The translations under genes were made by a program, and so were the position numbers. The notes beneath the pieces are model-generated. The model was not told where the DNA came from. It made no database searches and was given only the letters and a program-made list of their open reading frames with translations. This document shows positions 1 to 64,000 of a stretch of DNA of 64,000 bases, piece after piece; position 1 is the stretch's first letter; each line of letters starts with the position of its first letter. Source of the DNA: Sipunculus nudus (Eukaryota; Annelida; Sipuncula; Golfingiida; Sipunculidae); the NCBI GenBank assembly GCA_026874595.1, contig CM049313.1, forward strand, positions 46,094,659 through 46,158,658. The letters run 5' to 3'.

Positions 1-257
1 AGGACAGCTTACAGCTAGCTTGAAACTGTATTCCCTGGAGGCACACACAGTTTTCTGTCATGAGTCATTACGTTGTATCAGCTGATCAGTTAGCCAATCA
101 AAAAGAATCTGAAGATCAGCTCAACTTTTTGTAACCCCCTCCAGTGGCCATACCAAAGGAAATCAAAAGTGATTAACAAATTCATAGTCTTGATAAAGAT
201 TTATGTATAAAGCATCATGTGGATGAAAGAGTATCAATGACAAATAGGTTGACATAC

Positions 258-334
258 CCTGGATTTCTGGCTTGTTCCTGGGGAGATAGGTAGCGCCCTC
301 TTGTTGAAACTGCTGCACCACTCATTTTTGATAT
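258..334 (-). CDS. KHDC4: KHDC4 coding exon 3
   Basis: 77 nt from a tgtttacag acceptor to a gtatgt donor, entering in phase 0 and leaving in phase 2. It encodes [20 protein letters not shown], where the family has [15 protein letters not shown] followed by an acidic stretch. The next exon is outside the window. Confidence 0.92.
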
Positions 335-3300
335 CTGTAAACAGCAAACACCTATCAAATTACTTGGAAATAATTACATGTAAACTTTCAGTGACATGTT
401 TTATACCAGTCTTACCAGAAAAGTAAATATATTCACAATTGATAAAATAATCAGATACTTACGTCAAATTGAAAATTTTCTAATAAAAGACCCATTTTTT
501 CCTATTATTTCAAGATAAATTTTAAATTCAAATCATACCATCTCTAGATTAGATTTTATATTTAATATACTATACCATACATCTGTGTTGTAGAATTGAC
601 TTATAATTCTACCTGTAAATCTAAAGTCTGATTTCTCATTAAAACTAAATGAATTTAATGTCCCCCTGCCCGCCACCCACTCAAGAATAAATACTTAAAG
701 CAGTCAGAGACTGCAGACCCTGACCCTGCTGCCACGTTGTGACTGAAGGCAGAGCTAAAACTGAATACTTTTTTATCCTGCCAATTCTACAGTCTGCTCA
801 TCTTGGGAGCTGGGGATATTTTAGAGCCAGATTTAATATTATCAAGTGGTAATAGACCATCTGGACCATCTTACACTCACAGAGCCTGTGGTTGGTGTCA
901 TATTAATGGCCTTAAAATTTCACGATTTTCCCCTTTTCATTGTTTCGCAAGGATTCCATATTTTGTAATCTCAGGATACAAAACAATTACACACACTATA
1001 ACCAAAACATTTTATATAGCTCATGTAATTTATTATCTCAATTTTTGAATATACAAGATCTATTATTACTCATATTATCAATCTGTTAACTTGCTTTCGA
1101 CGATGGGACCTCTTTATTAAAACTAGATGTGTCGGAACGACACGAATGCCCCCGCCTGGGGCAAATAAGAAACACTTGTAAAATTTTGAAAATTTTTTTA
1201 AGTTCAGGAGGTGTCGTATGGTCAAAAGTAGGTCAACAAGGGCAAAATGCAAACTGGATCTGTAACGGGTCATTATCAAGCAACACACCAAAAATCATGC
1301 TAGTATATGCAGGCATTGTGAAAAAAAGTCCATACATGTGCATTTTCCATAAAAATTTCCTTCTTTCATTTTTTTGAAAGTTTAGGAGCCGTAAAACAAT
1401 GAAAAGTAGGTCAACCGGGACAAAACGCGAACATGATCTGTAACTGTCATTATCTGGCCACACATAAAAAATCAGGGGGGTATCTGTAGGCATTGAGGAA
1501 AAAAAGTCAGTACATATGCATTTGTTATGAAAATTTCTATTTTTCATGAAACTTTCTATGTTCAGGAGCAGTCAAATCGTCAAAAGTAGGTCAACTGGGA
1601 CAAAACAAGAACTCGATCTGTAACTGGTCAATATCTGCCTACACACCAAAAATCAGGCCCGTATCTGCAGGCACTGCGAAAAAAAGTCTATGCATGTGCA
1701 CTTTTCATGAAATTTTCTATGTTAGAGCACCGTCAAATGGTCAAAAGTAGGTCAACTGGGACAAAACGCGAACTCGATCTGTAACTGGTCAATATCTGCC
1801 AACATACCAAAAATCAGGCCAATATCTGCAGGCATTGCGAAAAAAAGTCCGTACATGTGTATTTGTCATGAAAATTTCTATTTTTCATGAAATTTTCTAA
1901 GTTTAGGAGCCGTAAAACAGTCAAAAGTAGGTCAACTGGGAAGAAACGCGAACTCGATCTGTAACTGGTCATTATCTGTCTACACACCAAAAATCAGGCC
2001 AATATCTGCAGGCATTGCGAAAAAAAGTCCGTACAACTGTTTGATTTCGGAATGACGGAAGGACGGAATGACGGACATGGGTAAAACTATATGCCCCGGC
2101 CACTTTGTGGCGGGGGCATAAAAAGATTAAATTTTGCGAGAATTCCCATTTCGTGAATATCCATTTTTGAAAACCTCGCGAACAAAAAGATAACAACAGA
2201 TATATACATTTGTATATATCTATAAATTTAATCTGTTTGTCCTCATTTGGGGGATCACGGTATTTACAGTGCTACTTACCTCATCTTGTGTTGCTCCCCT
2301 GGTCAACATGTTCCTGCACCCGATTGGCACATCATTGATGTTCACTTCTGCCTGAGGCATACTGGAGGCTGATGATGGCTGTAATGCAGAATTGATAAAG
2401 GTCAGATTAATCAAATGCCTATATAATATTTATATAAACAAGCCTTGGGTCATGACACAGCATAGCAATTCATGCACTGAGATATCAAAGTTTCTGTTTG
2501 AAATTTCGCTAACAATGAACTGATCAAAGTGAAAATTGCAGAATTGGCACTAGGGTTGGGGTCAAACACAGTATGCTAAATACAAATACAAAAGTAGGTC
2601 CTGTCCAAATACAAATACAAGAGACTTAAGATAAATACAAATACAAAACATCAAATACAAATACAGAAATGTACTGGTTATACAGAAAAATATTGAGATC
2701 GAATACAAATACAAATTTTACCATTTTGCACAACACAAATACAAATACGTATTTGACCTAAACTCTTGTTGGCACAATTTTCACAGAGGAAAGGAAAAGA
2801 ATACTTTCTTCCCACAAGGAATTCAGTTCAATACATAACATTTCTTCACGGACAAAAATGCTTTCATTTACATTGAGTATTCATAAAACTGTTTTTGTCC
2901 CATAGTTCAAGGAATATAAGTAAACAAGACCTTATTTCAGGTTTAAAAAGATATTTCATCAGGACTTTTCTGGTCCACAAGTAGGCACTTTACTGTGTAA
3001 AAGTTATGTTCTGTGTCCTGATGATGGCCAGATGACCAGGTTAGACAACAGACAAGGTTCATTAATAAAACTCAACAGAAACAATATCAGCTGAGCCATT
3101 ACCAAAGAGAAAGTAAAGGCACTCAACACGTTGAAGCTGTATCTATTATTCTTCTATCAATTTACAGTTAAATGTTTGCAGCAAGCACTTTTTGTGCAAG
3201 TGATGTCAGGGCAACCTATAGCTAAAGCCTTAAAACACTGAAACATTGTTAAAACTGTTTATACTTGTTTTTTATTACAAGGTTTAAGGTAGAGAGTTTA

Positions 3301-3922
3301 CCAGGTAAAGCTTGGCCAGACCCGGCCTGACTGAAGATGTAATAAGCCCTCTGAGTGCTCCAGCTGGAAGGGTCTGGAACTTGTTCCCTGGGCACTCCTT
3401 ATGGGTGAATTTTGTTTGGAGTCAAAGAAGAAGATGCCACAAAGCCAAGTAGTGTCATTCCAGCCGCCAACACGCCCAGGGGGAAAAGCATGAGAAGAAC
3501 GACATGACCAGAGAGCAACAGCAACCACAGGCACAATGCAGAAACCTGTACATCCATTAACAGGCGTGATGGCTCAGACCACCCACACCAGAACCCCCCC
3601 CCCCTGGAAACACATCTTTATATAATGTGTAATTTTTATGTTGTAGCATATCACCATGTCCTTATGCTGAATGCCATTGGTCCAACTCAGTCTGGACATA
3701 AATTGTAACTCCATTCCTATAAATGGAGGATGTATGTTCACCCCAGGTAACCTACTGGCAACTGGCAGGCCTCCAAAGACATACCTTGACTTTGGTTTGT
3801 GGCTGAGACACCTGGGAAGGCTTCAGTTTGCCCTTGGCTATCAGCATCGCATTCACCTTGGCGGCTGCTTCAGCAGCTGCTTCAAGACTGCTCTTCTGGT
3901 TGGCGTCCCAACGACTTGTCAT
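258..3922 (-). CDS. KHDC4: KHDC4 (KIAA0907/BLOM7) orthologue, 5' three coding exons, gene runs off left edge
   Basis: Three minus-strand exons join with intact splice sites and compatible phases: 3785-3922, 2280-2378 and 258-334. The joined N-terminus starts [14 protein letters not shown], continues [19 protein letters not shown], then [19 protein letters not shown], then [15 protein letters not shown]. These match the conserved N-terminal part of vertebrate KHDC4 (there [57 protein letters not shown]). The vertebrate protein is nuclear, has KH-type RNA-binding modules and is linked to pre-mRNA splicing. The later KH region lies beyond base 1. The start at 3922 is chosen because homology begins at once; a good acceptor (tttcatttttcag) sits 17 bases upstream, so a 5'UTR exon probably lies further right, and the in-frame upstream Met at about 3958 is probably intronic. 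Identification rests on remembered family motifs, but exon order, phase and identity all agree. Confidence 0.93.
335..1120. other. KHDC4 intron 2, AT-rich, no further gene seen
   Basis: Intronic sequence. The stretch at about 700-790 (cagtcagagactgcagac followed by a gctgccac block and a cctgc-aattct end) recurs in diverged form at about 15884-15975, so it is a small dispersed repeat. Nothing else is recognised. Confidence 0.6.
1121..2124 (+). repeat. Dispersed repeat R1 with hairpin ends and internal ~180-bp units
   Basis: It begins with a gtgtcggaacgacac hairpin (1129-1143) followed by a gcccccgcctgggg block. It continues through about five tandem units, each carrying caaaagtaggtcaactggga, an actcgatctgtaactgg block and aaaatcaggccaatatctg. 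It ends at 2092-2119 in a GC-rich palindrome (tgccccggccac / gtggcgggggca) followed by an A-run. A second, interrupted copy lies at 5731-7409. No coding capacity is seen. Superfamily is not clear: hairpin ends and lack of TIRs leave a Helitron-like or other origin open. Confidence 0.75.
2280..2378 (-). CDS. KHDC4: KHDC4 coding exon 2
   Basis: 99 nt, 33 residues, phase 0 at both ends, flanked by a cattacag acceptor and a gtaagt donor. It encodes the highly conserved [18 protein letters not shown] block followed by ATQDE. Confidence 0.93.
2575..2760. repeat. AATACA-rich low-complexity tract
   Basis: Repeated aatacaaatacaaa words, interspersed with short unique bases, within KHDC4 intron 1. Similar stretches occur inside some transposon copies, but no ends are visible here. 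Confidence 0.6.
2761..3784. other. KHDC4 intron 1, remainder
   Basis: No exon is recognised. A 79-residue minus-strand open stretch at 3298-3534 has no family resemblance and no clean splice context. A C-run lies at about 3594-3604. Confidence 0.5.
3785..3922 (-). CDS. KHDC4: KHDC4 coding exon 1
   Basis: 138 nt, 46 residues, ending in phase 0 before a gtatgt donor. It holds the RxWD motif near the N-terminus and the alanine-rich helix followed by [14 protein letters not shown]. The exon begins just after a polypyrimidine tract and AG, so the initiator ATG is probably in a second transcribed exon. Confidence 0.92.
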
Positions 3923-5730
3923 GGTGTATAAGAAGAAATCTGAAAAATGAAATAACATTCGGAAAGGGCCAACTCTCTGTCCGCTGAAACACTCAATACA
4001 CCCGTGTTTTAGGTCCTATGACTAAAGAACCATTCAAATCTGAAGCCAAAAAAGTAACAGTAATCACCTTGTACACCTATTTTCTGAGGTCGTCCAAGTG
4101 GGTTTGAGGTCATCATATTTGTTTTGCTAAAAATATAATTCATATTCCATTTCTTACAAATGCATGTATATAAACATAGAGTATCCTTGTTTATGAATGA
4201 ATTGGTTATGTTACATGTCAATTTCTGTATCCCGCAGGGAATTATAAACTCAAGTGAACTGAACATTTATTCTGGTGATATTGTTTGTATTTTGCAAATA
4301 CACATCTCTTCTATAATTTTGCAACAGAAATGGTTGATAACACAACCTTTATGCAAAGTCTATATATCATACAGCAACTCCTTGCATATCCGACGTCCCC
4401 GGGTTTCTTGGGCTACACATGTGGTCTATGGGGCCCCGTGATAAGGATAATGTATCAGTGTTCTCCTTGTCGGCACATGGAATCTTCGTATTCCATTTGT
4501 CAAATAAAACTGCTTTGTTAAAAATAACATTAAACATCTTGAAAATTCCTTGGTGCCAAACTGACAGATGTTTTAAAATTAGAATGAATTTTTCTATATA
4601 TTTTGTAGGCCTATATGTGGATTAAATTTGAATAATAAAGTCAAGGAGTACAATTTTTGTTTCAAGTTATTTTTTTTTAATATTTAAAGCAATGGTCTTT
4701 TAGAATTTTTCATCCTTTGTTGACACAATATGTTTAGAATTCATGGCTTTTTTGGAAATATGTTCAACGTGGCATGTTTGCCTGTTCACCCGTCTCTAGA
4801 ACCCATGTTCAGATGTGTCCGCCAAAACTGTATCAGTGTGGGTGGAGGGTCATATGCAGGGGTTACGTTAGGTGGGAACGCAGTGCTCCACATAAGCTTC
4901 TTATTCCATGGGGTTTATAGAAAGTGCATAAATATTCAAAATATTCTAAATTTATTAGAGTAATGAGAGGCTCCTTCCTGGCTATGAATGTCGCCTCTAC
5001 CACGACTGACTGACACTTGTAACCCTTCATAAGAACTGATCTGAGATCTTTCGAAGTGGCCCTATGCCCTGTAAATTTGCTTTTTTCTGAAAGACCTCAT
5101 TACTGGTGTGCTTGTATGCACATTAGCTGCTTGGCAATATTCGGAAGAAATACCGTCTAAGTCTATACAAATGAGTTGAAATAAACCAATGACATATCCT
5201 GTTTTGCACTGTAACATGGTGACCAATTAGGGGAGATATGTACTTGTTTGTTCTGTCCACTGAACCAGCACAGGAGTAGAAATGAATGATTAAATGAACA
5301 ATTGTCAGTCATTTAACACATTTAACATATATTTTGGGACAACATTTGGAGATCATTCCTTTTTTTATAGTTTACTATTTTTGCAACGGCAGTAAATAAT
5401 GTGAGCATTTTCTTATAAGAATACTGAACAGCGATACCAGTGGCAAGTTTATAAAAGAAACCGAGTCACAAGGTGTCTGAATCACAAACTATACTGAGAA
5501 GATGATGATATTTAATGTATTAAATCTCAAATATTCCGTTGTTGTTTCAAGTATGTTGTCAAATAAAGATTTGTCTGAGTAAAGGACTTTAGACAGAGTT
5601 TGGTAGGCATTTACTAATTTTAGAAGAAACAATTTTCTAACTATCTGCCTTACAAGACCTTTTCTCTGCAGCATGGTACTTGATGCCAGGTCATTCTTTG
5701 GGGTGACCTCAACTTGTACTGTCATATGCT
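3923..5730. other. Upstream flank of KHDC4, no gene recognised
   Basis: It should contain the KHDC4 5'UTR exon and promoter, but no motif fixes their position and there is no obvious CpG island. The short open frames here are overlapping and resemble nothing. Confidence 0.5.
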
Positions 5731-7409
5731 TAAAAATAGGTCAACTGGGACAAAACACAAACTCGACCTGTAAGTGGTCATTATGCACCCACAGACCAAA
5801 CATTAGGCCAGTATCTGTAAGCACTGCATTGCGAAACTAGAATATAAGCAAAAGCTGATAATCAGTTATAAATTAAAATTGGAGAGGTATGTACCATGTT
5901 TCATAACAATCCACCAAATGCTTCCTGAGAAATAAGCTCCTAAGTTTTTTCTATACTAAGCTCTGTGACCTTGCAAAGTAGGTCAATATCACACACCTTT
6001 GAACTTGATCAAAATTTTGCAAATATCATGCAATGGCACTGAAATGAAGTTCCTGTGTTGAATACCTTTGGAGATATCCTGCACAAAAGGCCAAAATTGA
6101 AAAATCTGATATTCATTAAAAAATCAGAAATTGTAGGTGGTGCCACCAAAATTGTGCAGCACGCACAGACCATCATTCCAAATGAGCATAGTAAGTTTTG
6201 TGAAAATCCACACAATGGTTCCTGAGATATAAGCTTCTGAGTGTTTTTGTATAATCAGCTCTAAAACAAAAGAAAATAGGTCAAGGTCACCCATCTTTGT
6301 ACTTGACCAAGATTTTGTTGATATACATCTTCACTGATGAAATAAAATTCCTAAGGTGAATCCTTTTAGAGATATCCAGCTCACAAGGCCAAAATTGAAA
6401 AATCCGATAAAAATTGATTAAAAAATCAGAAATTGCAGGTGGTGCCACCAAAATTGTGCAGCACATACAGACCATCAGCCCCAATGATCATAGTATGTAT
6501 TTTAAAAAATCCACACAATGGTTCCCGAGATATAAGCTTCTGAGTGTTTTTCTATAATCAGCTCTAAAATGTAGAAAAATGGGTCAAGGTCACCCAACTT
6601 CGAACCTGACCAAGATTTTATCGATATACATCTTCACTGATGAAATAAAATTCCAACGGTGAATCCTTTTAAAGATATCGCGCTCACAAGGTAAAAGTGA
6701 ACAGACGCGGGACGGAGGGACGCCGGACAGACAAACAGACGGACAGCTTGGGAGACGAAAATGGCCCATCAGCCTATGAGCTAAGGGCTGAAAACGGCTG
6801 TACATGTACATTTGTCATGAAAATTTATATGTTTAGGAGCTGTAAAACAATCAAAGGTAAGTCAACCGGGACAAAACACGAACTCGATCTGTAACTGCTC
6901 AGTATCTGCTTACAAACCAAAAATCAGGCCAATATCTGCAGGCATTGCGAAAAAAAGTCTGTTCATGTGTATTTGTCATGAACATTTCTATTTTTCATGA
7001 AATTTTCTATGTTCAGGAGCCGTAAAACGGTCAAAAGTAGGTCAACTGGGACCAAACGCTAACTCAATCTATAACTGGTTAATATCTGCCCACACACCAA
7101 AAATCAGGCCAATATCTGCAGGCATTACGGAAAAAAAGTCCGTACATGTGTATTTGTCAAGAAAATTTCTATTTTTCATGAAATTTTCTAAGTGTAGAAG
7201 CTTTAAAACAGTCAAAAGTAGGTCAACCGGGACAAAACGTGAACTCGATCTGTAACTGGTCATTATCTGCCCACACACCAAAAATCAGGCCAATATCTGC
7301 AGGCATTGCAAAAAAAAGTCTGTACAACGGTTTCATTTGGATTGACGGAATGACGGACATGGGTAAATCTATATGCCCTGGCCACTTTGTGGCGGGGGCA
7401 TAAAAATAG
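5731..7409 (+). repeat. Second copy of dispersed repeat R1, split by repeat R2
   Basis: The R1 unit is recognisable at 5731-5837 (aggtcaactgggacaaaac, then the gtatctgtaagcactgcattgcg block). It resumes at about 6800 (gtacatgtacatttgtcatg), runs through three more units and ends in the same gccctggccac / gtggcgggggc hairpin plus A-run at about 7380-7407. The break falls right after gcattgcgaaa, where intact units continue into a gtccgtacatg block. The simplest reading is that R2 inserted into R1. Confidence 0.75.
5838..6799 (+). repeat. Dispersed repeat R2 with ~300-bp internal units, nested in R1
   Basis: It starts ctagaatataagcaaaagctg and ends in a cggacagacaaacagacgg stretch followed by gagctaagggctgaaaa. 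About three internal units repeat a ccacacaatggttcc-gagatataagc block, a ggtcaaggtcaccca block and a gcaggtggtgccaccaaaa block. The cagacggac-rich tail also occurs at the ends of repeats near 17.69 and 22.80 kb. Non-coding; superfamily not assigned. Confidence 0.7.
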
Positions 7410-7529
7410 GTAGACAGTAGGTGGTGAAATGGACTATAGTTACTGCGTGCCATAATGTGACTTCCTACATCCCCCCCAACCCCCCCGGTCATAGGTAGAC
7501 AGTAGGTGGTGAAATGGACTATAGTGACT
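7407..7529. repeat. Pair of 36-bp direct repeats around a C-rich spacer
   Basis: aggtagacagtaggtggtga and the following 16 bases occur at 7407-7442 and again at 7493-7528. The spacer holds gtgccataatgtgacttcc plus a C-run. That spacer recurs at about 8282-8325, so it is a mobile or duplicated segment rather than unique DNA. Confidence 0.65.
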
Positions 7530-8813
7530 GACTGGGTGCTAGTCCGCCACGTACGGACTCCATTTATCTGTGATATGGAGTCCGACCGTCTAGCGGTGAG
7601 AGTTCACCCTGCCGTACATGGAGGGACCTGTAACATGAATTATCACTGCTTGTTGTACGATAGAGAAACAATCTTGTATTTATATATAGAAATAAACTTT
7701 TTATGTATCAAATTAAATCGATATATCACCTTTATGTGCGCCTGTAAATGTTTTTTTATCCTTTGAACTGCCAGGGTTCAGTTGTTGCATGCCAACTGGA
7801 CACCGCCGGAAAAGGAATCCCATTCAAATTAGGTGGGCAATCTATGCAAAAGATGAATTCAGGGGGGCTTTTCCCAGGAATGCCAGTGCCGTGCACTAGG
7901 ATAGACCATATTTTCATAAGCATCCTTCCCACCATACATCGCGTGTTGTCAATGATGCTAATTTCCTATTGGTTGTTCCAACCGAAAAGCGCCATCGGCC
8001 AGACGGAGACGAAGCAATATCTGACTTCATCCAGAGTAAGTGCCCATACTTTATTTATGCTGATCATCCAGCAAAAGTTTTGGTCCCAACCGAGTCTAAG
8101 CATCTGTAACAATTATAATATGTGGGGTTTGTTTGGTGTCCTCACGCTTCACAAGGCATATACGTGTCTGAGGGTCTGAACGGATCCGTACAAACTTAGA
8201 TAGTATAGACTCTCCCCGCCAGAGGCTGCAGCGCTTGTATTGTTTACTATATATGTCAGCGCTGCAAGACTGCTGCAAACTGCGTGCCATAATGTGACTT
8301 CCTACATCCCCCCCCCCCCCCAGTCATAGGATGGACCGCCAATTTATATGCATACCATTATTACTAACCAGTAATTATTACAATAAATATAGCTTAAGTC
8401 TCATAGCTGTATGTTCCCAAGCACGCGCACAGTGTGTCCTTTGAGTTACATGTCCGGCTATTGTGTTCTGAGTTCAACTTAAATGTTTAACTTTAAATTC
8501 AATTTGTAAGAAAAGAATACAATTTTCAAAACAGAACCCTTTACGTGTTAATATTCCTTAGAAATCACCTCTTTCAGATTAATTCGTCTACTTACATTGT
8601 TGAGTCTTTGATAATTATAAGCAGGATTGTTCATGAAACGATCTCTTATTTAAACAATGCCGCCTGATCTCACGGCTCAGACATTTGATCATCCTTCGAG
8701 GTCGCCATCTTTTATTTGAGTCTCGCACGTGGTTCGGATACGTTCGGGCTTTTCCGGAATAAAGCGTCTTGATCTCCACCAGAGGTCTCTCACTACAAAA
8801 CAACCACACATGA
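7530..8813. other. No supported gene
   Basis: A 143-residue plus-strand open frame (7748-8179) has no recognisable domain, no splice context and no homology signal, and is not called as a gene. A second copy of the ataatgtgacttcctacatc block with a C-run is at about 8289-8323. Confidence 0.5.
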
Positions 8814-9349
8814 TAGACTGGTACCCCGCTCTATTATGGCACCGCTGCTCTGGGCCAATCATAGAGACGGCCGTACAACGCCATCTTATGTACTCCCGGC
8901 TGACTGGTTCCAACTCCAGTATGTATTATATATGATAAAATAAGCAGTTCGTTTGCTCAAAGAAGTTGCCAAAAGTTGGCTGTACATTTCGCGTGACATT
9001 AATGATTAGATTAATGGATATTGATACTAAATCAATGCCACTTACAGTGGAATATCAAAGATTCAGTATATTGTATTATCTATACATACATCATTTAATT
9101 TTTGTGCAACAACACTTTTCTAAATATTTAAAAGCTAGAAATAACTAAAGGAAGTCATTTATAAGAAATCTTCACGGATAATCGACCAGGATCACGTGAA
9201 CGTCCATGACATTCTGTATGAGCGTGCACACTGGGGTTGGAACCAGTGTACAGGTAAGTCAGGAGTTGCAACTGGGAGTGCATAAGATGGCGTTGTACGC
9301 CTGTCTCTATGCTTGGCTGAGGGCCATAATAGAGCAGGGTACCAGTCTA
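8814..9349. mobile_element. 536-bp TIR element with ~100-bp inverted ends and 9-bp target duplication (MULE-like MITE)
   Basis: The element starts tagactggtacc and ends ggtaccagtcta. The inverted arms extend about 100 bp each, sharing ctctattatggc, catagagac and gtacaacgccatcttatg. The sequence cacacatga occurs immediately outside both ends (8805-8813 and 9350-9358), a perfect 9-bp target site duplication. Nine-base duplications with long inverted ends are typical of the Mutator superfamily; that assignment is inferred from structure only. The interior is AT-rich and non-coding, so the copy is non-autonomous. Confidence 0.85.
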
Positions 9350-10024
9350 CACACATGAGATCTGTCTTTGAAGTTCAAGGATAGATCTAATGCACCCATT
9401 CGCACGCTTTCAAACCGAACTCGAGCCATTTCGACTGAAAAATGGCAAAAATTATGTAAACTGAGTATGCTTCGACAAAACCCATTCCAAATATAACCAT
9501 AGACAAAGTCACAAAGAAGAGATAAATTACAAAAGGCATTGTCCATGAAACATACTAATTCCTTATCAATTGACATTTTTATCGAAACATACCAAAAAAT
9601 TAAAAATAAAAAAGCCGCCCGCCCGCATTGATTTCTCACAAAAAAGAGCCTGAGAACCATACCTTTTTTTATTTTGGCCTTATAATATTGATAAACCTGT
9701 GGATCTATATTGCGGTGTAATAACCGTGATGCAGTAGGCCTATTGTAAATATAAATAGACACGTTTGCACGTGCTTCCTCGGACAGTTTACGTCATACAA
9801 CTATTTCCAGAATTGATGAAAATGTGTATACACGGTGATATGCAGCGACACTTGTTTTCAACATTTTGCATTATCTCCTTTTTTCAGGATCTGGGAATTT
9901 TCTTTTCCACCGGTTTTATTCATTCGTCCTCCTGCACGGGTTGGACCCCCCCCCCCCCCCCTCTTCCCAAATCCTGGATCTGCACATATTCATTTGCTTT
10001 TTACAGACATGCGCACTGTGGTTG

Positions 10025-10026
<2 letters not shown>
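9350..10026. other. No supported gene
   Basis: A 151-residue minus-strand open frame (9307-9762) overlaps the transposon end and shows no family resemblance. A C-run of about 14 occurs at 9947-9961. Confidence 0.5.

Positions 10027-10082
<56 letters not shown>
10027..10082. repeat. (AT)n microsatellite
   Basis: Uninterrupted AT dinucleotides over about 56 bases. Confidence 0.98.
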
Positions 10083-10086
<4 letters not shown>

Positions 10087-10094
10087 ATTGTATC

Positions 10095-11085
10095 ATGGTA
10101 ATCGGGACGCTCCTTACACAGCGCTTTACCAATAGGCCTACTACCTATATCGTAAGCGCTGTTTGTTTTAACCTCGTATCCTGAATCGCTACACCAGAGG
10201 GGAGCACTGTATTTTGCATCGTTAATTTAGATGAAACCCTGTGCTGGAAGACACGCCTTCCATGATTGGCTGAAATGGTCACATGATTAATAAATAGCAA
10301 ATATAAATGCTGTTGGAAAAATCCTTTCGATCAGAGGTTGAAGAGGCCATGCATGCACTGTATGAGCTGGACCACAAACTGATTCCATAAATATTGGTGG
10401 TCCTCTTGACTGAGTCTAAACAATTCCCCATATGCGACACACAACTGATTCGACAAAGAATCTCCATAATTATCAGGATGTGTTTCGAGCAAAACAGTGT
10501 ACGAATACACGGAACCAATTTTGTTCATTTCGTAATGAGTTACGGCTCATCCCCCTCCCCCCCCCCCCCGGCAACCATTAGAAGAAGCCACAGGCTCAGA
10601 GAGAATGGCCCGACGCGTGGTTTGCACAGGTCCTTGTGCACATAGGATGCTCGGCCGGTGAGCTGAATTCAAACGAAATGTAAGGCTCCGCGCACACCTC
10701 CCTGCTGGTTACAGTTTTGAGACAACAAATACAAAGTTACGTTAACATGCAAAGTCGTAATGTCATATTCGAATCGGTCGATGATGCGAGAACGCAGAGG
10801 GAGCAAATGAAATTCGACTTTTCTTTACTTTGAGTAACCATAAAACGGTCATCAAGCGGCGCTTGAAGCGCAGCTCTGGGCAGAGCCATGATACCTGTTG
10901 AGTGTTTGTTAATTTGCATATGGTTGGGTGCTAGTCACATCTCACGCATAATGTTTTTTCAGCAGACAAACCCACCACCTGGTGTCTAAGTGTATAATAA
11001 ATGGTCAAACCAGGCGGCGGGAAAATGAGTAGCTTCTTTAGAAGCACAAGATTTTCGCTGCCTCGGGAGCGTAGGTCAGCGGCTA
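10095..11085 (+). repeat. Dispersed family D, copy 1
   Basis: Shares long blocks with 20755-21796 in the same orientation: cagcgctttacc then taggcctactacc, atcctgaatcgctacaccag, agaccctgtgctggaagac, gccacaggctca, cacctggtgt and gtagcttctttagaagc. Order is conserved, with indels between blocks. Copy 1 has an ATG-led frame at 11001 (MVKPGGGKMSSFFRS), but copy 2 has lost that ATG, so coding is not supported. Confidence 0.7.
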
Positions 11086-11740
11086 TGGTAGAGTATGCAA
11101 GAAATGATATAAAAAATGAAATATTTTTAAGTGTTCAGTCGGGTGACCAAGCTCAAAGTCTATTTTCACAGGGGTATAATTAAGCTTCTTTTTCATTAAG
11201 CACTAAATTTTTTCTTTTTTTTTTACCGTTCAAGTACCTGTTGCTATACATTGTTTAACAAGTGAAGTAGGCCCACTATAGCGGCACATACGGCAATGAT
11301 ACAAGAGCAATAAGCCAGTTTGAGGGGGCTCACTTGTAAAGTATTTTCCTTGCTAAATAATGTGACACTAATTATTATAATTTAGTTCATACCAAGCAAA
11401 CTTAATTAAATCTTATTATATTATTACTGATCTGAACGGCAACACGTTTACTTCAAGAAAATTATTGCTAGGCAAAGAAAATTTTGTGTAGGCCAATCCA
11501 TGCATACCCCATTATTTTAACCAACCCACACCAAAATGTTCATTTGCTAAAGTAAGACCTTTCATGGCTATATACGCTACCATAGTGACAATTAGGAGGC
11601 AGTGGGGTAAACAAATACCGAATGAAAGTATGGCCAAAAATATATGATTGCTATTAGGTTATTGGTCCATTTTTTGTGTTTGTGTGATTGTTCACAACAT
11701 AACCAAAGCAATTTAAAATGGAATCACATGGAATTTTCAG
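11086..11740. other. No feature recognised
   Basis: AT-rich sequence with a short T-run at about 11212-11223; no repeat partner or exon noticed. Confidence 0.5.
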
Positions 11741-11996
11741 GGCGCCTCCGGAATGAACCGAGGAAGAATCTATTAGATTTTGGTTTGAGTCCAGCTCATG
11801 ATCCATGAAGGACTTCCAGGAATATTCACCAATATGAAGTCACATTTATGCCGATTGAACGAGAGGAATAAAGACCGAATGCGTGAATACAAACATTTGA
11901 AATATAGGGAACATATGCACAAATGAACCTGAGAATATGGATCGATAAGTGAATGAAAACACAGGTTGCGGAATACCTCACATCACATGGCGGAGG
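11741..11996. repeat. Dispersed MITE-like family M, copy 1
   Basis: Begins gcgcctccgg and ends ggcggaggt, a short inverted terminal match. It shares ggaagaatc, ggaatattcac, a gggaatatgg-type block and agtgaatg with copies at 54835-55147 and 59631-59908. Non-coding. Confidence 0.55.
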
Positions 11997-12411
11997 TATT
12001 ATCATTAAATTAATTCATAGTTGTGGTGATTTACGATATGATGGTATTTAGAGTACACACGTACAAAAGGTTTTTTGAAAAGGAAGTCTCATCTTTCAAA
12101 TTTATTCCTGTCACGAGGGATAAATTATCATGTATAATAGGCAGGCCTATTATGTCTGAACGTGCTTCTGTATATTATAACACAGGTATGCAATTATGAG
12201 TACTCACTAAAGCACAAATGTCTCTTCACGAATCGAACAATAATGTTAATCCATTCAACTAAGCACAGAAAAGACACGTGATAGGAGCCAAAAGTTCTGT
12301 GTTGAAGTTCTGGAAATTAATATGACAAAACTATTCATTATAACCAAAGCATTACATGTTCCCTTCAATAAGCACGTGTAATTTGTGTTAATTAAGATTG
12401 GCATATACAGT

Positions 12412-13460
12412 ATATGGTGTGTCAGTATCTGCGGTATATGTGGTGTGTCAGTATCTGCGGTACCTATATGTCGTATGTCAGTATCTGCGGTATATGTGGT
12501 GTGTCAGTATCTGCGGTACCTATATGTCGTATGTCAGTATCTGCGGTATATGTGGTGTGTCAGTATCTGTGGTACCTATATGTCGTATGTCAGCATCTGC
12601 GGTATATGTGGTGTGTCAGTATCTGCGGTACCTATATGTCGTATGTCAGTATCTGCGGTATATGTGGTGTGTCAGTATCTGCGGGACCTATATGTCGTAT
12701 GTCAGTATCTGCGGTATATGTGGTGTGTCAGTATCTGCGGTACCTATATGTCGTATGTCAGTATCTGCGGTATATGTGGTGTGTCAGTATCTGCGGTACC
12801 TATATGTCGTACGTCAGTATCTGCGGTATATGTGGTGTGTCAGTATCTGCGGTACCTATATGTCGTATGTCAGTATCTGCGGTATATGTGGTGTGTCAGT
12901 ATCTGCGGTACCTATATGTCGTATGTCAGTATCTGCGGTATATGTGGTGTGTCAGTATCTGCGGGACCTATATGTCGTATGTCAGTATCTGCGGTATATG
13001 TGGTGGGTCAGTATCTGCGGGACCTATATCTCGTATGTCAGTATCTGCGGTATATGTGGTGTGTCAGTATCTGCGGTACCTATATGTCGTACGTCAGTAT
13101 CTGCGGTATATGTGGCGTGTCAGTATCTGCGGTACCTATATGTCGTATGTCAGTATCTGCGGTATATGTGGTGTGTCAGTATCTGCGATACCTATATGTC
13201 GTATGTCAGTATCTGCGGTATATGTGGTGTGTCAGTATCTGCGGTACCTATATGTCCTATGTCAGTATCTGCGGTATATGTGGTGTGTCAGTATCTGCGG
13301 TACCTTTATGTCGTACGTCAGCATCTGCGGTATATGTGGCGTGTCAGTATCTGCGGTACCTATATGTCGTATGTCAGTATCTGCGGTATATGTGGTGTGT
13401 CAGTATCTGCGATACCTATATGTCGTATGTCAGTATCTGCGGTACCTTTATGTCGTACGT
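12412..13460 (+). repeat. 56-bp minisatellite, ~19 copies, stop-free in all plus frames
   Basis: The unit consists of two half-units sharing gtcagtatctgcggta: a 26-base part ending in a tatatgtggtgt block and a 30-base part with cctatatgtcgtat. Copies differ by scattered single substitutions (for example gggacc for ggtacc, tacgtc for tatgtc). Because the unit contains no TAA, TAG or TGA in any register, all three plus frames stay open for over 1 kb. Since 56 is not a multiple of 3, each frame gives the same 56-residue cycle. This is a satellite property and not evidence of a gene. Confidence 0.95.
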
Positions 13461-15635
13461 AGAGTGTAATTTAGCTTTTATTTGTCACAAAATATACTGC
13501 AGGAATGAGCAATATTAGACAAATATAAATTAACGGAAAATTGAAACAAGGCACTAAAATTATAAAAAAATACCCATTAAAATGATCATATCTTATGCGC
13601 TTTTTTCGATTTTTAACGAGTTTTAATGAAATGATTGAACGGCATCTGAAACACCATCATTGTGTTGACGGAGCAAATTCTACCTAATTATAAATAAAGC
13701 ACTGAACTATACAATTATAGGCCCAACCGCCTAAAGAACATTTTCGTAAATCAAAATACAGATGTGTAAAAAAAAACATATTTACTATCCCCTCCCTCCG
13801 GAAAAATCTTATCTACACGAATTATACAACAACTGAAGTATATTATATTTGTCCCTGTCATTTATACAAAATACTAGTAGATAGATTTGTAGAGTGGAGC
13901 TGTGTAATTATTGCGTGAAGTTCTAAATATTAGTTACACACTCTACCGGCAGGGGGCCCCCACTGAATTGTGCGATGGCTGTCACAGAATTTGACACTCA
14001 AGTGAATTAGAGAATAAAAAAGCCGAACATAGGATGAAATCCATATAACAAGAACCAATATTCATATTTAACAGCCCTCTGGTTCTTCTTTGTCTTTTGA
14101 GCTAGTGAAATAGCATGGGTCCTTATTTGTCAATCTTACTATGACAGTTATTATTTCAACAATATCTCTGAATAATCAGTTATAAAATTTTAGACGTGGA
14201 TCTTTATGCATGCGGCCAATGACCTTGATTATCACAAGCGGTGTTGACTAATTTTTAGATGGTGATTTATATATAGATTCTTAAGTATTTTCCAAGTTAT
14301 GGTTTTGGTTTTACCATAGTTAGTTATACTGTATCCCTAATTCCCTATACCCCTATATCCCTCATTTCTTACGATCTGCAAAAAAAGGACACTCTTTGGT
14401 AGAACACACTTAACAGTTCATTTCACAATTGATGATCGTGTGTTTTTTGGATGACTTTCTTTATTTTGATTAGATCTTAAAATGATTTCATAGAATTCTG
14501 CATGTATATTGATATGTATAAATATAATTCTGCATGACCTATCATGGCATCAACTTTGAAAATAAACTATAAGTTTTATTACATTTTGGACTCTTTCCAG
14601 TTATATGACAGATCAGATGTGTCCCTGTATGAGCAGCCATCTTTGCTTTAGCTGGTCATGTTTTTAGAATGTTTACATGTGCCTACCAATCAGCAGCTGT
14701 TAACTGAGCAGGTGACCAATGACTGACTGCAATAGGGTTAACCTATATTCCACGTGCAATGTTGTGTGAATTTCATCCACATCAAAGACTTTGCCCTGAT
14801 TTGATTGGTTGGTACACATGTGACATCATGGGCTGAATTTAATCAATAACTCAGATCTAGGAATGCTTGTTGTTTTTGTTCTCTGCTAAAAATTTGGGAA
14901 TGACATTGGCAGAAATACTGTGCTTTTACTGAGATATAGAATTTTTAGTCCCAGGGGTTAGCCGAGTTGACAGTGCTCATGGATGTGCCAAAAAATTTTG
15001 AACAAATCACACAACCACATGTTTTTTGTTGAAAATAAATTTTTCAATATTGTGAAAGGTCGGTACTTTCTTCTAGGCTGTCCCTTGCAATACATTGTCC
15101 AAAAGACTCTCCGCTGGATACAAATCCATTAAAACACACTTTCACCCGTTGGGGAACGCATTATAACTTTTATAGTTTGTTCTACTTGTGGGTGCCCATT
15201 GACAGTTACCTATTATTCTCTGAAACTTGATTATTATCACACAACTCTGACAATAATTAAGTTTATAAGGGAGCAAAGGCCTAACATGAGATGTAAACTA
15301 CATAACAAGAACCAACAATTATATTTTGCAACCTTCTGTTTCTTCTGCATCGTTTGGCCAAGTGACTTGGCTTCTGTTATGACTTAGCAGACTCACTTTG
15401 ACAATTATATTTTTAAAGAATATTTATGACACTCTTCAACCAACCAGCTGCTTTTAAATTCAGGTGTTCAAGCATGTGACCAGTTACCTCGGCCTTCATC
15501 AGTTTTGTATAGCTTTTGTAAAAATAGACTTTTTTCTCATATATTGATTTTAGTGAATTACAAAAATAATTTAATAATAATGGTTTTGGTTACACTCTAG
15601 TTAATTAGTCCTTTGCCTCATTCCTCCTTTGCAAA
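13461..15635. other. Intergenic, with diverged repeat pair
   Basis: Segments at about 14030-14150 and 15260-15410 share ataacaagaaccaa and a ttcttc-tttggc/ttgagc-agtga block. A cagctgctttt-type block at about 14690 and 15437 also recurs near 32778. These look like old copies of one repeat. No exon is recognised. Confidence 0.5.
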
Positions 15636-15641
15636 TTTATT
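15636..15641 (-). other. Candidate poly(A) signal of Ig gene A
   Basis: AATAAA on the minus strand, about 130 nt downstream of the gene A stop codon. It is the first canonical hexamer noticed there. Confidence 0.5.
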
Positions 15642-15771
15642 TGTACACGTGATCTGTAAATTTAAGAAAAGATTAACAAATTTCAATGGGCGCCCCACTG
15701 TGGAACAGACTATAATAACAAATATATTGACGTGTCCTCCAGGTGTTCTAAGGTAAAATCAACAGGGTGGT

Positions 15772-15863
15772 TCACTGGAAAAACATAGGAACAGCCGTAG
15801 TCAGCAGCAGAACCATCCAGGGAAAGGCAATTCTACCAGCGCGTTCACGGGCAGCATCGGCAA
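15772..15863 (-). CDS. Ig gene A exon 4 (GPI-type tail)
   Basis: 92 nt from a tacttgcag acceptor to TGA. It encodes (V)ADAARERAG, then a hydrophobic run, and stops one residue after it. The small residues around 131-142 are plausible omega sites. Confidence 0.8.
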
Positions 15864-18800
15864 CTGCAAGTAGAAAACGTGACAGTCAGAGACTGCAGAC
15901 CACGCTGCCATCTAGGGAGTGAAGAGTGAACTAAATTTCGTGTAATTTCTTTTTCCTGCGAATTCTGGAATATGTTTCCTGGATGCTGATCATCCATGTG
16001 GATTGAAATGTTGTTTTTTGGTGGCTGATTTTAATAAAAAAAATATTTTATTTATCTTGAGTACACGAGATATTTTTTCGAGATCTCAACATAAGATCTC
16101 GAGATTCTGTAATTACTTATTTTCCGTGTCCTAAATCAGCAACCATTTTGTCGAGACCCGCCTTGTGTGGAATTTCAAAGGGGAATTTATTCCTTTTTAG
16201 TTACAGACATGCATATATACAAACATACAAATATACAAACACAAAGATATTCTGTTTTTATCGTCCTTGATTGGTTGGCGTGTCGTTGTGCAACCTTCCT
16301 AAAAAGTTTATTCGCAACTTTTGATGACATATATTTGAAAATTATGGCAGCACCCCAGGTACAGTCCATTATTTTTAAGGGGGGGCGGGTTATCTGGACA
16401 ACAGTTATATATTTTTAATAAGTGGCTCATTGGCCATGACGCCCAGCTGAATTCAAGGAACCTTGAACAATGGGTAACATGACGCTCAGAGTGTTCAAAA
16501 TCATGCATTTGCCAATAGACCTTAGATATAGATTATAGTGACCTTATCCTACATTCAGCTGCTACTATTTGTGCCCATCTGACTAACAGAGTGGTAAAAT
16601 CATGTTCTTTCACACACGTTGCAGAATATAGGTCATAGTGACATAATTTCAGGTTTCAAAGAAATTTTTACTGGAACCTCCCTGGATCTTAATCAAATTA
16701 GAAGTTACTGGGTCCAGCTGTAACCAATCAAGCAAATCTGTCCTATAGGGTGCTCAAATCATGTTCTTTCACATATCTTGCAGAATACAGATCACTATGA
16801 CCTAATTTCGGGTGTCCAAGGAGGTTTGCCTAAGACCTCTTTGGATGAAGAGATAGAAGATTCTAGGTCGAATGGTAAGATTTTGTGCCCTATTAACAGC
16901 CAGACTGCTTCATTTGAAGGTCTCAAACAGAGAAAAAAATGCGTAAAAAATCGATGAAACTGATGAAACACTGCAATTTCAATGTATTTGTTTTTCAGAT
17001 ACTGGAGCTTTTGTATCAAATTTTTAATTGTTCGGGGGGGGGGGGGGTTACCTACGAGGCTCTAGCTCTAAGGATTTGGGTAACAGAGACCCAATTTCAG
17101 GTTTCCAAGGAAATTTTTCATGGATCTCTATGGATGTCAACGTAGGAATTCAAAGAAATCATGTCGATCAATGCATAAGATATTCAGATACTGGAGATTT
17201 TTTTAATTATTCTGGGGACTACTTAAGAGCCCCATAGCTCTGAGGATATGGGTACCAGAGACTTTCCAAGGAGTTTTTTTTCATGGACCTCCCTGGATGT
17301 CAAGTTAGAAGATTCAAGGTCCAGTGGTTACGATTTGTGACCTGTAAACGGACGACCGCTTCTTTGAAGGTCTCGAAAATATAGAAAAAATGAGTAAAAA
17401 TTGGAAAAATACAGGTGGCGCCACCAGTCTAAAGGAAATGATGAAACACGCCATGATCAATATGCATGCAAAGAATCATGGCGATTGATGCATTAGTTAT
17501 TCGGGGGGGGGGGGGGGGGCGGGTACTTACGAGCCCAACAGCTCAAAAGATATGAGTAACAGAGACTTTATTTCAAGTTTCCAAGGAGATTTTTCATGGA
17601 CCTCAGTGGATGTCCTCTTAGAAGATTCTAGGTCCGGTGGTTACGATTTGTGCCTTGTGCACGGATGGAAAGACAGACGAACAGACAGACAGACGTACAG
17701 ACTAGGGCTGTATCAATATATCGATGTATCGATACGAATTAATCGATACACGACGTCGATACGATCACCGAAATGCGTTGCATGCTGTATTAGTCGTATC
17801 GATTGCTTGCTAATGAATAGCATTCAAACTATAACTTTACATATAACCAGGACATATTATAAATCTAAAGCTCTGCAGCCTATTTATTTGTTGCTTTGGC
17901 TTTTAAGACTTGTTAATAAATGTATATACGCATGCACGTCAGTACTTCCATGACAAGCAGGCGCATGTGAGCGATAATAGGAGAATGATAATAACGTTTC
18001 TCTTTATTAATGAAACTTATATTCACATCACATATTGCTACAAGGAACAGGGTACATTCACGTATATATCCTATCTATATATGTGTCATTCAATCTCTAT
18101 TTTTTTCGGAACTCCCGCGTTCAACATCAGATGTCAAATAAATGGTAAAAGCCTGGGGACAAATCCTGTACAAACAGGAGAGTGACTAATGGGATTCATA
18201 TTCACAGAATTATACAAAACCGTGTAATTACATGACATAAAAAACAGCCTATGATCTTCACCACCGAATGCAAAAAAAAAAAAAACACGTTTGTGGGGGG
18301 GGGGGGGGGGGGTTATTCAGTATTCAGTTAATATCAAGCTTAAGCTGCTTAAGTGCATAGCATACTAAATATGTTGTATGTTAAAATTAAAAAAAAAACA
18401 TATAAAAACAAGAAACAGAGCTTTTATTAAGAAATGATATACAAAGAAAAATGAAACGTATCATCAATACTTATCGGTATCGAATTAACTGTCTCGCAAT
18501 ACGTATTGTACCGGAAGAGGCGGACCAAAACCCAGCCCTAGTACAGACATATATGGATGACGGGAAAAGAGTGATCGCTATAGCTCAGATGACTTTTAGT
18601 CAGCTGAGCTAAAAATGCTTTATTATTGTGAGAGGGCTATGGCAATTCAGTGGTAATTGGGTCCTGGCCGCCTTTGCTCTAGCAAACAGGATAGATATGA
18701 ATACTTCAGTCGAGAAGAAAAGGCCACAGGTCCATAGTTCCAACGTTTTCATAAGCTATATCAGGTAACTGATAATAACATGTAAAATAATGAAACAACA

Positions 18801-20416
18801 GTATTCACATTTAAAAATTATTTAGAAATTTAAAGTGTTACATTGTGACATTCATCCACGTCACTGGTGCATATTCAACATAAGAAAAAACTTAAACTTA
18901 AAGATAAATAAATCAATTAAATTAAGCGAACAGGATCTCACATATAATAAAACTAGCAGCTTGTGAATCTTGATATATTTTACTGTGAAGTACACACACA
19001 CACACGGATATACACGCACACCCACACACACATGCCAAAGTTTCATTTGAAGTATACAGAGGTATGGTCTCTGACAACATTTCTAGTTAAAGTTTTATCA
19101 ACCTTCAAATAATTAGGTTAGAAATATCTATTTTTTTGTAATTTATAATAGGTATAAAGGTAAATGGCTATCGGGAATGTATTTAAAATGAGAGATGCTG
19201 CCTAAAAGTTGATCTTTAAGACATGAGACCTGTACCCACCCGCAGCTGTAAAGTTCTGTCTGTCGTTGAATGTATCTGATGACGTCGGCATCTCACATAC
19301 ATACACTCCTCCATCTTCAATCTTCACATCTGGAGGAAGAAATGATTGCCGGATTTAAGCAACCGGAAGCACTGCGGAGAGAGAACCTAAGAGGCCATAT
19401 AGTCTTATAGATGATCTGATTCCATCTGATCATGAAAAAAAGAAGAAATTTCTTTAAGGCCAAAACACATCGCCTGTGTGACATTTAACCCCGAATCAAA
19501 ATTTTTTCTGATTTTTAGCAGTTATCAATCATTTTGAACCTGCAGTCTATAGAACATTTCTTTGAAGAAAAAATAACATTTCGAATTAAAAATCCCTTTG
19601 TAATGTTATGTTTAGGAAAACAATTATTTTATGATCATATTGACCGCTAATTATATATGAAATTTTAGTTGAAAACTTTTTTTCCTGATGTACATTCATT
19701 TATGGCGGTTATACAAGTGCTGCAATCGTTCTTCATCTGTTTTGCATTAACTGTATATCTAGATTCTCTAGTTTCGAAAACTTGGGTTGGCAAGTCGCAA
19801 ATCAGACCCATGAGTGCATGGATTAAGAAATTGTTGCAAATAATATTTTGTGACCAAACCATGCATTTCCTAATGTAAAAATTGAAGCATGTGAGCAGTA
19901 TGGGTGGGATGGAAGTTTAACATCTGGAATATTACACAACTGAATATATAAGTTGCTTTCAAATTTCAGACTTTAATAGCTTAAATCCATGCACATACAG
20001 CATATGAAAGTTATTTCAGCAGTGCTTATAGGACAAATTTCATAATTAATGTATATTTAATGATTATGGAGAGATGATGGATATACAGAGATGATCACTT
20101 TATGTTCAATACTCCTGAGGCAAGAATAGGTTTCAATTAGATCTTATTTTTTCTAATTCAATTATTTTTTAAATTAAATAAACTTTACACATAAAAACCA
20201 ATGCCCTAGGGCATCGGTGGAAATGAATAAACGGCGGCAGGGGGTCGGGGGGGGGGGGGGGGGGGTTAACAACACTTTTGCAGATACATACAGGGCAAAC
20301 AAAGCCAGGTCTCCAATTCTGCTGAGGCAGGAAAATATTGAACAAATGTTTTATTAGATCCTAATTTTATAATCACATCATTTTTTTCTTATTTTAAGTT
20401 TACCTATCTATTCATT

Positions 20417-20492
<76 letters not shown>

Positions 20493-23174
20493 GAATATAA
20501 ATGTTGATTCATAATTCTAAGTTGCATCATCATAAATCTCAACCAGATAACACAACATCATGCATACAAATGTATATTTTATTTTGCAACAAAAACTATA
20601 TCTTTTAAATTTGCAAATCAATAAATATCTATAAATAAAACTTGATTCAGATTTCCCAATTTTAAATTGTGCCTTTATTTATCCATAATTTGCTTCAAAT
20701 TTTATAAATTTAGGCATACTGATGAGTTTAATTATATTTTAATTTGTTAAAATATACGCTCTTTACAGCGCTTTACCTATAGGCCTACTACCTTTATCGT
20801 AAGCGCTGTTTGTTTTGACCTCGTATCCTGAATCGCTACACCAGAGGGGAGCACTGTATTTTGGTTAGCGTCATATCGACCCTCTGGCATTACGACCAGA
20901 TTACTAGAGCCAGAGTGTCATGACATCTATGTCTGAGGAACGCATTAATGAAGATGCAAATATTTCATCATTTCTGACAACCCTTCATGGCCTACAGCTA
21001 CACTTTCAATCAACATAAACTAGACCAATCGTTAGCATTTTTGTGTACTTTCTGTTAATACCAAAAATGAGCGAGAAAAGTTCCGTTTTAACCCAGCACG
21101 TTGGTAAACCCTTTTGCGTGTTTGTTGAATTTATGACCGCATGAACACAAGCATGGCTCGCACGGGTGACAGGACGTAGGCAGCTTGCAGGCGATACAGG
21201 AAATGACCCGTGTCCATGGATACGGTGTTTCAGTTTGGGTTGTGAGCTCATATGTATACTATTGTGTAAATTATTATTTTTAGCATAATATTGAAATTAT
21301 GGGCCGTTTACCACGATATGAATGCAACCTGAGCAAGACCACAGCGATTCTTTCCTAGATATAACTTGTATCACGACTCGAGTAGGCTTACTGACCCAAT
21401 TATCCGATTGCCTACTGAGTCGGTTTGTCACGGCTAAATTTTGGTCCAATCAGATGAGACCCTGTGCTGGAAGACAAAACGGTTTACCAGCCAAGCGAGG
21501 AATACACGGAGCCAATGTTTTTCATTTCGTTTTGTGTGACAGCTCATCGCCCGGGCAACCGTTTGAACAGGCCACAGGCTCAAAGAGAATGGCCCCGCAC
21601 GTGGTTTCTGGGCGAAGCCTGATGCCTGTCGAGTATTTGTTGACTGGCATTTGGTTGGCTGCTAGTCACATTAGAGGTTTGGTCAGCAGACAGGCCCGCG
21701 ACCTGGTGTTTAAGTGCATCATAAACGGTCAAAGCAGGTAGCGGAAAAATCAGTAGCTTCTTTAGAAGCGCAAGTATTCCACTGCCTCGGGACTGTAGTT
21801 AAAATCATTTAAAAGTAAAAGAAAATTGATTTAAAATAAAGTATACATTAACCCAAAAAGGCATCTTCCAGATTATTTCTTGAATTACTTTTCAAGGAAA
21901 GTTTTACATATTGGAGTGGAAACATCATAATAATTAAGGAAATACAGTGCAAACAATTACAATTCCTGCGTAACACTTGGTAGGGAGGGTTAACGCCGGG
22001 GGGGGGGGGGGGTATGAGAAAACACCTGTCACAGCAGTGGATCTCCCCTAGTGACAGTAACAAATCAGTAACCCTGGCATAGATGACTTCTAGTGACCAG
22101 GATTGAGTCGCTGCATCTGGACATAGCAAAAGTCTACAATAGAGCCTCAAGAAAAAATTCAATAACTAGCTTAATCTTCAAGCTTTTATTTTCAAATTTC
22201 AGATTTAAACAAATTAAATATGTATATTTACATGCTGTGAAAATAAAATCAACAGTACTAACAGGGAGAAAAACGTGCCATGTTCAAATTTGGGCAAAAT
22301 GTAAGGTACTGATTTTATTTTTTTGCTAATAACTTAAAAAAATTACAAAATTAAGATATAATTTTGGGTATACAACCGAATCTTGATTCAACAAATATAT
22401 ATGCTTGGAAAAAAGTCTCTAGCTTCATAAATTTTCATGTTAAGTGAGAAGATATTTTTCCTGATTTTTTACAAAGTCCAGTATGTACAAGCCCATAACT
22501 TATAGAAATTACACTAAACAGTCTTAATTTCTGGCATGTATATAGGGAATATATAGGAGAATAAACCTGGAAAATATTAAGAAAAACAGATAAGTTGTTT
22601 TGATATTAGGCAATCCTGAAGTGTGATAATAGGTTTTTAATGGAAATTTGAGGGTTTTCCTTAATTTTTCGAAGGAACGAAGTCGCAGTGATCCAGTTTT
22701 CGGTTTTGTATCTAACATCTAACAGTGTACCGAATTTTGGATTTGTAGATCTAACGGTTTCCAAACGTGCCAGTCTAACGGACGGACAGACAGAAGGACA
22801 GACGGACGATGGACAGTGGACCACGACTAAAGCTCAGATGACTTATATTCAGCTGAGCTAAAATTTGGAGATGGGTACACGATAAGATTACAATCCTTGC
22901 TCCATGCCAACCGTTGTGGTCGAATCCATAGATTCTTGCTATACAAAGTGTTAAAACATCTTAAAATATGGAGTTTCTAATATAAACTCCTTGGTTAAAG
23001 CAAGAGATACAACGACTGCAGTGTATGACTGCTGCATGACAAGCGTAATTGTTGGACTACTGATCTACTCTCACACTTAGGGCCTATTTATCTGATTGGA
23101 TAATTGGTTAATTATGATTGACAGGTCAGAAGCATAAATTTCTGAATCTTTATCAATGTGGTTCAGAAATCGTT

Positions 23175-23218
<44 letters not shown>

Positions 23219-26200
23219 CAGCGCGCATTCTTACCTGTAATCAACAGGGAGGTACGGTAGGTTGTCCCGTTGACGCCACCACCACCATACGTGTACCTGT
23301 CCCTGTGGCCGGCCGGAAGGTTTTCCTGTTTCACTGTATCATTCACTAACAGCTCCACTGGGTCTCCGTCCTCATGCTCTCTCTTGATTGCCACGTGACT
23401 GTCCGTAATGAACTCTTTTGCTTCACAAATCACTTGCCAGTTCTGTCCGCCCTGTTTGTCTTCCTTCCACAGTCTGACACTGGGAAAGCCTGCGACTGTG
23501 TTACACATACGAATGATTGATAATATCAGAAATCCGTGCATAAAAATCTCATATAGTATGGGGAAATACTAATAAAAACAGTATTTTGGGGCAAAATAGT
23601 TAAAGGAATATTTATCCGATTTTTTTTTTGTATTACGCGTACCTTGTAAGAAATTTCCGAGATAAAGGAATCTGGATTAACATTTAAAATCATTATAGGA
23701 TCGTTAAATGTATAAAACCTTTATATGTGCCGCAAGGATTACGTGACAGAATAAAAACTTTTAAAATTCTCTCGTCATACATGTACCAACTTTAAAAAAA
23801 ATACGTTGAGCCAACATTGAGAAATCTGAATAAATCAGAATTCAATTCGTCGGTTTTGTAGCTGGCACAATAAATCTTGTGCAACGAAAAAAATCTTTCC
23901 TAAATATTGGCCATACAAAATATCAGAACGAGACATGGGACCATTGATGAGCATACTGGTATTCAGTATGTACTCAAATTGACTATAAGCCCGTGCAACC
24001 AAGGGGCGCCCATCGGGTTTTGGCGATATTTATTTAAACACTAAAAAAATGGTAAATACAAGTAAATCAACCAGGGGTTCCAGCAATTATCTATAAGGAA
24101 CCCACCACCATACCTACCTTAGTAATTATGAATTTGATTGAAACATTCAGATTTTTATCTTGGGGAAACTAGTCTTTTTTGTGTGTCTCAAGTAACAGGG
24201 TCAAGTTACGACTGTGAAGTTCGACGGACGTCCGACGTCCATTTTTCGTGAAAGGGCTCCGTGAATGCCTGCTATTCCTCCGCTTTTAGCCGGAAACATA
24301 TTTCCCTGACCAGCCTTCTGTTCACCGCTTTGCAGTGTATTTCGCTGATCATCGCTGCCCTCAAGGCTTCGTCAAGATCATGTATATCAAACGGCGCCAA
24401 TACACGCTTTCCAACAGACAAATATGACTATTAATAATACTAATAATGCGACTATTATTCTTTTTTTTTTAAATCTGCTTGATATAAAAAAATGTTATAA
24501 AATTTTAAATACGCTAAACAACCCTTCAAGTTTGGTATCAACAGAAAGTTCTTTTCACAGGTAGTCACATTTTTTTAAATAAATTTTAGAGAGGCATAGT
24601 GAGCGTTTTAGAGGAGTCAGGTACAACTGTTATTCATTTATTTTAATTTCGAGTGAATTTTAAAGTGTCATAAAATTTTAAATACGCTAATCAACCCATC
24701 AAGTTTGGTATCAACGGAAAGTACTTTTCACTGGTAGTTATATGGTATAAAAATTAGAGTGGCACAAGTGACCGTTTTAGAGCAGTCAAATACGACTATT
24801 ATTAAAATTTTTAATTTAGCGTGAATTTTAAAGTGTCATAAAATGTTAGATACGCTAAAGAACCCATCAAGTTTGGTATCAACGGAAAGTACTTTTCAAA
24901 GGTAGTCACATAGTATGAATTTTAGAGTGGCACAAGTGACCGTTTTAGAGCAGTCAAGTACGATTTTTATTCATTTTTTTAAATTAAGCGGTAATTTTAA
25001 AGTGTATATATCTTAAAATACGCTAAAGAACCCATCAAGTTTGGTATCAACGGAAAGTACTTTGCACTGCTAGTCACATTCTATAAAAATTACAGTGGCA
25101 CAAGTGAGCGTTTTAGAGCAGCCGGATACGACTATTATTCATTTTTTTTTTAAATTTCGCGTTGATTTTAAAGTGTTATATATCTTTAAATACGCTAAAC
25201 AACCCATCGAGTTTGGTATCAACGGAAAGTACTTTGCACTGGTAGTCCCATGGTATATAAATTTTAGAGTGGCACAAGTGAGCGTTTTAGAGCAGGCAGA
25301 TACGACTAATATTCAATTGTTTTTAATTTTCCCGTGGATTTTAGAGTGTTATATATATTTAAATACGCTTAACAACCCATCAAATTTGGTATCAACGGAA
25401 AGTACTATGCACTGGTAGTCACATGGTATAAAAATTAGGGTGGCACAAGTGAGCGTTTTAGAGCAGTCAGATACGACTATTATTCATTTTTTTAATTTCT
25501 CTTGGATATTAAAGTGTTATATATGGTAAAATACGCTAAACAACCCATCATGCTTGGTATCAACGTAAAGTAGTTTGCACTGGTAGTCCCATGGTATAAA
25601 AATCATAGGTGCACAAGTGAGCGTTTTAGAGCAGCCTGATACGACTATTATTCATTTTTTTTTAATTTCCCGTGGAGTTTAAAGTGTTATATATATTTAA
25701 AAACGCTTAACAACCCATCAAGTTTGGTATCAACGGAAAGTACTTTTCACTGGTAGTCACATGGTATATAAATTAGAGTGGCACAAGTGAGCGTTTTAGA
25801 GCAGGCGGATACGACTAATATTCAATTTTTTTTCAATTTCTCGTTGATTTTAAAGTGTTATATGTATTTAAATACGCTAAACAACTCATCAAGTTTGGTA
25901 TCAACGGAAAGTACTTTTCACTGGTAGTCCCATGGTATAAAAATCAGAGTGGCACAAGTGACCGTTTTAGAGCAGCCTGATACGACTATTATTCATTTTT
26001 TTTTTAATTTCGCGTTGATTTTAAAGTGTTATATATATTTAAATACGCTTAACAACCCATCAAGTTTGGTATCAACGGAAAGTAATTGCACTGGTAGTCC
26101 CATGGTATAAAAATCAGAGTGGCCCAAGTGAGCGTTTTAGAGCAGTCAAATACGACTATTATTCATTTTTTAAAATTTCTCTTGGATTTAAAAGTGTTAT

Positions 26201-29200
26201 ATATCTTTAAATACGCTAAACAACCCATCAAGTTTGGTATCAACGGAAAGTACTTTGCACTGGTAGTCCCATGTTATAAAAATCAGAGTGGCACAAGTGA
26301 GCGTTTTAGAGCAGCCTGATACGACTATTATTCATTTTTTTAAATTTCCCGTGGATTTTAAAGTGTAATATATTTTAAAAAACGCTTAACAAACCATCAA
26401 GTTTGGTATCAGCGGAAAGTACTTTTCACTGGTAGTCCCATGGTATATAAATTAGAGTGGCACAAGTGAGCGTTTTAGAGCAGTCAGATACGACTCTTAT
26501 TCATTTTTTTAATTTCTCTTGGATTTTAAAGTCGTATCAGGCTGCTCTTAAACGCTCACTTGTGCCACTCTAAAATTCATACCATATAAATAACAGTAAA
26601 AAGTACTTTCCGTTGTTACCAAACTTGATTGGTTGTTTAGCGTAATTAAAATTTTATAACACTTTAAAATTCACGCTAAATTAAATAAAAATTGAATAAT
26701 AGTCGTATTTCACTGCTCTAAAACACTCACTTGTGCCACTCTAAAATTCATACAATGTGACTACCAATAAAAAGTACTTTCCGTTGATACCAAACTTGAT
26801 GGGTTGTTTAGCGTAATTAAAATTTTATAACACTTTAAAATTCACGCTAAATTAAAATAAAATTGAATAATAGTCGTATCTGACTGCTCTAAAACGCTCA
26901 CTTGTGCCACCCTAAAATTCATACCATGTGACTACCAGTAAAAAGTTCTTTCCATTTATACCAAACTTGATGGGTTGTTTAGCGTATTTAAAGATTAATA
27001 ACACTTTAAAATTTACGCTAAATTTAAAAAAAAATGTATAATAGTCGTATCTGACTGCTCTAAAACGCTCACTTGTGCCACTCTAAAATTCATACCATAT
27101 GAATAACAGTAAAAAGTACTTTCCGTTGATACCAAAATTGATTGGTTGTTTAGCGTAATTAAAATTTTATAACACTTTAAAATTCACGATAAATTAAAAT
27201 AAAATTGAAAAATAGTCGTACCTGACTGCTCTAAAACGCACACTTGTGCCACTCTAAAGTTCATACCATGTGAATACCAGTAAAAAGTCCTTTCCGTTGA
27301 TACCAAACTTGATGGGTTGTTTAGCGTATTTAAAGATGTATAATACTTTAAAATTCACGCTAAATTAAAAAAAAATTGAATAAAAATCGTACTTGACTGC
27401 TCTAAAACGCTCACTTGTGCCACTCTAAAATTCATGCCATGTGACTACCTGTTAAAAGTACTTTCCGTTGATACCAAACTTGATGGGTTGTTTAGCGTAA
27501 TTAAAATTTGATATCACTTTAAAATTCACGCTAAATTAAAATAAAATTGAATAATAGTCGTATTTGACTGCTCTAAAACACTCACTTGTGCCACTCTAAA
27601 ATTCATACAATGTGACTACCAATAAAAAGTACTTTCCGTTGATACCAAACTTGATTGGTTGTTTAGCGTAATTAAAATTTTATAAAACTTTAAAATTCAC
27701 GCTAAATTAAAATAAAATTGAATAATAGTCGTATTTGACTGCTCTAAAACGGTCACTTGTGCCACTCTAAAATTCATACCATGTGACTACCAGTAAAAAG
27801 TTCTTTCCGTTTATACCAAACGTGATGGGTTGTTTAGCGTATTTAAAGATGTATAATACTTTAAAATTCACGCTAAATTAAAAAAAAAATGAATAATAGT
27901 CGTATCTGACTGCTCTAAAACGCACACTTGTGCCACTCTAAAATTCATACCATGTGAATACCAGTAAAAAGTCCTTTCCGTTGATACCAAACTTGATGGG
28001 TTGTTTAGCGTATTTAAAGATGTATAATACTTTAAAATTCACGCTAAATTAAAAAAAAATTGAATAAAAATCGTACTTGACTGCTCTAAAACGCTCACTT
28101 GTGCCACTCTAAAATTCATACCATGTGACTACCTGTTAAAAGTACTTTCCGTTGATACCAAACTTGATGGGTTGTTTAGCGTAATTAAAATTTTATATCA
28201 CTTTAAAATTCACGCTAAATTAAAATAAAATTAAATAAAAGTCGTATTTGACTGCTCTAAAACGCTCACTTGTGCCACTCTTAATTTCATACCATGTGAC
28301 TACCAGTAAAAAGTACTTTCCGTTGATACCATACTTAATGGGTTGTTTAGCGTAATAAAAATTTTATAACACTTTAAAATTCACGCTAAATTAAAATAAA
28401 ATTGAATAAAAGTCGTATTTGACTTCTCTAAAACGCTCACTTGTGCCACTCTAAATTCATACCATGTGACTACCTGTGAAAAGTACTTTCCGTTGATACC
28501 AAACTTGATGGGTTGTTTAGCGTATTTAAAATTTTATAACATTTTTTATATCAAGCAGATTTAAAAAAAAAGAATAATAGTCGCATTATTAGTATTATTA
28601 ATAGTGAAATTTGTCTATTAGAAAGCGTGTATTGGCACCGTTTGATATACATGATCTTGACGAAGCCTTGAGGGCAGCGATGATCAGCGAAATACACTGT
28701 AAAGCGGTGAACAGAAGGCTGGTCAGGGAAATATGTTTCCGGCTAAAAGCGGAGGAAGAGCCGGCATTCACGGAGCATTTTCACGAAAAATGGACCTCGG
28801 ACGTCCGTCGAACTTCACAGTCGTGGTCAAGTTTGTCTTAAATAATTTTGTCTAAATTGTTTCATTGCCTATTGCCGGAGAGCACACAGAAAGCACATAC
28901 TGTTCTGTCATTATAAGATACTGGGCAGGTATATAGGCATGCCATGATTATTGTACATTATAGTGACACCTCCGCCGAATCCGTTAGCTTGTATACCCTC
29001 GGATGTACGTGGGGGACCGCCATGGAAAGTATTCTGGCAAGGTCAAGGCCATGGCAGGTCAACCGCATACCTGCTGTGCGCTATGTTAGAACAAAACAAT
29101 GTATTTTGTGTACAGCTATTGCCAATACTCACATATTCTACCTTTAAAGTTTAAGACAACACTCATCAAAGGAATAGTCAGGAAAATACTAAGTATGCGG

Positions 29201-31958
29201 ATTTGGACCGCTCAAGGATATAGTTCACGCCAGAAATCCATCCCAGTTGGCGTGGTATGAGGTATTTGTCATAAAGTTCACTTTCTAGTTACATTACTGT
29301 CCGAACCTGGTCATATTTGATGTTTTGCAACATGTCAAGCCCACACAAAACACATTATTATGGCAAATCAATGTATTATTTGTGGAAACTGTGATCATTT
29401 CTTGGATGAGTCAGTAGAAATGGCAACCCTGTGGATTTCCGTCGAACTTCACAATAATTGGTGGTATATATCAGAGGGCCACAGATACATCCGAGGTTGG
29501 AAGCCAACAGATTCGGCCGTGATGTTCCGAGTGAATTATTGTGATGAAGTATAAACAATGATGGTACGGACTATGTATAATACAAGCTTAATGTCACTAA
29601 CGGAAGTGATTGCCCTATTCTGAAAAGGTTTCATCTCCAGACCAAACTTTGGAAGCAATAATGGAGTCACTCATGAAAAATGTAATTTGAAGTTGTTACG
29701 GAACCTAATATAAACAGATCACGTATGCTTGATGAACACAAATTCTGTAACGGAGATAAAAAAAATCAGATTCCGTAACACTAGGCAGCGTGAAATGTCT
29801 AGGGGAATGAATAAAGAAGTCAGTGTTTTTTTGGTAAACAAATAACTATAGTTTATTCTTAAAACAACCCTAACATTACAATACACTAAATCAATACAAT
29901 TATACAGTAAAACAGCGGTATTCCAACAAATCAATACAATCACACAGAAAATAATGTGCACAGTACCTGGCCACCAACACCGTCACAACGATACGTTCTT
30001 TAAATGTATACTCTCGGAGAATGACAGTCCAGTGTAAAGCTCTTGTTACAATCCAGAAAGTAACCTGAAGTCCCAATGCACAACATCCTGAACGTCTGAA
30101 GAAAATCTATAATTCCCGCACAAGTCGGATAATATCCCAGAAACTGACACACGCTTCTGCGTCCGCTGGAAAACTTCTCTGCTATCTGCCCCCGGCTATA
30201 AAACACAGCCCCTTTATATACTCTTAACCCCAAGCCGAGAATTTTCCTCTCCTCGAACAGTCTATAAGATCTTACACAACACAGTAAACACGCGCAGAGA
30301 CAGACAATGGTGTACACGTGACTCACGACCAGGCGAGAAAGCCCAAGGCCAGCATGACGACGAGAATTCAACCAGTACGGATTAAACATAGAATGCAACA
30401 GACGGCCCGGCGAGGGTGTCACAAGACGAGTTACGCCCGTGTCACACAATAAAAAGATCACCTGTAACAAAGTGTAACCTTTTATCTAATTGATACAGCA
30501 TGAATGTCGAGGATCCTCTCTCGGTCACTGGCAGTGCCCCGATCGTGGACCCTATGAATATCCTGGCATTCAATTGGAAGACGAAAAGGAGAGTCCAGGG
30601 GGCTCAGGCCAAAATTTTGGAGAGTCAAATAGTATTTTGAAGCGTTTATACTCCATAAGGGGGGGGGGATCTGTGTCAAAGTTGTCACAGGTTGGAAAAG
30701 GCTGCTCTTATTAAACAACGGACCGGGTAGTCTTTGGTTTAACGTGCTAAAGTAGAAATTGTGTGGTTTTTGATCACGCACTCATCGTATCGGCACTTTG
30801 GTATGCAACAAAACACAAGACAGTGGCTAAGCAACAAGGAGTATATATCAATATAAAGAATAAAATACAGATTTCAACACCACCTTCCAGTTCGGGTTTC
30901 TAGCCTGTTACGCCTCACACCGTATTAAATACACTTTTTGCACACTAAATACTCTAGTAAAAACACAGAGTCCCATTGAACGGTCTCTACACCTCCTAGC
31001 AATGCTGGTCCCCGGCAGGAGCACCTCTCTGGTCCCCGGCTGGTGGCAATTCTCTGGACTCCGGCTAGTGGCACCTCTCTGACACTGGGTGGCAGAACTC
31101 TCTGGAAACCTGTCTGGTAACAGGATCGCAGCCCATCTCTGGACACCTCTTTGATCAGTGGGTGGCAGCCCATCTCTTGACATCTCTCTGGTAACTGGAT
31201 GGCAGCTTCTCTGTGCACCTCTCTGGTAACTGGGTGGCAGCACCTCTTTGGACACCTCTCTGGTCACAGGGTGGCATGACCTTTCTTGACACCTCCCTGG
31301 TCATGAGGTGGCAGCACCTCTCTGGTCATTGGGTTGCAGCATCTGGACACCGGCGGGCAGCAAGGCTTCTGCACTCTGCAGGCTTCACAGACTGTTTGTT
31401 CTAACAATACTTGTGCGCTCTTTAAATATCCTTAGATTCTCTGGAGGCTCATTTATATTCATAAGACTCATACAAAGACTGGCCCGCTTTTTCTACTATG
31501 GCCAATCAAAATACCCGAGCACGCTGAATACTAAATAGGCTGGGAACAAAAATACGCTAACCCTCAAAGCGCTCGCCATAACAATGGCATAACTGGACCT
31601 GCAGCGGGCTTGGTAATTTTTTTTTTAATACCGCCATTGTTACACAAACCTGATAAAACACGATTCATTTCGTGACAAAATTCTGGTTTAGTATCTTATC
31701 TAATGTGTCATTATAAGGTTATCTGATTCAAGTGAAATTGCGGGTCAATTGTCAGCACAGTTTTTTAGTGGTTTGTTTGAGATAATCGGCATCAATGAGA
31801 CACTGCTACAGGTGCAAGCTGTCAACCTCTAGGTCCAAGAGCTAGAAAATCCGGGAACCGGGCGAGAACCGGGCGTCCAATTAGATTTCGAGATAAACAG
31901 ACGCTCAACCCCGCGTTCCATAAAGAAATGTTTATATAAACATATATATATATATATT

Positions 31959-32021
<63 letters not shown>

Positions 32022-32164
32022 AACTACTAAGACATCCGGCCATTATTTGCTGAATAATATTGATCATGGGCCAGTTGAGTGTACGTACTTTATGGTGTTT
32101 ATATTTCATTCTACTTACCACTGGCAGTCAGAACTTGTAAAATAAATGGGATGACAAATTTCAT
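15772..32164 (-). CDS. Ig gene A: secreted/GPI-anchored single V-set Ig protein, 4 exons, 162 aa
   Basis: Exons 32119-32164, 23235-23495, 19240-19329 and 15772-15863 (46, 261, 90, 92 nt) join to 489 nt with canonical GT-AG borders; all introns are phase 1. Residues 1-15 (MKFVIPFILQVLTAS) form a signal peptide. About 16-132 form one V-set Ig domain: first Cys39 in NWQVIC, second Cys114 in DVKIEDGGVYVC, with a DRYTY...LLIT strand between. The usual core Trp after the first Cys is not obvious. N-glycosylation sequons: N67, N91, N128. About 143-162 (RIAFPWMVLLLTTAVPMFF) is a hydrophobic tail ending one residue before the stop, the form of a GPI-attachment signal. Cell-surface recognition or adhesion is inferred. 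It pairs with gene B in architecture. Intron 1 (8.6 kb) contains a foldback transposon. No mRNA is available; the exon model rests on homology to gene B and splice sites. Confidence 0.85.
17703..18540. mobile_element. 838-bp hAT-like non-autonomous transposon with 8-bp target duplication
   Basis: The ends are tagggctg and cagcccta, perfect 8-bp inverted termini. gtacagac flanks both sides (17695-17702 and 18541-18548), a perfect 8-bp target duplication. An 8-base duplication and TAGGGCTG-type ends are characteristic of hAT elements. Subterminal sequence is rich in atcgat/cgatac words, possible transposase-binding sites. There is no transposase frame; the interior includes a 17-base G-run. It sits in intron 3 of gene A. 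Confidence 0.9.
18581..18611. repeat. 31-bp imperfect palindrome at end of R3
   Basis: tagctcagatgac pairs with gtcagctgagcta around a 5-base loop. A close relative (agctcagatgacttatattc then agctgagct) lies at about 22831-22860, again just after a cagacggac tract, so this is a repeat terminus. Confidence 0.75.
18617..19239. other. Gene A intron 3, remainder
   Basis: AT-rich; contains a short CA/CACACG-rich tract at about 18990-19032 (minus-strand TGTG). No exon recognised. Confidence 0.5.
19240..19329 (-). CDS. Ig gene A exon 3 (strands F-G)
   Basis: 90 nt, phase 1 to phase 1, acceptor tcctccag, donor gtgggt. It encodes (D)VKIEDGGVYVCEM followed by a polar stretch with the NFT sequon. Length is identical to gene B exon 3. 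Confidence 0.88.
19330..20420. other. Gene A intron 2, left part
   Basis: AT-rich intron; an 18-base G-run at about 20247-20265. No exon or repeat partner noticed. Confidence 0.5.
20421..20490. repeat. (AT)n microsatellite
   Basis: About 70 bases of pure AT dinucleotide in gene A intron 2. Confidence 0.98.
20755..21796 (+). repeat. Dispersed family D, copy 2
   Basis: Counterpart of 10095-11085 (see blocks listed there). The inter-block sequence at 20870-21440 is not shared with copy 1. The counterpart of the copy 1 ATG reads ataaacgg, so no conserved coding frame exists. In gene A intron 2. Confidence 0.7.
21840..22864. repeat. Dispersed repeat with a relative at 60.9-62.4 kb, R3-type hairpin end
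   Basis: Blocks here recur in the 60.95-62.33 kb region: ggcatcttcc-attatttcttgaa with the aagttttacatattggag block, and tgctgtgaaaataaaatcaac with a tacagggag-type block. A G-run of about 14 is at 21998-22011. The right end has the cggacagacagaaggacag tract and the agctcagatgac / agctgagct hairpin. Confidence 0.6.
23178..23215. repeat. (GA)n microsatellite
   Basis: About 38 bases of GA immediately downstream of gene A exon 2, 20 bases past the donor site on the minus strand. Confidence 0.97.
23235..23495 (-). CDS. Ig gene A exon 2 (V-set strands A-E)
   Basis: 261 nt, phase 1 to phase 1, from a gtaacacag acceptor to a gtaaga donor. It starts (V)AGFPSVRLW, aligning with gene B (V)AASPSVKLS, which decides between two neighbouring AG acceptors. 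It contains Cys39 and ends RTSLLIT. A (GA)n microsatellite lies immediately downstream in the intron. Confidence 0.88.
24480..26530 (+). repeat. Left tandem array of foldback element, 12 x ~170 bp
   Basis: Each unit carries acaacccatcaagtttggta, tcaacggaaagtac, actggtagtc, gtggcacaagtga and cgttttagagcagtc. The outermost units keep a gtgaattttaaagtgtcata form, closer to the right array; inner ones have diverged to a cgtggattttaaagtgttat form. Confidence 0.93.
26531..28560 (-). repeat. Right tandem array of foldback element, 12 x ~170 bp, inverted
   Basis: Same unit in reverse complement: gactgctctaaaacgctcac, ttgtgccactctaaaattca, gtactttccgttgatacc, aacttgatgggttgtttagc. Twelve copies of the gggttgtttagcgta word were counted between 26630 and 28520. 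Confidence 0.93.
28834..29690. other. Gene A intron 1, no feature recognised
   Basis: Short overlapping open frames only; no family resemblance. Confidence 0.45.
29691..31650. repeat. Probable degenerate mobile element with 36-37-bp internal tandem repeat
   Basis: GC-richer than its surroundings and unlike the adjacent intron. At about 30990-31345 a unit of about 36-37 bp repeats imperfectly (cacctctctggtaactggg, tggcagcacctctctgg variants). Its right border near 31640 has a gccattgtt / aacaatggc inverted pair. The reading frames through the tandem part are repeat artefacts. Ends and superfamily could not be fixed. Confidence 0.45.
31942..32017. repeat. (AT)n microsatellite
   Basis: AT/TA dinucleotides with two short interruptions, about 100 bases inside intron 1 from gene A exon 1. 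Confidence 0.95.
32119..32164 (-). CDS. Ig gene A exon 1 (signal peptide)
   Basis: 46 nt from ATG to a gtaagt donor, phase 1. It encodes the hydrophobic leader. The length equals gene B exon 1 exactly. It lies 8.6 kb from exon 2, so linkage is inferred from phase, leader character and the matching gene B structure. Confidence 0.75.
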
Positions 32165-34261
32165 CTTGAATTGCCGAACAAGAAGATTTTGCTACCAGCT
32201 TTGCAGATCAAACTTGACAGTTGTAAAACAACTTAACTATGGATTTATGGTTTGGCACGACGAACCAGGAAGGTGTTTAAACGTCCGAAAACAATAATTC
32301 TATCCGGGATGAGAATGTATGGGGAGGCTGGCAAAGAGAGATGGAAATCTTGAATGATAATATCATGTTTGTCAACACACGCGGTGATCCAAACAAAGCA
32401 TTATTTGTCAGACATCACCAGCTGCGCATGCTCGCGGAATAGGTAGAATAACCTTCTTGAAATATGAAGTTTGTCTGAATCCAAATCCAGATGTAACATT
32501 AGCTTTTGATTGAATTTATGTCTGTTTGTCTGTATTTAAAAGGCCAAAACTGTATTTGAAAGAATATTTGAGGAGAAATTGTGTGCGTTGTAAAAAAATT
32601 TGATGAACTGCTTAAGTATAGAATAAGGAGACATTAACGTGACATTAAAATTAATGAGGGAATAAGGACCTTGAACTTTTTTTATTTTACAATCTTCCGG
32701 GTTTTGTTGCCATGTGATATATGGCAATTCTTCTTTAATAGTTACATATTTTAGAATATTTAAGACCAAACCAATCAGCTGCTTTTATACATGCTTTTCT
32801 TCGTACATGTGATAAATGACCTTGACGATCATCAATGGAACTGAGACATGAGAAAAGACTGCCTTCTGAGATATTGGCATTGCGTTTCTAAAACAGTGTG
32901 CATTATATGAATTTGGTCTAATGCCGATTCATTAAACCTGTGCATAGATTTATAAAACCACTATTATAATCTCATGGGTCAGTTATGATGGTACCATGAG
33001 GGATGAACTAGATCCTACTGATAAAGTATATCCTGAAGCAATATGATACAAGATGGTAGATTAGAATCCCCTCTAGTAAAAGCAGATAACTGAAAACACT
33101 TTTTTGAATATTTTAGCACACTCAGGTTTCAAAATATAAAAAAAAATGATTTCAACTAAGGCCTGAAATAATGCTGGATATAATGTAAGGCATTTAAGCT
33201 ATATATGCAAAATATTTCGTGAATACATGTATAACATTAGCAGGCATTTTCGTCTGTGGGTATCCATACACGAGCGAATACATTTATTTATCCATACTAT
33301 CACGAGAAAGTCCCCTTGATTAAATTAGTTTGAATATAAGTACATTTACACGACTTAAGAAGGAGTGCAAATGTATTGTTGTAAGCAATTTAATATCAAT
33401 AGGTTTTTTCACAGTATCAGCAATGTTCACTCTTCACACAGAACATCGAAGGTTTTCTTGGTCACATGCATGGATTTTTTTTAACAATAAACGGTTTCGA
33501 CCCGTCAATCATGAGCAACAGCCAATCAGAGGTGTACAAACGACCACATGCCGTCAAATGTTCATTGCTAGGTGCGAGGAACCTAGGCCTTGCTTGAAGC
33601 GGCACATATTTGAGTAAAATTGACAATAAAAAAAAAAAAAATGGTAATCAAATGTGGCAAATGTATTTTAAGAAATGCTGGCAATTATTCCCAAAAGAAA
33701 AAAATAAATGACATTCTATGTCAAACCAAGTATATGCGCTGAGAAACGGATAGCGCCAGCAAAGAGGCCGAAGTAGGATATTGCAAAGTGAACCATGCAC
33801 TGGGTTCAAAAACCCGGCCTTTTTAATTAAGGTGCGTGTACAGGCTGTCACCACCGGCACTCTTCCAAAAATTAAACGCTATGTTTAATTTTTACATAGC
33901 AACAGTATCCAAGTAGGCTTGGCTTTCTTCGACAGTCCCTGAGACCACTTGGTTGTTATTAGTGTAGATTTCGGTTTAAATTTGTTACTTTTCTGTGTCC
34001 ATTCTTATAACGTTTTAATACTTGTCTGACATTTTCCTTGCTTTTTCACACTATATGGTCCATCTCTTTATTATTTACTTAATATTTTAGATAAGCAGGC
34101 AAAGAGCCCCCGTCGACACAGTTTCTGATTGGTTGATATGTTTATTAATGGTGTCTTCAGATGGTGACACCGCTGACGTAACAACGGTTCACCAAATCAC
34201 CCATGTACTTAAAACGTAGCCCGAAACCGATGTCCCTTCGCTGTCGAGCCCACGAAGGGTG
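32165..34261. other. Upstream flank of Ig gene A
   Basis: It should hold the gene A promoter; no TATA or initiator could be assigned with confidence. A repeat block near 32760-32830 (cagctgcttttatacatg...) resembles 15437-15490. No other exon is recognised. Confidence 0.5.
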
Positions 34262-35225
34262 TTTCTTGCTTGTGCGCCCCCCAATCTGTTATATAAGCGC
34301 CCCCCTCGGTTCTGTTTTATTAGCGCCCCCGTTCTGTTATATAAGCGCCCTCTCTCGGTTTAGTTATATTATCGCCCCTCCAATTTGTTATATAAGCGCC
34401 CCCCCCCCCCCCGGTTTAGTTATATTAGCTCCCCCTCCGTTTATTTTATACAAGCGCCACCCTCGGTTTTGTTATATTATTGCCCCATCCCCGTTCTGTT
34501 ATATAAGCCCCCCACCCAGTTTTGTTATATTAGCGCCCCCTCCGTTTTGTTATATATGCGCCTCCCTCACCGTTTTGTTATATTAGCGCCGCCCTCCATT
34601 TACGTTATATTAACGTCCCCTTCTGTCATATAACCCTTCCCCCCCCTCGGTTTTGTTATATTAGCCGCCGCCCCTTCTGTTATATAAGCGCCCCCCTTGG
34701 TTTAGTGATATTTGCGCCCCCTCCGTTTTGTAATATTAGCGCCACCCTCGGTTTCGTTATATTAGCGCCCCCCCCCCCCCTTTCTGTTATATAAGCGCCC
34801 CCTACATTTTGTTAAATAAGCCCCCCCCCCCCCTCAGTTTAGTTATATAAGCGGCCCCTCCGTTTTGTTATATAAGCGCCACCCTCGGTTTTGTTATATT
34901 ATTGCTCCTGCCCCGTTCTTTTATATAAGCACCCTCCCCCCGGTTTTGTTATATAAGCGCCCTCTCCGTTTTGTTATATATGCGCCTCCCCTCGGTTATG
35001 TTATATAAACCCCCCCCCCCCAGTTTTGTAAAATTAGCCGCCGCCGCCGCCGCCCTCCCCCCTCTTGTTATATAAACGCCCCCTCGGTTTAGTGATATTA
35101 GCGCCCCCCCCCCTCGGTTTTGTTATATAAGCGTCACCTTCGGTTTTGTTATATTAGCGCCCCCCGTTCTGTTATATAAGCGCCCCCCTTCGTTTTGTTA
35201 TGTTACTATTAGCGCCCCCTCTTCC
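34262..35225. repeat. C-rich minisatellite, ~38-45-bp units
   Basis: Units of the form ggttttgttatattagcgcc followed by a variable C-run alternate with gttctgttatataagcgcc. Length varies mainly through the C-run (4 to about 17) and imperfect copies. About 23-25 copies. Open frames through it are satellite artefacts. Confidence 0.92.
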
Positions 35226-35842
35226 TTCTCAGCCTTATATTCTCTATCCGATCCCAGTTACATCCGCGCTGGTGACACAGACGCACCCTGGCTCGGGGGA
35301 ACGGTTCGACATCGAAGTCCTTGATTCACTGACAATCATACCACAGCTTAATCCCAGTTTGTTAATGAGGAACAGACTGGGCCTTCTGGAGGCCTAATGT
35401 TTCTCCGTGGGCGATCGTATTAACAGAATCATGATGACTCTTGGCCGATGGCACGAACAAATATTGGCTTCAGAGAGCCCATGGTGTTAACTTTTCACTC
35501 CCATTGTTTGTTTTCGCCCCATGTTTTTAAGAATATAATTCAACATTAAACTTTTAGTATGAATATAGGTGTGCAAATCTTTAACATTGAAAAATATTGT
35601 GTAACATATTTATGATTTTTACATGTGGAACGCACTTTGATCAAATAGAATCAAATCATATTTATCCTTTGCTGATTATAGAAATAGAAATACTAACCGC
35701 AGGTTATTATGACCGCTTGTGTAGGATAAATGGGTGTTGAAATAACGCAGGAACGAGAGCATAAAACATACTAAATACATGTTGATAAGACAGATAAATC
35801 ATATATCATTATGATATATTGATCGTTTGCTTCTGTCCGGTA
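35226..35842. other. No feature recognised
   Basis: AT-rich spacer; no repeat partner or exon noticed. Confidence 0.45.
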
Positions 35843-36078
35843 CAGGGGCGTAGCCATGGAAGCCATGGCCCCCTGCGCCCCCCCCCCCCCCCCCCGGTCC
35901 TCCCGGTCGGTACTCCCCGTCGTCCCCGAATTTCACTTTGTCCAATAATGATTACATTTCTAAAACACAATCTTGAAATTCCTTAAATTTAATAATTTAT
36001 AAATATTTTGATATATATATCTTTTACGAATGATATTTCTAACTGGAATTAAAACATTAGCATGTTGTGTGGAATGAT

Positions 36079-36139
<61 letters not shown>

Positions 36140-36149
36140 TTGAATTGCT

Positions 36150-36215
<66 letters not shown>

Positions 36216-36276
36216 TCAATTGTCTTTGCCAAATATTTCGGCCTCCTCCCCTTCCTCAGTCCTGGCTACGTCCTTT
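35843..36276. mobile_element. hAT-like MITE with GGGGCGTAGCC-type ends, carrying AT arrays
   Basis: Left end caggggcgtagccatgg, right end ctggctacgtccttt: inverted termini with one mismatch in the first bases. It contains a C-run (35878-35895) and two long AT arrays (36081-36135, 36154-36212). A right-half relative is at 53792-53876, where ttgccaaatatttcggcc is shared. No clear target duplication was found, so the superfamily is inferred from the terminal motif only. Confidence 0.55.
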
Positions 36277-36825
36277 AATATAGCACAGGCAAACAAACCC
36301 AATAAACACTCTCAGGTTAGGAGAATACACAACTGATAAAAACACAACAGGTCAAATTACATATTTGTGTCTTGCAATTACACAAGACTTTCCCCTCGCA
36401 ATTGTACAACGGCCACACAGCAGATGACGCAATAGGTCAGCTTGATGACAAGCTGAACCCGGAAAGAGTTAATCGCTGGTCACAGAGAGACTGCCAGAGC
36501 TGTCTTGTGCTGCTTGGTCGTCTGCCAGCTCATGTGAATTGACCAACCGTCATGGCTGCGTTCATTCACCCCGGGGTTATTATATTACTGATTGTTTACG
36601 CTCATCATGGTCTTCCCGCTTTACCCAGTGAGTAAAGCCGGGTGCTCACTACCCGATTTTATCAAGCGACATTGTCGGGCGATTTTTTGGACTGATTTTT
36701 TCTCAAAATCGGGGACTACCTCCATTTCCCAAACCCTCTAAACACAGGGCCCCTTTCCCTGTCGAAAGATATAGGGGCGGTGGTCGGGGTTAGGGATGGT
36801 TCACCGGACAACGGCTAGCCATAGT

Positions 36826-39800
36826 CTGACACACACCCTTTATACTTGCTTGGGAAGGTTTATGCCATGTTTGTGACAATCTTGTGACACACTCCCTTTA
36901 TACTTGCTTGTATATTGCTTGGGAAAGTCTGTGCCATGTTTGTGACAATCTTGTGACAGTGACAATCTTGTGACACACACCCTTTATACTTGCTTGTAAA
37001 TTTTAATGGGAAAGTCTGTGCCGTCTATGCCATGTTTGTGACAATCTTGTGACAGTGACAATCTTGTGACACACACCCTTTAAACTTGCTTGTAAAATTG
37101 CTTGGGAAAGTCTATGCCACGTTTGTGACAATCTTGTGACAGTGACAATCTTGTGACACACACCCTTTATACTTGCTTGTAAATTTGATTGGGAAATTCT
37201 ATGCCATGTTTGTGACAATCTTGTGACACACTCCCGTTATGCTTGCTGGTAAATTTGCTTGGGAAAGTCTATGCCATGTTTGTGACAATCTTGTGACAAT
37301 GACAATCTTGTGACACACACCCTTTATACTTGCTTGTAAATTTGCTTGGGAAAGTCTATGCCATGTTTGTGACAATCTTGTGACAGTGACAATCTTGTGA
37401 CACACACCCTTTATACTTGCTTGTAAATTTGCTTGGGAAAGTCTATGCCATGTTTGTGACAATCTTGTGACAGTGACAATCTTGTGACACACACCCTTTA
37501 TACTCGCTTGTAAATTTTCATGGGAAAGTCTATGCCATGTTTGTGACAATCTTGTGACAGTGACAATCTTGTGACACACACCCTTTATAATTGCTTGTAA
37601 AATTGCTTAGGAAAGTCTATGCCATGTTTGTGACAATCTTGTGACAGTGACAATCTTGTGACACACTACCTTTATACTTGCTTGTAAATTTGCTTAGGAA
37701 AGTCTATGCCATGTTTGTGACAATCTTGTGACAGTGACAATCTTGTGACACACACCCTTTATGCTTGCTGGTAAATTTGCTTGGGAAAGTCTATGCCATG
37801 TTTGTGACAATCTTGTGACAGTGACAATCTTGTGACAAACACCCTTTATACTTGCTTGAAAATTTGCTTGGGAAAGTCTCTGCCACGTTTTTGACAATCT
37901 TGTGACAGTGACAATCTTGTGACACACACCCTTTATACTTGCTTGTAAATTTGCTTAGGAAAGTATATGCTATGTTTGTGACAATCTTGTGACAGTGACA
38001 ATCTTGTGACACACTACCTTTATACTTGCTTGTAAATTTGCTTAGGAAAGTCTATGCCATGTTTGTGACAATCTTGTGACAGTGACAATCTTGTGACACA
38101 CACCCTTTATACTTGCTTGTAAATTTGTTTGGGAAAGTCTATGCCATGTTTGTGACAATCTTGTGACAATCTTGTGACACACACCCTTTATGCTTGCTGG
38201 TAAATTTGCTTGGGAAAGTCTATGCCATGTTTGTGACAATCTTGTGACAGTGACAATCTTGTGACACACACCCTTTATACTTGCTTGTAAATTTGCTTGG
38301 GAAAGTCTCTGCAACGTTTGTGACAATCTTGTGACAGTGACAATCTTGTGACACACACCCTTTATACTTGCTTGTAAATTTGATTGGGAAATTCTATGCC
38401 ATGTTTTTGACAATCTTGTGACAATCTTGTGACACACTCCCTTTATGCTTGCTGGTAAATATGCTTGGGAAAGTCTATGCCATGTTTGTGACAGTCTTGT
38501 GACAGTGACAATCTTGTGACACAGACCCTTTATACTTGCTTGTAAATTTGCTTGGGAAAGTCTATGCCATGTTTGTGACAATCTTGTGACAATCTTGTGA
38601 CACATTCCCTTTATTCTTGCTGGTAAATTTGCTTGGGAAAGTCTATGCCATGTTTGTGACAACAGTGACAATCTTGTGACACACACCCTTTATACTTGCT
38701 TGTAAATTTGCTTGGGAAAGTCCATGCCATGTTTGTGACAATCTTGTGACAATCTTGTGACACATTCCCTTTATTCTTGATGGTAAATTTGCTTGGGAAA
38801 GTCTATGCCATGTTTGTGACAATCTTGTGACAGTGACAATCTTGTGACAAACACCCTTTATACTTGCTTGAAAATTTGCTTGGGAAAGTCTCTGCCACGT
38901 TTTTGACAATCTTGTGACAGTGACAATCTTGTGACACACACCCTTTATACTTGCTTGTAAATTTGCTTAGGAAAGTATATGCTATGTTTGTGACAATCTT
39001 GTGACAGTGACAATCTTGTGACACACTACCTTTATACTTGCTTGTAAATTTGCTTAGGAAAGTCTATGCCATGTTTGTGACAATCTTGTGACAGTGACAA
39101 TCTTGTGACACACACCCTTTATACTTGCTTGTAAATTTGTTTGGGAAAGTCTATGCCATGTTTGTGACAATCTTGTGACAATCTTGTGACACACACCCTT
39201 TATGCTTGCTGGTAAATTTGCTTGGGAAAGTCTATGCCATGTTTGTGACAATCTTGTGACAGTGACAATCTTGTGACACACACCCTTTATACTTGCTTGT
39301 AAATTTGCTTGGGAAAGTCTCTGCAACGTTTGTGACAATCTTGTGACAGTGACAATCTTGTGACACACACCCTTTATACTTGCTTGTAAATTTGATTGGG
39401 AAATTCTATGCCATGTTTGTGACAATCTTGTGACAATCTTGTGACACACTCCCTTTATGCTTGCTGGTAAATTTGCTTGGGAAAGTCTATGCCATGTTTG
39501 TGACAGTCTTGTGACAGTGACAATCTTGTGACACAGACCCTTTATACTTGCTTGTAAATTTGCTTGGGAAAGTCTATGCCATGTTTGTGACAATCTTGTG
39601 ACAATCTTGTGACACATTCCCTTTATTCTTGCTGGTAAATTTGCTTGGGAAAGTCTATGCCATGTTTGTGACAACAGTGACAATCTTGTGACACACACCC
39701 TTTATACTTGCTTGTAAATTTGCTTGGGAAAGTCTATGCCATGTTTGTGACAATCTTGTGACAATCTTGTGACACATTCCCTTTATTCTTGCTGGTAAAT

Positions 39801-41560
39801 TTGCTTGGGAAAGTCTATGCCATGTTTGTGACAATCTTGTGACAGTGACAATCTTGTGACACACACCGTTTATACTTGCTTGTAAATTTGCTTGGGAAAG
39901 TCTGTGCCATGTTTGTGACAATCTTGTGACAGTGACAATCTTGTGACACAGACCCTTTATACTTGCTGGTAAATTTGCTTAGGAAAGTATATGCTATGTT
40001 TGTGACAATCTTGTGACAGTGACAATCTTGTGACACACTCCCTTTATGCTTGCTGGTAAATTTGCTTGGGAAAGTCTATGCCATGTTTGTGACAGTCTTG
40101 TGACAGTGACAATCTTGTGACACAGACCCTTTATACTTGCTTGTAAATTTGCTTGGGAAAGTCTATGCCATGTTTGTGACAATCTTGTGACAATCTTGTG
40201 ACACATTCCCTTTATTCTTGCTGGTAAATTTGCTTGGGAAAGTCTATGCCATGTTTGTGACAACAGTGACAATCTTGTGACACACACCCTTTATACTTGC
40301 TTGTAAATTTGCTTGGGAAAGTCTATGCCATGTTTGTGACAATCTTGTGACAATCTTGTGACACATTCCCTTTATTCTTGCTGGTAAATTTGCTTGGGAA
40401 AGTCTATGCCATGTTTGTGACAATCTTGTGACAGTGACAATCTTGTGACACACACCGTTTATACTTGCTTGTAAATTTGCTTGGGAAAGTCTGTGCCATG
40501 TTTGTGACAATCTTGTGACAGTGACAATCTTGTGACACAGACCCTTTATACTTGCTGGTAAATTTGCTTAGGAAAGTATATGCTATGTTTGTGACAATCT
40601 TGTGACAGTGACAATCTTGTGACACACTCCCTTTATGCTTGCTGGTAAATTTGCTTGGGAAAGTCTATGCCATGTTTGTGACAGTCTTGTGACAGTGACA
40701 ATCTTGTGACACAGACCCTTTATACTTGCTTGTAAATTTGCTTGGGAAAGTCTATGCCATGTTTGTGACAATCTTGTGACAATCTTGTGACACATTCCCT
40801 TTATTCTTGCTGGTAAATTTGCTTGGGAAAGTCTATGCCATGTTTGTGACAACAGTGACAATCTTGTGACACACACCCTTTATACTTGCTTGTAAATTTG
40901 CTTGGGAAAGTCTATGCCATGTTTGTGACAATCTTGTGACAATCTTGTGACACATTCCCTTTATTCTTGCTGGTAAATTTGCTTGGGAAAGTCTATGCCA
41001 TGTTTGTGACAATCTTGTGACAGTGACAATCTTGTGACACACACCGTTTATACTTGCTTGTAAATTTGCTTGGGAAAGTCTGTGCCATGTTTGTGACAAT
41101 CTTGTGACAGTGACAATCTTGTGACACAGACCCTTTATACTTGCTGGTAAATTTGCTTAGGAAAGTATATGCTATGTTTGTGACAATCTTGTGACAGTGA
41201 CAATCTTGTGACACACTACCTTTATACTTGCTTGTAAATTTGCTTAGGAAAGTCTATGCCATGTTTGTGACAATCTTGTGACAGTGACAATCTTGTGACA
41301 CACACCCTTTATACTTGCTTGTAAATTTGTTTGGGAAAGTCTATGCCATGTTTGTGACAATCTTGTGACAATCTTGTGACACACACCCTTTATACTTGCT
41401 TGTAAATTTGCTTGGGAAAGTCTATGGCATGTTTGTGACAATCTTGTGACAATCTTGTGACACACACCCTTTATACTTGCTTGTAAATTTGCTTGGGAAA
41501 GTCTGTGCCATGTTTACGACATGTTTGTGACAGTGACAATCTTATGACACACCCTAAATA
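36826..41560 (-). repeat. 81/87-bp satellite, left array (~56 units) with higher-order repeats
   Basis: Unit: tttgtgacaatcttgtgaca, gtgacaatcttgtgacacac, accctttatacttgcttgta, aatttgcttgggaaagtc, tatgccatg. The two common lengths differ by 6 bases. Two near-identical higher-order blocks stand out: a 1012-bp block repeated at about 37.79-38.80 and 38.80-39.81 kb, and a 589-bp block repeated three times between about 39.6 and 41.2 kb. Confidence 0.95.
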
Positions 41561-41599
41561 CGCTCTCCTTGGGACAGTCTGTGCTATGGTGGTGACGTA

Positions 41600-44140
41600 T
41601 TAATAGTGACAAACACTTAATGGAGTTTTCATGCCCGAAGGGTTAGGGTAACCCGTATCACATATATAGCATATATTAAGAATGACAAACACTTACTGGA
41701 GTGATTCATGAATGAAGGGTTGGGGTAACCTGTATCTTTGATATACCAAATATTATTAGTGACAAAGACTTACCATAGTTTTCATGCCCCTACGGTAAGG
41801 GTATCTCGTATCCCAGATATAGCACATATTAACTGAATAGTAACAAATACTTACTTGAATATTTATTCTTCATCACAGATATAGTATTTATTAAGAGTGA
41901 CAAACACTTACTGGAGTATTTCATGCCCGAAGGGTTAGGGTAACCCGTCTCTCCAATATACCAAACATTAATACTGACAAAAATTTACGGGAGGATTTCA
42001 TGCCCGAAGGGTTAGGGTAATCGTTATATCGGATATACCAAATATTAAAAGGGACAAATACTTGCTGGAATATTTTATGACCAAACGGATAGGTGACCCA
42101 TATCCTGGCTATAGCATATATTAATATTAGTGACAAACACTTCCTGGAGTATTCATGTCCAAAGATTTACGGTAACCCGTATATTGCATTTACGATATAT
42201 TTATTAGTGACTAACACTTACTGGTTATTTCATGGCCAAAGGGTTAGGGTAACCCGTATACCGAATATTGCACATATTAATAGTGACAAATACATACTGG
42301 AGTTTTTCGGACCTGAAGGGTAACCCGTATCCCAGATATACCAAATATTCAAAGTAAAAAACACTTGCTGGAGTATTTCATGTCCGAAGGCTTACGGTAA
42401 CCCCTATCCTGGATATACGAAAATTAATATTAATAGTGAGAAACACTTACTGGAAATTTCCATGCATGAAGGGTAAGGGTAACCCGTATCAGAGATATAG
42501 TATATATTAAGAGTGACAAACACTTACTGGAGTATTTCATGCCCGAAGGGTTAGGGTAACCTGTATCTCGAATATACCAAACATTAATATTGACAAAAAC
42601 TTACGGGAGGATTTCATGCCCGAAGGGTTAGGGTAATAAGTATACGGGATATACCAAATATGAAAAGGGACAAATACTTACTGAAATATTTTATGACCAA
42701 ACGGATAGGTAACCCATATCCTGGCTATGGCATATATTAATATAAGTGACAAACACTAACTGGAGTATTTCCTGTAGGTAGGGTTAGGGTAACCCGTATC
42801 CCAGATTTAGCACATATTAATAGTGACAAACAATTAATGGAGTATTTCATGTCTGAAGGCTTACGGTAACCGGTATCCTGGATATACGAATATTAATATT
42901 AATAGTGAGAAACACTTACTGGAGTATTCATGCCTGAAGGGTTAGGGTAACCCGTATCACATATATAGCATATATTAAAGAGTGACAAACACTTACTGGA
43001 GTATTTCATGCCCGAAGGGTTAGGGTAACCCGATTTTGGATATACCTTATATTAATAGTGACAAACACGACAGATTTCATGTACATCGGGTTAGGGTATC
43101 TCGTATCCCAGATTTAGCGCATATTAATAGTGACAAACAAAATCTGGAGTTTTCATGACCAAAGATTTACGGTAACCCGTATCTTGCATTTACGATTTAT
43201 TTATTAGTGACTAACACTTACTGGTTATTTTATGCCCGAAGGGTTAGGGTTACCTGTATACCGGATATAGCACATATTAATAGTGACAAATACATACTGG
43301 AGTTTTTCATACCTGGAGGGTAACCCGTATCCCAGATATACCAAATATTCAAAGTAACAAACACTTACTGGAGTATTTCATGCCCAAAGGGTTAGGGTAA
43401 CCTGTATACCGGATATAGCACATTTTAACAGTGACAAACACTAACTGGAGTATTTTCAGTAGGTAGGGTTAGGGTAACCCGTATCCCATATTCAGCACAT
43501 ATTAATAGTGACATACAATTATTGGAGTATTTCATGTCCGAAGGCTTACGGTAACCCGTATCATGTTTATACGAATATTAATATTAATAGTGAGAATGAC
43601 TTACTGGAGTTTTCCATGCCTGAAGGGTTAGGGTAACTTGTATCACAGATATAGTATACATTAAGAGTGACAAACACATACTGGAGTATTTCATACACCA
43701 AGGGTTAAGTTAACCCGTATCTCGGATATACCAAACATTAATATTGACAAAAACTTTCAAGCTCGAAGGGTTAGGGTCATCCGTATACCGGATATACAAA
43801 ATATTAAAAGGGACAAACACTTACTGTAATATTTTTCGACCGAACGGATAGGTAACCCATATCCTGGCTATAGAATATATTAATATTAGTGACAAACACT
43901 TACTGGATTATTCATGCATGAAGGGGTAAGGTAACCCGTATATCAGATATAGCACATATTAATAATGACAAATACATACTGGAGTTTTTCATGCCTGAAG
44001 GGTAAGGGTAACCCACATCACAGATAAATCATGTTATAATAGTGACAAACACTTACTGGTGTATTTCATAACCAAAGGGTTAGGGTGACCATTATCCTGA
44101 ATAAAGCATATATTAAGAGTGACAAACACTTATTGGAGTA
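41600..44140. repeat. 77-bp central satellite with telomere-like GGGTTAGGGTAACCC core
   Basis: About 33 units of the form agtgacaaacacttactgga, gtatttcatgcccgaagg, gttagggtaacccgtatc, ccagatatagcacatattaa. The core is a TTAGGG-containing imperfect palindrome, once per unit. Units are more diverged than the flanking satellite, with several deletions. Confidence 0.92.
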
Positions 44141-47070
44141 TTTCATGATTATATCATGGCACAAACTACCCCATGCAAGCAAATTTATAAGCAAGTTTAA
44201 ATGGTGTGTGTCACAAGATTGTCACTGTCACAAACATGTCACAAACATGGCACAGACTGCCCTAAGCAAATTTATAAGCATGCATGAAGGGCATGTGTCA
44301 CAAGATTGTCAATGTCACAAGATTGTCACAAACATGGCATAGACTTTCCCAAACAAATTTACAAGCAAGTATAAAGGGTGTGTGTCACAAGATTGTCACT
44401 GTCACAAGATTGTCACAAACATGGCACAGACTTTCCTAAGCACATTTACAAGCAAGTATAAAGGGTGTGTGTCACAAGATTGTCACTGTCACAAGATTGT
44501 CACAAACATGGCATAGACTTTCCTAAGCAATTTTACAAGCAATTATAAAGGGTGTGTGTCACAAGATTGTCACTGTCACAAGATTGTCACAAATATGGCA
44601 CAGACTTTCCCATGAAAATTTACAAGCAAGTATAAAGGGTGTGTGTCACAAGATTGTCACTGTCACAAGATTGTCACAAACATGGCATAGACTTTCCCAA
44701 GCAAATTTACCAGCAAGCATAAAGGGAGTGTGTCACAAGATTGTCACAAGATTGTCACAAACATGGCATAGATTTGACCATACAAATTTACAAGCAAGTA
44801 TAAAGGGTGTGTGTCACAAGATTGTCACAAACATGGCACAGACTTTCCCAAGCAAATTTACCAGCAAGCATAAAGGAGGTGTGTCACAAGATTGTCACAA
44901 GATTGTCACAAACATGGCATAGACTTTCCCAAACAAATTTACAAGCAAGTATAAAGGGTGTGTGTCACAAGATTGTCACTGTCACAAGATTGTCACAATC
45001 ATGGCACAGACTTTCCTAAGAACATTTACAAGCAAGTATAAAGGGTGTGTGTCACAAGATTGTCACTGTCACAAGATTGTCACAAACATGGCATAGACTT
45101 TCCCAAGCAATTTTACTATCAATTATAAAGGGTGTGTGTCTCAAGATTGTCACTGTCACAAGATTGTCACAAACATGGCATAGACTTTCCCAAGTAAATT
45201 TACCAGCAAGTATAAAGGGAGTGTGTCACAATATTGTCACAAGATTGTCACAAACATGGCATAGACTTTCCTAAGCAATTTTACAAGCAATTATAAAGGG
45301 TGTGTGTCACAAGATTGTCACTGTAACAAGATTGTCACAAAGATTGTCACAAACATGGCATAGACTTTTCCAAGTAAATTTACCAGCAAGCATAAAGGGA
45401 GTGTGTCACAAGATTGTCACAAGATTGTCACAAATATGGCATAGACTTTCCCAAACAAATTTACAAGCAAGTATAAAGGGTGTGTGTCACAAGTTTGTCA
45501 CTGTCACAAGATTGTCACAAACATGGCACAGACTTTCCTAAGCAAATTTACAAGCTAGTATAAAGGGTGTGTGTCACAAGATTGTCACTGTCACAAGATT
45601 GTCACAAACATGGCATAGACTTTCCCAAGCAGTTTTACAAGCAATTGTAAAGGGTGTGTGTCACAAGATTGTCACTGTCACAAGATTGTCACAAACATGG
45701 CACAGACTTTCCCATGAAAATTTACAAGCAAGTATAAAGGGTGTGTGTCACAAGATTGTCACTGTCACAAGATTGTCACAAACATGGCATAGACTGTCCC
45801 AAGCAAATTTACAAGCAAGTATAAAGGGTGTGTGTCACAAGATTGTCACTGTCACAAGATTGTCACAAACATGGCATAGACTTTCCCAAGCAAATTTACC
45901 AGCAAGCATAAAGGGAGTGTGTCACAAGATTGTCACAAGATTGTCACAAACATGGCATAGACTTTCCCAAACAAATTTACAAGTAAATATAAAGGGTGTG
46001 TGTCACAAGATTGTCACTGTCACAAGATTGTTACAAACATGGCATAGACTTTCCGAAGCAAATTTACCAGCAAGCATAAAGGGAGTGTGTCACAAGATTG
46101 TCACAAGATTGTCACAAACATGGCATAGACTTTCCCAAACAAATTTACAAGCAAGTATAGAGGGTGTGTGTCACAAGATTGTCACTGTCACCAGATCGTC
46201 ACAAACATGGCATAGACTTTCCCAAGCAAATTTACCAGCAAGCATAAAGGGAGTGTGTCACAAGATTGTCACAAGATTGTCACAAACATGGCATAGACTT
46301 TCCCAAACAAATTTACAAGCAAGTATAAGGGTGTGTGTCACAAGATTGTCACTGTCACAAGAGTGTCACAAACATGGCACAGACTTTCCTAAGCAAATTT
46401 ACAAGCAAGTATAAAGGGTGTGTTTCACAAGATTGTCACTGTCACAAGATTGTCACAAACATGGCATAGACTTTCCCAAGCAATTTTACAAGCAATTATA
46501 AAGGGTGTGTCACAAGATTGTCACTGTCACAAGATTGTCACAAACATGGCACAGACTTTCCAATGAAAATTTACAAGCAAGTATAAAGTGAGTGTGTCAC
46601 AAGATTGTCACTGTCACAAGATTGTCACAAAAATGGCATAGACTTTCCAAAACAAATTTACAAGCAAGTATAAAGGGTGTGTGTCACAAGATTGTCACTG
46701 TCACAAGATTGTCACAAACATGGCACAGACTTTCCTAAGCAAATTTACAAGCAAGTATAAAGGGTGTGTGTCACAAGATTGTCACTGTCACAAGATTGTC
46801 ACAAACATGGCATAGACTTTCCCAAGCAATTTTACAAGCAATTATAAAGGGTGTGTGTCACAAGATTGTCACTGTCACAAGATTGTCACAAACATGGCAC
46901 AGACTTTCCCATGAAAATTTACAAGCAAGTATAAAGGGAATGTGTCACAAGATTGTCACTGTCACAAGATTGTCACAAACATGGCATAGACTGTCCCAAG
47001 CAAATTTAGAAGCAAGCATAAAGGGTGTGTGTCACAATATTGTCACTGTCATAAACAAAGCACAGACTTA
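44141..47070 (+). repeat. 81/87-bp satellite, right array (~34 units), inverted relative to left
   Basis: Reverse-complement form of the left array: gtgtgtcacaagattgtcac, tgtcacaagattgtcac, aaacatggcatagactttcc, caagcaaatttacaagcaag, tataaaggg. Because 81 and 87 are multiples of 3 and the unit lacks stops in one frame, long pseudo-frames appear (up to 281 residues of CHKIVTVTRLSQTWHRLSQ repeats). Confidence 0.95.
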
Positions 47071-47330
47071 CATGTTCAGCTTCTGTGGTTTGGGCGTCTT
47101 GCAGTGACACTGCTATGGCACAGACTGGTAGTACTAGTAAGGCCATGTGTGTAGAGGGTTTATTTGGTCAGATCTTGTGTCTGCAGTCCTCTATTCCCCC
47201 AACCCTCTACATTTGTCACATGATATATAAAGAGGAAAACTACAACAAATATGGGGGATATGGGGAAATGGAGGTAATCCCCAAAATCGGCTGAAAATCG
47301 GCTCGGTTTAGTTGGCCGATTTTCGATGTC

Positions 47331-48439
47331 ACATTTACCGACAAGCGTGTTCCTACCTCTCGATTATCGGTGAAGGAGTCTGTCTCATTTTGGCGATCTA
47401 ATACTCAGCTCTCTAAGAGTAAAACTAAAAGGAAATATGTGTTCGCTTTGTGGCTTGTCCAAAGAAATATGCTGTGTCGGAAGAGTGACCTGTCGGTTAA
47501 ACCTTGGCTTGAGAGAAGAGAGGAACTAGTGGCATATAAACAATACACTTGTATGCGAACTGAGCCAGGAGGGTTGAACCGTCCTTCATTAATTTAATGG
47601 TTTTCTCCGCACATATCAGGGGCGGGTCAGGATTTAAGAAAAGAGGGGTCCAAACCAGGAGCACCAATAACAAAACCTAAAGAAAGGTCCCCAGGTCCGT
47701 TAAAGGTCCGAAAGGATTGGTCTTAAACCCTTAAGTGATTAGGTTTTATTTTTTATCATTAATTACCGTAGAAAGTGATGACCAGTTATATATCTGGCGA
47801 CTCTGTTATCTGTAAGATTGAATCTATAACAACGTATTAAAGTACAGCATCGGCAATAATGCCGCTGACTCCTTGAAACACGTGTACCATAGATCCGTTC
47901 ATATGAACGCTTTTGCCTATTGGGTGCCCTGGCACCTTTGTTTTTGCTGACTTTAGGGAGAATTTGTAATAGGAAAAAAAAACTGTATTAGGAAAAAATT
48001 ACTATCTTAAGGAAAGAAATTTATAATGATGGTTAGAGATTACAAGCATATATACAGTTGATTATTGCCATTCATGAATTGTAAATATTGAATTATTCCC
48101 CCCCCCCCCAGTAAACTCTTACATAAGCTTGAGTTAGTTGTTCAGATTAGGTCGTCACACAATTGGAAGGATTGCTCAACAGCCCAGCAATAAATTGGCG
48201 TTTGCAAACATAAACCTGTACGTTCAGTCTTATGTTTACAGAAATGTTCGCACATTGCAATTATATGAAATGATACTCCTTTATAATGATTAATAAATTG
48301 CAGGTCGTCTTTTAAGAATACATGAAATATGAATCTTTACCATAATCGGTATTTGTTTTTTTTAATATAGAAATATGTCATTATACAATATATACTAATA
48401 ATGACTAATAGCGACAACGTAAAGAACGTGAACTCTGAC
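47331..48439. other. No supported gene
   Basis: Unclassified sequence between the large inverted structure and a small palindromic element; a C-run at about 48100-48109. Confidence 0.45.
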
Positions 48440-48690
48440 CATACAAAAGTATACAAATTCGGCCGACTTTGTCGCAAACATTGGCTCACTACACGATTTC
48501 GCTAATCGCCCGATAAAATCGTCCGATTTTCTTTGACAGTACCAGACTCTTGGGGACGGCGATTTTTCACGCCGACGCCGTCGAAATCGCGTCGCATGGG
48601 GTGTCCCACTACGCGACAATGTACCCCGTAGTTATATAGTTGGCCGATCCTATAAAATCGGCCGATAAAATCAGTAAGTGAGACGCCGGC
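48440..48690. mobile_element. Small palindromic element or terminus related to the 36.64-kb end
   Basis: Both halves carry CGATTTT/AAAATCG-rich words: ggctcactacacgatttc and cccgataaaatcgtccg on the left, aaaatcggccgataaaatc and gtaagtgagacgccggctt on the right. The right tip mirrors the left tip at about 36640 (aagccgggtgctcactac). It could be a solo MITE or the distal end of the larger structure. Confidence 0.45.
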
Positions 48691-49062
48691 TTCAGGGGAC
48701 TAAAATGATATGCATGCCACACATACCAGAGGCCAAAGCGGGGCTGGTGGGGAATAATAAACACAAGTGTTCACTTGTCACAGCAGTAACCCATGTGCCG
48801 ATTCAGAAAAGCTCAGCATGGATGGTCATGTCACAGTTTTTTTCTGTTTCTTAAAGCCACTCATTTACTAATAGGGCATCAGGTTTTAAGTTTTCATTTT
48901 TTTCCAATTCATCTAGAAAGAAAGAAATAGTGGATATACTAAGCCATACATCTAGAAGAGGTCTCATTGTGATTTTTGGTTTTCATAAGTTCCTGGTTTG
49001 GTGGGCTGTTTGTTATATTTGTCCATGGAAACAGATTAAAGTTCAACAAATAGGTCAGAGGA

Positions 49063-49470
49063 ATGGCTCATATGGATGATATAGTTAATACCATGATAGA
49101 GCTTGACTCCAGGGGTGTACAGTTTAATTTTGTTGTCCGTAATCTTGTTAGATTGCCAAAATGGGATCCTAATGAAACTGACTATGTGTCTCTGGCTGAA
49201 AAGCTAGTGATGCTAGATGGTTTAGGCTCAAGAGGCTTGAATTTGTTGTGTCAGAGAAAAAAGTTGCTATCATGTATAACAGTGACATTATTTCAAACCG
49301 ATAAGCGGGTTGAGCAGACAGAGAGGTGTTTATTGATTGGTGTTTCCTCGGGTTGTGCAGGTTATACGGATGTTGTCAAAAGAGGTACAGAGCCTGAAAG
49401 AGCACAACCATATGCAGCAGGGTCCAAGCTTTTCCTCCAAGAAGAGGAGCTGGCGGAAAGACTAAACTAA
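49063..49470 (+). pseudogene. 135-residue open frame upstream of LINE remnant, unassigned
   Basis: Begins MAHMDDIVNTMIELDSRG and continues RLPKWDPNETDYVSLAEK; soluble and acidic in its first half. No domain is recognised. Position and strand, directly before a decayed reverse transcriptase, suggest it is the 5' part of the same retroelement, but it could be unrelated. Confidence 0.3.
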
Positions 49471-49859
49471 CTATTGATGCTACACAGTGCAAAGAGATAA
49501 ATTCAAAGGGAGATTATGACCAACCAACAAACGAGTCGTCGATACCACGGCCTGATGATACCAAACAAGCAGAATCAGATGAAGGTCCTTCGGAAACACC
49601 GAGTTACCAGCGTCGGTTACAAGAGCGGCGACAACGGTATATAGTTCTCAGTTGGACTTGCACTTACAACAATTAAAGATAAATCGTCCCCTGATTCAAT
49701 GTGATGACTATTTTTGTAGCTAACATAATATTCTAATTGATGAGCTTTACACAAATATCGTGAATGCATGTGTTAAGGGCGGTAAAATGGCTATTCCACG
49801 ATCTGGAATGAGCTATTTGAGCCAAAGTGAGAAAGGGCTCTGATGTCGCACCAAATTTG

Positions 49860-51120
49860 GCAGGAGCAGGGCTCTCCCAAGGAGGGTTATTGGCCAGCTA
49901 TTGAGGAAATCGCGTGCTGAGAACCATTTGTCTGTCGGATCAGTAAGGCGAAATGAAGATAAAATCAGGAATGAAAAGCTACAGAAAAATATCTTTTGGT
50001 GCGTGATAGTAAGAATTTATGTAAAGATCTAAAAATTAATAAAGGGGTGAATAAATGTATGTCCAGAACCATTGATGGTATTTCAGGTGATAATACAATT
50101 GCTGAATTATTTGGCAAAAAATACTGTAATTTGCACAATAGTGTTTCATATTGTCAAAGCAAAATTGACAATATTGTTGATGGTGTTATAAAGACTATAA
50201 AATTTAAAACAAATGTATGTCACTTAATGGATTTAAATATCGTAAAGCTAGTATTTCTGTTTATGATGTTTATGATGTTTATGATGCAGTGCAAATGCTC
50301 AAGTCGGGTAAAAAGGATGGATTTAACACTTTGGCTTCAGATCATCTAAGAAATGGCACCCATAGGTTATATGTATTACTGAGCATACTCCTTTCATCAA
50401 TATTATTCCATGGGTTATGTCCAGCCAACATGCTTAAGGGGTCATGACACCTGTGCCCAAAGTTAAGGGCAGCAACAGATCTGTTGATTTTAGGGCAATA
50501 ACACTTTGTGACATCATAACTAAACTAATGGAATTAATTTTATTGAAGTCTTGTCAGAACATGTTACATACATCGGATTTTCAATTTGGTTTCAAGAAAG
50601 GAAGTTCCACAGCAGCATGTACATTTATTGCACAAGAAACAATATCGTATTATAATGACAATGCTTGTAATATAATTGTACATTTCTGGACGCCTCCAAG
50701 GCTTTTGACCGCGTGGAATATTGGGTCTTATTTAAAAACCTTGGAGATCTGAACATGTGTGAATTGTACATTAGGGTTTTTTTTTATTTAAGCATAAAAA
50801 TCATATAATTACTGTAAAATGGGAAAAATATGTATTCAAGTCCATTCGAGGCTAAGAATGGTGTGATACATTTATATACAATGAGGCATTATCTCTCCAG
50901 CACTATTTTGTATTTATATTGATGATCTACTTAGGCAGTAATGGAAGTCTGGGACTGTTTGTAAAACAGGTCCATGTATTTATTGAGCACTAGATTACGC
51001 TGACGACAGTGTTGTTGTGCTCTACCGTTAGAGGAATTAACAGAATGCTAGAAATTTGTTCAAAATATGCAAAGTAGCGCAACATTATATTTATTCCAAA
51101 GAAAAGTAATGAAATAATTT
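49860..51120 (+). pseudogene. Decayed non-LTR retrotransposon (LINE) reverse transcriptase
   Basis: Family-typical blocks appear in order but in shifted frames: IDGISGDNTIAELFGKKY and NSVSY (about 50070-50155); DAVQMLKSGKKDGFNTL (50280-50335); LCPANMLKG then PVPKVKGSNRSVDFRAITL (about 50420-50505); FQFGFKKGSSTAACTF (50580-50630); FLDASKAFDRVEYWVLF (50683-50735, after a frameshift); an SPALFCIYIDDLLRQ segment (50895-50940) and a YADDSVVVL catalytic-motif segment (50998-51025). Several stops and frameshifts make it inactive. Clade not assigned; a CR1/L2/Jockey-type group is likely from the pre-RT spacing. Confidence 0.85.
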
Positions 51121-51353
51121 TTTTCTCCAGGAAGGGAATAATCGACTTAAAAATAAACTATAAAGTTGCGTGACCAAGAAGCATCCTGAGAGCCTCTGCC
51201 TAACATATAAGTTTTGGCTCATCACCCAATTTCTCATATATTTTATTAAGAAATATTGGTAATTTTGTTTGATAAGATTAAGGCATATAGAACTTCTGAC
51301 GGAGACACATTAGATATTTTAAGTTGTGATCAAAAACATTTTTTTTTTTGCAG

Positions 51354-51622
51354 AACCAATAGATTCGCAGCCCGGTCTGGGAGCTGTTTTCAATGTGACG
51401 TGCACTTCATCTCGTGCTCTCAGTAAAACGTGTGCACAGTATTACGCTACGCTGTTCCTGGGGCACATGAAAACCCTCGGAGAGAACAGCATGTTACAAG
51501 GCATCTGTAAAGATGTGGGTCCCCCGACCGTGACTGTCCGTGCAAGACTTACAGTCAAGGCTTTTTTCCGAGATACCACGGGAAGCGTTCATTTAGAACC
51601 TTCAATCAAAGAAGTCAATTAG
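51354..51622 (+). CDS. Possible terminal exon of an unidentified extracellular protein
   Basis: A strong acceptor (a T-run then gcag at 51351-51353) opens a frame which, entered in phase 1 like the Ig genes, reads EPIDSQPGLGAVFNVTC, later TVTVRARLTVKAFF, and ends KEVN with TAG at 51620. It has three Cys and alternating hydrophobic strands, compatible with a small beta-sandwich domain. It is 2.5 kb upstream of gene B on the same strand and has an AATAAA at 51844. No upstream exons were found, so it could be a real 3' exon, or a relic of a third family member. Confidence 0.4.
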
Positions 51623-51904
51623 ATAAAAGGCGTTTTTAAAAATCGGGGTGATATTTTTTTACGAAAGACTCACCATCTTCAAACAAAGCACATGAAATCT
51701 AGCCATACTGTGTCGTGGCGTAAAGCCATAACGAAATGTAGTCATAATATCACGTGGCTTTACGCATACACATTTTTATTCATCCACACCACCTATATAT
51801 TATCGCCGCTGTGAATTCTGCCACATCCCACTGATAAGTCATGAATAAATTAATAAAATAAAGCTATTGCCGATTCAATGTTTTTTCCTGTTCATGGTGA
51901 TAAT

Positions 51905-52090
51905 ATACAGTGAACCCCCCTTTGCGACCAACCCGCAGTGGCGACCATCCCCACGATAACGACTACTTTTCTTGGTCTCAAATATACGATCCAGGTATTT
52001 TGGAGTTCCATAAATACGACCACCCCCAAATTACAACCACTTTGATCAGTCTCTGAGGTTGTTGTAATTGTGTGGTTCCAATGTAAATAC
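51905..52090. mobile_element. Pogo/Tigger-like transposon end fragment
   Basis: Starts acagtgaaccccccttt and continues with short gcgacca/acgacta words, the look of Tc1-mariner/pogo termini. No matching opposite end was found. Low confidence. Confidence 0.3.
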
Positions 52091-53690
52091 ATATATATAT
52101 AAAAGTAAATACATATCATTTCTGTATTACAGATAAACATGTCAGCTACAATTAACATTTTTCTGGATAGAAGTTTCATGCATTAGCGCCGTAATGGAAG
52201 AAGACAATTAAATCCTGCTTGAATGAACTGATTTCTGAGACAGGGAATCCTAGGACGTTCGACCAAGGCAAGAGAGCCAATTATTGAGGGTCTTTGGCGG
52301 TAACTCCTCCATCGACTGTGGTGATGCCCCAGTGTCCAGATGAAGTACTGGAGGTCAAGTGGTTTTGCAAGGATGACATGAATTACAGAGACCAAGACTT
52401 CCGCTGTGTACTGGGTAGGCTTTATGGTTAATACTTTTGTATAAATATGTATTCACTTTTAGAATCACAGCACAAAACTTCTTCAAACATTTCACTAGAG
52501 GTCGGTCCATTTCACTACGGCTGTTCTATTCTACTTTTAAAATGGACATTTGAACCAAAGATATACGTTTTAATTTCATATATATTTTTCTATTAATAAA
52601 TAGGTATTACATTAGTGTGTGGCATAGTCACAAGGGTGATGTGTCTAGTGTGATACCGTATTGCAGAATAGTGTCTGCACCCTTCTCGCTGTCAGATGGT
52701 TCCGCTCTTTTGCGTCGCTGAAAATGAAACGGAATGCGTTATTCTCGATTACAGTAATGCGCCGATTATAATACGTTCATTTGGCAAGCTCGAAGGACAC
52801 AGCCACGTTTACGACCATGCCACCGCGAAAGCACTGCAGTAGTTGGTGTCACTGGAAGATGAAGTTCCTATCCTGGATGCAGGTGGTTCAGGTGTATGGG
52901 TCGCCCGATGTTTTCCCTGAACACGATAGTATCACTCGGCAGCACCCTTGGTGATCACAAAGCCTTCTTTAGGAGCAGCACTGTTTGCTCCACCTGGTGA
53001 GCAGCATGAAAAAATGGCCTTTATTAAACCAAAGCTAATTTCTATATTCTCCCGTTTGCTACCCGCGGCCATTAGGCATCTGCGACCGAATAACAATTAA
53101 AGAGAGAGGCTATACTCATGCCGAGGCGCGAGAAGCCTTTAAAGTGTCGCGTTCGTGAAAAGAAGCATTGCTTGAGAGCTTGTAAACCTGCAATCTGATC
53201 ATTTCTACCGCATCATCTCCATGCGCCTTCCACTACGAAACAGGAAGCACGCCATTCTCTTCAGCGTACACGGCCCTTCACTTGGCGATGGCAACACCAG
53301 AGAAGGTCAAGAAGCAGAAACCTAGAAAAGATGGCGACTGAACAGCAACGTACAAGGGTTGAAATCTGACTGTTTAGTCCGCCTGAACAGACACGCATTC
53401 TTCATCACAGAAGAACTCACCCTACTCTTAGAGAGTCAATATGGCTTCATACCGACACAGGCAACACCGGTCTCAAGCAGATGCGAGAAAAGTGTCGGAA
53501 ACAAACCATGGGACGATATGTCACACGTGTCAACTATGCTATATATATAAAATACATGCGGTTGTGTCATTCTGGCCAATTTTCATAAGGATTTTTTGCA
53601 AACATACTTTTTTTCATAAATTTAGCTCATAATATAACTAAAAATCGATGTTTGCTTTTTTTTCATCCGCAATCTTGGATAAGTGACAGC
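52091..53690. other. No supported gene; possibly decayed transposon or gene relic
   Basis: Plus-strand stretch near 52325-52412 reads PQCPDEVLEVKWFCKDD in one frame before a stop-free end, and 53220-53500 has GC-balanced coding-like sequence, but no continuous frame or family could be recognised. Confidence 0.35.
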
Positions 53691-53727
53691 CATATTAAAA
53701 TCAGGGTTATATCACTGTAAAACTGTA

Positions 53728-53730
<3 letters not shown>

Positions 53731-53794
<64 letters not shown>

Positions 53795-53876
53795 CCTATA
53801 TATATGCATCAATAGCGTTTGCCAAATATTTCGGCCGTCTCCCCTTCCTCAATCCTTGCTACGTCCCTGTCCGGTA
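53731..53876. repeat. (AT)n array plus right-half fragment of the 35.84-kb MITE family
   Basis: AT array 53731-53791, then gcatcaatagcgtttgcc and aaatatttcggccgtctccc, matching 36212-36270 and ending gctacgtccctg. The left end is missing. Confidence 0.7.
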
Positions 53877-54168
53877 GACTTTACTTTGAGGTTTAATGCA
53901 CACACCTATAGGGCCTATACAAAGACCACATTGTACACTCCCGGCTGTTCTGTGGTTGGAGAGTATGTATAGTAATGATGACCACATCCAGGTGGCTGAG
54001 GTTTTCCGGGTTAATCGTATTCCTCCTGTATTTCTCATATCAATCGGTCAGGATAATTCGCCTACGCACATTTCTAAGCAAGTCAGGTGTACAAAAAGCC
54101 TTGCGTGAATTCTCCTGCACGAAAATTCTGCACTTATTGGTACGTGTCGTTCGTCAGGGATTAAGAAC

Positions 54169-54214
54169 ATGGACAACATATTAGCATTACTTGCTTTACT
54201 TCTGGTTGGCCTTG
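54169..54214 (+). CDS. Ig gene B exon 1 (signal peptide)
   Basis: 46 nt, phase 1, followed by a gtatgt donor. Leader MDNILALLALLLVGL. No other ATG-led leader is nearby. Confidence 0.88.
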
Positions 54215-57200
54215 GTATGTACCTTTTCCATTAATAATTCTTGTTATAAGATTATCGATGTATGAATTTTAATTTGATAACAGATCACATATAAAATGAC
54301 TGAACTTTTGCAGTAACCTCATTTTTAGTATTGGACGAAGTTTTAAGGTACATGCGAAATGAAGAGAAATCGTGATCGAACACGAAGTGCTTTTAATGTG
54401 TGTATGTATGTCATAAGGATGTATGGAGCGCAAGTATGACATTGATGAACAAACATACAGTATCAAATCATATTATACAAATCATACCAATGTAACACCT
54501 ATACAGATCTTCAATTCGTAAATTTTCTTTTCCTTTTCCTCTAACATCTTTTTTACAAACTATAAAATCTTAAATTATATTCTGGCTAGGATTATTATAT
54601 GTGTTCAATATAAAATCTGTACCTTATGTATTTATCACATCCCTGTATTTGTAAAATAATTAAGCAGTCATAGATAATAAGAGTTCATGCATATGACCTA
54701 TACAGTGTAAATCTATGAATATTATTAAGAGTGTTATTAAAAATACAAGATGGTGGACATTTCATTTCACAATATATGTATGGATGTATCTGTCTCACCA
54801 TTCTGTACCTCAAGAGTGAATCTCAGCTCTTAGTTGCCTCCGCCAGGAGGGTATGCGTTCATCCCCGTTCGTTCGTGTGGTTGTATGTGATTTGTGTGCT
54901 GTTTACAACATAGCTCACTCAGTCATGAACAAAATTTCATGACATTTCCAGGGCATTTAGGGATGGGCCATTGAACATTTGATTAAAATTTGGTGTGGAC
55001 CGGCACGTGATCTGGCTTCAGGAACACGATCAAGGAATATTCACAAATGTACAGCCAATTATGCACGAATATGGGAATATGGGCCAAATAAGTGAATACC
55101 AACACGGTTTTGCGAGCATCCTTGGACCCCCTAGTGGCAGAGGCTTGCATTCTAAGGAATGCAGATTTCAAGTTATTTCCTTGTCTCTCTCTGACAATAG
55201 ATTGGTCTCAGTCTTATTATAGAATGCCCCCAAACTCATTAATTTCCATTTACAGTAGCAGCATCACCCTCAGTTAAGCTGAGCATACCAGAGGGCGCTG
55301 AAGTACAGAAGGGTGACGATGTGCGGATCATATGCACTGCAACAGATTTCAAGACAGGTGCTATACTCAAAATCAATAAATGGAACAACACCGCTAGCAA
55401 AGAAGAAACTCTGATGACAAATGGACAGTTAGATAATGACGTCCCGGATAAGGATAGATACTCCGCTCGACATAACAACACCGGGATAGGGGATTATGAT
55501 TTTACTCTCCAAATTCAAGGTAAGGCCATACAAATAAAATATGATTCTACGCATGCATCGCTTGAACTTTTCGTGGGTCAGTTTTTCCTCTGGCAAATGA
55601 AGCTAGATCCAAGGAAATGTTGGTTTTTGTAATTTCTCAAATTCCCGAAAAGAATTCTTAAAGGTATCGTAATTTACAAAGTTTTGTGTTGATAATATAC
55701 CTATTTCAAGAACTCAAGCAAATTTTGAATGCTCTATAGGCAAGCTGACAAATTCCACTTGTTGTGTTTGACTTGTGTAAAAAGCCCGCTCGATGAACAT
55801 TTTTTTTTTGGCCAGCGAAACAATAATTTTGTTGTGTCCTGATGCTTACACAAAGCAAGCTCCTGTTCGTTGGTGTATTTTATATGTCAGGGCAATTAAT
55901 CCACCAAATACTGTTACTTTTGCTTACGGTAAGAGGCAACGTGAAAAAAAAACACATCTATAACGTGATTGGCTTATTATGAGAAGGCTTAAAGGATACT
56001 AAGATATAAGAAGACTCATTTTGAATTATGAGGATATAGTAAATTCATGAATCGGTCGAGTGAAATGTCCAAAAGCGTGTTCTCGCGCCTGAAGAGGAAT
56101 TATAAAGAGACAGAAAATTATTAAAGAAGCCTAATATTTAAAACCACGCTGTTGAATTCTAATGAGCCCATATTTTATATAGTTTATATAGTTTCTTTTC
56201 CGCAAAGCAACATACTCTTCACGTCCACTCCGTTTAGAAGCCGCGGGTATATACGACAGATACAACAGTAAAATACAATACAACGGTATATGTTATATTT
56301 TCAAAACAGGAACAGACAAACAAAAGTGCATGTATCCTTGTAGTTGGCATATTATATAGTATTCCGGACATAATTTGATGAATCCATTAGAGTAAAGATG
56401 ATATATTCACGGAAAACGACTGCTGTAGATAAAATCAGTATGCCTACGGAAATAAAGTTAGATGTCATGTGCACTGATGGGACCTGATTTCGCCGGTTTT
56501 GTATGGAATATATGACTGACATATAAAATCTATCAATATTCTGCATTCCGGTTACGCATACCTCTGCGCATTCTGCGCTCCGTGCATTTGACATTGATAT
56601 GCTTTATATAGCTTTACAGGTTAAATACACCTTAAAGTCGAGTCATCTGACAAACATTTATTTTTATATTTATTGCTTGCCGAGTTGGTTGGTCAGTCGC
56701 GGATGTCTGTTTGTCTGTCTGTCTGTCTGTTACGTCTCTACAGGTCGCAATTTTGCAGCAATCGCTTTCAAACTTACACAGTTGATGGAAATTTAAAATA
56801 ACAGGAGCCAATTGTTTTTGGTCAATATAGGTCAAGGTCAAAGTCATCAAAACTTCTCAAAACAGTTTTTCTTTATATCTTTGTTACTATTAGTCGTAAC
56901 TACTTTAACTGTAGCTCATTTTAATCGTCATCCCAAGGCTTTTCCTCTGGTGTGTAGCTGCCTCAAATTTGCTGTAACCATGGTTACGCATTTTGGGGTA
57001 AAAATCATGAAAAAGTAATTATTTTTCTAACTTTGACCGTTTTAAAGCTACAGAGGTTTAGTTTTTTGCATCAGGGAGCATACAAGTAGTGTTATTTGAT
57101 TATATTACAAGTCTAGCAATATCTCGTACAATATCTCGTCAAACGAAATCCTTTGGAAACTGGTACATCTTATGTCTTACACTAATATCTCGAAATGGTA

Positions 57201-58918
57201 TTTTCATTTTCAGGATAAAGCTGCTAGGGGAAGCTGGACTTGAACCTCTCCATCATATAAGTTTTTTGACATATCTCCAAAACTATAAACCTTTATTAAA
57301 GTAACTATAACTTATTTTCTTCTGTTGGGTCTTCTCCATAATCTGAATAAGTCATTTGGTATCAATCTTGTGTCACTTCGTCAGTATGTCTGTCTGTTTA
57401 TCAGTTGTATACAAATTCGCTTGCTTGCTGGTTCTTGCGTCTCACATCTAGCATTCTACAGGCCACAGTTTTAGAGGAATCCTTTTGAAACTGGTAATCT
57501 TATGTCTTACACAAATATCTCGAATTGATATTTTCATTTTCCAGATATAGCTGCTAGGAGGCGCTGCACTCGACCTTCTCCAACATATCATTTTTGGCCA
57601 TCTCGATATCTATAACCCTCAATTACAGAAACTATAGCTTATTTTCTTCCTCTGGGACTTCTCCATAACCTGGCTAAGTCATCTGGTATCAATCTTGTGT
57701 CACTTTTTCAGTATGTCTGTCTGTTTTTTGTCAGGTATGTCTGCTTTCATGTTCTTTTGTGTGATATATGTCGTTCAACAGCCCAACTTTTCAGCAATCG
57801 CTCTCAAAGTCACTCGGTTGACAGAAAACCGACAGTTTGTTCTGTCTGTCCTTCTGTCTTTCATTTCAATTTCAGGCAAACGCTCGATCTATGTTCGTCT
57901 AGTTTATTGATTTATTTTATCTGTTTTTGTAGATGTTCAGTTTAGAGATGGCGGAACCTTCATTTGTTCGATACGATTCGAAGACGAGTCCTCCACCAGT
58001 CGCATTACCATGAAAGTATATGGTGAGTACTCATGCAATGAATAGATCCTAATCTTAAAATATAAATCTGAGGACCCATTCTTCCACACCCACATCCGCT
58101 GATACATAACACATTTTAGATACGGCAGCTAAACAACACAATCTTAGTACAGCATTTTGAATGATGTGCATTAACCTTTAAAAAACGAATACAACTCGAG
58201 TTTCAGTCACCACAAAATTATTTTATAAATAAAAATGAAGCAGATAAAATGTGTTTTTAACTGGCCTTTTCACTGATTTCTTTCCCATTTAGTAAAGGAG
58301 AAAGTAGCTAACGGACTGATTATAAAAAGGGAATAGAAATTTTGTAAGAAAATCCTAAATAATTATAGATATTTTTTTAAATGGTGATGTCTTTTATAAT
58401 GTTATGTTTTTATATGTCTACAGGAAAGCATATGAAACATGACTGGCATTTTGAAATATTGTTATAAATAAATATGTGTAAACCAATCGTTCCAGTTACA
58501 AAAGGGACACCTGTCCCCGGATACTGACACTGAGTATTCGGGTATGATATATCAACAAGACAATGGACGAATCTGGGGCATTTAAAGATATAATCAAGGA
58601 TATCTGCAAATTATAAATGTCATCATTTAATTTCTTTACGTGCGTGAAAAGATTGTGATTTTTTTTTTCTAGATAAGTAAAAAAAAAAAAGAAATAATTT
58701 TCGAAATTTTATTTTACAAACGATTTTAGGGGGAGAATATATTTTATATAGTATATATTATTTTATTATCAATTATAAATTAATAAAATGTATTATGTAT
58801 TTTCCTCTCACTTTCAGCCCCACCTGCTACAACGCCAAGCGGGGAGAACATCGCACCATCAAACAATGCCGCCTCCCTCATTGTTGTCATGGCAATGGCT
58901 GTCTCCACGTTTTTATGA
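54169..58918 (+). CDS. Ig gene B: GPI-anchored single V-set Ig protein, 4 exons, 166 aa
   Basis: Exons 54169-54214, 55256-55519, 57933-58022 and 58818-58918 (46, 264, 90, 101 nt) join to 501 nt; all introns are GT-AG and phase 1. Residues 1-15 (MDNILALLALLLVGL) form a signal peptide. About 19-133 make one V-set Ig domain: Cys42 in DVRIIC, a Trp at 58 (INKW), DRYSA...DYDFTLQIQ, then DVQFRDGGTFIC with Cys115. Sequons at N59 and N89. Residues 134-152 are a Pro/Thr/Ser/Asn-rich stalk, and 153-166 (SLIVVMAMAVSTFL) is a hydrophobic end with no cytoplasmic residues, typical of a GPI signal. The protein should sit on the outer cell surface or be secreted; the partner is unknown. Exon plan and DGGxxxC block match gene A. 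Function in recognition or adhesion is inference. Confidence 0.9.
54835..55147 (+). repeat. Dispersed MITE-like family M, copy 2
   Basis: In intron 1 of gene B. Begins gcctccgccaggagggtatg; shares gggaatatgggccaaataag, then tgaat, with the copy at 59631; ends gtggcagaggc. Ends are short inverted matches of cctccgc/gcagagg type. Confidence 0.65.
55256..55519 (+). CDS. Ig gene B exon 2 (V-set strands A-E)
   Basis: 264 nt, phase 1 to 1, acceptor ccatttacag, donor gtaagg. Encodes (V)AASPSVKLSIPEGAEV, the first Cys, and ends YDFTLQIQ. Confidence 0.92.
56686..57840 (+). repeat. Intron 2 repeat with ~330-bp tandem duplication
   Basis: 57140-57396 and 57472-57724 are diverged copies sharing cttatgtcttacac, aatatctcgaa, tattttcattttc, agctgctagg, ttattttctt, cttctccataa and ggtatcaatcttgtgtcac. 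Flanking gtctgtctg tracts (56706-56730, 57390, 57715) and a cagcaatcgct-tcaaa block at 56757 and 57796 recur with the same logic, so the whole stretch is a repeat in gene B intron 2. Confidence 0.75.
57933..58022 (+). CDS. Ig gene B exon 3 (strands F-G)
   Basis: 90 nt, phase 1 to 1, acceptor tgtttttgtag, donor gtgagt. Encodes (D)VQFRDGGTFICSIRFED and a short G-strand ITMKVY. Confidence 0.92.
58818..58918 (+). CDS. Ig gene B exon 4 (stalk and GPI-type tail)
   Basis: 101 nt from a cactttcag acceptor to TGA. Encodes (A)PPATTPSGENIAPSNNAA followed by the hydrophobic end. Confidence 0.9.
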
Positions 58919-59108
58919 ATTTTTGTAATGAGACTACGATAGGGTAAAGTCACGTCACCCTAAGGAAAGCTCGCAATAATGCTCCAAGATCGAGTTTTGA
59001 TAAGGGACTTGTACTTAAGGACGGATACTTTTAAATATTGAAATGCTTCGGATATGAACCAGGTCACCTTTTGAATACATTTTTCCTATATGGTGATTCG
59101 GAGCTTTA

Positions 59109-59109
<1 letters not shown>
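58919..59109 (+). other. Gene B 3' flank
   Basis: Probable 3'UTR following the stop; no AATAAA before the microsatellite. Confidence 0.5.
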
Positions 59110-59186
<77 letters not shown>

Positions 59187-59187
59187 T

Positions 59188-59272
<85 letters not shown>

Positions 59273-59290
59273 AGAGAGAGAAAGAGAGAG
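59110..59290. repeat. Compound (AT)n-(GA)n microsatellite
   Basis: AT dinucleotides to about 59225 with short interruptions, then GA to about 59290. Confidence 0.97.
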
Positions 59291-59501
59291 AATCTCTAAA
59301 ACTATTTTCCTGTATGGTTAACTTGTAGGATCTACTTGTTTGAATTACTGAGGTCTGTTATAACAGTTATTGATGTCCCGGATGATGAGAACCGCCACAA
59401 AACAGGATATACCCTAAATGCGGTTTTCTATATCCTGAAACGGGGATACTAACCATGTAAATACAGAAACGACTTTGTATTGGTTAAAGAGAATGCAGCG
59501 A

Positions 59502-59507
59502 AATAAA
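59502..59507 (+). other. Candidate poly(A) signal of Ig gene B
   Basis: First AATAAA noticed after the gene B stop, about 585 nt downstream. If used, the 3'UTR includes the AT/GA microsatellite. Confidence 0.4.
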
Positions 59508-59630
59508 TGTTTCGTCTGATTGATTAAATAATTTCTTTCCATCATACTCTAATAAATTTTCCTTTATTCTTTAATAATTATGGCAAGTATTAGGTTTTTG
59601 TTTTGGTTGGCGAGTTGGTTGTTTGTTTGT

Positions 59631-59908
59631 TGCCCCCGCTAGGAATTCTAGGTATGCGTTCATTCCCGTTCTTGTTTTATTGTGCGTTTGTGTGTTTATT
59701 TAAAACATAAATCACGTAAATCCTGAACGGAATCTCATGACATTTTTAGAAATGGACCAAGGAAGAATCAGTTACATTTTGGTTTGGATCAATCGCATTG
59801 CCCGGACTCTGGAACGTCGAGGAATACTGAAAAAAGTACGGTTATTCATGCAAGAAGTAATCTGGGAATATGGGCCAAATAAGTGAATGTCTGATTAGCG
59901 GAGGCGTT
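59631..59908 (+). repeat. Dispersed MITE-like family M, copy 3
   Basis: Begins tgcccccgctagg, shares atgcgttcat, atcatgacattt-like, ggaagaatc and gggaatatgggccaaataag with copies 1 and 2, and ends gcggaggcg. Confidence 0.65.
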
Positions 59909-60757
59909 TACTGCAGATTTCTAGTCTAAATTTATTTATTTCCCATGCACAAACCGTTAACGTCTGATCAATTTCCTGACGGGTCGCGGAGGCATGTATG
60001 CGTTCCATTGTAAGGGATTTTCCCACAGATAATAGATAAAAACACAGAAAGTTAAGTTTAACATCACCTAAGCGGATGATGCGGGCGAAGCGGATGAGAT
60101 GGGGGAGGGGGGATTACTGCCAGGTTTAGATTAATTTTTGAAAATGTAGGTTGTAATCGTGCAATCTTGAGTTTCTAAAATGCATGATAAAGCATATATA
60201 GGCTTTAATTTTTGTTATGTGTTAAATGAACATTCCCAGGTATTTCTTTGGTTATGTCGAAAGAGGGAGGGGGGGGGCTAAATCCTCCTCTGATAAACTA
60301 ACTGCTCTATCCAGTCGGTTTTAAATAATAAGAACAAAGCATATGATTGTGACCCAGATTTCCTTCGAAATTTAATGGAGTGTCCCGTGCATTTTAACCC
60401 ATACCGTCAAATAAAATTACCTAACAAGGGACCCATTGGTCAGTTTGAAATTTTTGCAAAAGAAAAATATGCAAAATATTCTATTGTAATGTTTTTCATA
60501 TATATAACCATATGAGGAGCTAAAAGGGAAGGGGCTCTCCTTTTTGCTTATAGTAAAGTTCTATATATATGATTGCAAAACTTATACTCTGACAAGACTG
60601 TCATGAAGAAAAGTTTTGAGATACTGTGATGCATATGAAAAATTTACAGATCGACAGGCAAGTGGACAGAATGGACTGACATCTTTATTTCACTTTCAAG
60701 GGAATAATGCATTTAAGTTTTTATTAAAGCCTATTTGTTTTAGCATATCCATTTTTT
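59909..60757. other. No feature recognised
   Basis: AT-rich intergenic sequence with G-runs near 60104 and 60267. Confidence 0.45.
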
Positions 60758-62004
60758 CAAATTAATAGTTTTTAATCAGATTCATTTTTTATTTACAAGT
60801 TTTATATAAGAATTTTAATTTGCAATAATTACTAATCCAGAGTTTAGCTCACACCGGGTCACTATGCATGCAAATATATTTTTATTATTTTTAAATCACA
60901 AATGTTTAAACTGAATTTAAATAAAAATAATGCCACAACATGGTATCTTCAAAATTATTCCTTGAATCACTTTTAAAAAAGTTTTGTACATTGGAGTTTT
61001 CAGTACATGCTTAATTTTATTCACAGAAATAAAAGATTCAGTAAATCTGATAAAATAAAAACATCTTTTCAAATGAAGTATACACATTGTTGCTTGAATG
61101 AGGGACAAACAATATCATTATGCTAATTACTATCTCAGCTATAATTTATTACTGGAATTCATATTCAATTTCACACCGGATGAGGTAAGGAATTCCTTAT
61201 CTGATGAGTATCCACACTTTCATATCAATAAACCACTTTGTAGACACAATTAAATGTGCACTTTACCCATTGTAATTCTGGTGGTACAATGCAAAATCTA
61301 AAATGTAGCATAGCCTAGAATAAGAATGTATCAAAAACAGAAAATTATAACATTAATCTAGTTAATGCCAATCTTGGCATTTTTCAAATTAATAGTTTTT
61401 AATCAGATTCATTTTTTATTTACAAGTTTTATATAAGAATTTTAATTTGCAATAATTACTAATCCAGAGTTTAGCTCACACCGGGTCACTATGCATGCAA
61501 ATATATTTTTATTATTTTTAAATCACAAATGTTTAAACTGAATTTAAATAAAAATAATGCCACAACATGGTATCTTCAAAATTATTCCTTGAATCACTTT
61601 TAAAAAAGTTTTGTACATTGGAGTTTTCAGTACATGCTTAATTTTATTCACGGAAATAAAAGATTCAGTAAATCTGATAAAATAAAAACATCTTTTCAAA
61701 TGAAGTATACACATTGTTGCTTGAATGAGGGACAAACAATATCATTATGCTAATTACTATCTCAGCTATAATTTATTACTGGAATTCATATTCAATTTCA
61801 CACCGGATGAGGTAAGGAATTCCTTATCTGATGAGTATCCACACTTTCATATCAATAAACCACTTTGTAGACACAATTAAATGTGCACTTTACCCATTGT
61901 AATTCTGGTGGTACAATGCAAAATCTAAAATGTAGCATAGCCTAGAATAAGAATGTATCAAAAACAGAAAATTATAACATTAATCTAGTTAATGCCAATC
62001 TTGG
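60758..62004. repeat. 627-bp near-perfect tandem duplication
   Basis: 60758-61384 is repeated at 61385-62004 with an offset of exactly 627; on reading, only one substitution (cacagaaat versus cacggaaat near 61023/61650) and one T-run length change at the junction were seen. Short minus-strand frames inside are identical in both copies and show no family resemblance. Part of the sequence is related to 21840-21930. Confidence 0.95.
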
Positions 62005-63444
62005 GAAGGGGGGGGGGGGGGCGGACGCACAGGGCCGCGAGAGGGGAAGCCTGCCAGTATGCCAGTATAGAGGCCAAGCTGACGAGCTGAGCCAAGGCAA
62101 GCTGCATGGAGCGGGTTACATCACACAGGTGATGGCTGTACTACTAGGTATAGGCTTGATGTAAAAAATACTTGACATGGTGTATGAAAACTTGAATAAA
62201 AAACTACTCTTTTCCATCAATTCCTTTGAAATTTCATATTTTAAAAGATTGAATCTTTATGTATATATGCTGTGAAAATTAAATCAACAGCACTTACAGG
62301 GAAAAAAATTATGCCGTGGCCAAAGTTGTGTGTTATAACATATATCAATGGACATAACCTACAAGCATTGATCCCATTATTTAAATATTTCTTATATTTA
62401 GATTAGTTACCAAAAGCATCGTTAAATATACAATACTGTTCTACAAACTATCTCCAAGTCAAGTGACTCAGAATCTTTGAGCAGGCCTAGGTACACTTTT
62501 AGGGCTATTCAAACCTTTACGTATTCAGTCTGGGGTTGACTTTTTATAAGTAGACAGTAACAGTGAATGTGACGCAATGCATGTGAATGACCAGTGTTTG
62601 GTGTTGATCGGTATGAGTGCCACCTTTAAGTTAACGTTGCACCAGGCCAAGGGGACCTTCCCCAATAACCTTATCGCAGGGTAATTCGTTGAATGAATAA
62701 GGCGCCCACTCATCTTATTAACTATAGCAGTTTCTTTGTTTGGCTGACATAAGAAAGTCTAGTACATGTCATATCAGTCCTGTGTGAATGGCTACTGTCA
62801 GAGTGGTACTATAAACCATCACAGAAACACTTAGTCCGGCCTTAGGTCTGACCGGAGCATGTGCAGGCACAGTAAAGTAGAATGCATGTATCCAATGCCT
62901 AGCCTTGAGTCGAAGAGGTTATTATAATGATTATGCAATTAGAAAGAAAATACCTATGACTTTGTTCATCTGTTTGATCATTACTGGTTTAAAGATAAAT
63001 ATTTATTAATTATGGTTATTCTGAGTGCTAATAATTTAATAAATTACAATAAACGAAACTCCTAAAGATTAAATAGGAAGATACTTCAACAAGGAAAATT
63101 AATATCACTATATATTCACGAAGGTCACGTGATCAATATGACCGGTTCAGGACGTACTGTTTTGAGCTCAGGTGAAAGTTAAGGTGATGGTACTTCTAAA
63201 GAACGCGGGCATCAGCCCAACAACCATATGACATGCATGAAGTCAAACTGCTGCTTGATTTTGCTACTTTTTATTATCAGCCATGTACACTTTTCTCCAT
63301 TACATAAATCCTAAACATCATTACGTCCGTCCGTATACACTCATAGTCATAATCTCGTCGAGACAGTGCCTGAGTGATCCTACAGTCGCTCTGAAGCCCG
63401 CGTTCTATAGTGGCTCCGAAGGAACAAAATAATATAGAGAACTT
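62005..63444. other. Intergenic, partial relative of the 21.84-22.86-kb repeat
   Basis: tatatgctgtgaaaatt and aaatcaacagcacttacagg at about 62261-62300 match 22233-22265. A G-run lies at 62007-62021. No gene recognised. Confidence 0.5.
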
Positions 63445-64000
63445 ATGCGTCAGGAAGGAGTGGTGACAAGATCTAGGAGCACTTCAACCATGAGCGCCAC
63501 GTCAGAGGTAGGCTCTGAATGTTTTACTAGGGGGGGGGGGGGAACAGCGCCTCACAAAACTATTGCCAAAACTTTTACAAGAAACAAAAGACACTATTCG
63601 AACAGTTCAGAAAAGTTTAAAATTTACTCAGCAAGAGGTGGTGGAGCTGAAACAGGGGAGGGTAAAGTTTGAAAAGGCAAGTTGAGGACTTACAGTCAGA
63701 GACAGCTGACTTGAAGCGGGAGCTGAGTAATATGAAAAGGTAAGTACAAAAAAGAAATGAATGAAATAGAAAGACATTCTAGAGAATGTTATATCAGAAT
63801 AAAAAATGTGAGTGAGGAGCGAAGGGAGAATACTCGGTCAGTCGCAGTTAAAAAGTTGGTAGAGTATGGAGCAGGAGAGGCTGATGATATAAGCAGAGAA
63901 ATGGAAGTTGCTCACAGAATTGGACCTATGAAGGAAAACCAAAAACGGCACATAATAGTTTGGTTCTTTAGTCGTGAAGTGACACAGAGTCCCTCAAGCA
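63445..64000 (+). pseudogene. LINE ORF1 fragment (L1-ORF1p/Transposase_22-like), cut by window end
   Basis: From about 63757 a continuous frame reads KKEMNEIERHSRECYIRIKN, then VSEERRENTRSVAVKK, EMEVAHRIGPMKENQKRH and IIVWFF. This is the pattern of non-LTR ORF1 RNA-binding proteins (ERHSRxxxxRIxxVxEE ... AHRIG ... RxIIVxF). Upstream, KRQVEDLQSETADLKREL (63673-63729, another frame) is the usual coiled coil, and an N-terminal frame starts at 63445 (MRQEGVVTRSRSTSTM). A G-run at 63532-63541 and a slip near 63740-63755 break the frame, so this copy is probably inactive. It continues beyond the window. Confidence 0.75.

Follow-up and report, generated by a model that had tools for sequence, protein, structure and literature searches.

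Two sets of four short exons, oriented divergently, lie in the 64-kb stretch of DNA analysed here (the window). An earlier note had read them as two genes, A and B, each encoding a leader, a single V-set immunoglobulin (Ig) domain and a GPI-type tail, and had seen in them a fast-evolving family of surface-recognition proteins. Are these genuine genes, are they related to each other, and what would their products do? In this work we have examined their exon structure, their mutual homology, the make-up of the Ig domain and the DNA that surrounds them.

Gene models and their certainty

The models of the two genes are given in Table 1. All six introns (8623, 3905 and 3376 nt in gene A; 1041, 2413 and 795 nt in gene B, as calculated from the exon coordinates) begin with GT, end with AG and lie in phase 1. 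The joined frames run uninterrupted to the stop and encode products of 162 (A) and 166 (B) amino acids. The end coordinates reported earlier were exact to a single base for both genes, and the four exons per gene and the uniform phase were confirmed as well. The exon plan had also been called identical, and this is true for the number, order and phases of the exons and for the lengths of exons 1 and 3, but gene B has 3 nt more in exon 2 and 9 nt more in exon 4. An AATAAA is found 130 nt downstream of exon 4 of gene A and 583 nt downstream of exon 4 of gene B. By their sequence, A and B look like genuine genes, although what we describe are predicted models. They have four exons as read, and further exons may lie inside the introns of 0.8-8.6 kb.

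Table 1. Exons of genes A and B and repeat arrays in the window
Feature	Position	Strand	Length (nt)	Content
Gene A exon 1	32119-32164	minus	46	start codon and hydrophobic leader; phase 1 donor
Gene A exon 2	23235-23495	minus	261	first part of V-type Ig domain; first Cys, DRY
Gene A exon 3	19240-19329	minus	90	DVKIEDGGVYVC and last part of Ig domain
Gene A exon 4	15772-15863	minus	92	short linker, hydrophobic C-terminal tail, stop
Gene B exon 1	54169-54214	plus	46	start codon and hydrophobic leader; phase 1 donor with weak score
Gene B exon 2	55256-55519	plus	264	first part of V-type Ig domain; first Cys, DRY
Gene B exon 3	57933-58022	plus	90	DVQFRDGGTFIC and last part of Ig domain
Gene B exon 4	58818-58918	plus	101	P/T/S-containing stalk, hydrophobic C-terminal tail, stop
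Tandem array	24450-28540			units of 168-173 nt; inside gene A first intron
Satellite arrays	36800-41500 and 44100-47200	opposite orientation		87-nt units, partly 81-nt
77-nt repeat array	about 41600-44150			between both 87-nt arrays

Could one or both genes nevertheless be relics, or misjoined models which are not expressed or whose exon 1 or exon 4 comes from elsewhere? The models were read from genomic sequence alone, the first intron of gene A spans 8.6 kb with a satellite array inside, the product of gene A stays under the Pfam V-set cut-off, and the donor of gene B exon 1 is weak, with rival leader candidates upstream. However, the 489 nt (A) and 501 nt (B) of coding sequence have suffered no stop, frameshift or loss of a splice site, the exon lengths and phases of the two genes match, and end exons of this kind are rare in the window. 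In scans whose thresholds were chosen with the exons of A and B already in view, we found five leader-type first exons on both strands of the 64 kb (37-79 nt, phase 1 donor, relaxed settings) and ten phase 1 terminal exons that finish in an uncharged hydrophobic stretch, two of which use a common stop. Exon 4 of gene A and that of gene B were the most hydrophobic of these ten. Among the five leader-type exons, only exon 1 of A and of B are 46 nt long; the former is the sole candidate on the minus strand, and the remaining three are on the plus strand at 15286, 36552 and 43563. A stricter scan, the settings of which were then relaxed, had returned exon 1 of gene A alone; that of gene B was missed because its donor is weak (score 1.35, compared with 5.44 for A). 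Two of the candidates upstream of gene B exon 2, at 36552 (3.58) and 43563 (1.61), have better donors than exon 1 of gene B, and the first exon is therefore the least certain part of gene B. Its length, common with gene A, and its closeness to exon 2 speak for it. Taken together, we consider it highly improbable that either gene is a relic or a product of misjoining.

The candidate at 36552 is a leader-like open stretch of 76 nt on the plus strand (36552-36627), 17.6 kb upstream of exon 1 of gene B. It is possible that it serves as an alternative first exon for this gene, or it may be there by chance.

Relationship between A and B

The Ig parts of A and B aligned with an E-value of 2e-12 over 105 columns with 29% identity, in a comparison in which exons 2 and 3 each ended with a residue read into the intron in both sequences. 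For the correctly spliced Ig parts the local score was 99, whereas 2000 shuffles averaged 26.9 (s.d. 4.8) and none exceeded 60, which corresponds to a z of 15. When the exons were taken singly, the score of exon 2 was equalled in one of 2000 shuffles and that of exon 3 in none. In a tblastn search of the window, the two copies of exon 2 found each other (E 0.002-0.003), and exon 3 alone gave no significant match there (E 0.47-0.54). The earlier view of one family and that of a leader in each product are both supported, and the low protein identity noted before was also borne out, the two whole proteins being 24% identical. By exon, identical residues number 2 of 15 in the leader, 23 of 85 in exon 2, 7 of 30 in exon 3 and 6 of 29 in the tail. 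At the level of sequence it is well supported that A and B are old paralogues, duplicates of each other, and that their predicted products are small surface proteins.

Is it possible that they belong to a fast-evolving, polymorphic family for self/non-self or pathogen recognition, in which the binding face is under positive selection while the fold and the exon plan are kept? Such a family would account for Ig exons that share few residues and nonetheless retain the frame of the fold, and Alr of Hydractinia is described as a precedent for invertebrate V-set families of this kind (PMC11999971). However, the window holds only two copies, an old duplication yields the same picture, and the leader and the tail have diverged no less than the Ig part, which means that the change is not visibly focused on the binding domain. 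An identity of 24% between two paralogues is uninformative about rate because their age is needed too, and synonymous change is probably of little use at the distance between A and B. We regard membership in such a family as quite unlikely, and rapid evolution of these products, or recognition of self or of microbes by them, would be a guess.

A profile of the two domains, run against the 2496 six-frame stretches of at least 18 amino acids in the window, returned the four known exons with a next best E-value of 0.67, and we found no third copy or relic exon among these stretches. A weak QDGG-like sequence at 54737-54772 was considered as a relic exon and rejected, since it has no F-strand cysteine and its stretch (at 54719) gave an E-value of 13. 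The opposed satellite arrays suggested an inverted duplication of the locus, but no shared duplicated block was seen: blastn of positions 1-36800 against 47250-64000 (E up to 1e-3) gave three short matches, all of them direct and none at the gene exons. In prokaryote contigs, a pattern scan for relatives gave 147 matches, of which none was confirmed.

The V-type domain

The earlier reading of the V domain has to be corrected in respect of the exons that encode it. In gene B, exon 2 alone matched the Pfam V-set family with 15.5 bits and the spliced protein with 37.4 bits (cut-off 26); exon 3 alone gave no more than weak hits in two other Ig families (E 0.039 and 0.13). Neither exon of gene A matched any family alone, and its spliced protein reached 23.8 bits, just under the cut-off. 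Because the V-set score rises when the exons are joined, the Ig domain must be split by an intron, which lies just before the DxxxxDGGxxxC motif. Exon 3 is part of the Ig domain and not a stalk, and exons 2 and 3 together encode the V domain. The claim of a single V-set domain holds in so far as each product has one V-type Ig domain, with the score of A below the cut-off. The motif VAxxPSVxL had been read as strand A, but its VA is probably the end of the signal peptide instead.

Each product contains only two cysteines, 75 residues apart in A and 73 in B, and these spacings are within the range of V-type domains. V-set domains carry a core tryptophan in strand C; between the two cysteines A has no tryptophan, and B has one, 16 residues past the first cysteine in the sequence, which may correspond to it. 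A six-frame scan of the 64 kb gave the DxxxxDGGxxxC-type pattern at two places, exon 3 of A and exon 3 of B, while a looser pattern of the D-x-G-x-Y-x-C type occurs at four places in the window, two of which are the exons of A and B. Compared with the sequences of solved structures, a profile built from the two sequences was closest to Ig domains of LRIG1, JAML, DSCAM, OPCML, MXRA8 and CD4 (best E 6.7e-7, among the best 60 of 1425 matches), and B alone to JAML, antibody light chains and CD4 (best E 7.3e-6, among the best 60 of 1359). The IgLONs OPCML, neurotrimin and NEGR1, together with PD-L1, antibodies and T-cell receptors, were also among the matches listed (best 60 of 1425 or of 1359). 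Many of these matches span just a part of the Ig domain and their E-values are weak; as sequence matches, they assign the domain to the Ig superfamily but indicate nothing finer.

IgLON and Dpr/DIP proteins work in cell-type matching. Could A and B likewise be adhesion proteins of the nervous system, a small and stable family of old duplicates with separate expression patterns? The presence of three IgLONs among the best 60 of the 1425 profile matches would point in this direction. However, those matches are weak and mixed with antibodies, T-cell receptors, PD-L1 and CD4, and OPCML, neurotrimin and NEGR1 each carry more than one Ig domain. We consider a role in the nervous system unlikely.

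N-glycosylation sequons number three in A and two in B, at which the products may be glycosylated. According to hydropathy and inspection, both C-termini consist of an uncharged hydrophobic stretch with no residues left for a cytoplasmic part. The linker before the hydrophobic part of A contains one Asp, three Arg and one Glu, and charged residues like these are unusual in a GPI signal. Judged from these sequences, a GPI anchor on the products of both genes is likely.

Genomic context

The 22 kb between the genes contain opposed 87-nt satellite arrays and a 77-nt array (Table 1). Within the array in the first intron of gene A, 11 copies are spaced exactly 171 nt apart, starting from 26530. A further tandem array with a period of 56 nt lies at 12300-13500, where all three plus-strand frames are open for more than 350 codons; it is probably the repeat that gives rise to them. 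At 49975-50749 there are open stretches which resemble, by eye, fragments of a LINE-type reverse transcriptase and have no Pfam match. To look for other genes, we compared 17 more open stretches with Pfam, seven of them from one list and ten from a second; three gave weak matches far below the cut-off (E 0.034-0.15) and the rest gave none. These 17 are a part of the open stretches in the window, since the second list counts 430 of at least 45 amino acids, each with 12 or more kinds of residue and outside three satellite regions. In the whole window there were no Rfam matches at gathering scores, and ARAGORN found no tRNAs. Some features of the sequence gave a mollusc-like impression.

Discussion

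We conclude that A and B are probably an old paralogous pair encoding Thy-1-like adhesion or recognition proteins with one Ig domain and a GPI anchor. If, as we infer, both genes are expressed, they would form a small IgSF family, and each would give rise to a protein of about 160 amino acids that enters the secretory pathway. The signal peptide would be cleaved off, the single V-type Ig domain would fold outside the cell and form the usual disulphide, and the C-terminal hydrophobic signal, which leaves no cytoplasmic tail, would be swapped for a GPI anchor. The product would most likely act like Thy-1/CD90, as a short glycosylated label for adhesion or recognition in the outer leaflet of the membrane. 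There it would bind a partner, carried by the same cell or by a neighbour, and would signal through other membrane proteins only.

Thy-1/CD90 is, by its architecture, the closest working analogy that we can offer. It is described as having one V-type domain, one disulphide, two or three N-glycans and a GPI anchor. Integrins, syndecan-4 and CD90 itself are among its ligands, and the same review speaks of homologues in squids, tunicates and worms (PMC6497726). As read from their sequence, A and B would resemble it in the leader, the one V-type Ig domain with one disulphide, the few N-glycans and the GPI-type tail. A possible difference is the phase 1 intron that divides the Ig domain of A and B. 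Thy-1 was not among the structure matches listed (best 60 of 1425 and of 1359), and the collection may not contain it.

Alr proteins combine several extracellular domains with a transmembrane part and a cytoplasmic tail, whereas the models of A and B have a single Ig domain and nothing past the hydrophobic end. What the Hydractinia Alr proteins do have in common with A and B is the presence of V-set Ig domains in an invertebrate gene family; their complex is reported to comprise 41 genes, compared with the two in our window (PMC11999971). Membership in Alr fails on the architecture of the models as read. The molluscan FREPs are also invertebrate recognition proteins with Ig domains, described as carrying a fibrinogen domain in addition to one or two IgSF domains (PMC7588048). 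In A and B the frame ends after the tail exon. We rejected membership in FREPs, since the stop lies in exon 4 and neither product has a fibrinogen match (E <=1).

Could A and B instead belong to a lineage-specific family, so far undescribed, which has expanded in this animal and serves the recognition of individuals or microbes, and whose one-Ig GPI-anchored members keep to a fixed plan of four exons with a phase 1 intron inside the V domain? Among titles and abstract openings of the literature we found no one-Ig GPI-anchored family besides CD90/Thy-1, which leaves absence from print unproven. We think such a family very unlikely here. On our best reading, one-Ig adhesion or recognition proteins are a known kind of protein, and A and B are new members of it.

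As it stands, the locus contains a well-formed pair of Ig adhesion-type genes, and the precise exon plan of A and B is a handle for finding further members. Should the family turn out to be large and polymorphic, it would add to the systems of surface recognition in invertebrates one with a minimal design of a single domain.
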